64,000 nt of DNA from Haloarcula pelagica (GTDB lineage: Archaea > Halobacteriota > Halobacteria > Halobacteriales > Haloarculaceae), in NCBI RefSeq assembly GCF_030127105.1, contig NZ_CP126161.1, forward strand, positions 2,604,001 through 2,668,000, written 5' to 3'. Shown in pieces: positions 1 to 64,000 of the stretch. Each line of letters starts with the position of its first letter. Within the stretch, counting starts at the first letter, position 1. The translations under genes and the position numbers were made by a program. The notes under the pieces are model-generated. The model saw only the letters and a list, made by a program, of their open reading frames with translations, searched no databases and was not told the DNA's origin.

Positions 1-1
1 T

Positions 2-799
2 GGCGAGGAGGGGCGGACCCTCTTCCAGGTGATGTCGACGGGCCACACCACCTACACCACGTTCCACGCCGACTCGGTCGGCGAGGTGATCAAGCGGTTC
101 ACGACCGAACCGATCAACGTCTCGAAGACGCTGTTTACGGCGCTGGATCTCGTCTCGATCCAGACCCAGACCCGTGTCGACGGCAACAAGGTCCGCCGGA
201 ACAAGTCCCTGACCGAGATCAACGAGTACTCCGCCGAGAACGACGAGATCAACGTCCGTGACGTGTACGAGTGGCGCGCCGAGACCGACGAGTACATCCA
301 GATGGGCAACTCCAACACCCTCGAAGAGGTCAAGTTCGACCGCGGGTGGACCCAGGAGAAACTCGACGAGGAACTGTTCAAACGCAAGGTCGTCCTGGCC
401 TATCTCATCGAGCAGGGACTGAACACCTACACGGAGGTCGCCGCGACGATCCAGGCCTTCATCAACGACCCCGACACCATCCTCACGCTCATCGCCAACG
501 GCCAGCTCGAACGGTCGCTGGAGGACCTCCGGGAGATGGAGTCGGTCCAGATCGACATCGATCCCGAGAAAGAGGAGATGGTCCCGCGGCCCGACGCGCC
601 CGAGGAGATGCTCGAAGAGAGCGAGACGATCCTCGACAACGCACAGCCGCTGTTCGACCAGTTCATGAGCCGCGAGACGCCAGACATCGTCTCGGCGCTG
701 ATGGACGGCGACGCGATCCAGGAGGAGGAAGAAGAGGACGACGAGGTCGACTTCGGCCAGTTCGTCCCGAAGGCCGGGACGGAGGCTGACGACGGATGA
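2..799 (+). CDS. Type IV pilus/archaellum-type assembly ATPase, C-terminal part (5' end outside window)
   Basis: The frame is open from base 2, so the gene is cut by the window edge and about 266 residues are visible. The visible part begins near the family's His-box region (GHTTYTTFHAD), a hallmark of GspE/PilB/ArlI secretion ATPases. These hydrolyse ATP at the cytoplasmic face to drive pilin assembly. The tail is strongly acidic, with an E/D run near residue 240 of the visible part, as is usual in haloarchaea. It overlaps the next gene by 4 bases (ATGA), which encodes the matching membrane platform protein, so this is an archaeal pilB-pilC pair. Walker A and B lie upstream and are not seen. 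Confidence 0.9.
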   Translation, partial: GEEGRTLFQVMSTGHTTYTTFHADSVGEVIKRFTTEPINVSKTLFTALDLVSIQTQTRVDGNKVRRNKSLTEINEYSAENDEINVRDVYEWRAETDEYIQMGNSNTLEEVKFDRGWTQEKLDEELFKRKVVLAYLIEQGLNTYTEVAATIQAFINDPDTILTLIANGQLERSLEDLREMESVQIDIDPEKEEMVPRPDAPEEMLEESETILDNAQPLFDQFMSRETPDIVSALMDGDAIQEEEEEDDEVDFGQFVPKAGTEADDG

Positions 800-2841
800 G
801 CCTCGACACCCGGGGGCAACAACAGATAAGCGACAGCGGGACGCTGGGGGACACGTTCTATCCGGCCTACCAGATGCTGTTCGACGAGGAGAGTGACTTC
901 GTCAGCAGCGTCGAGAAGAAACTCTCCCAGGCCAGGATGGCCGACAACGTCGAGATGTTCCTCGCCCGGGCGCTCGCTGTCGGTGTCATCTCCGGTATCG
1001 CGCTGTGGCTGCTTGGAACTTTTCTGGGCGTCGTCTTGGTCGAGTTCTTCTCGCTGACCGGTGAGGAACTCGAACTGCTCGGGATCGCGGTCTCGGACTC
1101 GGTCGCCAGCGTCATCAACATGCTGAAGATCCCGCTGTTGATCCTGATAACCGGGCTGGTGTTCGGTGCGATCGGGTTCGGTATCGGCTTCGGATCACTG
1201 GTCTCGATCCCCTACTTCAGGTCCAACGCCCGCGAGCGCGAGATCAACGTCTTGCTGTCCGACGCCGTCTCGTTCATGTACGCGCTGTCGGTGGGTGGAC
1301 TGAACCAACTGGAGATCCTCCAGGCGATGGCCCAGGCCGACGACACCTACGGCGAGGTGGCCCGTGAGTTCCAGTCGATCGTTCTGGAGACGGAGTACTT
1401 CGACACCGACTACCGGACCGCCGTCCGCAACCAGGCGCTGGAGACGCCGTCGGACGAGCTCTCGCAGTTCCTCACCGACATGCTCTCGATCATCAACTCC
1501 GGTGGGGACATGACCTCATTCCTCGAAGATCAGAAGGAGAAACACATGCGAACCGCCCGCCAGGAACAGGAGAAGATGCTCGAGACCCTGGAGCTGTTCG
1601 GCGAGATGTACATGACCCTCTCGCTGTTCCCGCTGCTTCTCATCATCATCCTCGTGATCATGTCGATGATGGGCAACGCCCAGCAGATGCTCATCTACGG
1701 GACGGTGTACGTCTTGATCCCGCTGGTCGGGATCGGTTTTCTCGTCCTCACGTCGACGGTCACCCAGGACTCCATCGGGGACGGCTACCTCCGGCCAAAC
1801 GCCGGCGAGGAGGAGATCGTCGTCGACGAGGGCGTCGGCGTGTTCAACCTCGGTCTCGTCGAGCGCTACACCGGCGAGTTCAGCGTCTTCGACCGGATCA
1901 AGAGCCGGGAGGGGACCTACGAACTCGTCAACATCCTCGCCGAGCCCCACTACTTCTTCCGTGACCACCCGCTGTTGGTGCTGGGGCTGACGATCCCGCT
2001 CTCGATCGTCGCGGTGGTCGCGTCGGTGTTGCTGGGGTTCGCCCCGCTCCAGTTGAACGGCCCCGGGGGGTTCATCCAGAACCCGGTCAGGGCGACGTTC
2101 TTCTGGGTGTACCTGCCCATGTACATCAACTTCGTCCCGCTGACGATCTTCTACGAGTGGAACCAGCGCTCGCGCAACGCCATCGTCAAGAACCTCTCGG
2201 AGAACCTGCGCAAACTGGCTTCGGCGAACGACACGGGGATGACGCTGCTCGAATCGATCAAAGTCGTCTCCGAGACCTCTTCGGGAAAGCTCTCCGAGGA
2301 GTTCGAGACGATCCACGCGAAGGTCAACTACGGGACCAGCCTGAAACAGTCGCTCAGGGAGTTCAACAACAAGTACCACGTCCCGCGGCTGGCACGCACG
2401 GTGAAACTGATCGCCGAGGCACAGGAGGCGTCCAGCCAGATTCAGGACGTGCTGTCGACGGCCGCACAGGCCTCCGAGAACCAGGACGACATCGATCGCG
2501 ATCGGAAGTCCCGGACCAGGATGCAAGTTGTCATCATTCTTATGACGTATCTCACGCTGCTCGGCGTGATGGCACTGCTGAAGACACAGTTCCTCGACGT
2601 GATGTCGGGACTGGCGACCCAGGCGTCGGGATCGAGCGGTTCGGGCGCTGGCGGCGGGCAGTTCGGCGGGAACGTCGACACGCAGGCGCTGTCGATGTTG
2701 TTCTTCCACGCGGTGACGCTGCAGGCGCTCCTCTCGTCGTTCATCGCCGGATATATACGCGAGGTGAAAATAGCGGCGGGTGTCAAGTTCGCGGTCGTCC
2801 TCCAGACGATCGCGCTCGCGGTGTGGATCGCGGTGGGGTAA
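796..2841 (+). CDS. PilC/TadC/ArlJ-type type II/IV secretion membrane platform protein
   Basis: This 681-residue polytopic protein has the double T2SSF (GspF) layout of archaeal PilC proteins: two cytoplasmic helical domains (about residues 150-270 and 460-590), each followed by hydrophobic segments. Membrane segments are visible near residues 55-80, 110-140, 270-320, 385-440, 590-610 and 640-680. It would form the inner membrane platform for pilus assembly with the ATPase encoded just upstream, whose stop it overlaps. Five pilin-like genes follow. The protein is longer than bacterial PilC (about 400 residues) because of the duplication, as is normal for archaeal relatives. Confidence 0.88.
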   Translation: MSLDTRGQQQISDSGTLGDTFYPAYQMLFDEESDFVSSVEKKLSQARMADNVEMFLARALAVGVISGIALWLLGTFLGVVLVEFFSLTGEELELLGIAVSDSVASVINMLKIPLLILITGLVFGAIGFGIGFGSLVSIPYFRSNAREREINVLLSDAVSFMYALSVGGLNQLEILQAMAQADDTYGEVAREFQSIVLETEYFDTDYRTAVRNQALETPSDELSQFLTDMLSIINSGGDMTSFLEDQKEKHMRTARQEQEKMLETLELFGEMYMTLSLFPLLLIIILVIMSMMGNAQQMLIYGTVYVLIPLVGIGFLVLTSTVTQDSIGDGYLRPNAGEEEIVVDEGVGVFNLGLVERYTGEFSVFDRIKSREGTYELVNILAEPHYFFRDHPLLVLGLTIPLSIVAVVASVLLGFAPLQLNGPGGFIQNPVRATFFWVYLPMYINFVPLTIFYEWNQRSRNAIVKNLSENLRKLASANDTGMTLLESIKVVSETSSGKLSEEFETIHAKVNYGTSLKQSLREFNNKYHVPRLARTVKLIAEAQEASSQIQDVLSTAAQASENQDDIDRDRKSRTRMQVVIILMTYLTLLGVMALLKTQFLDVMSGLATQASGSSGSGAGGGQFGGNVDTQALSMLFFHAVTLQALLSSFIAGYIREVKIAAGVKFAVVLQTIALAVWIAVG

Positions 2842-2857
2842 CCTATCTGGTGGTCAT

Positions 2858-3373
2858 ATGAACGAGAGGGGACAAACGCCACAGGACTTCGCCGTGGGGG
2901 CGAGCATACTGCTCGTTACGATTATCGGGGCGTTCGCGTTCATTCAGGGCGGCGCGCTCTCGGTGTACGAAGATCCCGTGACGGAGATCGAACAGCCACA
3001 GGCAGACCGGATCGCGTCGTATCTCGTCGAGAACTACAGCGTCGGAGACCAGCGCAACATCGTCTTACACAACGAGTCCGGCGGTCTCAATAGAACGCTG
3101 TCGAACGACACGGAGCTTGCGAACCTCACCGCACACGCGGCGGTCAACGTCTCGTCGTCCCGACGGACGGACCCGACGCTCAACGTGAGTATCGTGAACA
3201 ACTCGACGCTGCAGTCCGGACAACTCCGGCCGGCCAGAGCGGGGAGCAAGACGCTGGCGTGGGGTGAAGCGTACGACAACCAAACCGCGTCGACCTCGAC
3301 GCGAGTGATCAGGCTCCGGAACGACAGGGTCACCTGTGAGCCGGTCTGCTGGCTGGTGGTGCGTGCATGGTGA
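2858..3373 (+). CDS. Pilin-like minor secretion protein, operon A gene 1
   Basis: The ATG at 2858 is preferred over the longer frame because it puts a prepilin-like N-terminus (RGQT, DFAVG, then about 20 hydrophobic residues) at the start. The 171-residue protein has one N-terminal membrane segment, then an N-glycosylation-rich (N-x-S/T) outside part. It lies 16 bases after the pilC-like gene and overlaps the next gene by 7 bases. Its paralogue at 44227 keeps the RGQT and DFAVG motifs. It is probably a minor pilin or pseudopilin processed by a PibD-type peptidase. The exact role is unknown. Confidence 0.75.
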   Translation: MNERGQTPQDFAVGASILLVTIIGAFAFIQGGALSVYEDPVTEIEQPQADRIASYLVENYSVGDQRNIVLHNESGGLNRTLSNDTELANLTAHAAVNVSSSRRTDPTLNVSIVNNSTLQSGQLRPARAGSKTLAWGEAYDNQTASTSTRVIRLRNDRVTCEPVCWLVVRAW

Positions 3374-3963
3374 GCGGCCGCCGCGGCCAGGCGTACACGC
3401 TCGAAGGCGTCCTGGCGGCGATCCTCGTGATCTCGGCGACGGTGTTCGGGATCACGTCCATCGACACCCGTGCGTGGGAAGACGGAACCCGAGAGGAAAC
3501 CCGGCGGCTCGAAACCCGGGCCGACGACCTCCTCACGGTCGGTAAGAACACGGGCGCGCTGGAGAACGCCATCCTGTGTTACAACTCCGGTCGGACGCGG
3601 ATCAACGGGAACAACTCCAGCCGTCCCGCGGAGTTCGAGCGGATGCTCAACCTGACCTTCGACTCCCGGGGCGAGCAGTACAACATCTACTTCAACTATC
3701 TCAACGAGACCGGCGAGCAGCGTGTGACGGAACTGGTCTCGGAGAACTCGCCCGCGAGCGCGAACCGGCCGTCGACCGGTGCCGCGGTCGCGACACGGAC
3801 CGTCGCCCTGACCGACAACATGTCGGTGCGCACTAACTCGCCGTCGAACGCCTGCGGAAACGCGGGACCGCGCGTGAAATCGTTATCGAGCTTCTACATC
3901 CCCGATGCCGACAACAACACACGACTGTACAATCTGGTGGAGGTGCGACTGATCGTATGGTGA
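3367..3963 (+). CDS. Pilin-like minor secretion protein, operon A gene 2
   Basis: This 198-residue protein has a prepilin-like N-terminus: a basic stretch, RGQAYTLEG with the acidic residue expected a few positions after cleavage, then a hydrophobic helix. The body carries several N-glycosylation sequons and Cys residues near 70 and 162. It overlaps both neighbours by 7 bases, so translation is probably coupled. The paralogue at 44771 shares RGQAxTLE and overall length. It is inferred to be an accessory pilin of the upstream ATPase/PilC system. Confidence 0.75.
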   Translation: MVSGRRGQAYTLEGVLAAILVISATVFGITSIDTRAWEDGTREETRRLETRADDLLTVGKNTGALENAILCYNSGRTRINGNNSSRPAEFERMLNLTFDSRGEQYNIYFNYLNETGEQRVTELVSENSPASANRPSTGAAVATRTVALTDNMSVRTNSPSNACGNAGPRVKSLSSFYIPDADNNTRLYNLVEVRLIVW

Positions 3964-4853
3964 GCACTGCCGATACTCGGGGCCAGCTGTTGCTCGTCGG
4001 CGGGATCGCGATCGCGATCGTGTTCCTGCTGTCGATCATCCTGACCAACAGCCTCGTCGTGACCACGTACACGGCGACTCCCGAGAGCGCCGACCGGATC
4101 GAGGAAGTCGAGGACCGCGAGACGGCCGTCCGGCAGGATCTCACGACCGTCGCCGCGGCGGTCCGCAACAACACGACGTTCTCGAACTTCAACTCGACGT
4201 TCAACACGTCGCTACAGAACTACACGCGTTATCGAACGCGAGTCAGCGGCTCACAGTCGGGCGTCTACATCAACGCGACGTTGAACGCGACGGCTTCGAA
4301 CGGTGGGTACATCAGGTCGACGCCGTCTATCACCCCGGTCGGGTTCCGCGCCCCGACGCCACCGAACCCCTCCGACTGGGTCGTCGCGGAAGATGTCGAC
4401 AGCGTCTCTGTGTTCAACTTCACCGCGACGGGTGACTCCGAAGACTTCGTTCTCACCGTCGAGGGTGACAGCGGCGACGTGTGGGAACTCGAAATCACCG
4501 GTTCGAGCGGCTACGGGGAGGTCGTCGTCACACCGCCCGGAGGCACCGCGACGACGGTCTGTTCCAGCACCAGCCCGGGCGAGGACATCGATGTCGATCT
4601 CGTCGCGGGGACGTGTACCGTCGGTGGCACTACGTCGACGTTTGCGACTTTCGAGAGCAGCGTCGACGAACCGTACGACGAGATCGCAGTGCAAAAAGGC
4701 AACAAGTTCAGGGGCTACGTCTGGTATGCCTCGACGGGCACCTTCTCGAACGGAAAGACAGGTGGCTACCCGGCCACCCCGGCCGTCGACCTCACCTACA
4801 CCGGTCCACAGACCAGTTACAACCGGACGATCGTACTGGAGAACGAGACATGA
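3957..4853 (+). CDS. Pilin-like secretion protein, operon A gene 3
   Basis: This 298-residue protein starts with TRGQLLLVGG followed by a hydrophobic helix (residues 8-35), then a long extracellular beta-rich region full of T, S, G and D. Coverage by N-glycosylation sequons is dense around residues 60-110. The paralogue at 45343 has RGQIILIA and the same middle region (an FTNWTVA-like stretch, then a hydrophilic beta domain). It overlaps both neighbours (7 and 4 bases). It is likely a membrane-tethered component of the pilus or pseudopilus. No enzymatic motif is seen. Confidence 0.72.
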   Translation: MVSTADTRGQLLLVGGIAIAIVFLLSIILTNSLVVTTYTATPESADRIEEVEDRETAVRQDLTTVAAAVRNNTTFSNFNSTFNTSLQNYTRYRTRVSGSQSGVYINATLNATASNGGYIRSTPSITPVGFRAPTPPNPSDWVVAEDVDSVSVFNFTATGDSEDFVLTVEGDSGDVWELEITGSSGYGEVVVTPPGGTATTVCSSTSPGEDIDVDLVAGTCTVGGTTSTFATFESSVDEPYDEIAVQKGNKFRGYVWYASTGTFSNGKTGGYPATPAVDLTYTGPQTSYNRTIVLENET

Positions 4854-5314
4854 TCGGGCGACTGTTCGCCGACAGTCGTGGCGTCTCGCCGGCGGTCACG
4901 CAGGCGCTGACCATCGGTATCTCGACCGTGTTGGTCACCGGCCTGTTGATCGGTGGCGGGGCGCTCGTCGACGGCCAGACCGAAGACATCGCTCGTGAAG
5001 GGCTGATCGACATCGGGTCCGGCGTCGCGACCGATCTGGTTCGACTCGACCAGTTCAACACGTCGACGCTGAACGCCGATGTCGAGTTCCGGTCACGCTA
5101 TCCCGAACGGGTCGCCGGCCAGCAGTACCGGATCACGCTCGTTCCGACGAGCAGTCAGACCAAGATCTACGTCAACTCGACCGTGGAAGACTACTCGACG
5201 GTCGTCCGCTTCGAGAACCAGAGCCGCGTCTGCCCGGGGACCGCCGACGGCGGCACGGTCACGGTCCGGTTCGACACGTCGAGTGGCGCACAGTGCATGG
5301 AGATCGAAGACTAA
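4850..5314 (+). CDS. Pilin-like secretion protein, operon A gene 4
   Basis: ATG at 4850 overlaps the previous stop by 4 bases and gives 154 residues. The N-terminus (DSRGVSPAVTQALTIGIS) resembles the archaeal class III prepilin signal with its VSP motif, followed by one hydrophobic helix and the GGxxLVDGQ stretch also present in the paralogue at 46287 (FVEGQ). The rest is a small beta-rich ectodomain with two Cys that could pair. The longer upstream frame is antisense or out-of-frame sequence of gene 3 and was discarded. Confidence 0.72.
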   Translation: MIGRLFADSRGVSPAVTQALTIGISTVLVTGLLIGGGALVDGQTEDIAREGLIDIGSGVATDLVRLDQFNTSTLNADVEFRSRYPERVAGQQYRITLVPTSSQTKIYVNSTVEDYSTVVRFENQSRVCPGTADGGTVTVRFDTSSGAQCMEIED

Positions 5315-6066
5315 TGCTGGGAGACACGCCTGATAGCACCCGGCGCGCGGTCTCGGATCTGATCGCGTTCACGCTCGTGTTCAGTATCATCATCAGTTCG
5401 ATCGGCTTTCTCACCGTCGGTGGGTTCACCGCACTGGAAGGCGTCAGGGACGGCGCCGAGACGAACACCGCCGAAGCGACGATGGTCGGCTACGCGGAGA
5501 CGCTGGCCGACCACAGAAACGAGCGTGCGCCGCGGCGCGAGACGACGATCAAGCTCCAGGGCCATTCGCTCAGCCGACAATCGTCGTCGTTCGTCGTCGA
5601 TGTCGCGGGCGTCTCGGGCACACAGACGATCTCGACGGGGACACTCGTCAGAACGACGGGCAGTGATACGGACCTGGTGTACACGAGCGGCGCGGTGTTC
5701 CGAGCCGACGAAAACGGCGGTGTCCGCGTCGTTCGTGTCCCGCCGTTTCGTTGCGGTACCACCGGTGCCCACCTCTCGTTCGTCCGCGTGACCGGTGACA
5801 TCAACCAGTCCTCGTCCGGGCGGGTGACTCTCCGGAGCCAACTCCGGAACCGGTCGCTGTACTTCCCGGACCCGTCCTCCGGATCGGCGATCACCACTCG
5901 CGTGACTGTGGATGTCTCCGGGACCGAATACCGGACCGCGTGGGAGCGGACGTTCGAGCGCTATCTTGAGTGGTCCGCTACCGGGACGCCCGGCGTGTAC
6001 GAGTGTGCGGGGATCGACCAGGCTGTCGTCGAGAACACGTCTATCGACATCCAGGCGATCTCCTGA
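5314..6066 (+). CDS. Pilin-like secretion protein, operon A gene 5
   Basis: TAATG coupling places the start at 5314, giving 250 residues. An N-terminal hydrophobic helix (RAVSDLIAFTLVFSIIISS) is followed by a coiled segment and a beta-rich ectodomain. The conserved elements LVYTSGAVFRAD and a CAGI tail match LVYEAGAVFRTQ and a conserved Cys in the paralogue at 46726. It is the last gene of the operon; a UUCG-loop hairpin lies 36 bases after its stop. Probably a minor pilin or cap-like subunit; function not proven. Confidence 0.72.
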   Translation: MLGDTPDSTRRAVSDLIAFTLVFSIIISSIGFLTVGGFTALEGVRDGAETNTAEATMVGYAETLADHRNERAPRRETTIKLQGHSLSRQSSSFVVDVAGVSGTQTISTGTLVRTTGSDTDLVYTSGAVFRADENGGVRVVRVPPFRCGTTGAHLSFVRVTGDINQSSSGRVTLRSQLRNRSLYFPDPSSGSAITTRVTVDVSGTEYRTAWERTFERYLEWSATGTPGVYECAGIDQAVVENTSIDIQAIS

Positions 6067-6101
6067 TCGTCACACCTGGGGTCCGATCGGTCGCTTTCGT
6101 C

Positions 6102-6115
6102 CCGCCTTCGGGCGG
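6102..6115. terminator. Stable hairpin between convergent genes
   Basis: CCGCC and GGCGG are separated by a TTCG tetraloop, an unusually stable hairpin. It lies in the 125-base gap between the + operon ending at 6066 and the convergent gene whose stop is at 6192. It could stop transcription from either side. No long T run follows. Confidence 0.45.
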
Positions 6116-6191
6116 TCCCGTCCGGCAGCGCTGCTGTTGATAGTGCTGGTAGACTGTGAGAACTGACGACGAGGACGGAGCCGGGACCGCG

Positions 6192-9100
6192 CTACGTAGC
6201 GGTCACGTTGACGAGATCGGAGTCGACGTTGACCGGCGAGTCCTCGCGCGTACTGACGCCGTCGGGGACTTTCTGGAGGAACAACTCGCCGCTACTGGTA
6301 ACCGTCGGCCCGCTCTGTGCGCTCTGGGTGTCGTTGTAGACGAGTATCTCGTAGTCGTAGGTGTTCCCGGTCGAGAGCGCACTGACATCGAAGCCGTACT
6401 GCGTCGGCTGGGTCGCGCTGGTGTACACCGTGTCGGTCTTCGAATCGTCGACGACCGTCCCCCCTCCGCCGTCGGTGATCCGCAGGCGGACTTCCCGCTC
6501 GTCGCTCACGACACCGACGTTCTCGACGCCGACGTTGAGTCGGGAGATCCGTCCGCGGCGGATGATCTGTGTCCCCGGCGTGTAGTTTTTCGTCCCGATG
6601 TTGATGTTCGTGGGCGTGACACGCGAGTGGCCGATCTCGATCGACTGGTTCGCACTCGTCGTGTTGGGCGTCACCACGTAGTAGTTGTACGTCCCCTCAC
6701 GGCCCGGGGTCGCGGTGATCTCGAAGTCCAGTTCCTTGTTGTTGCCCGACGGAATCGTGTGAGTCTCGGTCACGGTGTAGCTCGTCCCGGTGTCGGTGTT
6801 CTCGTAGACCAGCGTCACGTCCATGTCGGTCCCGTCTTCGCTCCCAGTGTTGTCGACGCGTGCCCTGATGACTGGGTTGCTGTCGTCGGTGTCGTCGGAA
6901 CCGGCGTTGATCTCGGCGGCTGCCGGGCCTTCGAGTTTCGTCACCTGATAGTAGGGACCGCTGGTACTTCCGATCCGTAGCTGCTGTGTCTGTGCGTCGT
7001 CGACAGTTCCGTCGGTCCCTGCGACCTCGACCTCCCAGTTGTAGGTGCCCGGAGTGTAGCTCGTCGTCGGCAGGGTGAGTGTCACGTCCGTCTCCTCGCC
7101 GGGCTGGAGAACGCTCGTGCTCACCGGGCTCTGTGAAGCGCCCGCAAACGCCGGATAGACAGTCGCCTGGCCGGCCTTCTCGCCGGTGTTCTCGATGGTC
7201 ACGTCGACGTTGGTGCCGGCGCCACTGGGGCTTGTGACCAGTGCCGGTGCGTCTACGTCGGTGATGTTGAACGTCGCGGGCTGGACGTTCTCACGCTCCG
7301 TACTCACGACTTTCAGCGACACGACGGCGTCGTTGTAGTCCGGATCGTTCGGTCCGGCGGCGTTCTCTGCGCTCGCGTTTTCCTTCGAGAGCTCGTACAT
7401 GAAGATGTACTGGTCTTCCGCGAGCTGGAGGTTCCCGTCGCCGTCGAGGCTCGCGTTGACCGTATCGAGCATCTGGTTCAGTTCGAGCTGGTACCAGTCG
7501 GCCTGTCCGGGCGCGGGTGCCGGGTCGCCGTTGCCGAGGATGACGACGTTGCTGGAACTCTTCGTATCCGTAATCTCGATCCGTTCGCGGCCTCTGTCGT
7601 CACACACCTGGCCACCCAACCGGTAGCCGTTCCGGTCGTGTGTGTAGTAGTTCCCGTTATCGTCGGAATAATCGTAATCGTTACAGTTGTACGACGTTCC
7701 CCAGATAGAGAGTTCCGACCCGGCGCTGACGGTCATCCGCTCGACGTACGGGTTCGGTATATCGGGCTGGTACATCCGCTGTTCCGCGTGTGGGTGGTTG
7801 ATGTTCCCGTTGTACTCGCTCGTCCATAGCGGGGTGACTTCGGACATGGTGTCGTTTTCGACGTACGTCCGGACCGTCGTCGGGGCCGAGAACTCCCACA
7901 AGTTCCCGTTGGGGCCCCGGGTCAGTCCCTCGAGTTCCGCACCGCCTGCGACGATCTTGATTCGGGCGTTCTTGGTGAACTCCAGGAACTCACTGCCGTC
8001 ACTGTCTTGATTTTCCTCGACACCGGACCCCTGCTCTCTCACCTCCAGAATCTGGCCCAGGCTGCCGTTGTCGGTCTCGACCTCGATCGTGTTCTGGCCC
8101 AACTCGAACCGGCTCGAGTCGTTCTCGACGGTCGTCACGAACCGCTCTGTCGTCGTCTGGCCCGGGCTCAGCGTCACGTCCCACGCTTCGAGATCGGTGT
8201 TCGTCCGCTCGTTGTCCAGATCGATCGTCTGTTCGTCGGTCGTGCCGCCGCTGTTGGTCACGGTGACGTTGATCGCGACATCGTTGGTCCGTCTGACGCT
8301 GCTGGGGTCGAGTTCCAGGCGCTGGATGACGAAGTTCGGCGCCGCGTTGCCGGCTTTGACGTAGAACGTGCTCCGCTGGGTCTGGTTGGGCGTCGTGACT
8401 GTCAGACTGTACGACCCTGTACTGGGGAACGTGTGTGAGACCGTTCGGGTGACGGTACTCGAATCGGACAGCGTCTCAGTCGCGTTGGTGGTGGCGACGA
8501 CTGTGTCGGTGTCCTCGTTCTTGATCGTCGCGTTGACGGAGCCGGTCATCGTCTGGTTGCCGGCGTTCTGGACCGTCGCCGAGAACACCTTCGTCTCGCC
8601 CCGTGTCGGCGTGTCGTAGACGACGTTGGTGATGTCGAACCGACCGGGCGGGCCGACGACGAACGGTCGCTGCATCGAGTCGCTCCCGACGCTGAACTTC
8701 AGTTGATGCATACCCGGACGGTCGATCGGGAGCGCATCGCTCACGTCGGTGCTGACGTTCTCGCCTGGATGGATGGTCGCGTTCCAGGTGGTGTCCGGTT
8801 GGCCGGTGACCTCGAGTCTGAGCGTCGCTGTCTTCGTCATCCCGCCCGTGTTCTCGACCCAGACGTGCCCGTTGGACGCATTTCCGACGGTCGTCCCGCT
8901 GGAGATGTTCTCCGCGGAGAACTGGGCGTTCGGTGTGGCCGTGGGGCTGTTGAACTGGACCTTCGCGGTCGAGTTCGTATCTGCTGCGACCGTGACGTTG
9001 TGCGGGCTCCCGGGGACGATATCGCTGCTGTCGAGCGTGAACGTGACTGTCTTCGTCTGCTTCCCGTTGAGCGTCACGTCGGTGTCTGTCGTGGCCGTCC

Positions 9101-9995
9101 CGTTGTGATAATCGAACGTGACTTCGTCGGTCCCACTCAGTCCCCCCACGTTCGTGACCTCGGCGGTGACCTCGTAGTTCGATCCGGGACCTGGTGTCAC
9201 GGTGACGTTCTCGGCCCTGAAATCGGGGTCGGACACGTCGCCGAGTTCGAATTTGATCGTGACGTTGTCGTAGGGGCCGGCAGGTGCCCCGCCGTCGACG
9301 CTCACGCTCACACGCCTGTCGTCGTAGTTGTCACGGGCCCAGCTCGCCCAGGCGCGGGCGAACGTGCTGTTACTGATCTTCAGCGACGCGTTGTCGACCG
9401 CCGTCGGCGAGCAGGCGGGGTCGCTGTAGAGCTTGCCGGTGATCTCACGTTGCTCGTCCAGTTCCTGCGTGACGTTCGATGTCGCTTTCAGGGTTCCACT
9501 GGAGGTGATGTTGCCGGTGACGTTCGTGAACGAGACGGAGAGCGAACCGTTGTTGTAGTTCAGATCCGGCGGCGCGCTCATCACTGCGCCCGCCTCTGTC
9601 ATCTTCCAGACACCGCCTGCCTCGTAGGCGGTCACCGTCTCTGCCCCGTCGTGTCTGATCGTCCCCATCTGCCGCGGTCCGGTCGAACACACTCCGTTGT
9701 CGTTGAGGGTCAGGTTGTACGTCGCGTTCCGGTTGATCGAGACATCCTTGTCGACCTCGTCACTGATCTCGAAGGTCTGGCCCTCCTCGTCGGCCTGCTG
9801 GAAGACGCTGTCGACTTTCAGCATCGTCTCCTCGGAGATCTCCTCGTTCGAGTCCGTGTTCAGGTCTTCCACCACCGCCGACCCAGCCAGCAAAACGATA
9901 GCGATACCGACCGTGACGACACCGATGAGAAGCACCACCGCAACGACGGACGATACCCCACGCTTATCGGCCCCTTTGCGCCCCTCTAAATTCAT
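6192..9995 (-). CDS. Large pilin-anchored surface protein with repeated CARDB-like Ig domains
   Basis: This is a 1267-residue protein. The N-terminus (KRGVSSVVAVVLLIGVV) is a class III prepilin-like signal and membrane helix. Residues of about 40-230 resemble the N-terminal region of the paralogue at 47569 (a QMGTIRHDGA/GGVWKM stretch, then a beta domain). The rest is a chain of about 100-residue beta-sandwich repeats of CARDB type (N-V-T-V-T-N-x-G, then TxTVTFTL-like strands), with a unique mid part near residues 680-880. Sequons are plentiful. It faces the pilin operon convergently. Inferred role: a long adhesin or stalk handled by the neighbouring secretion system. Promoter-like A/T-rich sequence lies at about 9998-10040. 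Confidence 0.75.
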   Translation of the reverse strand: MNLEGRKGADKRGVSSVVAVVLLIGVVTVGIAIVLLAGSAVVEDLNTDSNEEISEETMLKVDSVFQQADEEGQTFEISDEVDKDVSINRNATYNLTLNDNGVCSTGPRQMGTIRHDGAETVTAYEAGGVWKMTEAGAVMSAPPDLNYNNGSLSVSFTNVTGNITSSGTLKATSNVTQELDEQREITGKLYSDPACSPTAVDNASLKISNSTFARAWASWARDNYDDRRVSVSVDGGAPAGPYDNVTIKFELGDVSDPDFRAENVTVTPGPGSNYEVTAEVTNVGGLSGTDEVTFDYHNGTATTDTDVTLNGKQTKTVTFTLDSSDIVPGSPHNVTVAADTNSTAKVQFNSPTATPNAQFSAENISSGTTVGNASNGHVWVENTGGMTKTATLRLEVTGQPDTTWNATIHPGENVSTDVSDALPIDRPGMHQLKFSVGSDSMQRPFVVGPPGRFDITNVVYDTPTRGETKVFSATVQNAGNQTMTGSVNATIKNEDTDTVVATTNATETLSDSSTVTRTVSHTFPSTGSYSLTVTTPNQTQRSTFYVKAGNAAPNFVIQRLELDPSSVRRTNDVAINVTVTNSGGTTDEQTIDLDNERTNTDLEAWDVTLSPGQTTTERFVTTVENDSSRFELGQNTIEVETDNGSLGQILEVREQGSGVEENQDSDGSEFLEFTKNARIKIVAGGAELEGLTRGPNGNLWEFSAPTTVRTYVENDTMSEVTPLWTSEYNGNINHPHAEQRMYQPDIPNPYVERMTVSAGSELSIWGTSYNCNDYDYSDDNGNYYTHDRNGYRLGGQVCDDRGRERIEITDTKSSSNVVILGNGDPAPAPGQADWYQLELNQMLDTVNASLDGDGNLQLAEDQYIFMYELSKENASAENAAGPNDPDYNDAVVSLKVVSTERENVQPATFNITDVDAPALVTSPSGAGTNVDVTIENTGEKAGQATVYPAFAGASQSPVSTSVLQPGEETDVTLTLPTTSYTPGTYNWEVEVAGTDGTVDDAQTQQLRIGSTSGPYYQVTKLEGPAAAEINAGSDDTDDSNPVIRARVDNTGSEDGTDMDVTLVYENTDTGTSYTVTETHTIPSGNNKELDFEITATPGREGTYNYYVVTPNTTSANQSIEIGHSRVTPTNINIGTKNYTPGTQIIRRGRISRLNVGVENVGVVSDEREVRLRITDGGGGTVVDDSKTDTVYTSATQPTQYGFDVSALSTGNTYDYEILVYNDTQSAQSGPTVTSSGELFLQKVPDGVSTREDSPVNVDSDLVNVTAT

Positions 9996-10049
9996 AATCT
10001 GATACTTGACACGCGATAAGTAAATTCTTTCGATAAACTTATGTAACTT

Positions 10050-10458
10050 TCATAACGATCTCTCGGCGGTAATTCTCGCCTGTTTGATTCCCGTCCCGAG
10101 GTGGGTGAGATTCCTGCAGGCCCTGCTCGATCTCCGAACACTCTCTGGGAACGACGAATCGAAGAAATGGACTCGCCGGGATTCCCGCGAACGGAGTGAG
10201 CGGGAAGTCGGCGAGGAAACGAACGGATGTGAGTGGACTCGCCGGGATTTGAACCAGAGGAAGACGGTCGTCTCGCTCCGCTCGACGCTGCGACTTCCAG
10301 GGCTCAAATCCCGTCTCGAACAGACAAAATTACGTCGCTCGCGAGTTTGCGAGCGACAGGAATTATGGACTCGCCGGGAGACCAAATCCCATCGGTCGTT
10401 GGCTGGTCAGTAGGTCGATGCGTCTGGTCGGTCCCTCTGGAGAGGGAGTCTGGTTTGC
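10050..10458. other. Att-region between host surface protein gene and integrase: repeated tRNA 3'-end fragments
   Basis: This 409-base stretch has no convincing gene. It holds three partial copies of the tRNA-Ala 3' end: 10168-10183 (16 bases), 10234-10255 (22 bases, exact) and 10376-10389 (14 bases). Between them are short inverted repeats such as CGCTCGCGAGTTTGCGAGCG around 10336-10355. Open frames here are short and low quality. The best copy, extended to 10232, pairs exactly with the intact tRNA at the other end of the element, so the host/element border is put at 10232-10255. Confidence 0.7.
10232..10255. repeat. Distal attachment site core of the integrated element
   Basis: These 24 bases are identical to 43899-43922, the 3' end of tRNA-Ala(GGC) plus two flanking bases. 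The match stops abruptly on both sides. The integrase gene starts its 3' end 200 bases further inside. This is the classic product of tyrosine-integrase insertion at a tRNA 3' end. Confidence 0.85.
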
Positions 10459-11469
10459 TCATAGGGAATCCTCCAAGAACTCACGTCGGATTTCGGCGCG
10501 TTCGCGTTCTGACCGCTCGTCGTAATGCTTCTCCAGTATATCTGAAGTCGCGTTGCTGCGACTGCTGACGACTTTTTCAGGAGTGCCGTCGCGGAGCATC
10601 CGCGTGATCGCGCCACGGCGGACGGCGTGAGGCGAAACCGACGACGGACACTCCCGAGCCTGCTTGTCCTGGGTCGCTTCGCAGTCGGCCAGGTCACGAT
10701 CGTGCGGGCACTCCTGGTCGATGATGCAAGGTCGGGTGAGCCGATAGACAGTCTCCCGAATCGCACCCTCGGACATCCGACCGAACTGGCTGGAGATCAG
10801 TGGCTCGCGGCCGTGATCGTCCGTGACGTTCACCCGGTTCACGCGGATGTAGTCGTCGATAACTGACCCATATTCCTCGCTGACCGTGATCGAGCGCTCG
10901 GCGGGCTCGCGGTTCTTCAGCGGAGTCCCGCTGTCTGGTCGATGGCGAATCTTCAGGAGGAGCGCTTTGCTATCCCAGTCCCCCACGTCCAGCGCCCGGA
11001 GCGTCCCGAGCCTGATCCCGGAATAAGCCAGAATCAGCATGATGATATGATCCCGGCTCGCGTAGCGATACTCGTCGAGAAAGTCCAGAATCGAACGCGC
11101 GCGGTCGGCGTCGAGCTGGACGCTCTTCGATTCCTCTGCGGCCGAGACGTTCGGCAGCACGACCTTCTCACGCAGGCCGTCCTCGACGGCGTCGATTGAC
11201 GCACAGAACTCCAGAAACACGCGCAGCGTGGCGAGATGCGTTTTCAGCGTCAGTGGCTTGATGTCCTCGCCGCGCCAGGTCCGATAGCTGTGGATATCGC
11301 GACCATCAAGCTCGTTCAGGTTCTCGATATCGTGGACCTCACAGAACTCGATGAACGTATCCAGCCGGTAGCGGTGGTTCTGGAGTGTCTTTTCGGATAC
11401 GTCGCTCTCGCGAAACTCCAGATACATCTCGACGGCCCGGCGCGGCTCGATCGGCCGGAGGTCGGTCAC
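10459..11469 (-). CDS. Tyrosine-family site-specific integrase
   Basis: The GTG at 11469 gives 336 residues. It is chosen because a TTTAT box lies about 23 bases upstream (leaderless start), and because a longer frame would translate tRNA-like sequence. An N-terminal SAM-like/core-binding domain (residues 10-100) is followed by the catalytic domain with R153 (SGIRLGTLRAL), H281-x-x-R284 (SPHAVRRG) and nucleophile Y316 (HYDERS). A C-P-H..C..C insertion near residues 248-275 could bind zinc. It sits next to the distal att copy and very likely catalyses integration and excision at tRNA-Ala. Confidence 0.9.
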   Translation of the reverse strand: MTDLRPIEPRRAVEMYLEFRESDVSEKTLQNHRYRLDTFIEFCEVHDIENLNELDGRDIHSYRTWRGEDIKPLTLKTHLATLRVFLEFCASIDAVEDGLREKVVLPNVSAAEESKSVQLDADRARSILDFLDEYRYASRDHIIMLILAYSGIRLGTLRALDVGDWDSKALLLKIRHRPDSGTPLKNREPAERSITVSEEYGSVIDDYIRVNRVNVTDDHGREPLISSQFGRMSEGAIRETVYRLTRPCIIDQECPHDRDLADCEATQDKQARECPSSVSPHAVRRGAITRMLRDGTPEKVVSSRSNATSDILEKHYDERSERERAEIRREFLEDSL

Positions 11470-11584
11470 GGCCCGACACCTCTGCCATAAAGCCCAACTG
11501 CTGGGTCTGCTAACTCGTACATGGGTCTGATACAGTTGGCCGCGCCCCGCGAGAGATTGGTACCTTGCCGCGGGACGCGACCGA

Positions 11585-11640
11585 TGGACCCAGCGGGACT
11601 TGCACCCGCTTTTCACCACTGTGGGGGTCTGAAACTACGG
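11585..11640 (-). other. tRNA 3'-half-like segment upstream of the integrase
   Basis: Read on the minus strand, this stretch ends in a perfect T-arm-like hairpin, GCGGG-TGCAAGT-CCCGC, followed by TGGGTCCA, like an acceptor 3' strand. No matching 5' half exists, because a coding region ends at 11635. The T loop lacks the usual TTC, so it is not a working tRNA. It may be a fossil or alternative attachment site. Confidence 0.35.
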
Positions 11641-12132
11641 TTCAAGAACTTTCATGACGACCAGCATCGCCCAAAGGAACCCGAGCATGCCCATCGGGTA
11701 TGAAATAAGCGCGAACGGCGGCGCGGTGAGTGCCGCAACACTCTGGTCGAACCCAGTCGCGATGATCGCCGCCGCCCCCTCGAACACGCCGACCACGTCG
11801 CCGAACACCGCTGCGGTCAGGATCGCGACCCCGCCAGCGAGCCACGGTAGCCCGGCCAGCCAGACCGTCCGCCGGTTCTCGACCAACGTTGCTTCGAGGT
11901 GGTCGCGACTGTCCTGGGGCTCCGCGTAGTCCAGCACGGAGTCGGCACACCCAGCACAGAGTTTTCGCTTGGCGTAGGCGCGATCGTGCTTGCTGATATC
12001 GACGCCGACGGTCAGCATCTCGTCGGGCTGGTAGGCCTGGTCGCAGTTCCGACACAGGTGCAGTTCCTCCTCGACCTCCTCGACGCGGTGTTCGGTTCGA
12101 GTGCGGGTGATCGTTCGGTCGTCCTCAGCCAT
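11635..12132 (-). CDS. Zinc-ribbon membrane protein of the element
   Basis: ATG at 12132 (165 residues) is preferred to the longer frame because it gives the usual small overlap (8 bases) with the upstream gene. The N-terminal half is cytosolic with C-R-N-C and C-A-G-C pairs, about 35 residues apart, forming one zinc site. Two hydrophobic segments follow (about 95-125 and 135-160). It is the last gene of the minus-strand operon 15292-11635. It could tether a nucleic-acid or protein-binding module to the membrane; function unknown. Confidence 0.7.
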   Translation of the reverse strand: MAEDDRTITRTRTEHRVEEVEEELHLCRNCDQAYQPDEMLTVGVDISKHDRAYAKRKLCAGCADSVLDYAEPQDSRDHLEATLVENRRTVWLAGLPWLAGGVAILTAAVFGDVVGVFEGAAAIIATGFDQSVAALTAPPFALISYPMGMLGFLWAMLVVMKVLEP

Positions 12133-12415
12133 CGTTCCTCCGTTGCTGTTCGGCGTAGGCCGCGGCCCGGACAATCGCCACTCCAAAATCCCGAGCTTGG
12201 TCGGGATCGAGCATGGTGCCAGACTCGGCGCGCACTGCGTCGGTCTTGTGCCGAACCCCGAGTCGGATATCGCCGCGGTACACCTCTTCGACCCGCCAGA
12301 CTGCGGGTTTGTCTACGAGCCGGGCGCTGAACTGCCGCCCCTCGATATCGAAGTCCGTCGACTCCTCGATCTCCACGTCGTAGACCTCTGCGTGGATCGG
12401 ATGCTCGTCACTCAT
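12125..12415 (-). CDS. Hypothetical protein of the zinc-ribbon operon
   Basis: This is a 96-residue acidic protein with predicted alternating strands (VYDVEIEESTDFDIEGRQF) and a helical tail rich in A, Q and R. There are no cysteines and no membrane segment. It overlaps the neighbouring genes by 8 bases on each side, so it belongs to the same transcript. I do not recognise the family. Confidence 0.65.
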   Translation of the reverse strand: MSDEHPIHAEVYDVEIEESTDFDIEGRQFSARLVDKPAVWRVEEVYRGDIRLGVRHKTDAVRAESGTMLDPDQARDFGVAIVRAAAYAEQQRRNDG

Positions 12416-12923
12416 CCCGCACCCCCAGCGCGTCGAGCGCGTCGTATAGCATCTGTTCGTCGGCGCCGTTCGCTGCCTGGAGCACGCGCCGGATCAGCCG
12501 GTCGTGCTGGTCGCCCTCGCGGGGTGGCCAGGGGACACCGCGCACCTCGGTCCAGAGCTCGTACATCGGCTGTTCGTCCAGTTCCAGTTCGACGCGCCCG
12601 TACTCGGTTGTCGCCGTCAGTACCCACCGATCCGTGTCGGGACCAGCCGGGCCGTAGGTGACCGTACTCCGAGACTCCTCGGTGACCTCGAACCGATACG
12701 AACTCTGCCCGCCGTCGGGCACGAGGTCGCGATCGTCGTCGTAGCGACTGCGCGAGAGTTCTGTCCGATCGACCAGTTCGCCACAGAGCGGGCAGTTCGT
12801 TTCCTCGTACTGGACCGCGGCGGTGCCCACGTCAGTGATCGAGCGGCCGACCGCCCAGCCCCCACCACTCCGGAACTCGTCGGACTCGGCGTCTGGCTCG
12901 TAGCCACAGTTCGGACACTGCAT
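12408..12923 (-). CDS. Two-zinc-site hypothetical protein
   Basis: ATG at 12923 gives 171 residues beginning MQCPNCGYEPD; a longer frame adds only low-complexity Arg/Gly sequence. It has C-P-N-C near the N-terminus and C-P-L-C around residue 43, which together can form a zinc ribbon. It contains VPDGGQ, a variant of the TDGG motif found across this element's proteins, then a beta-rich domain. The stop overlaps the next gene by 8 bases, and its start overlaps the stop of the upstream gene. Confidence 0.7.
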   Translation of the reverse strand: MQCPNCGYEPDAESDEFRSGGGWAVGRSITDVGTAAVQYEETNCPLCGELVDRTELSRSRYDDDRDLVPDGGQSSYRFEVTEESRSTVTYGPAGPDTDRWVLTATTEYGRVELELDEQPMYELWTEVRGVPWPPREGDQHDRLIRRVLQAANGADEQMLYDALDALGVRDE

Positions 12924-14440
12924 CAGTCGGTCACCTCCCCGACCGCGTCCCGAACGGCCTCGTCGGTCGCGCCCGTGGGCTGGTTGTCGATCGCCGACTC
13001 GGTACAACAGCGCCGCGCCGCGTCGTCACTCTCGTACTCGGCGAGACAGTCCCCGCAGTACCATACGTCGCCGCCGTCCGTCGCGACCTCCTCGCCGTCC
13101 CCATCACAGGGCAGGTGCGCGGGCAGTTCCTTCACCGGCTCGCCACAGAGTGGACAGGGCTGTTCGTCCATTTCCCCGCGCTGGTTGTGGCCGGTGCCCC
13201 CAGCACACCGACGACAGGGCTCGAAGTGGACCGCGATATCGTCCAGGCGCTTGCGCGTGATCTCGGCGGCCCGCTGGAGGTGCCCACACTCGGGATCGCG
13301 GTGAAACCGATGCTTGTGGTTCTTCCCGGCGCTGACGAACACGTACTCGTCGTCGCCGTGACACCGCGGGCAGGGCCGGGCGTCACAGAAGCGGGCGTAT
13401 TCGGGGCCGCGGTCCTCCGTGCGATCCTCGTACTTGCCCTTGATCGCCGAACACGCCGGGCTCGCGTGGAACGTGGACGTACTGGTGTTGCCCCGCTGCA
13501 TATAGAAGTGATCGAACCGATCGTAGTCGACGCCGCCGTCGGTCATGACATCCGGTGACGGGTCCTCACCAACGTCGTCGGCCTCCAGGTGCCGGAGCTT
13601 CGCGGCGATGCGCTCGACATCGACCTCTGTCGGCCCCTCGCCGTCGTCGGCAGCCTGCGCGCTGGGTTCCGGGTCCGGCCCCTGGTCGCCGCTGTCGGTC
13701 TCGCCGTCGAACTCACGAAGCACGGTCAGGAACGCCCGAACCGTCCGGCAGTGTGGGTTCGTGTCGGTGTTCAGGATGTGACTGAATCGGTTGTCCTTGT
13801 AGCCGGCACAGCGGCTCAGGTCCCGCATCGAGAGGCCAGCGTCAGCCCGCATCGCATCGAGTTCCGCGATCGTCGGGATACGAAACTGGTCGGGATCGGG
13901 CACGCCGCCGTCGGTGATGAGCCGCTCATCCTCGTCGTAGCAATCCTCGTGCCACCACTGTTCATCGTTCGTGGCTTTCCAGACGCCTGGTTGTTCGGTG
14001 TCGACTGGATCACCACATCGCTCACACAGCTGGAATCGGTCGTGGCCGACGACTTCCGGGCCGCCGTCGGTGACGAGTCGCTGGTCCTCGGGGACCGACT
14101 GCACAGACTCCCAGTAGTCGTCGACGGCCTCGATCGTCTCCTGGTGCTGCTCCGAGAGTCCGAGGCCGCACTGGGTGCAGTGTTTCGGCCCGCCGATCGC
14201 CTGCGTCCAGCGCGTCCCGTCACACTCGGGACACTCCGGCGGGTCGGCATCAGTGCGGGCGCGCATCTCGGTCCACAGCTCGTGACGCCGGTCGACGGCA
14301 GTGGCGTGGCCGTCCTCGCCGTGGTGCATATGCCGGAGGTTCTCACAGATCTCGGACCACTCCGCGACGAGCGCGGCCTTCGAGAGGTCGGTCACGTCCC
14401 GGTCGGTGCGTTCGTGGATCACGTCGTCGGGCTTAGTCAT
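12923..14440 (-). CDS. Modular zinc-finger/HTH protein with repeated TDGG linkers
   Basis: ATG at 14440 gives 505 residues. Modules in order: a helical N-terminus; a zinc ribbon (C-P-E-C and C-T-Q-C, about 70-95); a second zinc site (C-E-R-C with H and C, about 135-165); a Cro/C1-type helix-turn-helix (about 180-240, MRDLSRCAGYKDNRFSHIL); an H/C-rich region (about 320-420); and a final C-P-L-C ribbon. The modules are separated by VTDGG, ITDGG, MTDGG and ATDGG. It is probably a DNA- or RNA-binding protein assembled from smaller genes. It is co-directional and overlapping with its neighbours. Confidence 0.75.
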   Translation of the reverse strand: MTKPDDVIHERTDRDVTDLSKAALVAEWSEICENLRHMHHGEDGHATAVDRRHELWTEMRARTDADPPECPECDGTRWTQAIGGPKHCTQCGLGLSEQHQETIEAVDDYWESVQSVPEDQRLVTDGGPEVVGHDRFQLCERCGDPVDTEQPGVWKATNDEQWWHEDCYDEDERLITDGGVPDPDQFRIPTIAELDAMRADAGLSMRDLSRCAGYKDNRFSHILNTDTNPHCRTVRAFLTVLREFDGETDSGDQGPDPEPSAQAADDGEGPTEVDVERIAAKLRHLEADDVGEDPSPDVMTDGGVDYDRFDHFYMQRGNTSTSTFHASPACSAIKGKYEDRTEDRGPEYARFCDARPCPRCHGDDEYVFVSAGKNHKHRFHRDPECGHLQRAAEITRKRLDDIAVHFEPCRRCAGGTGHNQRGEMDEQPCPLCGEPVKELPAHLPCDGDGEEVATDGGDVWYCGDCLAEYESDDAARRCCTESAIDNQPTGATDEAVRDAVGEVTD

Positions 14441-14789
14441 CGGTCGCCTCCGTCTCGATCGTCTCGACACTGGCCTCTTCCAGGCCGCCATCGTCACGCG
14501 ACCGGAGCCGGGGCGCGATCACGACCGCCTGGTCGCGTCGATCGTCGGCATACAGAGCCAGGTCCGGCTTGTCGTCGGTACTGCCCTGGACCAGCGCGAG
14601 GTTCACCCCGCGCGGGTTGTCGAACTCCTCGCGGACGGCGATCAGCGCGCGTTCGAGGCGTTCGGGATCGACCAGCAGCGACTCGGGGAACCGGTCGGGG
14701 TCGTTGGTCGCCACCAGGCCGACGGTCTTGTCCGGCGAGAGGTGGGCGACCTCGCCGACGATCTCCAAATCGAGCAGGCCGCCTCTCAT
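14433..14789 (-). CDS. Hypothetical protein of the zinc-ribbon operon
   Basis: This is a 118-residue acidic alpha/beta-type sequence with no cysteine, membrane segment or known motif that I recognise. It starts with ATG at 14789, overlapping the upstream stop by 4 bases, and ends 8 bases inside the next gene, so coupling is tight. The regular strand-helix pattern (VGEVAHLS, VGLVATND, LLVDPERLERALIAVREEF) suggests a compact folded domain. Confidence 0.65.
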   Translation of the reverse strand: MRGGLLDLEIVGEVAHLSPDKTVGLVATNDPDRFPESLLVDPERLERALIAVREEFDNPRGVNLALVQGSTDDKPDLALYADDRRDQAVVIAPRLRSRDDGGLEEASVETIETEATDD

Positions 14790-15292
14790 CGGTCGTCCTC
14801 CCGGAGGTCGTCGACCCGCAGCGCCTCACCAGGTTCGAGGGACGCAACCGCGTCACACCACAGCTGGTGGTCCTCGTCGACGATCTCCATGTCGAACTTC
14901 TCGGCGGTGTGGCGCTTGAGAACGCGAATCTCACGATAGGTCTGGCCCGCGTCGACCAGTTCGTCGTGGTTGGTGATCTGGCCCTCGTCGTCGTGTTCGA
15001 GGTCCGCGTCGTCCTCGTAGGTCTGGAAGACGACGGTCACGGGTTCGGTTTTGGGGGTACCGCCGTCGGTCATGATGCGATGCGCGTCGCTGTCGGTGTC
15101 GGTGGTCATACTCGATAGTGAATAGTCGGCGAGGGCGTGCCCGCAGGGCGCGGCGGTCCGGCGCGGGTCCGACTCGACGGCGTCGATCTCGGTGCCACAG
15201 ACCGGGCACGTCCCAGTTAGTGATGCATTACTCGTGAACTGTTCAGCGAATCGTCGGTGGGCTTTTTGGCCCGTGAGCGTGTCGTTTGGCAT
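14786..15292 (-). CDS. Zinc-binding protein with a fused second module
   Basis: ATG at 15292 gives 168 residues. The much longer upstream extension of this frame runs antisense to other genes and is rejected. The N-terminal part holds C-P-V-C and a later C-G-H (about residues 29-52), a likely zinc site. Then comes MTTDTDSDAHRIMTDGG, which looks like an old gene start embedded in the protein, and a second alpha/beta module (VTVVFQTYEDD). It is the first gene of the leftward operon that ends at 11635. Its promoter should lie in 15300-15420, beside that of the divergent repressor. Confidence 0.7.
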   Translation of the reverse strand: MPNDTLTGQKAHRRFAEQFTSNASLTGTCPVCGTEIDAVESDPRRTAAPCGHALADYSLSSMTTDTDSDAHRIMTDGGTPKTEPVTVVFQTYEDDADLEHDDEGQITNHDELVDAGQTYREIRVLKRHTAEKFDMEIVDEDHQLWCDAVASLEPGEALRVDDLREDDR

Positions 15293-15390
15293 AGGTCGCG
15301 GGTAGACCGACGCGGCATCCGTGTTGTGAGCACGGTGCCGCACTCGCGGTTTCTTCCGAGGCGAGTTCGACAGCGCCGCGTCGGCCTTGC

Positions 15391-15442
15391 TCCAACAGTC
15401 ATTTCCAACAGTACTTAGTAGTTTCCCATAAGTATACGAAAT
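15391..15442. promoter_or_regulatory. Divergent regulatory region upstream of the repressor gene
   Basis: A direct repeat TCCAACAGT occurs at 15391-15399 and 15404-15412. TTTCCCA, at 15422-15428, matches one arm of the inverted repeat at 15831-15850, beyond the repressor gene. The A/T-rich stretch CATAAGTATACGAAAT ends at the repressor ATG. This looks like a promoter with operator half-sites serving both the + repressor gene and the minus-strand operon starting at 15292. Confidence 0.5.
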
Positions 15443-15808
15443 ATGGTTGAAGAAGAGGATAGTACAGATAGTTGTGTGAAATCTGAGATTTTCGGTGTAA
15501 ATATGCCCCTTCGGAGTGATGGGGGAGACATGACAAAGGAGGACAGACGCCGGCAGTTGCTCGAATTTATGAAAGAGCATCCGCTGGCGCTTCCACCGCT
15601 TCTTATCTACAGGAATCTGAAACTTCACATGGACGTGACTTTCACAGTCGATAGCGTCCGGAACTATCTCGATGAGTTCGCCGAAGAAGGGCTGGTGAAA
15701 ATGGTAGAGAAAGAGCCGCTTGACGATGGTGATCTGGTAGAAGCGGAGGCAGGAACTCGACCGTACTACATTATCACTGAAGAAGGTAGGGCCTACCTCG
15801 AAGACTGA
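15443..15808 (+). CDS. Winged-helix transcriptional regulator (phage-repressor type)
   Basis: This is a 121-residue protein. After a short N-terminal tail there is a winged helix at about residues 32-118: helix EDRRRQLLEFMKEH, a recognition segment DVTFTVDSVRNYLDEFAEEGLVK, then a wing and PYYIITEEGRAYLED, a typical DNA-binding repressor end. Codon use is A/T-richer than the neighbours, suggesting separate acquisition. Inverted repeats sit both before and after the gene, as expected for autoregulation plus control of the next transcript. A start at the internal ATG at 15531 (MTKEDRRR) is possible. Confidence 0.8.
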   Translation: MVEEEDSTDSCVKSEIFGVNMPLRSDGGDMTKEDRRRQLLEFMKEHPLALPPLLIYRNLKLHMDVTFTVDSVRNYLDEFAEEGLVKMVEKEPLDDGDLVEAEAGTRPYYIITEEGRAYLED

Positions 15809-15811
15809 TTT

Positions 15812-15850
15812 TTCAGATACTAATCTGAACTTTCCCACAACTATGGGAAA
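15812..15850. promoter_or_regulatory. Two adjacent inverted repeats (candidate operator/terminator)
   Basis: TTCAGAT-ACTA-ATCTGAA (15812-15829) is followed at once by TTTCCCA-CAACTA-TGGGAAA (15831-15850). The second repeat shares its arm with the half-site in front of the repressor gene. Together they lie between the repressor stop and the predicted structured RNA, so they may be the repressor's operator for the downstream transcript. The first could instead be a terminator. Confidence 0.5.
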
Positions 15851-15882
15851 AACTAAGTGGCTGGCAGTCCTTACTATTGAGT

Positions 15883-15967
15883 AGGAACAGACGCGCTGCT
15901 GGGTGATTTCGAGCGAAGAATCGGAATCGCCCGACCTGTCATCAGCAGGCCAGGCGCGTCCGTTCCT
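15883..15967 (+). ncRNA. Predicted structured RNA (branched stem) in front of a small gene
   Basis: Long complementary arms close an 85-base segment: AGGAAC (15883-15888) with GTTCCT (15962-15967), GACGCGC (15890-15896) with GCGCGTC (15954-15960), and GCTG (15898-15901) with CAGC (15943-15946). Inside, GGTGATT pairs with AATCGCC (15902-15908 with 15925-15931, one G-U). No open frame fits. It lies 10 bases before the ATG at 15977, so it may be a stand-alone small RNA or the 5' leader of that gene. This rests on hand-found pairing only. Confidence 0.45.
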
Positions 15968-15976
15968 CCAACAACG

Positions 15977-16270
15977 ATGGCAACTACGCAACCCCACCCA
16001 CAAGAACGTTTGGCTCGCGAACAATTCACCCAGCGACCCTTCTACGTCGGCACCGACGGCGACGGCGCGGCACACTACTGGTCGTCCTACGCCCAGGCGA
16101 TCCTGGTGATCGACGGCGACGGCGACACCGAGCGCTTCGAGCTGGCCGACCTGCCGATCGACACGCTCGGCCAGTGGTGCGAACACGTCCGGAACGAGCG
16201 CGAGTGGGCGACCGAACCGCGCGTCGGCGGCTCGCTCGTCGGCGACCTCGTCCGCGGGATCGAGGCATGA
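15977..16270 (+). CDS. Small hypothetical protein of the element
   Basis: A 97-residue acidic protein with no Cys pairs, membrane segment or signal; one Cys in QWCEHVRNERE. The middle is strand-like (AILVIDGDGDTERFELADLP). It follows the predicted structured RNA and overlaps the next gene by 4 bases. Third-position G+C is high, as in host genes, supporting that it is coded. I do not recognise the family. Confidence 0.7.
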   Translation: MATTQPHPQERLAREQFTQRPFYVGTDGDGAAHYWSSYAQAILVIDGDGDTERFELADLPIDTLGQWCEHVRNEREWATEPRVGGSLVGDLVRGIEA

Positions 16271-16449
16271 ATCCCGAGACTGTCGCCGACGCCCGCGGGT
16301 TCGTCTACGAGCCGGCCCGCGGCCCGAAACGCCGCGTCCTGTACGAACCACGCAGTGACGGTCGCTTTGAGCGGATCGAGTCCGTCTGGACTGGCTGCAC
16401 GTGGCGGCCGACTGGTCGGGAAATCGTCGAGAACGTCTACCGGATCTAA
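16267..16449 (+). CDS. Small hypothetical protein of the element
   Basis: The ATGA overlap at 16267 sets the start and gives a 60-residue basic protein with no recognised domain. It is translated from the same message as the 97-residue protein. A T run (16458-16465) 9 bases after the stop is a likely terminator. Confidence 0.6.
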   Translation: MNPETVADARGFVYEPARGPKRRVLYEPRSDGRFERIESVWTGCTWRPTGREIVENVYRI

Positions 16450-16457
16450 TCTCGTCA

Positions 16458-16541
16458 CCTTTTTTACAGCCGGAATTAACCCTCAGATGGGCGCCGGGCC
16501 GAACCATCAGTGATAGGCTCTTTCCCCCCACATCGGCGCCC
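16458..16541. terminator. T run and long-loop inverted repeat between convergent genes
   Basis: CCTTTTTT at 16458-16465 follows the + gene. GGGCGCCG (16489-16496) and CGGCGCCC (16534-16541) form a perfect 8-bp stem with a 37-base loop. The region lies between genes ending at 16449 (+) and 16555 (-), so a two-way terminator is plausible. Confidence 0.45.
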
Positions 16542-16554
16542 GAGTTTCCATCAC

Positions 16555-16818
16555 TCATTCGTCGTCCCTGAGCGACAGCCCGATCTCCCACAGGACAGTC
16601 TCGGCCCAAGCCGGCGGCTCGGGCAGGTCGAGCACGTCGCCGGCCTCGGTCGTCGTCTCTAACTCCGCCTCCCGGCCGTCGACGCCGAACGCCCAGCGCT
16701 CGCCGTCGCGCTCGATCACCACCCGCGCGTCCTGGTCGGGATGGTCCGAGACGTGTGCTTTCGCTTCCGAGCCGTTCCCCAGTGCCACCGTCGTCGTTCG
16801 CGCTTGCCGCGTTGCCAT
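16555..16818 (-). CDS. Small hypothetical acidic protein
   Basis: ATG at 16818 gives 87 residues (MATRQARTTTVALGNGSEAK start); a longer frame to 16890 has a poor N-terminus. The sequence alternates strands (HPDQDARVVIERDGERWAFGVDGREAEL) and ends in a helix. There are no cysteines. It lies downstream of the Orc1/Cdc6 gene on the same strand, separated by the iteron-like repeats. Function unknown. Confidence 0.6.
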   Translation of the reverse strand: MATRQARTTTVALGNGSEAKAHVSDHPDQDARVVIERDGERWAFGVDGREAELETTTEAGDVLDLPEPPAWAETVLWEIGLSLRDDE

Positions 16819-16862
16819 ATCCGACCAGTCCGGGGAGAGGGGTAAGAGGCTAACCGGGGCGC

Positions 16863-17006
16863 GTGAAACGAAGTCAAAACTCGCCACCAAAACCAGCGAA
16901 AACTACCCACTCACACACCAGAGACACCGACAAACAGCAGTGAAACGAAGATGCAACGAAGTGAAACAAAATGCCGCCCTCGGGCGATTACAGCAGTGAA
17001 ACGTAA
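16863..17006. repeat. Iteron-like repeats GTGAAACGAAG next to orc1
   Basis: Four related copies occur: 16863-16873 and 16940-16950 (identical), 16961-16970 (GTGAAACAAA) and 16996-17006 (GTGAAACGTAA, overlapping the orc1 3' end). CAGCAGTGAAACG is shared by the copies near 16935 and 16991. The stretch 16819-16987 is otherwise non-coding and A-rich. Repeats beside an initiator gene are typical of replication origins, so this is a candidate initiator-binding array. Confidence 0.45.
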
Positions 17007-17983
17007 TCGGTCCCGCGCCCCTGCCCGCGACTCTCGATCAACTCGTACTGTTCGAGCGATTTGAGATACCGCCACCGCGTCGTCCGACTCTTGGGCGCCT
17101 CACACCGCGCTTCGTAGCGCGCATGGACTGTCTCGCCATCCAACTCGCCCGCCTCGTCGATGATATCGAACAACAGCCGTTGATGCGTTCCGAGCGACCG
17201 GACGTGTCGGCGCCGCAAGTCGGCTTCGGCGTCGGCCGCGACCGCCTCGACCACCTCGCAAGTCAACTCTTCGCGATCGCGCTCGGCGACCTGCTGGGCC
17301 GCCCACCGAAGCACGGTGATCGCGTGGCGGGCGTCCCCCGCGGCGATGTCGGCGACCCGCTCGATCGCGCCGTCGGCAACCCGACTGCGGATCAACCCGT
17401 GGGCGACCCGACTGTCGAGAATATCGACCAGTTCGGCGTGACTGAACTTATCGAGCCGGAGCGTCTGTGTCGACTGCATCCGCGAGATCACGGGTTGAGA
17501 CAGTTCGGCTAACCACTCGTCTTCGTCGACGGTGATGCACACGAGCGAGACGCCCGGCAGGTTCGACAGCGCCAACAGCAGTTCCTCGTCGGCGACGCCG
17601 ACCTCGTCCAGCGTCGCGATGATATGCTCGTCGGCCTCGCGCAACCGATCCAGTGCCTCGGACCGCGGGGCGCCCTCCCGCCGGAGGTCCGCCCCCAGCC
17701 CGACCTCGCGGATCAGGCGGTGCAACGCGGCGGCCTCGGTGGGGTCCGCGATACAGTCCACATACCCCCACCGCACGTCCAGCGTCTCGCGCCGGAGCTG
17801 CCCGAGGACGTACTTCGCGAGCGTCGTCTTCCCCGCGCCGCTCGGGCCGAAGATCGTCACCGACTCGGGCGCGTCGAAGCCGGTCGGGTCCAAGACAGCA
17901 GAGAGATGGTCGATCTGGCCGTCGCGATGGTGCAGGTCCTGCGGGACAGTGTCGGTCCGGAGCGCACGAGCGTCGGTAATCAT
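16988..17983 (-). CDS. Orc1/Cdc6-family replication initiator (short form)
   Basis: This 331-residue AAA+ ATPase has Walker A GPSGAGKT at residues 46-53, Walker B IIATLDEV at 121-128, a sensor-2-like region (AAGDARHAITVLRWA) and a C-terminal winged helix (about 255-331, HQRLLFDIIDEAGELDG then TTRWRYLKSLEQYELIE). Chromosomal haloarchaeal Orc1 proteins are usually nearer 370-420 residues; this shorter form is like those on plasmids. It would bind origin repeats and load the host helicase. Iteron-like repeats lie downstream and an 11-bp inverted repeat lies 70 bases upstream. It suggests the excised element replicates on its own. Confidence 0.88.
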   Translation of the reverse strand: MITDARALRTDTVPQDLHHRDGQIDHLSAVLDPTGFDAPESVTIFGPSGAGKTTLAKYVLGQLRRETLDVRWGYVDCIADPTEAAALHRLIREVGLGADLRREGAPRSEALDRLREADEHIIATLDEVGVADEELLLALSNLPGVSLVCITVDEDEWLAELSQPVISRMQSTQTLRLDKFSHAELVDILDSRVAHGLIRSRVADGAIERVADIAAGDARHAITVLRWAAQQVAERDREELTCEVVEAVAADAEADLRRRHVRSLGTHQRLLFDIIDEAGELDGETVHARYEARCEAPKSRTTRWRYLKSLEQYELIESRGQGRGTDYVSLL

Positions 17984-18052
17984 CGCCTACGTGTCACCCG
18001 CGGACGGGGAAAAGCGTCAGCCGTCCGGAGTGAAAGTGAAGCGCGAACCACC

Positions 18053-18094
18053 TTAACCAACACAGGCACCCGAACCGATGCCAGTGTTGGTTAA
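18053..18094. promoter_or_regulatory. Perfect 11-bp inverted repeat upstream of orc1 (candidate ORB/origin or operator)
   Basis: TTAACCAACAC (18053-18063) and GTGTTGGTTAA (18084-18094) form a perfect inverted repeat with a 20-base spacer, 70 bases before the orc1 start. Haloarchaeal origins commonly hold inverted origin-recognition boxes next to orc1 genes, so this is a candidate. It could equally be an autoregulatory operator. Confidence 0.5.
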
Positions 18095-18399
18095 ACACCG
18101 CCGAAACCCTCAATCCAGGCGATTCACCGATGGTACCGATCGATTCCAAATATGAGAACCACTGTTCAAGTCTGTCCTGAAACATCAGATCTGCCGACAC
18201 GACTGATTGGTGTACTGGACCATCACTACCGATTCTCAGTACGGACACCTCTCCGTGTTATCGGATAATACGACACTCCCTGGGCCTGAACACACCTCTT
18301 AGATCCTTTCGCATGGGGCACGCCCGTTCTTTCAGTGGCAGACTAAAAACCAGTCAAGACGGCCTTGAAACGGCTAATTCTCGTAAAACGTGTTCTTAC
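18095..18399. other. Non-coding stretch between the candidate origin and the pilin promoter
   Basis: About 300 bases of lower G+C with no convincing open frame on either strand. Apart from scattered short A/T-rich tracts (for example around 18260-18270 and 18343-18352), I see no strong repeat or hairpin. It could contain the duplex-unwinding part of an origin. Confidence 0.4.
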
Positions 18400-18409
18400 T
18401 TTATAATAA
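18400..18409 (+). promoter_or_regulatory. TATA box of pilin gene 1
   Basis: TTTATAATAA lies 24-33 bases upstream of the ATG at 18433, the spacing expected for a leaderless or near-leaderless haloarchaeal transcript. Confidence 0.65.
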
Positions 18410-18432
18410 GGTCGGCATATGTGGACAGTGTA

Positions 18433-18909
18433 ATGCAGCTCAAAGAACTGTTCAACGACGATGATGCCGTCTCGCCGGTCATTGGCGTCATCCTCATGGT
18501 CGCCATTACGGTGATCCTCGCCGCAGTGATTGCATCGTTCGTCCTCGGGCTCGGGGACCAGACACAGAGTGCCACGCCGCAAGCCAGTTTCTCGTTCGAA
18601 TATGATGAGAGTGGTATCAGTGGCACTTCCGGGGAAGGGGTTCTGTCAGTCACGCATGACGGTGGTGACACGATCCCGGCAGACGAGCTTTACATCCGGG
18701 GTAGCGATTACACAACGGTCTCTTCTCCGCCGTCTGGCACAATGTCAAGTAATGGCCAATTCGCTGGTAACGTCAGCGTCAGCGAAGTGTCTGCTGGGAA
18801 TGGCGTCGAGGTGGCAGTCCAGAACTCGTACGAAATCCGTGTTGTCTACGAGTCCGCAGAAGGCGACTCCTCGGCCACGCTCGGTCAGGACTCCGGTCCC
18901 GAAGCATAA
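18433..18909 (+). CDS. PilA-type archaeal type IV pilin 1
   Basis: This 158-residue protein is chosen from the internal ATG at 18433, behind a clear TATA box. The N-terminus has the class III signal of haloarchaeal PilA proteins: a short charged leader (MQLKELFNDDD) then the strongly conserved H-domain AVSPVIGVILMVAITVILA, which is cleaved by PibD-type prepilin peptidase and forms the pilus core. The rest is a beta-rich head (SFSFEYDESG, THDGGDTIPADELYIRG) ending in LGQDSGPEA. It is a close paralogue of the pilin at 19231. It probably assembles into adhesion pili through the host PilB/PilC system. Confidence 0.9.
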   Translation: MQLKELFNDDDAVSPVIGVILMVAITVILAAVIASFVLGLGDQTQSATPQASFSFEYDESGISGTSGEGVLSVTHDGGDTIPADELYIRGSDYTTVSSPPSGTMSSNGQFAGNVSVSEVSAGNGVEVAVQNSYEIRVVYESAEGDSSATLGQDSGPEA

Positions 18910-19109
18910 CTGACGGCCGTTTTTCCGTTTTATTCAGACCGAACAGCCTCAACTCACCCACGATCGACGCGCTCAACCCCGGGCTGAAACCGATTCAACG
19001 CCGTCTTGAACAGCAAGCCATCGTGCGTAGACCACCGTCTCAGATGCTCTCCAGTAGATCAAGATTTTTGAAACGGTGGCGTTCTCATATTCTGTAAACA
19101 GAACATGGA
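18910..19109. other. Intergenic stretch after pilin 1 with T-rich end and a short palindrome
   Basis: T-rich sequence (GTTTTTCCGTTTTATT, 18919-18934) just after the stop is a likely terminator. TTCTGT-AA-ACAGAA at 19090-19103 is a short inverted repeat just before the TATA-like GAGTATAAGTG of pilin 2 and may be an operator. No gene is seen. Confidence 0.45.
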
Positions 19110-19230
19110 GTATAAGTGTAGCTATGCATTAATCAGGTCCACTGGAAAGTCAGGTGGAGAACCACCCGGTCCCCACGGGTAGTTGTTGAAGCTTCAACAA
19201 ATCTCTTTCGCCGGCTTTCCGGAGACAACT
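19110..19230 (+). promoter_or_regulatory. Promoter and structured 5' leader of pilin gene 2
   Basis: TATAAGTG (about 19111-19118) would start transcription near 19140, giving a leader of about 90 bases. The leader holds GGTGG-AGAA-CCACC (19153-19166), ACCCG-GTCCCCA-CGGGT (19164-19180), which shares bases with the first and so cannot form with it, and the perfect 18-bp palindrome TTGTTGAAGCTTCAACAA (19183-19200). Such competing hairpins suggest translational or attenuation control of the pilin. No ligand or protein can be inferred. Confidence 0.45.
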
Positions 19231-19692
19231 ATGGAAATACGCAACCTGTTTGACGACGAGCAAGGTGTATCGCCTGTCATTGGCGTCATCCTCATGGTGG
19301 CCATTACCGTGATCCTCGCGGCCGTCATCGCAACATTTGTGCTTGGTCTCGGTGACCAAGTGAGTAACACTGCCCCGCAAGCCAGTTTCAGCTTCGATTA
19401 CGAGGCTGACAGCTCACTCAGCGCCACTAATGCCAACGGCGTACTGACGATTACCCACGACGGCGGCGACGCGATCGCTGCCGACGAACTGTTCCTCCGA
19501 GGGTCATCGGTAAGCGGGGAAACCGGAAACTGGTCGAGTCTTAGCGGCACCGTCAGCAGTTCGAGTGAGGTGCGAGCCGGCAACAGCGCCGATATTCAGG
19601 TTTCAAATGACGACACGATTCGTACCGTCTTCCAGTCCAACGACGGCGGCAACTCCGCAACGCTCGGCCGCTGGACCGGTCCGGAAGCCTAA
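19231..19692 (+). CDS. PilA-type archaeal type IV pilin 2
   Basis: This is a 153-residue paralogue of the pilin at 18433. ATG at 19231 gives the short leader MEIRNLFDDEQ and the same H-domain (GVSPVIGVILMVAITVILA). The DNA for the start of this domain is identical over 23 bases in the two genes. The head domain keeps TITHDGGDAIAADELFLRG and ends LGRWTGPEA. Its own promoter and structured leader imply separate regulation. As a pilin it would be processed by PibD and assembled into surface pili. Confidence 0.9.
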   Translation: MEIRNLFDDEQGVSPVIGVILMVAITVILAAVIATFVLGLGDQVSNTAPQASFSFDYEADSSLSATNANGVLTITHDGGDAIAADELFLRGSSVSGETGNWSSLSGTVSSSSEVRAGNSADIQVSNDDTIRTVFQSNDGGNSATLGRWTGPEA

Positions 19693-19714
19693 CTGAGAAC
19701 CACCCTTTCTATTC

Positions 19715-20542
19715 GTGCCCTGTACGGACCCGACTGACAAGGACGACCTGATTGCAGCGTTCATTGCGACCTACAAAGGGAGTGAAGCCGCTTCACCGGA
19801 AGAACTGGTCCGCCAGTACCACCGAGTGACCCAGTATACAGCGAAACACCCGGACAAAGGATCTGCTGCTGTCTCGTCGGCTGTCGACCTACCCCGTCCC
19901 CGTGTTAGAACATGGGTGGACAGAGGCGGGATGCCGGATGCCGCCCGCGGGATGCAAGTCGCTGAAGGGCATGGCTGGTTCGATCTCTCCTGGGAAACAC
20001 CGATGTGCCACACACTCACGATCGCCGTCGCCTGGATCTTCAGCGGCGGCAGTATCAACGAGATGTGGGCGCCATCGTTTGCCGTCACCGAGAACACCCG
20101 TGCGTTCGCGGACAGCGTCTACGAGGCACTGGGTGTCGGCGCACGAACCGTCCGTTCGGACGACGACGGCCGAGCGACCGAACTACTGCCAGCCGCCGAT
20201 GGCAGTGTCCTTGGACGGGTGTTATCTGCACTGGGTGCCCCGACAGGGTCGAAGACACCTGACAGCGAAGTCTCACTGCCGCCGTGGCTCAGCGAGGCTC
20301 CGGACGACGTGCGACGTGCCTTCGCACAGACGTTCGTCTTCAACCGCGGGGTCGAGCGGCAGAATCGGCCCCAGACACCAGTGCAAATCAAAACGACACG
20401 AAGCGACGAGTTTCGGGAAGATATCCAAGCGCTTTGCGAGTCGGTGACTGCTGAATCGGCTGTCACGGGCGATTCGGAAGTGTGGCGCCTTACCGCACCC
20501 GCAGCATTTCAACTGTATCAGGCGCCCGAGATACCCAGCTGA
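19715..20542 (+). CDS. LAGLIDADG-like putative DNA-binding protein or nuclease with N-terminal HTH
   Basis: This 275-residue protein starts with GTG at 19715, 22 bases after pilin 2. The N-terminus (SSAVDLPRPRVRTWVDRGGMPDAARG) looks like a helix-turn-helix. HTLTIAVAWIFSGGSI (about residues 98-113) resembles a LAGLIDADG core helix, and the later segment LGAPTGSKT followed by LPPWLSEAPDDVRRAFAQTF (about 170-210) follows the pattern of the second half of LAGLIDADG_3-type folds. The expected acidic residues at the helix ends are not clear, so it may be an inactive, regulatory relative. The assignment is from pattern memory only. Confidence 0.5.
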   Translation: MPCTDPTDKDDLIAAFIATYKGSEAASPEELVRQYHRVTQYTAKHPDKGSAAVSSAVDLPRPRVRTWVDRGGMPDAARGMQVAEGHGWFDLSWETPMCHTLTIAVAWIFSGGSINEMWAPSFAVTENTRAFADSVYEALGVGARTVRSDDDGRATELLPAADGSVLGRVLSALGAPTGSKTPDSEVSLPPWLSEAPDDVRRAFAQTFVFNRGVERQNRPQTPVQIKTTRSDEFREDIQALCESVTAESAVTGDSEVWRLTAPAAFQLYQAPEIPS

Positions 20543-20593
20543 CACATTGCACATTTCTGTAGAAACACGCAACCGACACACCGGGTTTCCGCT

Positions 20594-20608
20594 GAACCCT
20601 GCGGGTTC
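20594..20608 (+). terminator. Hairpin between the LAGLIDADG-like and recombinase genes
   Basis: GAACCC-TGC-GGGTTC forms a 6-bp stem 52 bases after the preceding stop, in a 134-base gap before the recombinase ATG at 20677. It could be a terminator or a recombination-site arm. Confidence 0.35.
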
Positions 20609-20676
20609 GGCCCGCTGACGACCCGACCGAACTCGTCTGTGGGCTTGAAGTTGCACGCTTCCCATGACGAACACGA

Positions 20677-21282
20677 ATGCGAACCGAACGGAACAAAGAC
20701 GGCTCCTTCAACGTCTGGCTAACTCGCGACGAGTATCGCGAACTCCCGAGACACGCGACGACCACCCAGCGCGAGATCGCGATCCGACTGATGGGGGACT
20801 GCGGCCTCCGCGTCCGGGAAGTGCTCGACGTGCAACCCCGGCACATCGACCGCATGACCGACGGCCGCCACTACGAACTCGAAGTGATCGGCGGGAAAGA
20901 CACCACAGGCGAGTACGACGGCGGCAAACACCGCGAGACCTGGCTCCCGGTCGACCTCGAAGCGACGATCCACCGCTATGTCACCGAGCACGACCTCGCC
21001 GACGACGAGCCGCTGGTCGACAAGTCCAAACGCACCCTCCAGTACTGGGTCGAGGACGCGGCCGACGCTGCCGCCGACGAGCTGGGCGACGACGACTACC
21101 GGCGCGTTTCGACCCACGACCTCCGGCGCTGCTGGGCGAACCACTTGCTGGTCGAGGAGAACGTCTCACCGCGGATCGTCATGGCGCTGGGTGGCTGGTC
21201 GTCCTACGACGCGATCGAGCCCTACCTGGCGGCGCCGACCGAACAGAACATCATCGAGTCGATGAGCGAGGTCGGGCTGTAA
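20677..21282 (+). CDS. Catalytic-domain-only tyrosine recombinase
   Basis: A 201-residue protein, lacking the usual N-terminal core-binding domain. Catalytic residues are in place: R45 (GDCGLRVREVLD), K84 (GGKHRETWLP), H147-x-x-R150 (STHDLRRCWANHLL), W174 (GGWSSYDAI) and nucleophile Y183 (EPYL). Such small haloarchaeal recombinases are common on plasmids and proviruses. It could resolve dimers of the replicating element or drive an inversion, while the integrase at 10459 does tRNA integration. It is convergent with the small-membrane-protein operon that ends at 21304. Confidence 0.85.
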   Translation: MRTERNKDGSFNVWLTRDEYRELPRHATTTQREIAIRLMGDCGLRVREVLDVQPRHIDRMTDGRHYELEVIGGKDTTGEYDGGKHRETWLPVDLEATIHRYVTEHDLADDEPLVDKSKRTLQYWVEDAADAAADELGDDDYRRVSTHDLRRCWANHLLVEENVSPRIVMALGGWSSYDAIEPYLAAPTEQNIIESMSEVGL

Positions 21283-21303
21283 CACTTCGATAACGGGGCG
21301 TTC

Positions 21304-21522
21304 TCACACGCCGATCCACGACCGAACCGAGTCGACCGCGACCGCGGCGATCGCGACCGCGGCGAGCAGGACGACACCAGCCTCGACCAGCTCCAACCCG
21401 GGCAGCGCCCCGGCCCACGGATACCGAACACAGGCGACGCGACCACAGGCGTGGGTCACGGACCACAGGACCATGACGACGACGGTCGCCCAGGCCAGCC
21501 CGCTCTTGAGCCAGTCGATCAC
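21304..21522 (-). CDS. Small membrane protein 5 of the AbrB-led operon
   Basis: A 72-residue protein with two hydrophobic helices (about 8-25 and 42-64) and Cys26/Cys31 in the loop between. Its start overlaps the preceding gene's stop by 4 bases. It is the last gene of the minus-strand operon starting at 22814. Function unknown. Confidence 0.6.
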   Translation of the reverse strand: MIDWLKSGLAWATVVVMVLWSVTHACGRVACVRYPWAGALPGLELVEAGVVLLAAVAIAAVAVDSVRSWIGV

Positions 21523-21659
21523 TCTTTTCCCTCACCGATGAACGGAAAGCCAGCGTCGTACCAGGGCACCTCGCCCGCGGTCGCGTCGAGATACCAGTGA
21601 ATCTGGACCACAGCCCCGAGTACACAGACCACACCGAACGCGATTGTCGGCCAGTCCAT
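21519..21659 (-). CDS. Tiny membrane protein of the AbrB-led operon
   Basis: ATG at 21659 gives 46 residues: one hydrophobic helix (IAFGVVCVLGAVVQIHWYL), then DATAGEVPWYDAGFPFIGEGKE. The longer frame upstream is the antisense/other-frame shadow of the next gene. The start overlaps the neighbour's stop by 1 base. Function unknown. Confidence 0.55.
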   Translation of the reverse strand: MDWPTIAFGVVCVLGAVVQIHWYLDATAGEVPWYDAGFPFIGEGKE

Positions 21660-21832
21660 CAGAAAGACCTCCACAGACGAAGCCAGCCGGGCCTCGGAAC
21701 CAACCCGAGCGTCAGACCCACGAAATAACACACGATTGCAACGACTATATTCACGAAGTCGCCAGAACAGACCGTGAAACCCAGAAACTCGCCCACGTAA
21801 CTGCCGGTCGCGAGACACGCTGGCGTCGCCAT
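21659..21832 (-). CDS. Small membrane protein of the AbrB-led operon
   Basis: ATG at 21832, directly after the preceding stop, gives 57 residues with one long hydrophobic segment (FVNIVVAIVCYFVGLTLGLV) and a basic C-terminal tail. A longer frame to 21910 would overlap the preceding gene heavily and is less likely. Function unknown. Confidence 0.5.
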   Translation of the reverse strand: MATPACLATGSYVGEFLGFTVCSGDFVNIVVAIVCYFVGLTLGLVPRPGWLRLWRSF

Positions 21833-21833
21833 C

Positions 21834-22064
21834 TCACCCACCACACTCTTGGTTACGCCGCCGTTCAGCCCACCGCTCGAACCGACTGACAGGAACCAAT
21901 GTCGCGGCAAACAGTCCGGCCAGGATAGAAATCAGGCCGCCGTAGCCCCAAGAAGCGACGAGAAACACAGTCCCACCACCGACGATCCCGACGAGTGCCG
22001 TACAGACCCACAACGGCCAGGTCCAGGGCTGGGCTACAGACCGAACCTGTTCGAGCGCCCCCAT
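21834..22064 (-). CDS. Small membrane protein of the AbrB-led operon
   Basis: A 76-residue protein with two hydrophobic helices (WPLWVCTALVGIVGGGTVFLV and ISILAGLFAATLVPVS) and a basic tail (RFERWAERRR). It starts 1 base after the preceding gene's stop. Function unknown; the two-helix hairpin with basic tail recurs in the neighbouring genes. Confidence 0.6.
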   Translation of the reverse strand: MGALEQVRSVAQPWTWPLWVCTALVGIVGGGTVFLVASWGYGGLISILAGLFAATLVPVSRFERWAERRRNQECGG

Positions 22065-22065
22065 C

Positions 22066-22332
22066 TCACCCCCCCCACTCGGTCAGATCCTGGTCGTGGT
22101 CGGTCCAGAACTTCGTGCTCGCGACGAACGCGAAATGCACCAGGCCTGACCACAGCCCGATCGAGACCATGATGCCACCGGCCACAGCCAGCGGATCACT
22201 GGCGACCGCCCACGCCGCAAGATCCGCAGGCGCGAACACCAGACCAATCGCGACCGAGGTCGACCAGAGGACGATCCCGACCATCAGCGACCGCTCCCGT
22301 CGACGCCACCCGTCGGCAGACACTTCACCCAT
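22066..22332 (-). CDS. Small membrane protein of the AbrB-led operon
   Basis: An 88-residue protein with a basic N-terminus (WRRRER) and two to three hydrophobic segments (LMVGIVLWSTSVAIGLVF, AVAGGIMVSIGLWSGLVHFAFV). It overlaps the upstream gene by 8 bases. Function unknown. Confidence 0.6.
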   Translation of the reverse strand: MGEVSADGWRRRERSLMVGIVLWSTSVAIGLVFAPADLAAWAVASDPLAVAGGIMVSIGLWSGLVHFAFVASTKFWTDHDQDLTEWGG

Positions 22333-22561
22333 CTAAACCACTCCGTTCGGCCGCCCACTCCTGAACGCGATCCAGCGGCACGTCCAGCACGGTCGAGAGT
22401 CCGATCCCAGCGAGGAACGCAAGCATCGGGCTGATGTCGACAACCCGGACAGCCAACGCCCCACCGGTCACGACCACAGCACCGAACGCGATATACAGCC
22501 AGAACGGCAGCGTCCGGGCGTGCGCCAGGAACCGCTCGTTCTTCGAGAGGTTCTCACTCAT
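22325..22561 (-). CDS. Small membrane protein 1 of the AbrB-led operon
   Basis: ATG at 22561 gives 78 residues: a hydrophilic start (MSENLSKNERFLAHARTL), two hydrophobic helices, and an amphipathic C-terminus. It overlaps the AbrB-like gene by 8 bases, so the two are translated together. The longer frame to 22702 is rejected because it overlaps the AbrB-like gene. Function unknown. Confidence 0.6.
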   Translation of the reverse strand: MSENLSKNERFLAHARTLPFWLYIAFGAVVVTGGALAVRVVDISPMLAFLAGIGLSTVLDVPLDRVQEWAAERSGLDG

Positions 22562-22814
22562 CGTCCTGCTGCTCTCCGTACACGTCTTCGTCCAGCACGC
22601 GCTCGGCGGCGATCCGCTTGACTTCCTCACACTCTCGCAACTCGGGGATCGACCCATCACACACGCGAACGACCCAGACTCGTTCCCCGAGCCGTTCCAC
22701 ACTCAGATGCACGTCCGCGGGCTCGCCATCGTCGTCGACGAGCCCGTCGCGTTCGAGGTCGTCTTTCGGAATCGTCACGAGTCCTGACCCGCCTCGTTTC
22801 TGGAGCGTCTGCAT
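22554..22814 (-). CDS. AbrB/SpoVT-type swapped-hairpin DNA-binding protein
   Basis: An 86-residue protein. The N-terminal half (LQKRGGSGLVTIPKDDLERDGLVDDD) has the AbrB signature: a strand, then V-T-I-P-K, then a helix, as in antitoxins and transition-state regulators. The acidic C-terminal half may mediate partner contacts. It heads an operon of small membrane proteins, and a TATA box (22838-22844, read on the minus strand) lies about 25-30 bases upstream, so the message is probably leaderless. It may regulate the divergent structural operon or its own. Confidence 0.75.
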   Translation of the reverse strand: MQTLQKRGGSGLVTIPKDDLERDGLVDDDGEPADVHLSVERLGERVWVVRVCDGSIPELRECEEVKRIAAERVLDEDVYGEQQDDE

Positions 22815-22837
22815 ATACGAACCAGTCGACTGCCACG

Positions 22838-22894
22838 TAATAAATGGCGCCGACGAACCCAGACGCTGGTCACGCCGTCACCAGAGTGGTACCA
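22838..22894. promoter_or_regulatory. Divergent promoter region with CTGGT/ACCAG repeats
   Basis: TTTATTA on the minus strand (22838-22844) fits as TATA box for the AbrB-like gene. Just beyond lie CTGGT-N9-ACCAG (22866-22884) and the 8-bp palindrome TGGTACCA (22887-22894), three related arms that could be operators for a regulator acting on both the leftward operon and the rightward structural operon starting at 22982. Confidence 0.45.
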
Positions 22895-22981
22895 GTCTAC
22901 CCCCAATAGACGCGCTCTTAAGCCACATCTCGGGCATACCGCGGCCAACCCGCGGGCGGTCCGCGGGGGGACACCACAGGT

Positions 22982-23170
22982 ATGCCACCACACTCGACCG
23001 GCGACCCAGAACCGCCGGATAGCGTGGTCGAACCCACGCCATCGACCTGGCGCACCGACTACAGAAACATCGATCAGCGACGCCGCGCCCGAGACCGGGC
23101 CGAAGCCGCTGGCGCGAGCCGCGATCTCTCGCTCTCGGACGTGTCGCACCCCACTCCTCAGACCACATGA
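22982..23170 (+). CDS. Small Pro-rich protein heading the structural operon
   Basis: A 62-residue hydrophilic protein, Pro-rich at first and then with a basic helix (NIDQRRRARDRAEAAGASRDL). Its stop overlaps the ATG of the following secreted protein by 4 bases, which supports it being translated. There is no cysteine or membrane segment. Function unknown; a regulatory or chaperone-like role is possible but unsupported. Confidence 0.55.
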   Translation: MPPHSTGDPEPPDSVVEPTPSTWRTDYRNIDQRRRARDRAEAAGASRDLSLSDVSHPTPQTT

Positions 23171-24654
23171 GACGCCAACTGTCAGCACTGCTCGTATCGC
23201 TCCTGCTGGTCTCGACGATCGCCGTCGGACCAGTGGCCGCCGCACAGATCAACCCCAACGCCTCCGCGGCCCACAACCCGTACATCGAGGCCGACGTGAC
23301 GAAGGCCGAACACACCGTCGGCGACGACGACCTCCGGGAGTACGAAGCCAACAACGGCCAGAGCGCCATGCTCCCCGCGACGATGAACGAGAGTCACGTC
23401 AACCCCGTTGCGTTCACGTTCTCGGACATCGAAGCGAACGCGTATCAGGACTTCCCACGCTCGAACGACACCGTCGACACGTGGGCGAACGCGCGCTGGT
23501 GGAGCGAAAGCGAGGCCGGCACCGCCGGCTCGGGCACGGTCACGAACGTCACCACCGCGCCCGACGTTGAGGGTCTGGAGGTCGCCACCTCCGGCCAGAC
23601 CAGCGGCGACACCTACCGCGCGACCTTCGACTCGGTCAGCCTCACGAGCGACGTGGAGAAGCGCCACCTCCAGCTCGTCGCCGACGTGGAGTCGATCGAT
23701 TCGGGCGCCTACGCGATGGTGACCCTGAACGACTCCGACGGCGACTACGTCGCGACCATGATCGACAACCGATCGGGCGCGATGGCCTCGTGGGACAACA
23801 CCACCGCCAACCAGACCGGCGAGGGCTTCGTCTCCCAGGAACAGATCGGTCAACTCTCCGTCATGGGATCGGGAGACGGCCAGATGCAGGAAGTCCAAGA
23901 GGTGTCGGTACTGGTCAAAGACGGCAACGCCGACATCGACATCGCGGGCCTGAACGCCGAGAAACTCGGCCAGTGGGATCTCGGAGACCGGATGGCCGAC
24001 ACCGACGGTGACGGCGACAACGAGACCGTTCAGGTCGACAACGTGACGATGCCGGGCGAGCAGTCCCGATCGAGCCTGGACACGCTCGGGCCGGCCTTCG
24101 ACTCGACGACGATCCACGACCTCACCGTCCCGATGCAGTTCTGGTCGTCGATGCAACCGACCGGCGACGACCCGCCGCGGGTGTTCGTCAACTACTCCGA
24201 GGCTGACGCGTTCGCGAACTTCGATCAGCGCGTCAACGACTACCGCCGGATCATCCTCCCCGAAGCCTACGACCTGAGCTACGCCAACACCGAGTTCGTC
24301 GCCGAGGTCCGGGTGCCGTCGACGCGCTACCAGGCCGTCGAGTACGGGACCGGAATCTCGGACTCGACGAACATGACCAACGCCAGCCTGAGCGATGCGA
24401 CCAGCCAGTTCGGCTCGCTCGACAGCGAGATCCAACTGGCGACCGGCATCGGCGCCGGCGAGGGCGTCGTGTTCCACGTCGACTACGTCGTCACTGGTGA
24501 GGAGCACAACGCCCTCACGTCGGCGTCGACGGCCGGTGGCGGTGGCGGGATCTTCGCCGGCGGCTCCGGTGGCGATGGCGGGTTCTTCGGCGCCATCGGC
24601 ACGTGGATCGCGGGCATCCTCGGGGCACTGGGGCTGAGGAAAGTCAGGAGCTGA
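23167..24654 (+). CDS. Secreted, C-terminally anchored surface protein (spike-like candidate)
   Basis: This 495-residue protein has a clear Sec signal peptide (MRRQ, then a hydrophobic core, with cleavage expected after AAA at about residues 22-24). A 430-residue, sequon-rich, beta-rich ectodomain without Cys follows. Near the end is a Gly-rich hinge (about 455-470) and a hydrophobic helix (FFGAIGTWIAGILGALGL) with a basic tail. This is the layout of archaeal membrane-virus spike proteins (pleolipovirus VP4 type), and a run of small membrane proteins follows, also as in those viruses. No sequence homology could be checked. Confidence 0.65.
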   Translation: MRRQLSALLVSLLLVSTIAVGPVAAAQINPNASAAHNPYIEADVTKAEHTVGDDDLREYEANNGQSAMLPATMNESHVNPVAFTFSDIEANAYQDFPRSNDTVDTWANARWWSESEAGTAGSGTVTNVTTAPDVEGLEVATSGQTSGDTYRATFDSVSLTSDVEKRHLQLVADVESIDSGAYAMVTLNDSDGDYVATMIDNRSGAMASWDNTTANQTGEGFVSQEQIGQLSVMGSGDGQMQEVQEVSVLVKDGNADIDIAGLNAEKLGQWDLGDRMADTDGDGDNETVQVDNVTMPGEQSRSSLDTLGPAFDSTTIHDLTVPMQFWSSMQPTGDDPPRVFVNYSEADAFANFDQRVNDYRRIILPEAYDLSYANTEFVAEVRVPSTRYQAVEYGTGISDSTNMTNASLSDATSQFGSLDSEIQLATGIGAGEGVVFHVDYVVTGEEHNALTSASTAGGGGGIFAGGSGGDGGFFGAIGTWIAGILGALGLRKVRS

Positions 24655-24659
24655 TCCAG

Positions 24660-25091
24660 ATGGCTCAGTCTCCGCAGGACATCTTCAGCCGAGCGAGAAG
24701 TGTCGGCCTTCCACAGGTCGTCAGCGGCGGCATCGGTGGGATCTGGCTGGCGCTGTACCTCGCCGGGATCGACTTTATCCAGGCGGCGGCGAACCTCATC
24801 ATCCTGCCCGTCGAGGCCGTCGGGATCAACGCCTCGAACGTGGTCCAGGCGTTCATCGGCGGCGCCGCTCGGATCGTCCAGCAGGGCGCGATCACTGCCC
24901 AGCAGTCACTCCTGCCCGGCCAGGTGTGGGCAGTCGGGCCGTTCAGCTTCGCTATCTCTGTCGGTGCAATCGGGATCGCGCTCTACGTGATGGCCGAACT
25001 GTTGAGTCTGGAACCGACTAGCGACACGATCCCGTTCACCTTCACCGACCTACCGTTCCTCGGCGTCGACGAAGAGGAGGAGGGCGACTGA
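24660..25091 (+). CDS. Membrane protein of the structural operon
   Basis: ATG at 24660, 5 bases after the spike-like gene, gives 143 residues. Hydrophobic segments lie near 20-50, 70-90 and 98-117, and the cytosolic tail is very acidic (DEEEEGD). A small multi-span membrane protein directly behind a spike-like gene recalls the VP3-VP4 pairing of pleolipoviruses, here in reverse order. Inferred role: membrane matrix or envelope protein. Confidence 0.65.
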   Translation: MAQSPQDIFSRARSVGLPQVVSGGIGGIWLALYLAGIDFIQAAANLIILPVEAVGINASNVVQAFIGGAARIVQQGAITAQQSLLPGQVWAVGPFSFAISVGAIGIALYVMAELLSLEPTSDTIPFTFTDLPFLGVDEEEEGD

Positions 25092-25162
25092 TGCCGTCCG
25101 TGCCCACTCGCCCAGCGAGTCGGGCGCGGGTCACTGGCGAGACTGGAGGGCAGCATGGTTGA
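25091..25162 (+). CDS. Possible 23-residue micro-ORF bridging two structural genes
   Basis: TGATG at 25089-25093 couples an ATG to the previous stop. The 23-codon frame ends 8 bases inside the next gene (start 25155), filling the only sizeable gap in the operon. Third-position G+C is low, so it may serve only to carry ribosomes across. Weak. Confidence 0.3.
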   Translation: MPSVPTRPASRARVTGETGGQHG

Positions 25163-25508
25163 TGCGCGCGATTTCGTGACCGAATCCAGCAGGGGCGGCC
25201 CGTATCGCTACGGCATCAACATTGTCGGCCTACTCATGTCGATCGTCAGCGGCGTCATCCTGGCTGTTCAGACCGGGATCGTCGCCTCGATCGGTGCCAT
25301 CGGCGACACGATCACGGCGCTGTACGCAGGCGTCACGTCGTTTGTCTTAGACCTGATCGACGCCGCGTTCGGCGCGGACGTGGCAGCCCGGATCGCAACC
25401 AATGCGGCGATCCAGATGGTCCAAGATAGCGGCATCCTCGCGTTCGGACTGGCTGCGGTGTCGATTGCGCTGTTGCTCTACTTCATGTCGCGGGTGGTCC
25501 AGTTATGA
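25155..25508 (+). CDS. Membrane protein of the structural operon
   Basis: This is a 117-residue protein with a hydrophilic start (MVDARDFVTESSRGGPYRYG) and three hydrophobic segments (about 23-47, 52-72 and 93-114). Its stop overlaps the next start by 4 bases. It has no cysteine. It is likely a component of the element's membrane particle or of a membrane complex that makes it; role unknown. Confidence 0.65.
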   Translation: MVDARDFVTESSRGGPYRYGINIVGLLMSIVSGVILAVQTGIVASIGAIGDTITALYAGVTSFVLDLIDAAFGADVAARIATNAAIQMVQDSGILAFGLAAVSIALLLYFMSRVVQL

Positions 25509-26071
25509 GTGCCAGCGGCGGCCCCTCAGACCAGTACATCGAGGCCGTTGCCCAAAGCGTCGTTCCCGATTGGGTATACGTCTACAGCGGCCGGATTCGG
25601 AACTTCTTCCGCGACCCACGTGGCGCCGTCTTGAGCATCGTGGTGACGTTCGTGTTCAACGAGTTTGTCTACCCGATCCTGAACGGCATTATCGCGACCG
25701 GCGAGGCACTGATCGACACGGTCCTGCTGATCTTCTTCGGCGCCGATCGCGCTGTCGGCGCGACTGGACAGCTCGGCATCGCCGACCTGCCAATCTGGGC
25801 AGCCACACAACTCACGACCGCAGCCAGCGGGCCGGCAGCGTCGATCCTGGGGGTAATCAGGTCCTACAACGTCGCCGTCGGCCAGACCGCCGCACAGGCT
25901 GGTATCGCCGCGCCCGCGGTCGTGTTCGTCCTGTACGCCGCCGAGATCGCAGCCGTGCTGTTCGTCCTCTGGTCGGTCGTCCAGACCGTCGATGTGCCGT
26001 TCATCAAACTCGGCGGCATCCTCAGAATTGTCATGGTACCAATCAATGCAATCCAGAAACTCATCCGATGA
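25505..26071 (+). CDS. Membrane protein of the structural operon
   Basis: A 188-residue protein with hydrophobic segments at about 35-60, 65-85, 120-150 and 140-160, and a hydrophilic start (MSASGGPSDQYIEAVAQSVV). Both ends overlap neighbours by 4 bases. It has no recognised motif. The surrounding genes of similar type suggest a multi-subunit membrane assembly. Confidence 0.65.
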   Translation: MSASGGPSDQYIEAVAQSVVPDWVYVYSGRIRNFFRDPRGAVLSIVVTFVFNEFVYPILNGIIATGEALIDTVLLIFFGADRAVGATGQLGIADLPIWAATQLTTAASGPAASILGVIRSYNVAVGQTAAQAGIAAPAVVFVLYAAEIAAVLFVLWSVVQTVDVPFIKLGGILRIVMVPINAIQKLIR

Positions 26072-26379
26072 GGGGTATCGATTCACTCCGCGAGTTCGCA
26101 ACACACCCGTTCAGCCTGTTCGCGGCCATACTGACGGCGATCGCTCAACTGTTCCAGGTCCCGTTCGTCGACGCGGCCTTCGGCGTCCTGGTCAGCCAGT
26201 CGGGCACGCTGTTCACGATCACGTCGGTCGCCGCGGGGACGTTCGCGCCGCAGGTATCCTGGCTCCCGGTCGAGCACCTGCAAGTGGCGGCGCTCATCAC
26301 GGGGGCGCTGTACCTCCTGTCGAAGATCAAGGTGGTCTACATGGGCTTCCGTAAGCGGCTCAGGGGGGACGACTCGTGA
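26068..26379 (+). CDS. Small membrane protein of the structural operon
   Basis: ATGA coupling places the start at 26068, giving 103 residues. There are hydrophobic segments near 14-40, 44-62 and 70-88, and a basic tail (KVVYMGFRKRLRGDD). The basic tail could face nucleic acid or the cytoplasm. Function unknown. Confidence 0.65.
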   Translation: MRGIDSLREFATHPFSLFAAILTAIAQLFQVPFVDAAFGVLVSQSGTLFTITSVAAGTFAPQVSWLPVEHLQVAALITGALYLLSKIKVVYMGFRKRLRGDDS

Positions 26380-27176
26380 GCGCGTCGGAAGGGGCCACCA
26401 CGCTCCGAGAGAACCTGGTCGGCGCCTTCGACGGCCTGCTCCCGTTCTTGCTGGCCTGGGTCGTCCTGATCGCTGGCGGAGCGGTCGGTTTCACCGGCCT
26501 GTTCGGCCTCTCGCCGATCCAGATCGCCGTCGCCGTGTCGGTGATGCTGGTCGCGATGTACGTCGTCGTCCGGTCGGAGTCGGAACTGTCGCTCCCGTTC
26601 CTCCTGACGTTCGTCGCACTGCTGGTCGCACTGTACCAGTTCGTCGTGCCGGCGGTTATCCGGACGGCGTTCCAGCCAGTGTTCGGTCTTCTGGGCCTCC
26701 AGCCCGGCGCCGTCGATGCCATCCAGTTCGTCGTCCTCTCGTTTGCGGGCGTGCTCGCGTTCTGGGCCGTCCAGATCCGGACCCAGAAGCGCAACGCCAC
26801 CAGCGTCTCCACCGCGATGTTCGGCAGCGGCCGCGGTGAGACGAAAGGCGTCGTCACGAAACTCGTCGAGGACTACGTGACGATCGGCCGACTGCTGGTC
26901 ACGTTCTCGCTGGCTGGCGTTGCACTCATCGCACGCGAGGGCGGCGAGGTCGCCGCGATCGCAGGCGACTTCGTGGCTGACGCGCCGCTGGTCGCGACCA
27001 ACTTCGTGACCGGCATCCTGGGCTACCTGACTGGCGGCGGCCCGCTCCCCTCGGTTATCGCCGACATCCCCGGCGTCCAGCCGATCGCGACCTGGCTGGG
27101 GAGCCTGCCACCGATCGCGTTTCTCGCCATCGCCGTCGTCCTGACGGCGGGCGCCTGGGCGGTGAGAGAACAATGA
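26376..27176 (+). CDS. Polytopic membrane protein (about eight spans) of the structural operon
   Basis: GTG at 26376 overlaps the previous stop (GTGA). The 266-residue protein has about eight hydrophobic segments spread evenly from residue 25 to the end, with one soluble loop (about 130-160, QKRNATSVSTAMFGSGRGETK). It is the most hydrophobic product of the operon. It could be a channel- or scaffold-like component; I recognise no transporter family. Confidence 0.65.
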   Translation: MSASEGATTLRENLVGAFDGLLPFLLAWVVLIAGGAVGFTGLFGLSPIQIAVAVSVMLVAMYVVVRSESELSLPFLLTFVALLVALYQFVVPAVIRTAFQPVFGLLGLQPGAVDAIQFVVLSFAGVLAFWAVQIRTQKRNATSVSTAMFGSGRGETKGVVTKLVEDYVTIGRLLVTFSLAGVALIAREGGEVAAIAGDFVADAPLVATNFVTGILGYLTGGGPLPSVIADIPGVQPIATWLGSLPPIAFLAIAVVLTAGAWAVREQ

Positions 27177-27517
27177 TGCAAGCACCAGCCGCACAACTCC
27201 TCGAACTCGTCGCACAGCTCATCAACCAGTTCGCCGCACCCATCGCGATCGCGGTCGGCCTGTACTGGGCCTGGACGCTGTACCGTCGCACCGTCGACGA
27301 TTCGGACCCGAGCCTGCGGAAGTTCAGTTCCTCGGCACTGGGCTCGGCGTCGTTCCTGGTTAGTGGTGCGTACGTCTCGGCCGGGATCGCGGCGTTCATC
27401 GCCGTTGTCACCTGGCCGGCTCCGATGGAGACGCCCGCGCTGGCCGCGCTCCTGCTCGGTGGCGTCGTGTTCCACGCGGCGATGGAGAAACGCGAGGACA
27501 TGGAGGCGCCGTCATGA
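27173..27517 (+). CDS. Membrane protein of the structural operon
   Basis: A 114-residue protein with segments near 18-38, 55-80 and 85-103 and an acidic C-terminus. Start by ATGA overlap; the second Met is equally possible. Function unknown; probably part of the same membrane assembly as its neighbours. Confidence 0.63.
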   Translation: MMQAPAAQLLELVAQLINQFAAPIAIAVGLYWAWTLYRRTVDDSDPSLRKFSSSALGSASFLVSGAYVSAGIAAFIAVVTWPAPMETPALAALLLGGVVFHAAMEKREDMEAPS

Positions 27518-28002
27518 TCGACATCGACGGCGTCCGCACTCGCGACCTGAACTGGTTGAGTGTGTTGTTGGTGGGGCTGGCAGTCGGGCTCGCACTGTTC
27601 GCCGTCCGGAACGTCGTAGGGCTCCTGCTCGGGTTCCCCGGCGTCGAGATCGACACCACAGGCTTCGCCACAATTGCCGCACTGATCTGCATCCTCGCGG
27701 CGTACTCACAGGCCAGCCCCGAGTTCGACGGTGTCTGTGACTCTTGCGGCAACTCACTGACGATCAACACCGGTGCAGAAGGTGAGGATTCCATGGTGCT
27801 GGTCCGGAAAACTGGCTCGCCACGCCGCGCCAGTGTCGGCCCACTGTCGTTCGTCGTCGAAACGCGACGCATCGAACGCGACTACTGTTCGCCGGACTGT
27901 GCCAAGCGCGATCACGTTCCGATCTCACCAGACGAACCAACCAGAGCGGGAACACCGCTCCGCGACGTGACTGCGGCCGCGCCAACGGGGGACGACGACT
28001 GA
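27514..28002 (+). CDS. Membrane protein with cytosolic zinc-finger-like domain
   Basis: A 162-residue protein. Two hydrophobic helices (about 14-38 and 42-66) are followed by a soluble domain with C-D-S-C (near 72) and, about 50 residues later, Y-C-S-P-D-C, a treble-clef or zinc-ribbon pattern. It may recruit nucleic acid or a partner to the membrane. It overlaps its neighbours by 4 and 1 bases. Confidence 0.65.
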   Translation: MIDIDGVRTRDLNWLSVLLVGLAVGLALFAVRNVVGLLLGFPGVEIDTTGFATIAALICILAAYSQASPEFDGVCDSCGNSLTINTGAEGEDSMVLVRKTGSPRRASVGPLSFVVETRRIERDYCSPDCAKRDHVPISPDEPTRAGTPLRDVTAAAPTGDDD

Positions 28003-28382
28003 TGGAACCCGAAACCGCGATCCGTCGCGTCCAGGGTCGGCACCACCACGACACCGCCCGGTTCTCGATCACGTCATCTGACGGCGACTTCTCGATCGAG
28101 TACGCCGCGGACCTCGATTGCTGGAACGTCGCCGCCGACCCACCGCGGAGCCCACCGCTCGCACAGCACCGCATCCACGACGCGGGGCGGAACTACGTGA
28201 TGGTGCGTGCTACCGTCAGCGAACCCGAAGCAGTGGTCGTCGAACTGGACGACCTCATGGAAGGGTTCGGCGGCGAGCACGCACACGTCACCGGCATCAC
28301 AACCTTCGAGCGGTACAAGGGCGCTCCGACACTGTCAGACCTCGTCGAGACGGCCAAGAGCGCGATCGGGAGGGTCGTCTGA
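28002..28382 (+). CDS. Soluble hypothetical protein of the structural operon
   Basis: TGATG coupling at 28000-28004. A 126-residue His- and Asp-rich protein with alternating strands ([24 protein letters not shown]) and a helical end. No membrane segment or signal. One of the few soluble products of this operon. Family not recognised. Confidence 0.6.
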
Positions 28383-28531
28383 TGTTCGTCCAAATCGACC
28401 GCGGCGCCGCCATCATCCTCGGGATCGCACTCGTCGCGGTCGCCGCCGCCGTGATCGCTCCGGAGGCGACCGGCGCCACGATCGACAGCGCCGTCACCGC
28501 GGTCCAGTCCACAGCGGAGGGGATCGCCTGA
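28382..28531 (+). CDS. 49-residue single-span membrane peptide
   Basis: TGATG at both ends fixes this short gene. It has one hydrophobic helix ([21 protein letters not shown]) and a polar helical tail. Its size and position just before the largest membrane protein suggest a small structural or regulatory subunit. Confidence 0.6.
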
Positions 28532-31263
28532 TGGACCGGGGTCGCATCGCCGTCCTGGCCGTGCTGGCGCTGATCGTCACCGTGCCGGTCGGCGCCATGA
28601 CCGCGCAAACCGTCGCCGGAGACACCGATTCAGCGCCGTCGATGAACCTGGTCCGACCGACCGGAGACTACGCGACCGTCGGTGACGCGGTCAACGCCGA
28701 TATCGTCCTGACGGTCTCGGACCCGCAGATGGCCAACGAAACGATCGAACTGGCGCCGCGGCTGAACGGCCACCCGCTGGTCACCAGGACGATCACGGCC
28801 GATGTCCAGCCGTTGACAGTCACGCTGGGGCTGCCAGCCGGACTGGTCCAACAGGGTCAGAACGAGGTCACGATCAACGCAACCGACAGCGCTGGACACT
28901 CCAGCTACGCGTCGACGACGTTCACCGTCGGTTCCACCCCGACACCAACGCCGACGGCAACGGCCAGCCCGAGTCCAACGCCAACACCTACCCCTACCCG
29001 GGCGGAGCCGGAGCCGGATCCCAAGCCGGACCCGACGCCGACGCCCACTCGGGACCCCACGCCGACGGCGACCGCGACCCCGACGCCAGACCCGACCGCG
29101 ACGGCCACACCCACGCCAGAACCCACGCCGGAGCCGACGCCACGCCCCGATCGTGACGCCGATCCCAACGCCTGGATCGACGTGGACGACGACCGGGTGA
29201 GTGTCGACGAACCGGTCGAACTCGATGCCAGCGACTCACTCGACGCCGACGGCCGGATCGTCCGGTACGCGTGGGACCTCGACGACGACGGCGGGATCGA
29301 AGACTTCGGGCCGGCCATCGTCACACAGTTCGACGACACGGGCGCCCACGAGGTGGGCCTGACCGTCGAGGACGACGACGGCAACGCGGACACGACCGAG
29401 GAAACGATCGAAGTCGTCGATGCCACGTCGACCGAGACCGAGACGCCGACGACCACGCCGACTCCGACGGCGACACCGCAAGTCTACCCGACCGCGGTGC
29501 CGACGGACACGCCGACGCCGACCGCGACGCCCGTCCCGGCCGGCGCGGCCGCCGGCAGCGACGCGACACCGACCCCGACACCCACCCCCGCATCCGGGGC
29601 CGGTCCCAACACGGGCGCACAGGCAGGTGGATCGTACTCGATCGAGCAACTCCGCCGTGGCGGCCGACAACCGGCCTCGGCACCACAGTCCGTTCGCGTG
29701 CTGGGGTCGACCGGCGCGCTCGCGGTCCGCTACGAGCCGGCAAAACCACTGTCGAACAACCTCCAGTACCTCGAACCCGGGACGACGCTCCATACTGACG
29801 ATATCCAACTTTACAGTACGCGCTTCGGCCGGTCGATCGAGGATCGCGACGTGCAGCTCCACGTCGTGTTCTGGGAACCGACCCAGCAGACCGTCGAGAC
29901 CGAGAACGGCACCCGGACGGTCACGGTCGCCGGCAACCAGTCCGAGCGCGTCTACGATGTCAGTCTCGGAACGGGCTACTCGACGGCCAACGTCACGTTC
30001 CCGAGCCACTTCGACCAGAAGTTCCAGGCCACGATGTGGCTCTCGGACGGCGGCCAGCCCATCGACGGCGCTCGCTGGCGGTTCGGGCATCAGTCCTCAC
30101 AGAGCGCCGCCGGCACGACCGTCAACAGCCAGGGCGACCTCTGGGTGTGGGCGGCTCAGAACATCCTCATCATCGCGATCCCTGGCCTCCTGGGCGGCAC
30201 TGTCGGTGCCCGCGCGATCATCGAACGCACCGCACGCGGGCCTGACAAGGGCGCGATGTGGTGGGGCCTGATCGTCGGCATCGGCGCGTTCGTGCTGGGC
30301 ACGATGGCGTACTTCCAGACTGCCCAGATCATCACCCGGCTCCCGCAGGTGTTCGGCGCGTTCATCGCTGCCGTCGGGTTCATCGCCATGCTCGAATCGA
30401 TGGGGCCACGCAAGCGCACGGACGAGTTCGTCCGCGACGAGCTGGGCGACACCGTCGACACGATGGGCGAGAACGTCCGGAACCACCTCTACCGGGACAA
30501 GGCCCGGATCCAGACCGTCCGTCGGGACGACGGCCGGCTCGGTCTCATCAAGTCCGGCATCCGGCCGTTCCTCGCGCGGCTGTTCGCCGACCCGGCGACG
30601 ATCGACGACGCGGACCTCAAGACGGACATCGAGGTTCGTGACGGCCCGGACGACCACGTGTTCCTCACCGATCCGGACGCCGACGACCCGCTGGTCTGGA
30701 CACCGGCCCACTGGACGTTCGAACCCGAACTACTGCGTGACGACGTGGTGTTCGACGACGAGGTCGGTCAGGTCGAGCGCATCTTGACGAAACTGAACGT
30801 CCGGCTGCTGGCTGTGACGGCGATCGGCGGCGTCGCCGGCTTCGTCACGGGTGGCTGGCTGTTCGGCTCGGGCACGGCGGCTGCGTTGGTCGGCGCCGGT
30901 GTCGGCTTCGTCGCGATCGCGGCGACCGCCAACGACGGCCACGCCCAGTTCCAGCCGGCGCCGATCCACTACCGGCCGGCTCGGGCGACCCTCTCGAAGC
31001 TCGGCCCGGCGCATGCCGACGCGAAGGGGCTTCGCGAAGCCTGGAAAGAGGTCCACAAGGAACGCGCGTCGACGGCTCAGGACGCGCGCGACCTCGAACA
31101 GGACCGTGACGAGACGCTGACCATGACGATCGCGAAAGAGGAGATGCCCGGCGTCGAGCGCGGTCGTGACACCGACGCCGACCCACTGGAGGATCGCGCT
31201 CAGACCAACGGCCACAGCGACCGTCGACATCCGGCCGCTGACGAGGAGGACGACGATGAGTAG
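28531..31263 (+). CDS. Large PKD-domain, Thr/Pro-rich multi-span membrane protein
   Basis: ATG at 28531 gives 910 residues. In order: signal peptide (1-30); a beta-sandwich domain (about 35-130); a TPTP-rich stalk (about 132-210); a PKD domain (about 212-300, with [26 protein letters not shown]); a second TP-rich stalk (about 300-355); another beta domain (about 360-540); then two helices, a further pair around 760-800 separated by a soluble region, and a charged cytosolic tail. It spans the envelope and could link an outer stalk to the ATPase encoded two genes on. TP repeats are encoded by GC-rich microsatellite-like DNA. Confidence 0.75.
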
Positions 31264-32056
31264 CCAGGGCCAGCAGTCACCAGCCGAGCCGCCGACTGAC
31301 CGGCCTGACGCTGCCCATCCACGCGTCGCCGTCGACGTACTCCAGCGCGACCAGCGCGCAGTTCTGTTCCACGGCGACCAGGAGCGCACGCCGCCAGTGT
31401 ATGCCCTCTCGGACGGGTTCGGCCACCGCCGCGAGGTAATCAACTGGTGGCAGGCCGCCTGTGTCCGGACGTTCGGCCATCTCCAGCAGGAGTTCCCGGC
31501 CAACCAGATCGTCCGCGACGAACGCCTGCTGGCGGCGCTGACGGGCGACCAGTCGGACGACGCCCATCTCCGTCAGCGCGTGCTCGAACGCTCGATCGAC
31601 GCCTGTGACCGCGCCTATCGCGACCTCGAAGGGCGCGCCCAGGAGTGGCTGGCCGACTCCGAGAACAGTGCCGAGGACTACCAGTCGATTGACCCGGCCG
31701 ACCAGGACCACGTTGCCATGCGACCCGCGTTCTCCCGCCTCGACACTGAACAGGCTCGCGTCCTGGCGAGCCTGTGGGACGGGTTCGCAGATCGAGAGGC
31801 GATCACGCGCTGGACCCACGCCCTGCCGGCCGTCGCCGAGTTCGACGACCTGCTGGATCGCTCGATAACCACCGCTATCGCGACCGACAGACACGCACTC
31901 GACATGCTACAGCAAGAGACACACACCGCGCACAACTGGCGCGATCGCTTCGCGGCGACAATCCTGTTGCCCGCCTTCGCGGCCCGGACCGACCGCCTCC
32001 GGGCCGGCGAGCGAGCGACCGCCTCACGCAGTGAGCGCACCGTTCCGAGGGGATAA
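31256..32056 (+). CDS. Soluble helical protein upstream of the ATPase
   Basis: ATG at 31256 gives 266 residues and overlaps the preceding gene by 8 bases. It is mainly alpha-helical and rich in A, R, D and Q, with no membrane segment and no cysteine cluster. It lies 2 bases before the P-loop ATPase gene, so the two may work together as ATPase and adaptor. Family not recognised. Confidence 0.65.
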
Positions 32057-32058
32057 CG

Positions 32059-33267
32059 ATGAGTCAGACAACCACCTGGGGCGAGCAGACCGTCCAGGCG
32101 GTCGGCGAGGATGCCGCACCGAAGGACTGGCACACCGATGCCGACGAGATCCGGCGCCGGTTCTCGATCCCAGCACTCGATGTCGAGGCGTTCACCGACC
32201 AACATCCGAAGGCGATCGCCTATCCCGACATGGTCGTCCACGAGAAAACGCCCGACCGGACTCTCTCGACGAAAGGGACCGACGGGCTGTTCCGCGGCGA
32301 TCGTGACTGCGGGAAGACGACGTTCGCGCTGAACCTCTCGGCCCGGCTGATGGACGAGAACGACGAGCGCGTGATCTGGCGTGGTCGAAAGGGCGGTTCG
32401 GGCTGGCTGGCCTTCGCGCCCTGGACGACGCTGTACCTCCCCTCAGAGGTCGAGATCGACGCGACGTGGATGGACGACCACGCCGACATCGCGATGGGTG
32501 GCGGCGAGGCCGCCGCCCTCGACGACGTAGTTCGGGACGTGTACCGCTACGATGGCATCTACGACCTGCTGCGGGAGCTGGGCGAGCGCCCTGGCGGGAC
32601 GTTCAACGTCGTCTATCCCGACCCGCTGTTCCGTGACTGCCACGAGGTCACCAAGGAGACCGATCGCGGCCAGTTCGCTGGCGGCCTGCCGTTCACGCCC
32701 GAACACCTGGCCGGCGAGGACGACACGCCGACGCCGCTGACGGACTGGTGGGCGCCGTTCCTGGTGGCTCGCGCCGAACATGGTCCGTTCGAGTGGACAT
32801 CGTGGGTCTGTGACGAGGCTGGCGACCTGTTCCCCGAGCACGCCCGCAACGAGGACGGGCGGCCGCTGTACGACCTGATCGATATGCTCCGGGGTGTGTG
32901 GGCGACCTCTCGGAAGCGGTTCCTCTCGCTGTTCATGTTCGTCCACCACGAGGCCAACCTCCACAGCGAACTCCGGCGGGAGTTCAAGTGGCGTGTCGTC
33001 ATGCCCGACGGGCGCTCAAACCCGATCGCGGGCTCGCGGGCGACCCATCCAGTCGGGTTCAAGGGCGACATCCCGATGGAAGCGGACCTGATGTCCGGCG
33101 CGTCGATCGGCGAGGCGTTGTGCTACACGAAACAGCGCTGGTCCTTTTTCGGCTGGGACGACATCAGTTGCTCCGGCGAGAACGCCGACCGCTGGCTCTC
33201 GATTAGCACAAACCCCGATCCAAAGCGCGAGATCAAGGACGACGCTGGAGGTGAGGCAAGTGCTTGA
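32059..33267 (+). CDS. P-loop ATPase of the structural operon
   Basis: A 402-residue protein with Walker A GDRDCGKT at residues 80-87 and Walker B-like WVCDEAGD near residue 250, followed by a sensor-like segment (KRFLSLFMFVHHEAN). The general plan resembles HerA/FtsK/VirB4-type translocases and the conserved P-loop protein of pleolipoviruses (VP8 type), but only the motifs are visible. Embedded among membrane proteins, it is likely the motor for DNA loading, particle assembly or secretion. Confidence 0.75.
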   Translation: MSQTTTWGEQTVQAVGEDAAPKDWHTDADEIRRRFSIPALDVEAFTDQHPKAIAYPDMVVHEKTPDRTLSTKGTDGLFRGDRDCGKTTFALNLSARLMDENDERVIWRGRKGGSGWLAFAPWTTLYLPSEVEIDATWMDDHADIAMGGGEAAALDDVVRDVYRYDGIYDLLRELGERPGGTFNVVYPDPLFRDCHEVTKETDRGQFAGGLPFTPEHLAGEDDTPTPLTDWWAPFLVARAEHGPFEWTSWVCDEAGDLFPEHARNEDGRPLYDLIDMLRGVWATSRKRFLSLFMFVHHEANLHSELRREFKWRVVMPDGRSNPIAGSRATHPVGFKGDIPMEADLMSGASIGEALCYTKQRWSFFGWDDISCSGENADRWLSISTNPDPKREIKDDAGGEASA

Positions 33268-33496
33268 GTCGGGATCGACGTTCGATCTCGATCGCGACCC
33301 CGGTCGGCGTGACCTGTCGCTCAGCCGAGACTCTACGCGCGGGCGCGATGCTATGCAACGCGAAGCCCCCAGGGGGGCCGGTTCAGTCCGTGTGCGAGCG
33401 AGCGCATGGATAATGTGCGCCCGGCCAGCCGCGGGGACTGTGCGCGACGAGCGTGGGCGGGCACCCTCGCCCGGCCACGCGGGAGGACACCCGTGA
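33251..33496 (+). CDS. Possible small Arg-rich protein of the structural operon
   Basis: GTG at 33251, preceded by GGAG, starts an 81-codon frame that overlaps the ATPase end by 17 bases and the next GTG by 4. The product is Arg-rich (about one fifth Arg) and otherwise featureless. Third-position composition is less biased than in neighbouring genes, so it may not be real. Without it, a 225-base untranslated gap would break the operon. Confidence 0.4.
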   Translation: MRQVLESGSTFDLDRDPGRRDLSLSRDSTRGRDAMQREAPRGAGSVRVRASAWIMCARPAAGTVRDERGRAPSPGHAGGHP

Positions 33497-34098
33497 GCGT
33501 GGCCGCGCAGTTCGCGACGCCCACGGGCGAGGCCGCGAGTACGACCGGGAGCGCAGGCGGGCTCGTGCTCCTGGCGGTCGTGGCCGCACTCGCACTCGCC
33601 GCGCTCGATACGCTCACCGGCATCGACGTGCTGGGCTGGCTGCCGTCGCTGGGCGGGTCGCTGGGCTCGTCCGGCGCCGCCAGCGACTCGGACAGTGGGA
33701 TCATCGGTTCGACGCTGGCCTTCGCGACCTCGACGCCGATGCTCCTGCTGGCCGGCGTCGCGACACTGCTGGTCCTCATCCTCTCGGGCGCGTTCGACCT
33801 GGCAGAGGGGACGGGCCTCCAGTTAGTCGTCGCGCTGGAGTTGATCGCGACGTTCCTCGTGCTCCGGGCGCTCGGCGAGTATCGGTTCCGCTTGTTCGCG
33901 CTGACGGCCGGCGCGACCGTCGTGATCTCACTCTCGGCACTGGGCGAGCCGGTCATCGGGACGATCGTCAACTCGAATGTCGGGCCGATCGTCGCCGTCG
34001 GCACGATCGCACTGCTGTGGCGGCTGCTGGGTGGCGACGGAGGCGGCCCACAGCGGATCGTCGTCCGTGGTCAGGTCGAGGACGGTGATGGCCAGTGA
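33493..34098 (+). CDS. Multi-span membrane protein of the structural operon
   Basis: GTG at 33493 gives 201 residues; the earlier ATG in the frame would add an Arg-rich leader that overlaps the preceding frame. Hydrophobic segments lie near 18-45, 75-100, 110-128, 132-152 and 160-180, followed by a charged tail. Stop overlaps the next start (GTGA). Function unknown. Confidence 0.6.
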   Translation: MSVAAQFATPTGEAASTTGSAGGLVLLAVVAALALAALDTLTGIDVLGWLPSLGGSLGSSGAASDSDSGIIGSTLAFATSTPMLLLAGVATLLVLILSGAFDLAEGTGLQLVVALELIATFLVLRALGEYRFRLFALTAGATVVISLSALGEPVIGTIVNSNVGPIVAVGTIALLWRLLGGDGGGPQRIVVRGQVEDGDGQ

Positions 34099-34382
34099 TC
34101 GCGCTCGTGCTCGGCGATGCGCTGAAAGCCATCGGCTTGCCGGGCTCGATCGCCGTGTTCGCGTCGGGCCTGGTCGCGCTGTATCACGGTCGGTCGATCA
34201 TGGCCTTCCTGGGCACGATCGGGTTCGCCGCCAAGGTCGGCGGCGTGATCGGCGTGCTCCTGTTCGCGGCGTTCCTGGGCCTGATCCCGGGTGTCACGTT
34301 GGACGTGTCGCTGACGACGCTGACCGACCTCCTCGGTGCGCTCGTCGACGTGGCGACCGCGATCGCGGAGGTGGCACTGTGA
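34095..34382 (+). CDS. Small membrane protein of the structural operon
   Basis: A 95-residue, almost wholly hydrophobic protein with about three helices, starting with GTG by overlap with the previous stop. It has no cysteines. Likely part of the membrane assembly. Confidence 0.6.
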   Translation: MIALVLGDALKAIGLPGSIAVFASGLVALYHGRSIMAFLGTIGFAAKVGGVIGVLLFAAFLGLIPGVTLDVSLTTLTDLLGALVDVATAIAEVAL

Positions 34383-34483
34383 GTCAAGCGAAGTCACTCG
34401 TCGCCTGCCAGCGGTGTGCGGCGGCCGACGACGAGTGTCGGTTTTGCCCGGCCTGTGGGCGCGACAGGCGGAGGTTCCGATGA
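34379..34483 (+). CDS. 34-residue zinc-ribbon peptide
   Basis: GTG at 34379 and overlap of 4 bases at both ends define a 34-residue protein: C-Q-R-C, then C-R-F-C-P-A-C and an Arg-rich end (GRDRRRFR). Five cysteines in 20 residues can bind one zinc, and the basic tail suggests nucleic-acid contact. It is too short for most gene callers. Confidence 0.6.
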   Translation: MSQAKSLVACQRCAAADDECRFCPACGRDRRRFR

Positions 34484-34917
34484 CAGACACTGAGCGACTG
34501 CCCTACCTGGGCATGGCTGCGAGGCATCGTTTCCGACTGAGTACGTTGCACCGGCTGTTCGTGATCGCTGTCGTCGTCTTCTACGGCGTCGGCGACACGG
34601 CGACGACGATCGCCGTCCTCACCAGCGGCGGTGTCGAAGCCTCGGCGGTCGCGACGGCGGCACTCGACGAGGTCGGCCTGCTGGGTCTGGTCGGGCTCAA
34701 ACTGCTGGCGCTGTCGTTCGTTGGGGTCGCGTGGCTGTTCCTCGATCGTGTCGGCGACCGGCTCCGGATCGACGCCCAGCCATTCCAGCTCGGGATGCTT
34801 GCGATCCTGGTTGTCAGGGGGGCGTGGCTCGCCGCTTGGAATCTCGCTGTCCTGGCCGAGTTGCACGATGTCGTCGGTGCGACAGGCATGGTGCCGTACC
34901 CGGGGGTGGTGGCGTGA
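34480..34917 (+). CDS. Four-span membrane protein of the structural operon
   Basis: ATG at 34480 overlaps the zinc peptide stop. The 145-residue protein has four hydrophobic helices (about 22-46, 58-88, 74-96 and 104-130) and a basic start. It precedes the large surface protein, whose GTG overlaps its stop. Function unknown. Confidence 0.62.
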   Translation: MTDTERLPYLGMAARHRFRLSTLHRLFVIAVVVFYGVGDTATTIAVLTSGGVEASAVATAALDEVGLLGLVGLKLLALSFVGVAWLFLDRVGDRLRIDAQPFQLGMLAILVVRGAWLAAWNLAVLAELHDVVGATGMVPYPGVVA

Positions 34918-37109
34918 AACGCACCACTGCTATCGCGTTGTCGCTGGTGGTCGTCCTGGCCGCCTTCCCATCGGCGGTGATGGCTGCCCCACCGTCTGAC
35001 CCATCCAGTAGCGATTTTGCCAACTGGGAGGATTACGAAGACGGGAACAATCCACATTCATTCGGTTCAGTGATTGACAAAGGCTACTTCGGTAGCAAAT
35101 CATTGGAGGCCGACGGGACAATAAACTACAACATTGACGCTTCTCAGAGAACAAAATCAGTGTATGGGACGTTCAAGCACGACTACTTCAAATTCGAGAT
35201 TGCCCAGGATGATAATAACAAACTGGTCTCAATTTCGTTCAAGGGGCCTACCCAAAACAGCTACAAGATGGGGAAGCGGTTTGATGGAAACTTCCAGACA
35301 GTAGCGGACACTGGATGGGACCCAACTAAATGGACGATGTTCTACGCCGAAATCCATCCAGATAATACAATCGATATATGGATATTCTATCCGTCTGATG
35401 GGATGCCAAGTTCGCCGACGTATAGCTACAGCTACCCATCCGACATCTCAAAGGATAACTTGAATGTGTTAGTGTATCCCCAAAGTGGCGCGTATCTTGA
35501 CGAATATGGTGTAGGGCAAGACTATTCCACGCTCTCCGGCACCGTCACCGACGGCTCGGGCAACGTCGTCGGCGCGGCCAACGTCACGGTCACGAACAGC
35601 ACGGGCGCCACGATCGCCACGACAACGACCGATGCGGGCGGCGACTATAGTGTCACCGTCAGCGACGGCATCGACGCCACGGTCAGCGTCTCGAAAAGCG
35701 GCTACAAGACCGCCAGCGACACGACGGCGGTCTCGGGCGCCACCACACTCGATATTACGCTACCCCAGTCCGACCAGACGAAATTCGTGCTGGACGACCA
35801 GACACAGCGCGGCCTGTTCCCAGCGACACAGACCACACTCGTCGTCGAGAAGCGATCGAACCTCCGGCCACCATTCACGTACAAAACCGTCTCCAGCAAG
35901 ACCTTCGGGAGCGACGAGGAAGTCACCACGAACCTGAAACTCGGCGCGAAGTACCGCGTCGCCGTCAACGCACCGGGTTCGTCACTGTCCTGGCGCGGCT
36001 GGCAGTACACGACCAACACCCCGGACGTGATCCAGATCACACCAACCGGGCCGTCGAAGTACATCACGAACCAGACCCAGCCGACACCGACGGCCACGGG
36101 CTCGACACCAACACTGTCAGACCCAGGAACGCCGACGCCGGCCGATGGCGGCTACATCACGCCCGACCCGACCCCGACGCCGGCGCCGATCACGCCGGCC
36201 CCCACACCCACACCGTCGGACCCGATCATCGGCCCGATCGTGCCCGACCCACAGCCAACGCCGACGGTCGAACCGACGCCCACGCCTGGTGACGGCGGGT
36301 TCGTGACGCCGGAGCCGATCACGCCCCGGCCAACGCCGACCCAGGCGCCGATCGAGGCGCCACCGAACGCGACGGCCACGCCGACACCGGTGACGACCCG
36401 GGACTACCCCTACGAGGAGGGCTACGCGTGGGCAACGCGGCGGTGTACGATGCCCGACGGCTCGCCCGGCCTCTACGTCGAGTACTACGACAGCGACAAA
36501 GAGACGACGCGGATCACCGCCGACCCGCAACTGACCGGCAACGATGGCGTCACCCGGGAGGTGACGATCGACAAGACGTTCGTCGAGCCGATCGGCTACT
36601 GGTCGAGCTGCATCGCGGCCGAGGAGTTCCCACCGATCGATGACGAGCCCGAGCCAGACCCGACGCCGACGCTGGCGCCGGGCGCGACGCCAACGCCGAC
36701 GGACGACAGTGGGTTCTTCGATCCGGACCCGTCGACGCCGACGGAGGGCGACGAGTTCACCACGGCAACGCCGATCGACAGCGGCGACATCTGTGACGCA
36801 GCGTCGGTCCAGTTCCGCGCCTACAACAGCTCCGGTGGGACGGTCGCCAACGGCACCCAGGACTGTCGGAGCGACCTGCCACCGGCGGATTCGGGCTGGA
36901 ACACGACTGATCCGACGACACCGACCAACGGCTCGAACGCGATCGGCGGTGGTGCTGGTGGTGGCGCTATCATCGGCGACGACGCTGGTTCGGGAGCCTC
37001 GCCACTCCTGATCGGCGTGCCGGCCGTCGGCGCGATCGGCCTGGCGCTGTACCGGCGCTACCAGGGCGGCGGTGGCGCTGGTGGGGCCGGCAGCGCTGGC
37101 GGTCCGTAG
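34914..37109 (+). CDS. Mosaic surface protein with A/T-rich N-terminal domain (candidate receptor-binding or adhesion protein)
   Basis: GTG at 34914 gives 731 residues. In order: Sec signal peptide (1-26); an N-terminal domain (about 27-200) of ConA/LamG-like beta character encoded by A/T-rich DNA (35000-35530); a carboxypeptidase-regulatory-like domain (about 202-285, LSGTVTDGSGNVVGAANVTV); another beta domain; a TP-rich stalk (about 385-490); a Cys-containing domain (about 495-600, conserved-looking); a short TP linker; then a Gly-rich hinge, one membrane helix and a Gly tail (about 660-731). The composition jump implies that the tip domain was swapped in by recombination, as in phage fibres. 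Confidence 0.75.
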   Translation: MKRTTAIALSLVVVLAAFPSAVMAAPPSDPSSSDFANWEDYEDGNNPHSFGSVIDKGYFGSKSLEADGTINYNIDASQRTKSVYGTFKHDYFKFEIAQDDNNKLVSISFKGPTQNSYKMGKRFDGNFQTVADTGWDPTKWTMFYAEIHPDNTIDIWIFYPSDGMPSSPTYSYSYPSDISKDNLNVLVYPQSGAYLDEYGVGQDYSTLSGTVTDGSGNVVGAANVTVTNSTGATIATTTTDAGGDYSVTVSDGIDATVSVSKSGYKTASDTTAVSGATTLDITLPQSDQTKFVLDDQTQRGLFPATQTTLVVEKRSNLRPPFTYKTVSSKTFGSDEEVTTNLKLGAKYRVAVNAPGSSLSWRGWQYTTNTPDVIQITPTGPSKYITNQTQPTPTATGSTPTLSDPGTPTPADGGYITPDPTPTPAPITPAPTPTPSDPIIGPIVPDPQPTPTVEPTPTPGDGGFVTPEPITPRPTPTQAPIEAPPNATATPTPVTTRDYPYEEGYAWATRRCTMPDGSPGLYVEYYDSDKETTRITADPQLTGNDGVTREVTIDKTFVEPIGYWSSCIAAEEFPPIDDEPEPDPTPTLAPGATPTPTDDSGFFDPDPSTPTEGDEFTTATPIDSGDICDAASVQFRAYNSSGGTVANGTQDCRSDLPPADSGWNTTDPTTPTNGSNAIGGGAGGGAIIGDDAGSGASPLLIGVPAVGAIGLALYRRYQGGGGAGGAGSAGGP

Positions 37110-37111
37110 CG

Positions 37112-37501
37112 ATGGCCGATCCCTCGTTCGGCCTCGTGGCAGGCCTCACGACGCTGCTCGTGTTCCAGCTCCCACAGCTCAGGCGCGTCGTCACGGACGT
37201 ACTGGCGGACGACCCTGAGACGGAGCCGACGCCGATCGATCAGGCCCACCACGCGTTCGTCGAGGGCGAGATCGGCGTCGAGGAGCTGGAGCGACGGCTG
37301 GCCGTCTTGGTCGACGATCGAGCGCGGACGATCCGGGAGATGGCCGACGACGCCGACGGCATCGGCGAGGCGTTGTCACGCGACCTCGCCCGTGAGTTCG
37401 ACACTGTGAGCGAGTTGCGAGGGGCCGACGCGGCGGACTTCGAGCGGATCGACGGGATCGGAGAGAAACGAGCCAAGCGGTTGGTCGAGACGCTGGAGTA
37501 A
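37112..37501 (+). CDS. Membrane-anchored helix-hairpin-helix protein
   Basis: A 129-residue protein: an N-terminal hydrophobic segment (GLVAGLTTLLVFQL), an SHOCT-like stretch (IDQAHHAFVEGEIGVEELERRL, about 43-65) and a C-terminal helix-hairpin-helix (LRGADAADFERIDGIGEKRAKRLVETLE), which typically binds DNA without sequence preference. It is the last gene of the + structural operon. It could attach the element's DNA to the membrane during packaging; that is inference. Confidence 0.72.
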   Translation: MADPSFGLVAGLTTLLVFQLPQLRRVVTDVLADDPETEPTPIDQAHHAFVEGEIGVEELERRLAVLVDDRARTIREMADDADGIGEALSRDLAREFDTVSELRGADAADFERIDGIGEKRAKRLVETLE

Positions 37502-37572
37502 TCTTTTCGTTTCTCCTGGCCAGGTGTCCACGGCGGTGCGGTCGCGGGAGTATTGCGGTTTTGCGGTGCGGT
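37502..37572 (+). terminator. T-rich end of the structural operon
   Basis: ATCTTTTCGTTTCTCC directly follows the last stop (37501), and the palindrome CCTGGCCAGG (37516-37525) lies just beyond. Together they are a plausible terminator for the + operon. Confidence 0.4.
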
Positions 37573-37760
37573 CCCCAGGCCGAGCGCCAGCGAGGGCCTG
37601 GGGGTATTTGGATTGTGTGGCCTTTGCCACACTGCCTAAGGGGGCCTTGCCCAGCCACGGGGAACCGAGCCAGCCGACACCCCAGCCTGGACGCGAGAAC
37701 CGATCGACCACGCCGTTTGTTACACGGCGACACGGACTGGAACGCGATTGGTATATAAAA
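37573..37760 (-). ncRNA. Hairpin-rich region behind a strong TATA box (candidate small RNA or replication site)
   Basis: No gene fits this stretch. It holds CCCCAGGCC-N13-GGCCTGGGG (37573-37603), GTGTGGC-CTTT-GCCACAC (37615-37632) and CGCCGT-N7-ACGGCG (37711-37729). Next to them, TATATAAAA (37752-37760), which reads TTTTATATA on the minus strand, is the best TATA match in the element. Placed for leftward transcription, it would start an RNA near 37727, at the edge of the third hairpin. The same features could be a single-strand or double-strand origin. Strand choice is tentative. Confidence 0.45.
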
Positions 37761-37802
37761 GAACCCGACCGACGAACAGTGTTGCCACTCTGCCGGAGCC
37801 GT

Positions 37803-39458
37803 CTACCAAATGGGTCGATCTCGGTTGTGCCGACCGAGCAACCGACGGTTCACGACGATCCGCTCGTCGTTGTGCGTAGTGCCGTCGGGCTCGGTCCAGG
37901 TGATCTCGGCGTCCTCGAACTCACGGGTCAGCATGGCCGACGCCTCGGCGGCCTCGATCCCCGAGCGGACGATCTTCAACATCTCCTGGAGGCTGACGGG
38001 ACGAGACAGTTCCATCTCCAGACCGTTCGTGGCGTCCTGCACGGTGATCCCGTGGCGGTTCAGCCACCGTTCCAGGGCCGATGGCTCGCCGTCGTCGCCA
38101 CGCGACAGCGGCGTCGCCCGATCGGCGACACTCCGCAACGACTCGACGGCGGCGTCTTTCGTCGAGCCGAACCAGTCGGCGACTTTTTCGATCTGATCGC
38201 GGACGACACCGTCACGAAACCTAATCTCGCCGCCGTCGACGGCGAGAATATCGTCGAACTGCTCGACGGCCCGGTAGACCGTCGACGTGGAGCGACCGGC
38301 GTCCTCGGCCAGTTCGTCGTAGGGTCGCGAGCCGCCGTCGGTCATGGCTTCGAGCACGTCCCACTCGGCGGCCGTCGTCTCCGGACTCATCAACTGGTCT
38401 TTCGCGTCGGCACGCTCCTGTTCTTCGAGGTCGGGCATCGGGTTCGGATGCACCTCGTAACTGCGATCGCCGGCCTCGACGTCGAAGTACGGATCGCTGA
38501 CCCACGTCTCGGTGGTCGGCGAAAAGTCCACACCAGCCCAGTTCAGCGCGTTCACGATCGTCTGGCCCAACTCCTGGACGGCACTGTCGTAGCCGTCCCA
38601 CCGAAGCGAGTCGTCGCCGTTGGGATAGTAGCCTTTCCAGTACTGACACTCGATTTTGTGGTGGTACAGCGGGTCGTCCTCACCGTCGGACCGAACCCAC
38701 TCAGGCTGGTAGCACTTCAACCGCTTCGCCAGCCCTTGCCCGTCGATCAGCCGCGCCCAGTTGGCCGGACTGAGCGACACAGCCTCGTAGTGGCCGACGA
38801 TCTCCTCGTGGTCCCACTTGTACTCGCCCCGACCGCGGCCGTTGCTGAACTGCGCGATGTGTTCGAGTACGCCGCCCTTCCCGGCGACCTTGCCGGTCGC
38901 GACCGCGCGACGGATGCGGCCGTACACCTCCAGGCCGTAGATCGACGACCACTCGTGCGGGGCCTGGAAGTACTCGGCGTTGATGCCCAGGTGATCGGCC
39001 AGCGCCTGGAGCAACCCCAGAATCTCCCGCTGGTCGAGGTTCGTCGCTTCGACCTGGACACGGATCGACTCGGGGCACTGCGTGGGCATCCCCTGGATCA
39101 TGTCGCCAGTCTCGACGTGGCGAGCTTCGGGAAAGCCCGGCCGGAACGTAAAGTCGGCGCCACGTTCGTCGTGCTCGTCGTCGTCGGCGTACACACCGAG
39201 CTTGTATTCGTTCAGGCCACCGTCGAACCCGAAGAACTCGCTGTCGGCGGCGATCTGCCCTTCCCAGTGAACCGAGTTCTCGATGCCCCACTGCCGATCG
39301 TCGAAGGCGAACGTCTCCTCACGCTCGTCGAGGTCGGGTTCGTACTGCCCGACGACTGCGTGATACGGAGAGAGGTCGTCGTCATCGAACAGCAGGTTCG
39401 CGGCCACGCGATGGGGCCGCAGGGCGACCACGTCATCGATCGTCGAGGACAGCGTCAT
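37803..39458 (-). CDS. Large hypothetical protein with central winged helix
   Basis: A 551-residue protein with two parts. Residues 1-360 form a large unrecognised domain rich in W, Y, H and D. At about 370-440, AEWDVLEAMTDGGSRPYDELAEDAGRSTSTVYRAVEQF-type sequence forms a winged helix; the MTDGG inside it matches the element-wide motif. The C-terminus is helical. Similar long proteins are frequent on haloarchaeal plasmids and proviruses. A replication or partition role is possible but not shown. It is the last gene of the minus-strand operon 43937-37803. Confidence 0.65.
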   Translation of the reverse strand: MTLSSTIDDVVALRPHRVAANLLFDDDDLSPYHAVVGQYEPDLDEREETFAFDDRQWGIENSVHWEGQIAADSEFFGFDGGLNEYKLGVYADDDEHDERGADFTFRPGFPEARHVETGDMIQGMPTQCPESIRVQVEATNLDQREILGLLQALADHLGINAEYFQAPHEWSSIYGLEVYGRIRRAVATGKVAGKGGVLEHIAQFSNGRGRGEYKWDHEEIVGHYEAVSLSPANWARLIDGQGLAKRLKCYQPEWVRSDGEDDPLYHHKIECQYWKGYYPNGDDSLRWDGYDSAVQELGQTIVNALNWAGVDFSPTTETWVSDPYFDVEAGDRSYEVHPNPMPDLEEQERADAKDQLMSPETTAAEWDVLEAMTDGGSRPYDELAEDAGRSTSTVYRAVEQFDDILAVDGGEIRFRDGVVRDQIEKVADWFGSTKDAAVESLRSVADRATPLSRGDDGEPSALERWLNRHGITVQDATNGLEMELSRPVSLQEMLKIVRSGIEAAEASAMLTREFEDAEITWTEPDGTTHNDERIVVNRRLLGRHNRDRPIW

Positions 39459-39985
39459 TCGGGCTCACCCCCGTCGGTCGCGAACTGACCGATCGTCGCT
39501 GCCTCGGTCTGCGTGCTCGTTTCGTCGACATCGACACCGTCGGGACTGTACCCCTCGGCGAGCCGCCCAGCGGCGCCTGCGTCGCGCTCGCGAAGGTCGG
39601 CGGCAGACACACCGCCGTCCGCACCACAGCAGTCACACGGCCGGCGTGGCCCCTCGGGAAGTCGCTCGGGCCGTTCGCCGTGCAACTCTAGCCACGCCTC
39701 GCGCTGTTCGAGCCGGTGGATGATCTTCGCTCGCGGCTCCTCCAGCGGGTTTCGTGGGTTGTCGTCCGCCTGTGGGTTCGCCAGCCGGCGTTCGCACGCT
39801 TTCCAGGCACGGACGCGCTCGATGGAGTCCATGCCGTCGATCAGCGTCAGGACGATCCGGCGCCGATCGGCGTCGGTGATGAGTTCCCGATCGAGCCAGC
39901 GGGCGGGATCTTCGCCGATACGCTCGCGGGTGGTGGGACAGCGCAGCCGCTCGTCGCGGTCGCCGGCCTGCTGTTCGGAGGGCAT
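39455..39985 (-). CDS. Zinc-site hypothetical protein
   Basis: A 176-residue helical, Arg/Glu-rich protein with C-D-C-C-G-A near residue 115 and an ATDGGEPE end. The end is encoded by GGGGGTGAG, which doubles as the Shine-Dalgarno of the next gene. The start at 39985 lies in an 18-bp junction also found in front of two neighbouring genes. Overlaps the next gene by 4 bases. Function unknown. Confidence 0.62.
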   Translation of the reverse strand: MPSEQQAGDRDERLRCPTTRERIGEDPARWLDRELITDADRRRIVLTLIDGMDSIERVRAWKACERRLANPQADDNPRNPLEEPRAKIIHRLEQREAWLELHGERPERLPEGPRRPCDCCGADGGVSAADLRERDAGAAGRLAEGYSPDGVDVDETSTQTEAATIGQFATDGGEPE

Positions 39986-40624
39986 CTACCGCTCACCTCC
40001 GCCGTCGGCAGCGAAGTGCTCGATATCGGCCTGCCCAGGCGGGTGGTAGTTGTCGATTTGCTCGCGGAGCCAGCCCTGTTGATCGCCGATCCCGCCGAGG
40101 TCGTCCCGGCGGAACGGGTAGGCGACGTGTCGGTGCCGATCGAGTTCGTCCTCGATGTGCCGGTGACCGACGTAGTCCTCGCCGGCAAGCACGACGTAGT
40201 GCGTGTACGGGATCTTCAGCGAGGTCCAGACGGAGAGCGATTGCGCGGTCTCGACAGCCCACACGCCGGCTTCGTAGTCGCCGATGTAGCTGTCTGACTG
40301 CGGATTCAGCGAGGCATCGTAGTGCTCGATCTCCGTCTCGGGATCGAGCAGACCGTGTTTCGCCGAGAGGATCTGCCACTCGTCACAGCACTCCTCGGCG
40401 TACTCCCGTTTCAGCGAGAAGTACGGCGAGGTGTAGAGGTCCTTTGCGGGAACGGTCTCGCCATCGTCGAGATCCTGTTTCGCAGACCCACAGCCGACGA
40501 GTGCGATCCGAGGCGTCGCGACACAATCCTGGCAGTACTGGCCGTCCTCGCGGGAAAACGCACTCTCGATACCGCCCTCGGGTGGGAGCCGACTGTCACA
40601 GTCGAGACAGCGGTCGGCGGCCAT
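39986..40624 (-). CDS. DUF6884-like protein with N-terminal zinc ribbon
   Basis: A 212-residue protein. A C-L-D-C and C-Q-D-C ribbon (about 6-35) precedes a domain with RIALVGCGSAKQ, AKDLYTSPYFSLKREYAE and ILSAKHGLLDPETEIEHYD. I recognise this series as the DUF6884-type family found widely in phages and plasmids; its biochemical role is not settled as far as I know. The C-terminus AADGGGER is coded by the Shine-Dalgarno of the next gene. Confidence 0.72.
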   Translation of the reverse strand: MAADRCLDCDSRLPPEGGIESAFSREDGQYCQDCVATPRIALVGCGSAKQDLDDGETVPAKDLYTSPYFSLKREYAEECCDEWQILSAKHGLLDPETEIEHYDASLNPQSDSYIGDYEAGVWAVETAQSLSVWTSLKIPYTHYVVLAGEDYVGHRHIEDELDRHRHVAYPFRRDDLGGIGDQQGWLREQIDNYHPPGQADIEHFAADGGGER

Positions 40625-40840
40625 CTACCGCTCACCTCCTTCGGACAGCGTCCGCGCCCACACGTCCTCGTCGTACCACAGACACTCGGGGCAGTCCATC
40701 CACGTCGCGATGGGGTGCCCGCAACTCGGACAGTCGTAGTAGTGGCGCGTCACCTCGCCCTCGATCGCGTCCTGGTGGGTTTCCGCACCGTCGTAGTCGA
40801 GCGTGTCGACGCAGACGGCCGGGCGGCGAATCTCGCTCAT
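40625..40840 (-). CDS. Small zinc-ribbon protein
   Basis: A 71-residue protein with C-P-S-C and C-P-E-C pairs separated by 12 residues (about 37-54), a compact zinc ribbon. The C-terminus LSEGGER is part of the repeated junction (Shine-Dalgarno, stop, start). Function unknown; nucleic-acid binding likely. Confidence 0.62.
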   Translation of the reverse strand: MSEIRRPAVCVDTLDYDGAETHQDAIEGEVTRHYYDCPSCGHPIATWMDCPECLWYDEDVWARTLSEGGER

Positions 40841-41140
40841 CTACCGCTCACCTCCCGCGAACGCCGCCAGCGAAGCCTGCTGATCGTCGCCCTCAGGCTC
40901 CTCGGCCGTGCTGCCGTCCCAGGAGAACTTGAGGAACGCGTCACAGTCCCACGTCGGACAGTTCCGGAACGTCGGCGTGTACTGGCGCGGCGTCGAGGTG
41001 AGGATGATATTCTCGAACGCCTCGCCACACTCGGGACACGCGACCTCGACGCGCTCGTTGAACGGCACGTCGATCGTGGCGTCGGCGCGTTCCTCGCGAC
41101 GCTGGCGGGTCTTCCGAGCGTTGTCGGTCGCGATCGTCAC
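40841..41140 (-). CDS. Small zinc-ribbon protein
   Basis: GTG at 41140 gives 99 residues with C-P-E-C (about 35) and C-P-T-W-D-C (about 60), one probable zinc site. The basic start is helical (TDNARKTRQRREERAD) and the end AFAGGER again comes from the repeated junction. Overlaps the preceding gene's stop by 4 bases. Confidence 0.62.
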   Translation of the reverse strand: MTIATDNARKTRQRREERADATIDVPFNERVEVACPECGEAFENIILTSTPRQYTPTFRNCPTWDCDAFLKFSWDGSTAEEPEGDDQQASLAAFAGGER

Positions 41141-41475
41141 GCCGACTCACCCCCGTCGCCGTCGGTACAGTCACACGGCTCGGGTTCGCCGTGCTCCTGG
41201 TACTGGTCCGAGCGGTTCGAGATGCCGCGCTCGCGACCACACTCGGTACAGCGATACCGCTCGTCGTGCGCCCAGCGGTTTCCGAGGTGTTTCCAGGTCG
41301 AGCCACCGTCGGTGACGAGCGTCGTCTGTTCGGGACCGGTGTCGACCGGACCACGCCACAACTCGTCGGCAGGATGCAGCGCTGGCAGGCGACCTCGCGT
41401 GTCCTCACAGGCGATCGCGAGCCCGGTCGAGAGGCCGCCCGCGCCACAGAACAGGTCGACGGCGCGGATGGTCAT
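41137..41475 (-). CDS. Zinc-ribbon protein fused to the N-terminal remnant of a cytosine-C5 DNA methyltransferase
   Basis: A 112-residue protein. Residues 1-24 (VDLFCGAGGLSTGL) are an exact-looking C5-methyltransferase motif I (SAM binding). The catalytic PC, ENV, target-recognition and C-terminal motifs are all absent. After about 20 unrelated residues come EQTTLVTDGG and a zinc ribbon (C-T-E-C and C-D-C). It cannot methylate DNA. A full methyltransferase gene seems to have been cut down and joined to a zinc module. Confidence 0.72.
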   Translation of the reverse strand: MTIRAVDLFCGAGGLSTGLAIACEDTRGRLPALHPADELWRGPVDTGPEQTTLVTDGGSTWKHLGNRWAHDERYRCTECGRERGISNRSDQYQEHGEPEPCDCTDGDGGESA

Positions 41476-42509
41476 TCGCTATCACCGCCCTGAAGCGCCC
41501 AGTGGAGTTGCCACAGCAGCGGCGCGGCGTCCTCGACCTCCTCGACGATCCGATCGGCGTCGGTCGGGTCACCAGTGATCGCGATGTGTTCGCGACCGTC
41601 GGCATCGCGACCAGCGGGCTCGGGAAACTCGTCTTCCAGAAACGCCCGCGTCTGGCGACCGAGAGACGCCATCTCGGCGATCAGGTCACGACCGACGACC
41701 TCGGGCTGGTCGTAGGGAACGGCGTTCGGGGGCAGACCGGCGCCACCCTCGCAGTGGTTCTGCATCGCCATCGCGACCTCGCCGACCTCCTCGATCAGGG
41801 CGAGGAGCAACACGTCATGGCGCTGGTTGCCCCAGGTCTCGACGTTCTCCTCGGCGCGCTCGCCCCAGCGGTCGCCGAGGTCGTGTCGGTCGATCCCGCC
41901 GTCGGTGACAACTCTCCGGTCGGACTCGGCTTCGACAAACCGCGCCTTCCAGGCCATGAAGTCGTAGAACCGCCGTTGTTCGACCTCGGACGGTCGCCGC
42001 AGGAACCCATAGCAGTTCGAACAGTGGCCCTGATACTCGCCGGTCGCACAGTCGATATGGTGCTCGTGCCCGCAGCGCCCACACTCGATTCGCGGGACTG
42101 TGTGCGGGCCGTACTTCGGCGGGCGTGCTTCGTCGACGAACTCGAATCCGCCGTCGGTGGCGAGCTGATCGTCGGCGTCGACGTGACGCCAACACCCCGG
42201 ACACTCCCAGGCGCCGGACCATTCGATCAGGCGACGCTCGCAGGTGGGCTCCGGACACTCGGGATTCTCGCGGTTGGTCCAGTCGACACAGTCGGTACAC
42301 AGGCGGTCGTAAGCTTCGCAGTTCAGGACACGACTGGCGTCGGCGTCGCCACACCGATCACAGGCCAGGCGGTCGTCGGTCGCCTCGACGAACTGCCCGC
42401 CACAGTCGGTACACTGCCCGCCCAGCGCACGGCCGGCAGGGACTTTCCCACAGCCGGCACAGATGGCGAGCGGGCCGCGGGTACCGCCGTCAGTGACGAG
42501 CGTCGTCTG
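41312..42509. repeat. 17-bp direct repeat inside two TDGG-linked modules
   Basis: GTGACGAGCGTCGTCTG occurs at 41312-41328 and 42493-42509. On the minus strand it encodes QTTLVT, immediately before DGG, in two different proteins. It may mark a recombination point between modules. Confidence 0.7.
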
Positions 42510-43421
42510 CTCGGTGTCGTCCTCGCCGTCCTCGCCACGATCACGACGCTCGCTCGGGCGAACGTACTCGATCATGTCGCCGCAGTCGGGACAACTCGAC
42601 CCGCCGATCTTCGAGCTCAGTAGCTCGGTGAACGTCTCGCCACAGCCCGGACACTCGATCGGGATCTGTGTCTCCCGATCGGGGACCTCGACGACGTGTT
42701 CGTAGTCGCGGCCGCCGTCGGTGACGAGCTGGTCGTCGCGAAGCGCTTGCAGTGCGCGGTTGCACTTCCCGATGAGGATCTGGCGCGTCACATCGGCCGC
42801 CTTCTCGGCCTGTATCACGGCCGTCAGTGCGTCCTCGCGTTTCGGCGTGATCCAGCCGTGCCAGTACAGAAACTCGCCGTCGCGAGCCATCTCGTCACAG
42901 GCATCGAGAACCTCGTCACGGCCGAACTCGCCGTGCTCGATATCCTGGCGGAGGTGGTACTTCGACGTCCAGGGGTTGTACTGGTCGGACGGGTCGTCCA
43001 GGTCGATCCGGGCCTCGACACGCTCGCGAATCCACTCGCGAACGTCGCGGCCACCGTCGGTCGCGGTCACCCGCGGCTGTGCCCCAGTCCCGTCACAGGC
43101 AGGACACGGGTCGTTCCCGTCGTGGATGCACACGCCCTTCGCGTGGCAGATGTCGTCGATACAGCCCAGGATCTCGCCGCGGCCGTGACAGCGCTCGCAG
43201 TCGACCCAGGCGACCGACTCCAGCGAGCACTCGCGGACGCCGTCGGCGTCGATCGCCTCGATGCCGCCGGGCGTCAGCTCGTGCTCGATCCGGACGTGGG
43301 TCTGGCAGTCGGCACAGAACAGCGTCGCCCGGCGTTCGCTGTCGGTCGTGAACGCCGCGGTCTCGATCATCCGACCTTCACACTCGGTGCACTCGCCGAT
43401 GATCGCGACCTCAGACCGCAT
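41472..43421 (-). CDS. Modular zinc-finger protein with DnaJ-type cysteine repeats and MazG-like end
   Basis: A 649-residue protein. In order: a zinc ribbon (C-T-E-C, C-A-D-C); DnaJ-like repeats (C-E-R-C-H-G-R-G and C-P-A-C-D-G-T-G, about 74-110); a helical module after ATDGG (about 120-225); a ribbon after VTDGG (about 230-285); several ribbons after the next VTDGG (about 305-405); another after ATDGG (about 420-490); and, after VVTDGG, a helical end with LIEEVGEVAMAM, resembling the metal-binding E-E-x-x-E helix of MazG pyrophosphohydrolases. Five TDGG linkers separate the modules. It overlaps its neighbours by 4 and 11 bases. Confidence 0.72.
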   Translation of the reverse strand: MRSEVAIIGECTECEGRMIETAAFTTDSERRATLFCADCQTHVRIEHELTPGGIEAIDADGVRECSLESVAWVDCERCHGRGEILGCIDDICHAKGVCIHDGNDPCPACDGTGAQPRVTATDGGRDVREWIRERVEARIDLDDPSDQYNPWTSKYHLRQDIEHGEFGRDEVLDACDEMARDGEFLYWHGWITPKREDALTAVIQAEKAADVTRQILIGKCNRALQALRDDQLVTDGGRDYEHVVEVPDRETQIPIECPGCGETFTELLSSKIGGSSCPDCGDMIEYVRPSERRDRGEDGEDDTEQTTLVTDGGTRGPLAICAGCGKVPAGRALGGQCTDCGGQFVEATDDRLACDRCGDADASRVLNCEAYDRLCTDCVDWTNRENPECPEPTCERRLIEWSGAWECPGCWRHVDADDQLATDGGFEFVDEARPPKYGPHTVPRIECGRCGHEHHIDCATGEYQGHCSNCYGFLRRPSEVEQRRFYDFMAWKARFVEAESDRRVVTDGGIDRHDLGDRWGERAEENVETWGNQRHDVLLLALIEEVGEVAMAMQNHCEGGAGLPPNAVPYDQPEVVGRDLIAEMASLGRQTRAFLEDEFPEPAGRDADGREHIAITGDPTDADRIVEEVEDAAPLLWQLHWALQGGDSE

Positions 43422-43650
43422 CGGGCAGCACCTCCTGGGTGGGGTCGGCCAGCCTGGACGAGCGGACGACCTTGCCGTGGTCGGGAAACTCGTCAGGACG
43501 GCGCGGACAACCGATGTAGTGGCCGTATTCGACGCTTTCGGTCGGGGACTTCGAGATCCGCGCCCGGCAGTTCGGACAGCGGGCTTCGAGGCGCTTCGTC
43601 GGCTTGATGTCCTGCTGCCGGCGCCGGAGTTCGGCCAGGTCGATCGTCAC
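43411..43650 (-). CDS. Small zinc-site protein
   Basis: GTG at 43650 (GTGA overlap with the preceding stop) gives 79 residues with C-P-N-C near residue 28 and a single later Cys (IGCPRRPDEFPDHGK) that may complete a site. Basic start (DLAELRRRQQD). Overlaps the next gene by 11 bases. Function unknown. Confidence 0.58.
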   Translation of the reverse strand: MTIDLAELRRRQQDIKPTKRLEARCPNCRARISKSPTESVEYGHYIGCPRRPDEFPDHGKVVRSSRLADPTQEVLPDAV

Positions 43651-43937
43651 GCCTGGCACCTCCCGTCGTCGAGGGCGGGACAGCGCTGGCCGGGCTCGAA
43701 TCTGGTCCCACAGTAGTCACAGATCGGGCCTTCTATCGAGATGTCGACAGTATCCCTCGCCCGACGGCGGCGGGCACCCGACGAGTCGTCAGCATCTCTG
43801 TTTCGCGAGGGAGTCCGCTGTTCGACAGTTCGGCGGATAGCGGTTCTGAGGCGGCGATAAACGGCGTTCGCCAGTCCCCGGAAACGACGGATAAGAGAAG
43901 TGGACTCGCCGGGATTTGAACCCGGGGCCTCTCCCAT
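43647..43937 (-). CDS. Zinc-finger protein whose 5' end runs into the attachment site
   Basis: The C-terminal 35 residues are convincing: ISIEGPICDYCGTRFEPGQ then C-P-A-L-D-D-G-R-C, a zinc ribbon like its neighbours, and the stop overlaps the next GTG. Upstream the frame is open through the att core into the tRNA, and the only ATG (43937) lies inside the tRNA gene. No GTG or ATG start exists between. The true start may be lost, non-standard, or differ in the circular form, where other DNA lies upstream. Confidence 0.4.
   Translation of the reverse strand: MGEAPGSNPGESTSLIRRFRGLANAVYRRLRTAIRRTVEQRTPSRNRDADDSSGARRRRARDTVDISIEGPICDYCGTRFEPGQRCPALDDGRCQA
43899..43922. repeat. Proximal attachment site core (3' end of tRNA-Ala)
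   Basis: These 24 bases are identical to 10232-10255. They cover the T-arm 3' strand and acceptor end of the intact tRNA plus two flanking bases, so the tRNA stays whole after insertion. Confidence 0.85.
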
Positions 43938-43972
43938 GCCAAGGGAGTGATCTACCCCTGATCTACGAGCCC
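43901..43972 (-). tRNA. tRNA-Ala (anticodon GGC)
   Basis: 72 bases fold as a full cloverleaf: acceptor GGGCTCG with CGAGTCC (one G-U), D arm GATC/GATC, anticodon arm CTCCC-TTGGCAT-GGGAG with anticodon GGC, T arm CCGGG-TTCAAAT-CCCGG, discriminator A. CCA is not encoded. It is the integration target of the element that lies on its 3' side. A TTTAATT box on the minus strand (44000-44006) lies about 30 bases upstream. Confidence 0.97.
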
Positions 43973-43999
43973 TCGCGTCACACAGTATCCCGGCAGATC

Positions 44000-44006
44000 A
44001 ATTAAA
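44000..44006 (-). promoter_or_regulatory. TATA box of tRNA-Ala
   Basis: TTTAATT on the minus strand, 28-34 bases before the tRNA 5' end, the normal archaeal spacing. Confidence 0.6.
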
Positions 44007-44226
44007 CCCATCGAAGTGGTCGGGGTATCAGGGAGAGTGACACGCAACCCGGTGTGTCCCGATCTGTGAGTATCAATTGTAAGATTACGGCCAGAACAGC
44101 TAAATCAAATGAGAGTCTCTATCGCTACAACTCCCCGGTGTCCCGGGAGCTGATGGGTCACAACGAACCGTGGACACGTCTTCGGGGTCGAAACATGCGT
44201 CAGGGTCACATATCTCGGGGTCACCG

Positions 44227-44769
44227 ATGAGCCGTGGACAGACGACACTGGATTTCGCGGTCGGGATCAGTCTCTTCCTCGCGATCGTCCTCTTTATCTT
44301 CCTGTTCGTCCCGGGGATTCTGACGACGTTCACCGCGGGAAGTCCCGAGGAGACGGTCACGGCCAACCGCGTCGCCGACGACCTCTCGCTCGGACTGTTG
44401 GGGTCGCCGGCGGAACCGAACGTCTGGGAACGGGAGTGTGCAGTCGCCTTCTTCGACGGGACGACCCCGTCGGGGTGTAACTTCGCCGGGTCGACGACGA
44501 ACGAACGATTGGGGCTCGCCCCTCGCGAGAGCGTGAACGTCACTGTCGCTGGCAACGTCTCTGCCGATCCCGACCCGGGGTCGGACCGACTGTGCTGGGA
44601 CGACAGCGCCGGCACGCTCGACGAAACGGACAGCGGGTGTGCGGGTACGAACGACGTGGTGCTGACCGCTGGCGACGACGCCCCGAGCACGAACGCCGAC
44701 TCGGTGACGGCGACGCGGGTCGTCTCACTGCACGGGGAAGCGGTCACCGTCGAAGTGGTGATGTGGTAG
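44227..44769 (+). CDS. Pilin-like secretion protein, operon B gene 1
   Basis: ATG at 44227 gives 180 residues starting MSRGQTTLDFAVG, the same motif as gene 1 of operon A at 2858. One N-terminal hydrophobic helix is followed by an ectodomain with four Cys (about 77, 92, 138, 156) that could form disulfides. It is the first gene of a five-gene + operon without an accompanying ATPase or PilC gene. It is probably assembled by the machinery encoded at 2-2841 or elsewhere. Confidence 0.74.
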   Translation: MSRGQTTLDFAVGISLFLAIVLFIFLFVPGILTTFTAGSPEETVTANRVADDLSLGLLGSPAEPNVWERECAVAFFDGTTPSGCNFAGSTTNERLGLAPRESVNVTVAGNVSADPDPGSDRLCWDDSAGTLDETDSGCAGTNDVVLTAGDDAPSTNADSVTATRVVSLHGEAVTVEVVMW

Positions 44770-44770
44770 C

Positions 44771-45355
44771 ATGCGCGGGCAAGCACACACGCTGGAAGCG
44801 ATCGTCGCCGGCCTGTTGTTGTTGAGCAGTATCATCTTCGCGTTGCAGGCGACCGCGGTGACGCCGCTGTCGGCGAGTACGTCGAGCCAGCACATCGAGA
44901 ACCAGCAGCGCTCGGTCACCAACGGCATCCTGTCGGCGGCGGCCGAGGAGGGCGCACTGAAGTCGACGGTGCTGTACTGGAACAACTCCTCGGAGCGGTT
45001 CCACAACACGACCGACCTGGGGTACTACACCAACGGGCCGCCCAACACCACCTTCGGACGGATGCTCTCCCGTGCGTTCGACGACCGGAGTATCTCCTAC
45101 AACGTCCGGATCGTCTTCCAGAAGCCAAACGGCGAGCGGCTCCGGCGGCCGTTGATCGATCAGGGTGTTCCCAGCGACAACGCCGTCGTGGCCGGCCGAA
45201 CGGTCACGATCACGGACGACGATCCGCTGTACTCGGCCAGCGAGGAGCCGATTCCGGGGATGAACGTGACGAACGCCACGAGTTTCTACATGCAGGATAC
45301 GGGCGCGAACGTCTACAACGTCGCGCGTGTGGAGGTGATCACGTGGCGGATCTAG
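44771..45355 (+). CDS. Pilin-like secretion protein, operon B gene 2
   Basis: A 194-residue protein starting MRGQAHTLEAIVAG, matching RGQAYTLEG of gene 2 in operon A, and of similar length. One membrane helix, then a sequon-rich ectodomain (NNSSERFHNTTD) with TFGRMLSRAFDDRSISYNV, parallel to EFERMLNLTFDSRGEQYNI in operon A. It starts 1 base after the previous gene and overlaps the next by 13 bases. Confidence 0.74.
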   Translation: MRGQAHTLEAIVAGLLLLSSIIFALQATAVTPLSASTSSQHIENQQRSVTNGILSAAAEEGALKSTVLYWNNSSERFHNTTDLGYYTNGPPNTTFGRMLSRAFDDRSISYNVRIVFQKPNGERLRRPLIDQGVPSDNAVVAGRTVTITDDDPLYSASEEPIPGMNVTNATSFYMQDTGANVYNVARVEVITWRI

Positions 45356-46290
45356 CCGATCGCGGCCAGATCATCCTGATCGCGGCGTTCGCGCTGGCGG
45401 TGACGTTCATCGCGCTGGCGCTCGTTGTCAACGCGGCGATCTTCACGGAGAACCTCGCCAGCCGGGGCGAGACGGCCGGGAGCGACGACGCCCTGCTAGT
45501 CCGTCACGGCGTCGAGGATGCGGTCGAGAGGGCCGTGGTGCAGGCGAACACGTACAACGCGTCCTCCGAGTCGGCCCTGGAAGACAGCGTCGACGCGAGT
45601 ATCGCGAACGTCTCCCGGTCCGTCACGAGACAGCAGTCGGTCAGCGGGCGCGTCGTCACCGTCTCGGGGCCGACCTACACACAGGGGACACAGATCGTCG
45701 ACACCGCACCTGGCGGCTCGAACTTCACCAGCGCGGTCCCGACGGACAACTGGACCGTCGCGACCAACGTCAACGCCCGGGCGTACACGATGACGATCCA
45801 CGACGCCAACACCGCCGGCGGTGCCAACTTCGGTGGGCCGACGACCGACGAGTTCCGGCTGAACGTCACGGACGGTTCGGACACCTGGCGGGTCAACGTG
45901 ACCGAACGGGCATCGGGCGACGTGGCGGTCGGCGTCAAGGAGTTCGGCGGCGAGGCGGGGGTCTGTACCGCGTCACCGACCGGCGGGACCGTCGAGATCG
46001 ACCTCACCGGCGGCCGCGTCGGCGGGCAGCCGTGTGCGCCGCTGGCGTTCGCCGAGGGCGTCTCAAGTAGCTACGACATCGAGTACGACAACGGCCAGCT
46101 GGTCCGGGGGAACTACTCGCTGGTCGTCGACAGGGACGGCTACACGAACCTGAACCTGATCAGCCTGTTCGGGAGCGACGATCCCGCGACGCGACAGGGC
46201 ATCTACGCGGTCCGTGTCACCTACCGATACGACGGTGCGTCGATCACCTACGAGACCGAGGTCCGGGCCGCCCCGGGTGAGCCGGCATGA
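45343..46290 (+). CDS. Pilin-like secretion protein, operon B gene 3
   Basis: GTG at 45343 gives 315 residues: LADRGQIILIAAFALAV, membrane helix, then a long beta-rich ectodomain. FTSAVPTDNWTVATNV and CTASPTGGTVEIDLTGG parallel the gene 3 product of operon A (NPSDWVVAEDV and CSSTSPGEDIDVDLVAG), so the two are paralogues. It overlaps both neighbours. Confidence 0.74.
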   Translation: MADLADRGQIILIAAFALAVTFIALALVVNAAIFTENLASRGETAGSDDALLVRHGVEDAVERAVVQANTYNASSESALEDSVDASIANVSRSVTRQQSVSGRVVTVSGPTYTQGTQIVDTAPGGSNFTSAVPTDNWTVATNVNARAYTMTIHDANTAGGANFGGPTTDEFRLNVTDGSDTWRVNVTERASGDVAVGVKEFGGEAGVCTASPTGGTVEIDLTGGRVGGQPCAPLAFAEGVSSSYDIEYDNGQLVRGNYSLVVDRDGYTNLNLISLFGSDDPATRQGIYAVRVTYRYDGASITYETEVRAAPGEPA

Positions 46291-46733
46291 CCGACCGTGC
46301 GACCTCCTCGACGCTCAACTACGTGCTGAGCATCGCTATCGCCTCCCTGCTGGTCACCGGGCTGTTGTTCTCGGGGACCAACTTCGTCGAGGGACAGCAA
46401 ACGCAGGTCGTCCGCTCGGAGCTGCGGGTCATCGGCGAACAGATCAACGCCGACCTCCAGCGGGCCGACCGGCTCGTCGTGGCCGGCGACGGGCCGGCGG
46501 GAGCGACGACCGTGCGGATCGAACAGTCGTTCCCCGATCGGCTCACCGGCCGGACCTACGACATCGAGGTCGACCCTGCCAGCCAGCAGCTACGCCTCTC
46601 GATGCGCAACCCCGACATCGAGGTCACGCTCCCGGTCGACACCCGGACGGCGCTGTCGCCCTCGACCGTCGACGGGGGGACCGTCGCGATCAGGACGACC
46701 GGCAGCGGCGCCCTGGAGGTGACCGATGACTGA
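46287..46733 (+). CDS. Pilin-like secretion protein, operon B gene 4
   Basis: A 148-residue protein: MTDRATSSTLNYVLSIAIASLLVTGLLFSG then FVEGQQTQVVRSEL, matching operon A gene 4 (LVTGLLIGGGALVDGQTEDIAREGL). A small beta-rich ectodomain follows. ATGA start and 8-base overlap with the next gene. Confidence 0.74.
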   Translation: MTDRATSSTLNYVLSIAIASLLVTGLLFSGTNFVEGQQTQVVRSELRVIGEQINADLQRADRLVVAGDGPAGATTVRIEQSFPDRLTGRTYDIEVDPASQQLRLSMRNPDIEVTLPVDTRTALSPSTVDGGTVAIRTTGSGALEVTDD

Positions 46734-47496
46734 CCGGGGTGCGAGCGAGGTCCTGAGCTTCGCACTGGTGTTTGGCATCATCCTGACCTCGGTCGCGCTG
46801 GTGTCGGTCTCGGGGGTCCAGACGCTGCAGGACGCCCGCGACGCCGAACAGCTCAACAACGCCGAGCGCGCCTTCGACGTGCTCTCGGAGAACATGGCCG
46901 ACATCCACCAGCGTGGGGCACCGAGCCGGGCCACGGAGGTCAGTCTCCGGGGCGTCCAGCTGTACACGGCCGACAACGTGACCGTCAACGTCACGGCGAC
47001 CGACGGGCCGAGCGGTGATGTCACGGTGGTCCGGTCGCTCCGGCCGATCGTCTACGACGCCGGCGACGATCGCCGGCTCGTCTACGAGGCAGGGGCCGTG
47101 TTCCGGACCCAGCGGGACGGCGGCCTCGTCGTCCAGCAGCCGCCCGTCGTCGTCGAGCCCGACCGTGTTCTCGTCCCCGTCGTGGCGCCCCGCTCCGAGA
47201 GCACGACGAGTGTCGGTGGATCGACGGCGTTGGTGCGGGCCGATCTGGTGGAGACGACGGTTCCGGTCGCCGACACCGCCGACAGTGGGTCCGACACCGA
47301 CTACGACGATGTCTACGTCACCGTCACCTCACCTCGACGGGACTACTGGCAGCGCGCACTGGAGGCGACGGGCCTTTCGAACTGCGTCCAGGGGACCGAC
47401 GCCGCCGGCGATCTATTCGTCAGGTGTTCACTGGGCAGCTCGCCAGAGCGGGTCCTCGTCCCGGTCTACGACATCGGGATCGCCATCGAACGGTAG
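46726..47496 (+). CDS. Pilin-like secretion protein, operon B gene 5
   Basis: A 256-residue protein: DRGASEVLSFALVFGIILTS, the same class III-like signal and helix as operon A gene 5, then a coil (ARDAEQLNNAERAFDVLSENMADIHQRG) and a beta ectodomain with LVYEAGAVFRTQ. It is the last gene of the operon, ending 72 bases before a convergent gene. Confidence 0.74.
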   Translation: MTDRGASEVLSFALVFGIILTSVALVSVSGVQTLQDARDAEQLNNAERAFDVLSENMADIHQRGAPSRATEVSLRGVQLYTADNVTVNVTATDGPSGDVTVVRSLRPIVYDAGDDRRLVYEAGAVFRTQRDGGLVVQQPPVVVEPDRVLVPVVAPRSESTTSVGGSTALVRADLVETTVPVADTADSGSDTDYDDVYVTVTSPRRDYWQRALEATGLSNCVQGTDAAGDLFVRCSLGSSPERVLVPVYDIGIAIER

Positions 47497-47568
47497 TCGA
47501 CCGCGTCGGTCCCGTTGGGCCATCGTGTCGCCGTCTGTGGACCCAGGTCATCCCTCGATACGGCCGGT

Positions 47569-49368
47569 TCAGCCGTCGGTGACGTTGACGCGGTTGGCCG
47601 AGATGTGGAGGTACGTGACCCGGACGACATCGTCGCCGCGGGTCAGTGTCTGTTTCTCGCGTAGCGCCTCGTCGTAGTGGATCGACCCCTTGTTGACGGT
47701 CGTCGTCCCGGTCACCAACCCACCGTACACCTCGCCGAAGTCGAGGTTCACGTCGCCGGTGCCACCGTTGCCGGGCGGCGCGTAGATGACGCCGACGTAC
47801 TTCGCGGGGTCGCTCCCGCCGCCGCCGGAGCCGATGCGACCGGTGAAGTTGGCCTGGCCGAAGACTCGCAGTTGGGTCGCGTCGTCGCCGGCGTTGGTGA
47901 TCTCGGAGTCTTTGTCAAGGTAGAGGTCCTCGGTCTGTGGACCGGAGCCCTCGACGTAGACGAACACCACGCCGTCGCCCAGCACCTCGATGTCGCTGTC
48001 GGCGAGGTGGACGTACTCGTGCACGGAGAGGGTGATGTTCCCGCTGGTCGTGTCGAAGTAGATCTCCTTCCCCGAGGCGTCGATCCGATCCAGATAGTAG
48101 TTTCCGGGCCCGAGCGTCACCTCGTCGGACGGACTCGCCGCGCCGTAGTCGAGCGAGTCGCCGGCGATCGCGCTCGTCGCGCCGTTACTGTTGGTATCGT
48201 CCGCTTCCTCGACCGTCCGCCGGACGAGGTAATCGAGCGCGCCGCGCTTGGGGACGCCGTCGACCTGGTTGACGGTCCCGCTCGGAGCGGTGATTCGGGA
48301 CTGGCAGTCGGCGACGCTTGGCTGGCAGGCCGTCGTGTAGTTGATGTCCCCGCCAACGTCGGGTTTCCCGCCGCCGTTACCGACCTTGACGGTCCCGCCC
48401 GAGACCAGCGAGCCGTAGAAGTTGTCACCGCCGGAGCCGCTGCTGATGTCGATGTCGTTGCCGTAGACGACATCACCCTCGTTGCCGGGCGCCTGGCTAC
48501 AGTAGCCGCTACTGGTTCCCGTGGAGTTGTAGCTGTCCGTGTAGGTGTCCGCCCGACACGTGCTCTGTGCCGACCCGGTGACGCGAAACGTCCCGCTGGC
48601 CGCCAGGCTCGCGGCCGCGGAGTTCACGTCGGTCGCCTGGAGCGGCGTGATGAGGTCGACAGTCACGCGGTCGTTGGAGTGGTCGTAGGTGACGTTCCCG
48701 GTCGTCCGTTGCTCGAAGAAGGTTCCCCAGGCGCGGTAGTAGTCGCTCTGGACGGTCACTTCGACCGCGCTGCGCTCCAGTGGGTTCGTGAAGTTCTTGT
48801 CGAGCGATCTGTTCGGGAAGTACGCCTGTGACGTGTTGCGACTGATGACGGCTCGGCCGTCGATCGATTCTTCGCCGGCGACGGTCACGAGCGGCAGCGT
48901 CAGCGTCGCCTCGCGGTAGTGAAACTCCGGCGGCGACACCATCACGGCACTGCTCCCGCCCGCGGACCGCCAGACACCGCCACCCTGGTACGCGATCTCC
49001 TGGTCACCGTTGTCGTAGACGATCGCGCCCATCGACTCGTTCATGATCGTCGTCGACCCCCCGCCAGTGAGGTTCGTGTACGAGACGTTCATCCAGCCGG
49101 TGGTCTCCTCGACCCGGTAGCCGTCGCCCGCCGACGTGGCGAGCGCGACCTGCTGGACCCGGGAGTTCCCCAGGGCGACCATCGCGGCCTGGGAGTCCAG
49201 TTGCGTCATCGACTTCTCGGCCCGCTCCATCGATAGCTGGTTCTGTGTCGAGCCGAACGCCTCCGATCCCAGCGCGACGGTCAACGCCGTCCCGCTGATG
49301 ACGAGTGCGATGATGAGGACGACACCGATCGGACTGCTCTGGGCCCTCGTGCCGGCCGGTTCACTCAC
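47569..49368 (-). CDS. Pilin-anchored surface protein with DUF7305-like C-terminal domain
   Basis: GTG at 49368 gives 599 residues. The prepilin-like start (AQSSPIGVVLIIALVISG) and the next 230 residues parallel the 1267-residue protein at 6192 (GAIVYDNGDQEIAYQGGGVWRS against GTIRHDGAETVTAYEAGGVWKM). The C-terminal part (about 300-590) is a beta-helix-like, Gly-rich domain ending YVGVIYAPPGNGG and GSIHYDEALRE, the pattern I associate with DUF7305-type domains of PilX-like proteins. Thus a shared anchor carries different passenger domains in the two loci. Confidence 0.75.
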   Translation of the reverse strand: MSEPAGTRAQSSPIGVVLIIALVISGTALTVALGSEAFGSTQNQLSMERAEKSMTQLDSQAAMVALGNSRVQQVALATSAGDGYRVEETTGWMNVSYTNLTGGGSTTIMNESMGAIVYDNGDQEIAYQGGGVWRSAGGSSAVMVSPPEFHYREATLTLPLVTVAGEESIDGRAVISRNTSQAYFPNRSLDKNFTNPLERSAVEVTVQSDYYRAWGTFFEQRTTGNVTYDHSNDRVTVDLITPLQATDVNSAAASLAASGTFRVTGSAQSTCRADTYTDSYNSTGTSSGYCSQAPGNEGDVVYGNDIDISSGSGGDNFYGSLVSGGTVKVGNGGGKPDVGGDINYTTACQPSVADCQSRITAPSGTVNQVDGVPKRGALDYLVRRTVEEADDTNSNGATSAIAGDSLDYGAASPSDEVTLGPGNYYLDRIDASGKEIYFDTTSGNITLSVHEYVHLADSDIEVLGDGVVFVYVEGSGPQTEDLYLDKDSEITNAGDDATQLRVFGQANFTGRIGSGGGGSDPAKYVGVIYAPPGNGGTGDVNLDFGEVYGGLVTGTTTVNKGSIHYDEALREKQTLTRGDDVVRVTYLHISANRVNVTDG

Positions 49369-49748
49369 GATGCCTCACGCTCCGTCGGCGCTGGCTCGGC
49401 CGCCCTGACCCGGCGACCGCCCACAGCGACCCGCTCCTGTGACCCCATTCTGCGTACCTCGGACCCGTGTGTAGATACCGCTAGTTGTCCAGTTCTCATA
49501 CATGATATTTTTGGCCGTGTGAACGACATCACTCGCCGGTCGGGTCGCGTCGGTAGCGGGTGCAGCCGTCGACAGAAGCGAGTAGTAACCGTTATACGCG
49601 TCGGTAGGCCAACACCGGATGGGAACAGCACGACCGCAAATCTGACACGCCGTGGACTTCCACGGCTCGGGATTGCGGCCGTGTTCGGCACCGCGCCGAG
49701 ACGCCTCGCGACCAGCGACGAGCGGTTCGTGCAGTTCCAACACCAACT
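49369..49748. other. Intergenic region between surface protein and rps15
   Basis: 380 bases without a convincing gene. A/T-rich ACATGATATTTTTGG (about 49499-49513) may be the promoter of the minus-strand surface gene, although it lies 130 bases upstream. GTAACCGTTATACGC (about 49580-49594) could be the rps15 promoter element, which would give a leader of about 130 bases. I see no strong repeat. Confidence 0.4.
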
Positions 49749-50219
49749 ATGGCACGAATGCATACACGCCGTCGTGGCTCGTCCGACTCGGACAAGCCCG
49801 CGGCAGACGAACCCCCGGAGTGGAGCGATGTCGACGCCGACGCCGTCGAAGACCGCGTCGTCGAACTCGCCGAACAGGGCCACTCGCCCAGCGAGATCGG
49901 CCTGAAGCTGCGCGACGAAGGCGTCCAGGGCACCCCCGTCCCGAACGTCAAACTCGCGACCGGCAACAAGGTCACCGAGATCCTGGAGGCCAACGAGGCC
50001 CAGCCGGATCTGCCCGAGGACCTGCGCAACCTCATGGAGCGAGCGGTCCGCCTCCGTGACCACATGGACGAGAACCCGACGGACTACCAGAACAAGCGTG
50101 CGCTCCAGAACACGCAGTCGAAGATCCGTCGCCTCGTCGACTACTACCGCGGCGATGAACTCGACGAGGAGTTCACCTACAGCTACGACACCGCCGTCGA
50201 GCTCCTCGATCTGGAGTAA
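49749..50219 (+). CDS. rps15: 30S ribosomal protein S15 (uS15)
   Basis: A 156-residue protein starting MARMHTRRRGSSDSDKP, as archaeal S15 does, with the added N-terminal domain (about 1-75) and the S15 helical bundle (DLPEDLRNLMERAVRLRDHMDENPTDYQNKRALQNTQSKIRRLVDYYR). It binds 16S rRNA in the platform of the small subunit. It is followed by a RecJ-like gene, pcc1 and rps3ae, a gene order conserved in haloarchaea. Confidence 0.96.
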   Translation: MARMHTRRRGSSDSDKPAADEPPEWSDVDADAVEDRVVELAEQGHSPSEIGLKLRDEGVQGTPVPNVKLATGNKVTEILEANEAQPDLPEDLRNLMERAVRLRDHMDENPTDYQNKRALQNTQSKIRRLVDYYRGDELDEEFTYSYDTAVELLDLE

Positions 50220-50224
50220 CCACG

Positions 50225-51342
50225 ATGTCGACGACCGGTCGGGACGACGCGCCCGCCACCGCCCCCAGCGACATCGCCGGGCTGCTCGCCGACGCGACGT
50301 TCGTCCGTCTCGTCAGCGACGTTTCCGGCGACGCGCTCGCCGGGACCGGCGTGCTCGCGCGGGCACTGGCCGACAGCACGACGCCGTTCCAGGCCAGCGC
50401 TGTCGGCCCGTTCGACGACCCCGACCGGTCGACCGACGCCGACGTGACCGTCTCGCTCGGTCGCCGATACGCGGCCGCCGACATCACGATCCGCGACCGG
50501 ATCGCACCGACGGCCTTCGAGGCCGCCCGCGAACTCGGCGCGACCGCCAGCCCGACGCTGGCGCTCGCCGGGACCATCGCGGCCGGCGACACCGACAGCC
50601 AGGTAGTCGAGGCCGCCGAACGGGCCGGCGTGACCCGCCGACCGGGCGTCGCCGTTCCGATAGCCGATCTGGCCGACGGGTTGGCTCACTCGACGCTGCT
50701 CTCGGCCCCCTTCTCGGGGGACACGGAGCAAGCACGGGCCGTCCTCGCGGACCTGGACCTGCCGGCGGAACTCGACGAGGACGACCACCGGCGCGTCGCG
50801 TCCCTGGTCGCGCTCGCCGTGACCGACGCCCAAGCGGCCACGCCACGCGCTGCCGAGGCAGTCCAGGGGCGCTCCGACCGGCCGTCGGTGGCCCCTTCGA
50901 GACGGTCGGCGGCTACGCGGACGTGCTCGATACCGTCGGGCGCGAACAGCCCGGCACCGCCGTCGCGCTCGCACTCGGGCACGACGGGGTCCGTGAGGAC
51001 GCCCTGGCCGCGTGGCGCCGCCACGCGAACCGCGCCCACGAGGCCGTCCAGACGGTCACGACCGGCCGCTACGAGACCCTGTTCGTGGCTCGCGGCGACG
51101 CGATGCCGGTCGGGACCGTCGCCCGACTGCTCTCGCAGTACCGCTCGCCGGAACCAGTGACCCTTGCCGTCACCGACGGCCACGCCGCGGCCCGGGCGAC
51201 CGAAGGCCGCGATGTCGCTGCCGCGATGGACGCGGCGGCCGCCACCGTCGGCGGCGAGGCGGTCGGGACGACGGACCGCGCCCGCGTGCGGTTCGACGTT
51301 TCGACGGCCGACTTCATCGAAGCGTTCCGGGAGGCAGTATGA
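50225..51342 (+). pseudogene. RecJ-like (DHH-superfamily) protein gene with a frameshift
   Basis: The first part reads in one frame from ATG 50225 to about 50887 (about 220 residues: LVSDVSGDALAGTGVLARAL). Homologous-looking sequence continues in the -1 frame (VGGPFETVGGYADVLDTVG) to the stop at 51342, joining pcc1 by ATGA overlap. A single missing base in TCGGTGG near 50884-50890 would restore one protein of about 372 residues. Haloarchaea carry a RecJ-like exonuclease or its inactive relative here. The usual D-A-D-G motif is degenerate (GDALA) and no DHH triad is seen, so it is probably non-catalytic. Sequencing error or a real lesion cannot be told apart here. Confidence 0.7.
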
Positions 51343-51587
51343 CCGGGACCAGCGCCCAGATCCGCACGACCCACGGGACGCCTGCGGTCGCCGAGCGGAT
51401 CGCGGCCGCGCTCCGGCCGGACAACACCGACGAGATGGACACGCGCGTCGAAGACGACACCGTGGTGACCACGATCGACCGGGACTCCATCGGTGGCCTC
51501 CAGGCCACCGTCGACGACTACGTCGTCAACCTCCGGGTCGCAGCACAGCTTTCCGACCAACCGACACACGACACAAACCATGAGTGA
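51339..51587 (+). CDS. pcc1: KEOPS complex subunit Pcc1
   Basis: An 82-residue protein with the two-strand, helix pattern of Pcc1 (AERIAAALRPDNTDEM, VVTTIDRDSIGGLQATVDDYVVNLRVAAQL). Pcc1 is the dimerising subunit of KEOPS, which makes t6A37 in ANN-decoding tRNAs with Kae1, Bud32 and Cgi121. It overlaps the RecJ-like gene (4 bases) and rps3ae (8 bases), the common haloarchaeal order. Confidence 0.9.
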   Translation: MTGTSAQIRTTHGTPAVAERIAAALRPDNTDEMDTRVEDDTVVTTIDRDSIGGLQATVDDYVVNLRVAAQLSDQPTHDTNHE

Positions 51588-52221
51588 ACGAAGCGTCTCC
51601 AAGCGCAAACAGCAGAAACGGTGGTACACCGTCTACGCTCCCGAGCAGTTCGACCGGGAGGAACTCGGTGAGACCACAGCAGACGAACCGGACAAGGTGC
51701 TCGGTCGCACCATCGAGACCACGCTGGGCGAACTCCAGAACGACGCCAGCGAGAACAACACGAAGCTGACCTTCAAGATCAACGAGGTCGCCTCGGACTC
51801 GGCGTACACCGAGTTCACCAAACACGAGCTGACGCGGGACTACCTGCGCTCGCTCGTGCGCCGTGGCTCCTCGAAGGTCGAGGCCTTCATCACCGTGCTG
51901 ACCACGGACGACTACCGTGTCCAGATCCAGCCCGTCGCCGTCACGACGAAGAAGGCCGACGCCTCCCAGGAGAAGGCCATCCGCCGCACGATGATCGACC
52001 TCGTCGAGGAGACGGCCAAGGACCGCACCTTCGAAGAGGTCATCGACAGCGTCGTCGAGGGCCGCCTCTCCTCGGCCATCTACGGCGAGGCCAAGGACAT
52101 CTACCCCCTTCGCCGCGTCGAGATCCAGAAGGCCACGCTGGAAGCCCGGCCCGAGGAAGTCGCCGCCGAAGAGGAAGCCGCCGTCGATGTCGACGAAGAA
52201 GACGTAGAAGTCGAGAGCTAA
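51580..52221 (+). CDS. rps3ae: 30S ribosomal protein S3Ae (eS1)
   Basis: ATG at 51580 gives 213 residues: SERSVSKRKQQKRWYTVYAPEQFDREELGET, and later FKINEVASDSAYTEFTKHELTRDYLRSLVRRGSSKVEAF, typical of the archaeal/eukaryotic eS1 family. Acidic tail. Small ribosomal subunit protein; translationally coupled to pcc1. Confidence 0.96.
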   Translation: MSERSVSKRKQQKRWYTVYAPEQFDREELGETTADEPDKVLGRTIETTLGELQNDASENNTKLTFKINEVASDSAYTEFTKHELTRDYLRSLVRRGSSKVEAFITVLTTDDYRVQIQPVAVTTKKADASQEKAIRRTMIDLVEETAKDRTFEEVIDSVVEGRLSSAIYGEAKDIYPLRRVEIQKATLEARPEEVAAEEEAAVDVDEEDVEVES

Positions 52222-52273
52222 GCCGTCCGAACTACCGATTTTTCGCGTCGCTGCCCCGGAGTGGCGACGCCGG

Positions 52274-52711
52274 CTACTCCGTCGCCGTGCCGGGGTCGTC
52301 GGTGACGACGACGGTCCCGACCATCCCGCCGCGCTCGTGGGGAATACAGAAGTAAGGGTACTGACCGCGGACCTCGAAGGTGTGGCTGTAGCGCTGTCCC
52401 TCGAAGAGGGTCCCGCCGCCGCTCGACCCCCACGCGTCGCGGGCCGCCGCCTCGTCGTCGAAATCGCCCGACGCCCAGTAGTCGGCGCCGTCGGGGAGGC
52501 CGTCCTCGTAGGCAGTCACGGAGTGGCCCTGCTTGCTCGTGTTCCGCCAGACGACCTCTGTCCCTGGGGCGACTTCGATCGTCTGCGGGCGGAAGGCCCT
52601 GGCGGACATCCCGATGTCGTACTCGGCGCTCGTGCCACTGGTGCCGATGCACCCGGCGAGGCCGGCCACTGTGGCCGCACCGGCAGCCCGGAGGAAGGCC
52701 CGTCGCTCCAT
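52274..52711 (-). CDS. Halocyanin-like blue copper lipoprotein
   Basis: ATG at 52711 gives 145 residues: MERRAFLRAAG with a twin-arginine motif and lipobox LAGC21, so it is probably Tat-exported and lipid-anchored. The cupredoxin domain has VVWRNTSKQGHSV (His ligand) and YFCIPHERGGM (Cys, His, Met ligands). Halocyanins carry electrons at the outer face of the membrane. Convergent with rps3ae. Confidence 0.9.
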   Translation of the reverse strand: MERRAFLRAAGAATVAGLAGCIGTSGTSAEYDIGMSARAFRPQTIEVAPGTEVVWRNTSKQGHSVTAYEDGLPDGADYWASGDFDDEAAARDAWGSSGGGTLFEGQRYSHTFEVRGQYPYFCIPHERGGMVGTVVVTDDPGTATE

Positions 52712-52919
52712 GGTCGCCCTCGGGACTGGACGGACAAAGACACCTCGATTCGTCGTCGACCCCCCGGGGGACGGCGGGTCACCGCGGGTCGACGAAACAC
52801 CTTTGTCCGATCCACCGGACACTGCCTGTGTATGCCCGAATGTGGGCATGTTTCAGACGGACCCTTGTGGGGTTGAAGCTGCGCCCCAGTTGGGTGTGGG
52901 GCGTCCCGAAGAAGGTGCT

Positions 52920-54077
52920 TCAGGCGGAGTCGCCTCGGAACGTCAGTCCGGACCGCAGATCCCGAGCAGCCGACAACAGCGTCTCACGATCGTCGCCGGT
53001 CAGCGTGACGTGCCCCATCTTCCGGAGGTCGTACACCTCCCGTTTCCCGTACCAGTGGAGGTGCGCCCGATCGGTCTCGAAGACCCGCTCCTCGCCCGAG
53101 AGCGTCGCCGATTGGCAGTCGTCGACATCGCCGAGGATGTTCGTCGAGACGGTCGGGAACCGCTGGTCGGTCGGGCCAAGCGGCCGGCCAGTGACCGCAC
53201 GGAGGTGTTGTTCGAACTGCGAGGTGTGACAGCCTTCGATGGTCCAGTGGCCGGAGTTGTGGGGACGCGGTGCGATCTCGTTGAGCAGGATCCGGTCGTC
53301 GCCGGTCTGGAACAGTTCGATCCCGAACACGCCACGACCCTCCATCACGTCGAGTACGTCTAGTGCAACCTCGCGGGCGCGCTCCCGGACGCGTTCGCTC
53401 GCCCGTGCGGGCGAAACCATCTCTCGGAGGATCTCTTCCTCGTGGACCGTCTCGGTGACCGGGAAGGTGTCCCGCTCGTCGTCGCCGCGACAGCCCATGA
53501 TCGCCAGCTCGCGCTCGAAGTCGACCATCTCCTCGACCATCGCCGGGCCGGCGATGTCGTCGATAGCCGCCGCCACGTCGTCGGGGCCTTCGACGGGGAC
53601 GTTCCCGCGGCCGTCGTAACCGCCGGTGCGGGCTTTGAGCATCGCCGGGTAGCCCAGTTCGTCACAGGCGGCCCGCAGGTCCGCAGCGTCCTCGACCGCG
53701 CGGAACTCCGGGACAGGGACGCCCGCGTCGGCTAACCGGCGCTTCTGGACGAGCTTGTCCTGGATGGTTCGGAGTGTCTCCGGCGCCGGGTGGACCGGTG
53801 TTCCTGTTTCCTCGGCGACGGCCTCCAAGACATCTGGATCGGCGAGTTCGATCTCGTAGGTCAGATAGTCGGCCCGCTCGGCGAGTTCCGCGAGTGTCTC
53901 GCGGTCGCCGAAGTCGCCGACGACTTGGTCACGCACGACCGGGGACGCCGGGCACTCCGGCGTCGGGTCAGAGACCACGAGATCGATTCCCAGCGGCGCG
54001 GCCGCCTCCCCCAGCATCCGGCCGAGCTGGCCCCCGCCGACGATACCGACGGTCGGGCCTGGCGAAGTGAGTGTCAT
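52920..54077 (-). CDS. purK: 5-(carboxyamino)imidazole ribonucleotide synthase (PurK)
   Basis: A 385-residue ATP-grasp protein: VGIVGGGQLGRMLGEAAAPLGI at the start, ATP-grasp elements TGGYDGRGN and FGIELFQTGDDRILLNEIAPRPHNSGHWTIE. It converts AIR, bicarbonate and ATP to N5-CAIR in purine biosynthesis. The usual partner purE is not inside the window. The length is normal for the family. The 208-base gap to the halocyanin gene is featureless. Confidence 0.94.
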   Translation of the reverse strand: MTLTSPGPTVGIVGGGQLGRMLGEAAAPLGIDLVVSDPTPECPASPVVRDQVVGDFGDRETLAELAERADYLTYEIELADPDVLEAVAEETGTPVHPAPETLRTIQDKLVQKRRLADAGVPVPEFRAVEDAADLRAACDELGYPAMLKARTGGYDGRGNVPVEGPDDVAAAIDDIAGPAMVEEMVDFERELAIMGCRGDDERDTFPVTETVHEEEILREMVSPARASERVRERAREVALDVLDVMEGRGVFGIELFQTGDDRILLNEIAPRPHNSGHWTIEGCHTSQFEQHLRAVTGRPLGPTDQRFPTVSTNILGDVDDCQSATLSGEERVFETDRAHLHWYGKREVYDLRKMGHVTLTGDDRETLLSAARDLRSGLTFRGDSA

Positions 54078-54127
54078 GTACGGGGCGGTACCCCAGCGCC
54101 GGGGTTAAGCGTTCTCTTGTCGCCCGG

Positions 54128-56104
54128 CTACGAGGGGCGCTGGTCGGCCTGGGACTCGTGGATCCAGACGACGAACGTGTTCTTGTACCCGCCGGTCCGG
54201 AGCTGGTGGGTCCGTTTCTCGTAGCCCGCCGCGCGGAGCCGTTCGGTCGGGGCCGTGCCGTCGAACGGCTGGGTGATGACGACCGGCGGCTGCCCGTCCT
54301 CGATCATCCCGTTCAGCGCCTCGCGGTCGTTCTCACAGACCGTCTCCATCTCGCCCGACGCGAAGTACCACGGCAGCGGGAGGGTGTTGTACCACTTCAG
54401 ACAGGTGGGTCGCAGGTTCCAGAACGCCTCGCCCCACTGGTCGCGGTCCGCCTGGACGTAGGCGCTCCCCTCGTCGAAGGCGTCTCCGCTCTCGCCGTAG
54501 TAGACGACTACGTCGGTTCCCTGGTTGTCGCGGGCGATCCGGTCCATCGCGACGAGGTCGCCGCGGAGCTCTTCCTGTGGTTGCGCGAACTGGACGAGCG
54601 GGTTCGCGTCCTCGTGGGCGTTGCTGTAGACGGTCGTCGCCGCCACGTTCCCGACGAGTGCGGTGATGAGGACGAGCACGAGCGCGGAGACCGCGACGCC
54701 GGTCACGTCGTCGGCCGAGAGCGCCTCCACCCCCCAGCGAAACACCGCGGCGACACCGACGCCGGCGGGAATCGCCAGCGGGACCACGACGTGGGCACCG
54801 ATCCAGGGGTTGCCGATGTCGGTCCCGATCGGGTAGCCGACGATCGAGACGTAGCCACAGTAGGCCGCGAACGGGACGAGGTGACGGGGGCGGATCGAAC
54901 CCAGTCGGTCGAGCGCGTAGCCGAACGCCGAGAAGGCGATCAGCGGACCGCAGGTGTACGCCAGCGCTTCCAGGAGGATCGCGTAGTGGCCGTCGACCTC
55001 CTCGAAGAACCGGTCGAACCGTTCTTGGAGCGTGCTCTCACCGGTGGTCGTCGCCCGCTCGGAGGCCGGATCGAACCAGTTGCTGTACTGTTCGATCACC
55101 CGGTCGTAGGTCACCTGGACCAGTTCCGGGAACATCCCGGGGGTGGTCACGCCGTTCCAGAAGTTGACCGTCTCCGCGGTCGGCGTCGCCGGGGGGTGCT
55201 GGATACCGGCCAGCCCCGCCCCACGTGGCGCGTAGAAGAACAGCGACACCGCGAAAAAGAGGACGAGTGCGATCCAGATATGCCCGATGTAAGCCACCGC
55301 GACCTGCCACGGACTCCCGTGGCGATCCCGGAACGACCGGACGGTCCCGACGACGAGGTTCACGTCCGCGCGGGCGCGACCGGTGATCCGGCTCCAGACC
55401 GCCGACGGCGACGGAACGTCGGCGAGAAAGGACGCCGCGTCGCGGTAGCCGTTCGGGAGGACGAGGACCTTCGCGAGCAAGAGCCCGGTCGCACCGAGCC
55501 AGGTCACGACGTAGACGATCGCGTTCTCCTTCGAGGCGAACCCGAGCGCGGCGAAGGCGCCGACACCGTAGAGGTAGCGGGCCTTCCGGGTGTCGTAGAA
55601 CCGGACCAACAGTCCGAAGGCGGTGAACATGAACGCGGCGACGAGCACGTCGCTGCGCATGAACCGCGAGTAGTACAGCAAGAGCGGGTTCAACGCGAGG
55701 AAGGCGGCGACGCCGACGACCTCCTCGCGCCGGAGGTGCTCCCGGAAGAGTAGTGCCGTCAACGGCAACAGCCCGCCGATGATCGCGATCGGGAGCCGCA
55801 TGAGCACGTCGCTGGTTCCCAACAGCGAGAACAGCCAGGCGTCGACGTGCTGGATGAACGGGCCGTGGATGATGTACCGATACGTGAACGATCCCGTCTC
55901 TGCGAGGTTCAACGCCCAGTAGGCGACTCGTCCCTCGTCGTAGTGGGCGACCCGGGAGCCCAGGTCGACAAGGCGGAGGGCGACGGACAGGAGGGTGATA
56001 CCGAGGACCACCTTGGCGACGGCGTACTCGTCGCCGTCGGCCCAGGTGGCGACACGTTCCCGCAGGCGTTTCAGCCGCGAGAGCTCGCGGGGCGGCGCAG
56101 CCAT
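54128..56104 (-). CDS. Agl23-type flippase-activity-associated membrane protein (GT39-like)
   Basis: ATG at 56104 gives 658 residues with at least ten membrane segments. VAHYDEGRVAYWALNLAETGSFTYRYIIHGPFIQHVDAWLF near the N-terminus and FASKENAIVY are typical of the archaeal TIGR03663/Agl23 family, related to glycosyltransferases of the GT39/PMT group. It is thought to help flip or process dolichol-linked sugars for S-layer N-glycosylation. The acidic residues following the first helix are the expected catalytic or metal site. Divergent from ribH. Confidence 0.8.
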   Translation of the reverse strand: MAAPPRELSRLKRLRERVATWADGDEYAVAKVVLGITLLSVALRLVDLGSRVAHYDEGRVAYWALNLAETGSFTYRYIIHGPFIQHVDAWLFSLLGTSDVLMRLPIAIIGGLLPLTALLFREHLRREEVVGVAAFLALNPLLLYYSRFMRSDVLVAAFMFTAFGLLVRFYDTRKARYLYGVGAFAALGFASKENAIVYVVTWLGATGLLLAKVLVLPNGYRDAASFLADVPSPSAVWSRITGRARADVNLVVGTVRSFRDRHGSPWQVAVAYIGHIWIALVLFFAVSLFFYAPRGAGLAGIQHPPATPTAETVNFWNGVTTPGMFPELVQVTYDRVIEQYSNWFDPASERATTTGESTLQERFDRFFEEVDGHYAILLEALAYTCGPLIAFSAFGYALDRLGSIRPRHLVPFAAYCGYVSIVGYPIGTDIGNPWIGAHVVVPLAIPAGVGVAAVFRWGVEALSADDVTGVAVSALVLVLITALVGNVAATTVYSNAHEDANPLVQFAQPQEELRGDLVAMDRIARDNQGTDVVVYYGESGDAFDEGSAYVQADRDQWGEAFWNLRPTCLKWYNTLPLPWYFASGEMETVCENDREALNGMIEDGQPPVVITQPFDGTAPTERLRAAGYEKRTHQLRTGGYKNTFVVWIHESQADQRPS

Positions 56105-56195
56105 ATCCGGTGTGTGCACAGCGGTGGTTAGAACACTTCTGGTTTCTCGAAGCCGGAACGGTAGTTCTTTAGGGACGACAGCCACCCACACGAGT

Positions 56196-56606
56196 ATGGT
56201 GCAGCTCGGGCTGGTCGTCGCCCAGTACGACAAACACGGGCAGGTCATCGAGGAGATGGAGCAGTCGGCCCGACAGGCCGCCGCCGACCACGACGCCGCT
56301 ATCGTCGAGACGGTGGCTGTCCCCGGCTCCTACGACACGCCGCTGGCCGCAGACCGGCTGGCACGCCGGGACGATGTCGACGCCGTCGCCGTCCTCGGCG
56401 TCATCGTCGAGGGGGATACCGACCACGACGCGGTCATCGCCGACGCGGCGGCACAGGGGCTGACCGACGTGTCTCTCGACCGCGATACGCCCGTGACGCT
56501 GGGGATCATCGGCCCCGGCATGAGCACGGCCGAGGCCGACGCACGGACCCACAAGGGCGGTACGGCAGTCACGAGCGCCATCGAACTCGCTACCCAACTA
56601 CCATGA
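56196..56606 (+). CDS. ribH: 6,7-dimethyl-8-ribityllumazine synthase
   Basis: A 136-residue protein with VVAQYDKHG, VETVAVPGSYDTPLAADRL, VAVLGVIVEGDTDHDAVI and THKGGTAV, matching the substrate-binding loops of lumazine synthase. It makes lumazine from ArP and DHBP, the next-to-last step of riboflavin synthesis. Its stop overlaps the aminotransferase start by 4 bases. A RibL-like gene lies 1.2 kb on. Confidence 0.93.
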   Translation: MVQLGLVVAQYDKHGQVIEEMEQSARQAAADHDAAIVETVAVPGSYDTPLAADRLARRDDVDAVAVLGVIVEGDTDHDAVIADAAAQGLTDVSLDRDTPVTLGIIGPGMSTAEADARTHKGGTAVTSAIELATQLP

Positions 56607-57811
56607 CTATGGACTTCGCATCCCGTGTCGAACGTGTAGAGCCGAGCGCGACGCTCGCGATCAGCAACAAGGCCGCCGAACTCGAAGCGGAGGGGAAAGA
56701 TGTCGTCGACCTCTCGGTGGGCGAACCGGACTTCGACACCCCCGAAAACGTCAAAGACGCCGCAAAGGCGGCGCTCGACGCCGGCCACACCGGCTACACC
56801 CCCTCGAACGGGATTCCGGAACTCAAGGACGCCATCGCCGGGAAGCTCCACGACGACGGGCTGACCCAGTACGGCCCGGAGAACCTCATCGTCACGCCCG
56901 GGGGCAAGCAGGCGCTGTACGAGATCTTCCAGACGGTCATCGACGACGGCGACGAGGTCGCTCTGCTGGACCCGGCGTGGGTCTCCTACGAGGCGATGGT
57001 GAAACTCGCCGACGGCTCGCTCACCCGCGTCGACACCGCCGCCCACGACTTCCAGCTCGAAGGCGCGCTCGACGACCTCGCCGAAGCGGTCTCGGACGAC
57101 ACCGAACTGCTCGTCGTCAACTCGCCGGGCAACCCCCACGGCGCCGTCTACTCCCGCGAGGCCTTAGAGGGCGTGCGCGACCTGGCCGTCGAACACGATA
57201 TCACGGTCATCTCCGACGAGATCTACAAGGAGATCACCTACGACGGCGTCGAGGCCGTCTCGCTGGGAACGCTTGACGGCATGGAGGACCGCACCGTCAC
57301 CCTCAACGGCTTCTCGAAGGCCTACTCGATGACCGGCTGGCGGCTCGGCTACTTCGCCGCGCCGGAAGACATCGTCTCCCAGGCCGGGAAGGTCCACTCG
57401 CACTCGGTCTCCTGTGCCGTGAACTTCGTCCAGCACGCCGGTGTCGAGGCGATCACCAACACCGACGAGGCCGTCGAGGAGATGCGCCAGGCATTCGCCG
57501 AACGGCGCGAGTTCCTGATGGGGCTGTTCGAGGACCACGGCGTCCACGTTCCTGAACCGCAGGGCGCGTTCTACATGATGCCCGAGATCGCGCCGGAGGG
57601 GGACAGCGAGTCGCGGAGCGACTCGGACAGTCGACCGGTGGCACCGGGAGACGACACCGAGTGGTGTGACAAGGCGATCTCCGAGGCCCAGGTTGCGACC
57701 GTCCCCGGTAGCGCGTTCGGAACGCCCGGCTACGCCCGGATCTCCTACGCCAACAGCAAGGATCGCCTGCAGGAAGCGGTCGATCGGCTGGCAGAACACG
57801 ACCTGCTGTAG
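56603..57811 (+). CDS. Class I/II PLP-dependent aminotransferase (aspartate-type)
   Basis: A 402-residue protein: SVGEPDFDTP, GYTPSNGIPELKDAIA, VNSPGNPHGAVYS, ISDEIYKEITYDG and the PLP lysine in NGFSKAYSMTGWRLGY (about residue 233), with FGTPGYARISYA near the end. Transfers amino groups between aspartate-like donors and 2-oxo acids. An acidic insert (about 335-350, SESRSDSDSRP) is a haloarchaeal addition. Coupled to ribH by ATGA. Confidence 0.9.
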   Translation: MTMDFASRVERVEPSATLAISNKAAELEAEGKDVVDLSVGEPDFDTPENVKDAAKAALDAGHTGYTPSNGIPELKDAIAGKLHDDGLTQYGPENLIVTPGGKQALYEIFQTVIDDGDEVALLDPAWVSYEAMVKLADGSLTRVDTAAHDFQLEGALDDLAEAVSDDTELLVVNSPGNPHGAVYSREALEGVRDLAVEHDITVISDEIYKEITYDGVEAVSLGTLDGMEDRTVTLNGFSKAYSMTGWRLGYFAAPEDIVSQAGKVHSHSVSCAVNFVQHAGVEAITNTDEAVEEMRQAFAERREFLMGLFEDHGVHVPEPQGAFYMMPEIAPEGDSESRSDSDSRPVAPGDDTEWCDKAISEAQVATVPGSAFGTPGYARISYANSKDRLQEAVDRLAEHDLL

Positions 57812-57837
57812 GATCGTCGACCGCCGCCTGCCCCGTC

Positions 57838-58266
57838 TCAGTCCCGCTCGGCGAGGACCTTCTCGATGATCTGGCCCGTCGAGAGGAGTCGGTCGTCGTC
57901 GTCCCGTTGTAGCGGACTCGCCCGCCGCACGTCACAGTCGATGCCGCGCTCGGACAGCGCCGCCCGCAGACTGTCGGCGTCGTGGTGCTGGTCGTAGCCC
58001 AGCGCGATCACGTCCGGTTCGAGGCGCTCGATGGGGACGAAGATGTCTTCAGGGTGCCCCAGATGCGCCTCGTCGACCGGCTTGAGCGCGCCGACCATCT
58101 CACGGCGTTGCTCGTCGGGGACGACTGGCGGCTCCTTGTGGGTGACGTTGACCGAGCGGGCGATGATCACGTGGAGGTCGTCGCCCATCCCCGCGGCGTC
58201 CCGGAGGTAGTGGACGTGGCCGGGGTGGAGGATGTCGAAAGTCCCCTGTGCGACGACCCGCGTCAC
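57838..58266 (-). CDS. ribL: FAD synthase-like cytidylyltransferase-family protein (RibL type)
   Basis: GTG at 58266 overlaps the JAMM stop (GTGA) and gives 142 residues, the size of archaeal RibL. It has nucleotidyltransferase motifs [14 protein letters not shown] (H14-x-G-H17), [11 protein letters not shown] and [12 protein letters not shown] (STG). RibL adds AMP to FMN to make FAD; ribH nearby supports a flavin role. The very long upstream frame is rejected. Confidence 0.85.
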
Positions 58267-58760
58267 GTGTCGAACTCCTCGTCGCGTAGCTCGCGGTCGA
58301 TGTCCGACTGGTCGAAGTCGAAGAACGCCTCTTCGGGCGGCTCGACATCCAGCACCGGCAGATCGATCGGCTGACCCTCGTTGTCGAAGGCCTGCCAGTC
58401 GTCCGGCCCGTACGGGTACCCCAGGATGATGTGGACATCGCCACGGCCGAACGTCGCCAGGTCGGCGTCGCTGGGCTTGAGGACGCCGTTTGGGTGTGAG
58501 TGGATCGATCCCGCGGCGCGCATGTCGTTGGGAACCATGCTCGTCTTGACGGTCGCACTGACCGGGTTCGACTCGGTCCCCGGGATGACGAGCACGTCGG
58601 TCAGGACCGTTCCGTCCTCGTCGAGTCCGACCTTCCGTGCGTCGTCGCCACGGAGCAGCCCCATATACTCGTTGGGATGGGACTCCTCCGACGCGGCCCG
58701 CGCGAACTCCAGTGCGGAGTCGGCGATACCGAGGATGCCACCCGAGCGGAACAACGCCAT
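58263..58760 (-). CDS. JAMM/MPN metalloprotease (desampylase type)
   Basis: A 165-residue protein with a complete JAMM motif: E31, H87-S-H89 (GSIHSHPNG), S97 and D100 (KPSDAD). In haloarchaea such JAMM proteins remove ubiquitin-like SAMP modifiers from targets, with zinc as cofactor. It is co-transcribed with the RibL-like gene by GTGA overlap. Confidence 0.9.
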
Positions 58761-58916
58761 ACAAACACTCGGTGGGGCTGGCTTCTAAGGGTTGTGTCTC
58801 CGGTCGACCCAGGCAGAACCGCGTGCCGGCTCCCGGACGCGACGGTCGGTCGGACCGACGAGCGCTACCCAGCGATTCCGAAGAGTACAAACGGCACAAC
58901 ACCGAACAATCGGCAA

Positions 58917-60836
58917 ATGTCTTCGCCAACAGGCACCGACGACGGTGCCGCGGCTCCCGATGGGGGAGCCGTCGTCTACGATCTCGCTGCAGAGTGTACC
59001 GCCGACGATCTGGAGGAGGATGGCCGCTATCTCGCCACCGTCAACGGTGTCGTCGAGTACGGTGTCTTCGTCGATCTCTCCGATGCCGTCTCCGGGCTCG
59101 TCCACGACTCGAACCTGCTGGGCGACTACGAGGTCGGCGACGAGTTCGTCGTCGAACTCGCCGAGGTCCGTCCCGACGGCGACCTCAGTTTCGACGAGGT
59201 CCGACTCGACGAGTACCGGGTCGAACCGGTCGCACACGGCGATCTGACGACGGTCGCCGATCTCAACGACGCCACCGGCGAGGCCGTCGTCGTCGAGGGC
59301 ACGGTCGTCCAGATCAAACAGACCGGCGGCCCCACGGTGTTCCAGCTCCGGGACACGACCGGTGTGGTCCCGTGTGCGGCCTTCGACGAGGCGGGCGTCC
59401 GTGCCTACCCCGATGTCGAGATGGACGATGTCGTCCGGATCGCCGGCCGTGCCGAGGAACGGGACGGCGGCGTCCAGATCGAAGTGGACTCGCTGACCGT
59501 CCTCGACGAGAAGGCCGGGACTGCCGTCCGGGACGACCTCGACGCCGCTCTCGCCGAACTGGCCGAACCGGCCGACATCGACCCGCTGGTCGAGTGGCCG
59601 GCCTTCGAGAAGCTCTGGGACGACCTCCGGGAGGTCGCGACCGAACTCCGCCGGACGGTGCTCGCCGGCCGGCCGATCCGGATGCGCCACCACGCCGACG
59701 GGGACGGCCTCTGTGCCAGCGTCCCGCTGCAGGTCGCCCTCCAGCGGTTCATCGCCCAGCAGTACGAGGACAGCGACGCGCCCCAGCACCTCCTCAAGCG
59801 GCTGCCGAGCAAGGCCCCCTACTACGAGATGGAGGATGTCACCCGGGATCTGAACTTCGCGCTGGAGGACCGGACCCGCCACGGCCAGAAGCTCCCGATG
59901 CTGCTGATGCTCGACAACGGCTCGACCGAGGAGGACACGCCGGCCTACCGGAACCTCCGGCACTACGACATCCCCGTGGTCGTCGTCGACCACCACCACC
60001 CCGACCCCGAAGCCGTCGAGCCGCTCATCGAGCACCACGTCAACCCCTACCTCCACGACGAGGACTACCGGATCACGACCGGGATGCTCTGTGTCGAACT
60101 GGCCCGGATGATCGACCCGACGCTGAGCGAGGAGCTCCAGCACGTCCCCGCGGTCGCGGGGCTTTCGGATCGCTCGGAGGGCGAGGCGATGCCCGACTAC
60201 CTCGACCTCGCCGCCGAGACGGGCTACGACGAGAGCGACCTGCGGGACATCGGCGAAGCGCTTGACTACGCGACCCACTGGCTGCGCTACAGCTCAGGCG
60301 AACAGCTCGTGAGCGACGTGCTCAACGTCGATTGTGACGACCGCGGGCGCCACGAGGAGATCGTCGACTTCCTCGCCGATCGGGCCCAGCGCGATGTCGA
60401 CGAGCAACTCGACGCCGCGATGCACCACGTCGCCCACGAGCGGCTGGACAACGGCGCTCACCTCTACCGGATCGACGTGGAGAACCACGCCCACCGCTTT
60501 ACCTACCCAGCGCCGGGGAAGACGACCGGCGAGATCCACGACCGGAAGGTCGCCGAGACGGGCGACCCCGTCATCACTATCGGCTACGGGCCGGACTTTG
60601 CCGTCCTGCGAAGCGACGGCGTCCGGCTCGACATCCCGCGGATGGTCAGCGAACTCACCGCCGAGGTCGACGGTGGCGGCGTCTCCGGCGGGGGCCACCT
60701 CGTCGTCGGCTCGATCAAGTTCGTCTCCGGGATGCGCGACGAGGTGCTCGACGCCCTCGTCGAGAAGATGGCCGAGGCGGAGATCGACGAAGACCTCGGA
60801 AGCTCGACGGCGCTGCCCGAAGACATCGACGCCTGA
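58917..60836 (+). CDS. DHH-family phosphoesterase with S1 and OB domains (RecJ-like exonuclease)
   Basis: ATG at 58917 gives 639 residues. An S1-like domain (about 30-100, [36 protein letters not shown]) is followed by an OB/tRNA-anticodon-type domain (about 120-200), a DHH domain with [21 protein letters not shown] and [11 protein letters not shown], and a DHHA1 end with [14 protein letters not shown]. This is the archaeal RecJ-like group acting on single-stranded nucleic acid. The DHH motif is intact, unlike in the gene at 50225. Confidence 0.88.
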
Positions 60837-60848
60837 GCAGCGACGCCA

Positions 60849-62477
60849 TCACTTCTCGCCGAAATCGACCCGTCGAACGGCCAACACGGCCAGGATTCCC
60901 ACGCCGAGCCCGATCCCGAGCAACTCCAAGGGGAGGTCGCCGGTTCCGCCCTGCCAGTCGGCGTCGAACACGCGCCCGTAGTACGACGCCACCTCCGTCC
61001 CGTGGAGGAGCAAGACGACCTCTCGGTTCTCGGTCGCGGCCTGTTCGTTCCAGTTGAGGCTGCCGACGACGACGCGGTCGTCGACGACCGCGCCCTTCGC
61101 GTGGATTTTCTCGTACCGACCCGCCGGCTCGGCGACGCGAGCCGATAGCGGCGTGTCGGTCCGCTCGGCCCACTCCCGGAACCGCTCGACCGTCCGTGTG
61201 TTCTCCTCGCGGACGTACCACGCGTCGCTCAAGAGGAGCCGAACTTCGACGCCTCGCTTGGCCGCTCGGCGCAGCGCCCGCAAGAGCGGTTCGTCCCAGC
61301 CGCCGACTGTCGGCTGGACGACGGCGATTCGCCGGTCGGCGTCGTCGAGTGTCTCGACCAGGCGTCGCTGTGCGTTGTCCGGTGTGACCAGGAGCTCGGT
61401 TCGCTCGACGGTGACGGCCGTCGGCTCGAACTGCTGTGGATAGCTCCCAACCGCTCGCTCGCCGCGTTCGAACTGCCGGCCGCGTCGGTACGAGTCCCAG
61501 GCCGTCGCGTCCTGCCAGCCCGTGTCGTCCCGGAACGTCGTCGCCAGGCCGTCGACGACGCTCGACTGGCCGGTCACGACACCCCACCCGCGGCTACTGT
61601 TGCCCCCCGTCCCGGCCGGCTTCCAGTTCTCGGTCAGGACGACTGCCCGGTCGTCGGCGACGGCGTACTTCGCGTGGTGGTAGCGATAGCGGGCCCGCGG
61701 TCCCGAGAGCAGTCTGACTTCGACGCCGGCCTCGACGAGCCGGTCGAGGGTCCGGGCCTCCGCGCGGGTCCGCTCGCCGACCGGCTCTCCCTCTAGCAGG
61801 ACTCGGACCCGCGCGCCACGGTCTTTCGCCCGGACGAGCGCGTCCGCGACTCGCTCGGAACTGAGCGTGTAACCGGCCAGCAGGAGCCGATCGTCGGCCG
61901 CTCGAAGCGGTCCGAGTGGGGTGCCGGGCGCATCAGGGAGGGTGAACGCCCGGACCGTCCCGCCGCGTGCGGTGACGACCGGCCTGTCCGTCCGCCCGAG
62001 CGGTCGCCAGCGGATCGCCGACCCGGAGACGACGCCGATCTCGCCCTCGCTGGCGTCGGTGTACCGGACGCTGTCGACAGTCCGTCCGTCTCTCGTGAGG
62101 CGGAGTTGCTCGCCGCTGTTTGCCAGTTCCGGGTGGCCCGCGAGCCCGACGACGGGGTGGTCGACCAGCGGCCGGACGGCCTCGGGCGCGGCGGTCACCA
62201 CGACCGTTCCGGTGACGGTTTCGTTCGGGAGCGTGGCCCTCGACTGGCCGTCAGAGAGCGTATACCGACCGAGAGCGGTCCCGTCGGACACGTCGAGGAC
62301 GACGAACTCGCCGGTGTCGCCACTGGCGACGGGATTGGGGTAGACCGCGTGGATCGACGTACCGGGGGCGGTCGCGTCCGTGGTCGCCGGCGCCGTACGC
62401 GCTCCGGCGACGCCCGGTCCACAGACGGCCGGCGTGACGAGCAGGCAGATCAACGCGAGGGTGACGAGCGACCGCAT
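60849..62477 (-). CDS. Secreted phospholipase D-superfamily protein with lamin-tail-like domain
   Basis: A 542-residue protein: signal peptide (1-26); a lamin-tail-like beta domain (about 40-145, HAVYPNPVASGDTGEFVVLDV); two PLD domains, each with H-x-K motifs (YHHAKYAVADD near 266 and KIHAKGAVVDD near 457); and a C-terminal membrane helix (LELLGIGLGVGILAVLAV) with a basic tail. Probably an outside-facing phosphodiesterase or transphosphatidylase; the substrate is unknown. Convergent with the DHH gene (12-base gap). Confidence 0.85.
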   Translation of the reverse strand: MRSLVTLALICLLVTPAVCGPGVAGARTAPATTDATAPGTSIHAVYPNPVASGDTGEFVVLDVSDGTALGRYTLSDGQSRATLPNETVTGTVVVTAAPEAVRPLVDHPVVGLAGHPELANSGEQLRLTRDGRTVDSVRYTDASEGEIGVVSGSAIRWRPLGRTDRPVVTARGGTVRAFTLPDAPGTPLGPLRAADDRLLLAGYTLSSERVADALVRAKDRGARVRVLLEGEPVGERTRAEARTLDRLVEAGVEVRLLSGPRARYRYHHAKYAVADDRAVVLTENWKPAGTGGNSSRGWGVVTGQSSVVDGLATTFRDDTGWQDATAWDSYRRGRQFERGERAVGSYPQQFEPTAVTVERTELLVTPDNAQRRLVETLDDADRRIAVVQPTVGGWDEPLLRALRRAAKRGVEVRLLLSDAWYVREENTRTVERFREWAERTDTPLSARVAEPAGRYEKIHAKGAVVDDRVVVGSLNWNEQAATENREVVLLLHGTEVASYYGRVFDADWQGGTGDLPLELLGIGLGVGILAVLAVRRVDFGEK

Positions 62478-62537
62478 CGGGGGGTCTGGTCGCCCCTCGG
62501 TACAAAAGGGTTCGGCGCTCGGGGACGGGTGACCGGC

Positions 62538-63845
62538 TCAGGCGCTCGCGGCCTTCTCGGCCTCGGCCTGGACGAGGTACGCCCGGTCGTCGACGTACTG
62601 GGCGGCCTCCTCCAGGGCGCGTTCGGTCCCGATCTGGCGCAGCGCCCACGCGGCCGACGCGCGGGCCTGGTCGCTGTCGTCGCTTTCGAGTACGTCGGCG
62701 AGCGGTTCGACCGCGCGGGTGTCGCCCAGCAGTCCCAGCGTGCGGGCGGCCACCGAGCGGATGTCCTCGTTCTCCGCGTCGAGGCGGTTCGCGACCGGCT
62801 GGACCGACTCGGGGCTGCCGATCGAACCGAGCGCCCGCAGAGTCACTTTCTGGAGCGCGGGGTCGCCGTCCCCGTCGATGAAGTCGTGGAGCGTCTCGCA
62901 GGCGCGGTCGTCGCCGATCTTCCCGAGCACCTTGATCGGCCCCTTGTCCCGGCGCTGGGCCTTCTGGTGCATCGCGTCGAAGGCCTCCTGGGCGTCGCTG
63001 CCGAGATGGTAGAAGATGTCGACGATGTACTCCTCCATGAACTCCGAGCCCAGGGTGTCGAACGCGAACAGGACATCCTCGATGTTGCCCTCCTTCGCGT
63101 GGAGCTTCGCAGCGTTCCACTCGGGCGGGAAGTCCTTGCGGTTCTCGTTCGTGAGGATGTCGTAGAACCCGCGGGCGTCGAGCTGTTCCTGGACGGTGAG
63201 GTCGCTCCAGACCTCGGCTGCCTCCAGGTCGTCTTCGAGCGTCTCGGCGGCCTCCAGCAGGCCGGCGATGGTCTCGTCGTCCTCGTCGGCGTCCAGGCCG
63301 GCGTCACCGACCGCGTCGGCGACCATCCCCAGTGCCGAGGCGGCGCTTCCGAGGTCGGCGTCGGTCTCCGCGTCGTGGCTGACGTGTTCGCTCGCCGCGT
63401 CGAGGAACGACCGGACCGCGTCGAGGGCCTCCTCCTCGCCGTCTTCGGTCCACTCGCTGTCCTCGATCGTCGCCTGTGCGTCCTCGACGATCCCGACCAC
63501 GTCCTCGGCGTACGGGCCGCGCTGTTCTTCGAGGCCGTCCCGGAGGTCCGATAGCCGGGACTCCAGTTCCTCGCGCGGGTCCGCCGCGTCCTCGTCGTCC
63601 TCGTCCGGTTCCGGGAGGTCGGCCGACTCGATGTCGCTCTCGATGTCGTCGAGTGCCGCCTCGACCTCGTCTAAGTCGGCCTCTGTCTCGGCGGCGTCGA
63701 GGGCGCTCTCGGCCTCGTCGAGCCGCGAATCGAGCGTGTCGGCGCTCAGCTCCGTCCCGGCGGCGTCCTCGGCTGCCTCGGCCTCCTCGTCGGCGGCGTC
63801 GGCCCCGTCGTCGGGTGCCTCGGTCTCGTCGTCCCCGTTGCTCAT
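62538..63845 (-). CDS. HEAT-repeat protein with acidic coiled N-terminus
   Basis: ATG at 63845 gives 435 residues; the longer frame adds 9 residues. The first half is extremely acidic and helical (AAETEADLDEVEAALDDIESDIES). The second half holds HEAT/PBS-type repeats (LGKIGDDRACETLHDFIDGDGDPALQKVTLRALGSIG, and ESVQPVANRLDAENEDIRSVAARTLGLLGDTRAVEPLADVL). A scaffold for protein interactions; partner unknown. Confidence 0.85.
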   Translation of the reverse strand: MSNGDDETEAPDDGADAADEEAEAAEDAAGTELSADTLDSRLDEAESALDAAETEADLDEVEAALDDIESDIESADLPEPDEDDEDAADPREELESRLSDLRDGLEEQRGPYAEDVVGIVEDAQATIEDSEWTEDGEEEALDAVRSFLDAASEHVSHDAETDADLGSAASALGMVADAVGDAGLDADEDDETIAGLLEAAETLEDDLEAAEVWSDLTVQEQLDARGFYDILTNENRKDFPPEWNAAKLHAKEGNIEDVLFAFDTLGSEFMEEYIVDIFYHLGSDAQEAFDAMHQKAQRRDKGPIKVLGKIGDDRACETLHDFIDGDGDPALQKVTLRALGSIGSPESVQPVANRLDAENEDIRSVAARTLGLLGDTRAVEPLADVLESDDSDQARASAAWALRQIGTERALEEAAQYVDDRAYLVQAEAEKAASA

Positions 63846-63966
63846 GTACGACGGTGTGTCGGTACGGGCCAAAGGCGTTTCCTTTCCGAGTCACGCCGCG
63901 CTCGGAGCCGGACCGCCCGGGGGAGAAACCACATACGCTTAGGTCTCCCACTGTGCAGCCTTGGCT

Positions 63967-64000
63967 ATGACAGCCGACAGCGTGCAGTCGCTGATCGACC
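63967..64000 (+). CDS. Start of a gene cut by the window end
   Basis: ATG at 63967 begins MTADSVQSLID and runs off the window. A/T-rich ACATACGCTTAGG (63931-63943) lies about 25 bases upstream, fitting a TATA box for a leaderless message. Too short to identify. Confidence 0.45.
   Translation, partial: MTADSVQSLID

Follow-up and report, generated by a model that had tools for sequence, protein, structure and literature searches.

Spread of DNA by membrane vesicles has a precedent in the haloarchaeal plasmid pR1SE; this plasmid and its kin (apHPVs) can integrate, encode MCM or Orc1/Cdc6 and have a VirB4/HerA-type ATPase as part of a membrane/surface module (PMC10818511). The pT26-2 family of Thermococcales and Methanococcales, whose integrated or free members measure 17-38 kb, has a syntenic membrane-rich core whose products include a HerA/VirB4/B204-like ATPase, a protein with five TM segments, and CarboxypepD_reg and carbohydrate-binding domains, and provides a precedent for DNA export as a hypothesis (PMC6972569). 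Pleolipoviruses combine a surface protein anchored at its C terminus with a P-loop ATPase and small membrane proteins.

Within the window analysed here, a 64,000-nt stretch of Haloarcula pelagica DNA, an integrated element of 33.7 kb shares the listed features of all three groups. Judged by sequence, it is neither a pleolipovirus nor an apHPV nor a pT26-2-type element, and its layout resembles the last two. We read it as an integrative plasmid of a widespread, apparently undescribed haloarchaeal family with a conserved membrane/surface operon, a module that putatively exports the element's DNA in vesicles or pleomorphic particles, and we assign this explanation as a whole, export included, a probability of about 0.5. 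If true, it would add a third archaeal lineage, unrelated in sequence to pR1SE/apHPVs and pT26-2, with a plasmid-coded membrane apparatus for moving DNA.

Integration site and accessory genes

An earlier, sequence-only reading of this DNA had described a complete, bounded element with perfect 24-bp att repeats and an integrase, and repeat identity, the tRNA 3' end and empty sites in relatives bear this out. The left att copy (10232-10255) and the right one (43899-43922) match perfectly over 24 bp and at 27 of 29 positions over 29 bp, the right copy being the 3' end of a tRNA-Ala(GGC) gene on the minus strand (43900-43972). Comparison with related genomes revealed Haloarcula relatives with the same tRNA site but without the element; the gene on the left flank, the tRNA and/or the genes on the right flank adjoin one another on both sides in one of them (G394) and on one side in three others (G395, G396 and G392). 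At the same tRNA site, G337 carries a different 7.3-kb insertion and G391 two different ones in tandem; in Halorhabdus G145, the space between tRNA-Ala(GGC) and a similar att copy is taken up by a family member some 28.5 kb long. Halorhabdus elements that occupy this tRNA encode homologues, 53-54% identical (53% in G145), of the tyrosine integrase beside attL (10459-11469, minus strand; Phage_integrase PF00589, E 4e-9). Integrase, att repeat at a tRNA 3' end and empty sites together identify a tRNA-gene integrative element.

The Orc1/Cdc6-type replication initiator that the same reading had named was recovered at 16988-17983 (minus strand; Cdc6_lid, AAA_16, TIGR02928), but its repressor came down to a weak HTH inside a 505-aa protein (12923-14440). 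Two tandem type IV pilin-like proteins are encoded on the plus strand (18433-19692; 18433-18909 and 19231-19692), with an 81% DNA repeat between them and a Pilin_N match in the first (4.8e-26). A second, smaller tyrosine recombinase of 201 aa (20677-21282, plus strand), absent from the earlier reading, occurs in 19 of the 55 non-redundant family loci, and a DUF7845 regulator (37803-39458, minus strand; PF25227 1.4e-89, phrog_3288 7.6e-86) in 22.

Core operon and its relation to described systems

Some 20 coupled membrane/surface genes had been proposed. The self-contained coupled module stands, but its core is a near-continuous plus-strand operon of 18 genes (23167-37501), about 13 of them with predicted membrane segments. 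Most genes overlap by 4 or 1 nt; short gaps precede 24660 and 25155, and longer ones span 225 nt (33268-33492) and about 97 nt (34383-34479). The lead surface protein A (23167-24654, 495 aa) has a signal peptide, a C-terminal membrane segment and a region resembling carbohydrate-binding modules (residues 92-271); its AF2 model (pLDDT 83.9) matches CBM11 (Z 12.8) and the HFTV1 turret (Z 11.3), with low whole-protein TM-scores; this CBM-like domain alone is informative. Nine small genes, B to J (24660-28531), encode proteins mostly with 1-6 membrane segments, of which B, D, E and F are widely conserved. K (28531-31263, 910 aa) comprises a PKD domain (PKD_4, 6e-13), a P/T-rich linker and a conserved C-terminal part that has five predicted membrane segments; the match of K to phrog_15511 was set aside as probably reflecting low-complexity P/T-rich and PKD sequence. 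The conserved soluble protein L (31256-32056, 266 aa) is encoded directly before the ATPase M (32059-33267, 402 aa). By position and weak similarity, the 5-TM protein N (33493-34098) probably corresponds to the C-terminal membrane portion of c4, a 950-1540-aa protein of other members, and the small 2-TM protein O (34095-34382) resembles the small proteins that come after c4 elsewhere. A small protein with three predicted TM segments, P (34480-34917), is followed by Q (34914-37109), a 731-aa surface protein with a signal peptide, a CarboxypepD_reg domain and a C-terminal TM, which has a homologue in the nearest relative only, and by the helix-hairpin-helix protein R (37112-37501). Pfam offered nothing useful for the C-terminal part of K or for L, N, F and c4. 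In line with the sequence-only reading, the proteins scanned against Pfam, PHROGs and NCBIfam gave no match to a capsid, portal, terminase or relaxase family. A tailed virus (Caudoviricetes) was discarded, there being no PHROG or Pfam match for major capsid protein, portal or large terminase.

About 50 non-redundant haloarchaeal loci share the conserved core genes in the same order. The K-L-M unit is present in 50 of the 55 loci, B in 48, c4 in 44 and A in 41; among 391 genomes of the class, 69 have K and 70 have M, and the two sets are nearly the same. A free circular member of 39.5 kb, pNG300 of Haloarcula marismortui, carries H, B, D, E, K, L, MCM, M, c4 and Orc1, unlike pNG100, pNG200 and pNG400 of that species, which have M and the cis site described below without the rest of the module, as do G270:C18 and G212:C7. 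About 18% of the Halobacteria species sampled have the module, yet IMG/VR scans with M, an M alignment and a pT26-2 ATPase retrieved no relative. Likewise, 50,697 phage records held no match to M or A, and a DNA search with the operon for CRISPR spacers in the genus gave no clear spacer-like match.

The single P-loop ATPase that had been noted earlier is indeed there, and its AF2 model (pLDDT 84.8) matches HerA (Z about 17), STIV2 B204 (Z 14.8), VirB4 (Z 14.2) and TrwB (Z 13.9). With a HerA-like ATPase fold and Walker A/B motifs, M is, on this model, a member of the FtsK-HerA superfamily with the fold of a DNA pump, and may act as one. Its best viral fold match is the putative packaging ATPase of sphaerolipovirus PH1 (E 1e-8), although the two share only about 10% identity and no capsid protein family was found in the element. 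Structural matches to tailed-virus or conjugation proteins had been expected to refute spread in membrane particles; M does match the conjugation ATPases VirB4 and TrwB, yet it also matches viral packaging ATPases, and because the fold is common to both, this check does not discriminate.

The same reading had envisaged a related or new transmissible system much larger than known pleolipoviruses. Size (7-19 kb in the pleolipovirus records compared) and novelty, as a new widespread family, held up, whereas profile comparisons did not uphold kinship with pleolipoviruses or pR1SE. A large pleolipovirus or pR1SE-type plasmid would account for the spike-like A, the small membrane proteins and the one P-loop protein, but we regard it as highly improbable, since similarity to the spike, ORF7 and ATPase profiles built from ten pleolipoviruses is confined to the P-loop level. 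A and K have no profile match to spike or ORF7; phrog_2231 and the ten-virus spike profile leave A unmatched, with only its Gly-rich/TM tail aligning, and profile searches with the element proteins found no homologue of ORF7-type or VP3-type membrane proteins. No pleolipovirus spike is among the entries in the fold-match list of A, an absence that in itself excludes nothing. Hhalign gave 91-94% probability for M against the pleolipovirus VP8-type NTPase, barely above the 84% of the unrelated Orc1 family against the same profile. The apHPVs were represented by the core region of pHALXA03, compared by BLAST of the element proteins and with ten family HMMs; the one match was a homologue of R, which adjoins that core without belonging to it. 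Homologues of ORF6-ORF9 or ORF17-ORF25 are lacking, the proteins scanned gave no subtilase match that would stand for the S8 serine peptidase ORF7 of apHPVs, and the cis site is unmatched. Kinship with pT26-2 was rejected after profile-profile comparison of seven core genes (t26-5, 6, 7, 11, 13, 14 and 15) from three members, with a best non-P-loop probability of 5%; how unspecific P-loop scores are is seen from Orc1, which itself matches the pT26-2 ATPase at 89%. Here too the cis site is unmatched, and the hosts differ.

A conserved cis site behind the ATPase gene

A non-coding cis site (33334-33377, plus strand), consisting of a CG dyad and a G/C-run palindrome, occurs once per element just behind M, here in the 225-nt gap. 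A strict regular expression recovered it in 25 of 55 sequence windows downstream of M, against 0.0036 expected per window, and nearly all matches of its profile in 1.01 Mb are the cis site itself. The copy studied here is a weak match (12.6 bits, E 0.24), some family members have no recognisable site, and Rfam returned nothing at this position. DNA homology to the nearest relative stops at 31157 and restarts at 33384, 7 nt past the site, and the identity of L and M to their counterparts there is only about 40%, against 65-93% for most neighbouring genes: the L gene, the ATPase and the cis site have been swapped as a block between two close relatives. The orphan M genes of pNG100 and pNG200 keep the site and have a dN/dS of 0.04-0.10, pNG400 carries it inverted on the other side of M, and G188:C8 and G016:C3 have the site and a recombinase without M.

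Block exchange, together with Haloarcula plasmids that keep only ATPase and site, suggests that L, M and the cis site may form a DNA-recognition cassette, possibly with helper-satellite relations. We tentatively entertain a fuller version, in which the three would serve a new transfer system that forms vesicles or particles as its cognate cassette for DNA loading, and the plasmids with M and site (pNG100, pNG200, pNG400, G270:C18, G212:C7) or with site and recombinase (G188:C8, G016:C3) would be satellites carried by the machinery of full elements like pNG300; if true, archaea would have a helper-satellite system that does without a classical capsid. The similarity of cis sites follows that of L (r 0.70) and of K (r 0.66) more closely than that of M (r 0.51), so a tracking specific to M finds no support and M is not established as the reader of the site. 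It is possible, if doubtful to much the same degree, that the site is unrelated to M and serves as a promoter/terminator or as a dif-like recombination site of the small recombinase at 20677. Its position in an intergenic gap, where a c4 promoter could sit, agrees with this, as do the two plasmids that pair site and recombinase without M; however, no TATA-like or T-run feature is obvious on inspection, many members have no recombinase nearby, and pNG100 has the site with M while its sole integrase is marginal and of another type. The inverted copy of pNG400 argues that the site is not simply the terminator of M. The cis site and the ATPase-only plasmids offer direct experimental handles in Haloarcula marismortui, a strain that can be cultured and has been sequenced.

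Possible routes of DNA transfer

Membrane proteins of its own, a DNA-pump motor and a conserved DNA tag suggest that the element's DNA is probably spread in membrane particles or through membranes. The integrase would excise the element from tRNA-Ala and Orc1/Cdc6, or in other members MCM/GINS, would replicate the circle. A surface-exposed membrane complex might then be assembled from A, K, N/c4 and the module's small membrane proteins, L and M could bind the cis site as a loading site, and M would pump the circle through this complex into a vesicle or pleomorphic particle as it buds. The next cell would be recognised by A, through its sugar-binding-like domain, and by c4 and Q, the large proteins that vary. 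What the analysis shows directly is where the element integrates, the order of its genes, the family, the fold of the ATPase, the cis site and the block exchange; excision, replication, DNA pumping, loading at the site and the vesicle or particle as vehicle are inferred.

The VirB4 and TrwB matches of M and the type IV pilin genes would equally suit a contact-dependent, conjugation-like element, with K, N, c4 and the small TM proteins as mating channel, M as motor and the cis site as an oriT for double-stranded transfer without release from the cell; haloarchaea are described as mating via cell contact (PMC7749143). We consider this rather unlikely: there is a single ATPase and no relaxase, K, L, N, F and c4 contain no recognisable T4SS component, and large variable surface proteins with CBM/PKD/Ig-type domains also fit release and attachment. 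The lack of any relaxase or VirB-type channel family match speaks against a relaxase-type T4SS element and is compatible with relaxase-independent transfer. Less probable again is a surface or secretion structure that benefits host or element, which would then move solely by transformation or whole-chromosome mating. The wealth of surface proteins and the retention of the module in chromosomes of many species would accord with such a role. Against it stand the pairing of a HerA-type DNA pump with a conserved DNA site linked to it, the module on a free plasmid and the similar elements that different genera carry at this tRNA.

As to export in vesicles or particles, the module proteins are all without demonstrated particle function, the fold of M suits conjugation equally well, the family is absent from the IMG/VR ATPase scans and, for M or A, from the phage records, and the weak cis site here, like the members without a recognisable one and the closer tracking of site similarity with L and K than with M, also counts against it. 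In its favour are the lack of a relaxase-type match, the conservation of K-L-M, the block exchange of L, M and site, the orphan M genes that retain the site, the precedents of pR1SE and pT26-2, the free plasmid pNG300, the pump fold of M, the CBM-like domain of A and the cis site itself.

Integration site and bounds

The 24-bp repeat at 10232-10255 recurs exactly at 43899-43922; its right copy coincides with the 3' end of tRNA-Ala(GGC), and the left copy is adjoined by a tyrosine integrase. Four genomes of the host genus hold an element-free version of the site, with the tRNA directly adjoining homologues of the left-flank gene (G394, G395, and G396) and/or the right-flank genes (G394 and G392). 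In two more (G337 and G391), att copies at this tRNA enclose different insertions. The bounds proposed by the sequence-only reading for this 33.7-kb element are thus right, and the tRNA-Ala(GGC) site is an insertion hot spot. A 45-bp stretch just outside attL (10139-10183), 80% identical to the tRNA 3' end and flank at 43872-43916, is probably a relic of an earlier integration at this tRNA. Copies of 10243-10300, just inside attL, occur at 79-95% identity in many places in Haloarcula genomes and probably mark where further integrated elements have their left ends.

A conserved operon in haloarchaea

Of 391 genomes of the class, searched as one representative per species, 70 hold a homologue of the ATPase M (32059-33267) and 69 one of the C-terminal part of the 910-residue protein K, the two sets being almost identical. 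Among the hosts are Halorhabdus, Haloferax, Natronomonas, Halorubrum, Haloplanus, Halosimplex, and Halovivax. Gene calling, by a simple codon-usage caller in relatives, and clustering of 55 non-redundant loci revealed a single order for the module (23167-37501 in the window): (small recombinase)-A-B and other 2-TM proteins-D-E-F-K-L-(GINS/MCM)-M-c4-small 2-TM protein. The soluble protein L is present in 52 of these loci, K in 51, B in 48, the large protein c4 in 44, and the surface protein A in 41; DUF7845 (22/55), Orc1 (19/55), the tyrosine recombinase of 20677-21282 (19/55), and MCM (15/55) are rarer. From position and weak similarity, c4 appears to be reduced in the window to its membrane part, the 5-TM protein N, accompanied by a separate large surface protein, Q. 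The circular 39.5-kb plasmid pNG300 of Haloarcula marismortui is a free member, whose MCM and GINS-like genes were noted earlier as an outlier case (PMC3972481). Our literature search, with many subscription journals outside its reach, found no published description of the module. One haloarchaeal member lies inside an assembly labelled Rhizobium sp. S152 (NZ_JAUDRZ010000015.1), a label that very probably reflects contamination or mislabelling.

Fold prediction covered two proteins, M and A, and membrane segments came from a hydropathy scan. M has the predicted fold of a FtsK/HerA-superfamily ATPase, with Z about 17 against HerA, 14.8 against STIV2 B204, 14.2 against VirB4, and 13.9 against TrwB, its best viral match being the putative ATPase of PH1. 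A (23167-24654) is a confident beta-rich model (pLDDT 83.9), in which residues 92-271 resemble carbohydrate-binding modules, with Z 12.8 and an rmsd of 2.7 over 146 aligned positions for CBM11, and also the turret of Haloferax tailed virus 1 (Z 11.3). K contains a PKD domain; no useful Pfam match was obtained for L, N, F, c4, or the conserved C-terminal region of K. Two further loci of the same genome (G000:C1:46586 and 3496424) have 83% identity to the 5' part of gene A at 23203-23328. Elsewhere in the element are a tandem pair of pilin-like genes (18433-19692), with type IV pilin genes also on the H. marismortui plasmids pNG100, pNG200, and pNG400; a strong match to phrog_14115, a viral family of unknown function (19715-20542, E 7e-69); and a DUF6884 protein (39986-40624), possibly defence or DNA-modification cargo, which matches the PADLOC candidate PDC-M57A (E 1.5e-22) and has a weak similarity to DpdC.

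A putative DNA-export apparatus and its relation to known systems

Judged from sequence, the module is most likely a membrane-embedded DNA-export apparatus, of which L and M would form the loading and pumping unit. Family searches matched no capsid, portal, terminase, or relaxase among the element proteins scanned, as the sequence-only reading had claimed. DNA might travel by direct cell contact, but neither a relaxase nor a T4SS component was matched in the element. Together with surface proteins bearing sugar-binding and Ig-like domains and the precedent of pR1SE, this leads us to favour a vesicle or pleomorphic particle as the vehicle. The proposed kinship with pleolipoviruses and pR1SE was not supported. 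Against profiles from ten pleolipoviruses, A reached 6% with the spike and K 1% with ORF7; M scored 91-94% with VP8, which probably reflects P-loop similarity, since the Orc1 family also reaches 84% against this VP8 profile. The pR1SE-type plasmid pHALXA03, compared as a representative of that type, shares only a homologue of the helix-hairpin-helix protein R. The published features of pT26-2 (a 5-TM protein, CarboxypepD_reg, a carbohydrate-binding domain, and a HerA/VirB4/B204-like ATPase) are very like those of the module (PMC6972569), but three pT26-2 plasmids have nothing in common with it beyond the P-loop. We file the module as a separate family that may work like these systems.

The site behind M and the plasmids that retain it

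Genes of the operon mostly overlap, except for a gap, usually of 100-250 nt, directly behind M. It holds a conserved element, ACGCGCGCGT, followed by about TCGGATA or GGAACAGGAACGG and next by a palindrome of a G-run and a C-run, for example GGGGGGACCCCCC. Of 55 downstream windows, 25 match this cis site by a strict regex, against a background expectation, taken from the remainder of the loci, of 0.0036 per window. A profile built from 22 sites (R1) matched, in 1.01 Mb, almost only this gap, once per element, and had no match in pT26-2 plasmids, pleolipoviruses, or pHALXA03. The window's own copy (33334-33377) is assigned mainly by position and regex, because its R1 match is weak (12.6 bits; E 0.24, a rough value given the shortened model calibration) and it is itself a training sequence.

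DNA of a close relative (G368) is about 77-81% identical to the window on either side of an interval that opens within the 3' end of K, after 31157, and closes before 33384. In this interval L and M are only about 40% identical to their counterparts at the protein level, and the cis site differs. Exchange thus affected L, M, and the site together, as a single block. In a comparison of 25 members, the similarity of the sites correlates with that of L (r 0.70), K (0.66), and M (0.51), partly through shared ancestry, and does not single out M as partner.

Plasmids pNG100, pNG200, and pNG400 keep an intact M and the cis site, inverted and on the other side of M in pNG400, without A, B, K, or L, and a remnant of c4 persists on pNG100. 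Between pNG100 and pNG200, the M genes are separated by 24 synonymous and 3 nonsynonymous substitutions (dN/dS 0.036); against pNG300, dN/dS is 0.10, so these copies look functional. On two contigs (G270:C18 and G212:C7), M and a variant site are accompanied by a fragment of L; the G212 genome also has a full module. Two other contigs (G188:C8 and G016:C3) combine the site and the small recombinase, with no M nearby. Deletion decay explains the origin of these plasmids. We hypothesize that they are satellites and that repeated retention of M and/or the site would reflect a satellite's need. A locus without the module (G385:C1:178000-197999), in which the cis site occurs twice at a spacing of 1.2 kb close to a fragment of DUF7845, is probably a decayed element. 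A long repeat array of pNG300 (20070-23200 of its locus, L128) is common to pNG400, which has a type I-B cas operon; the arrays look like CRISPR arrays.
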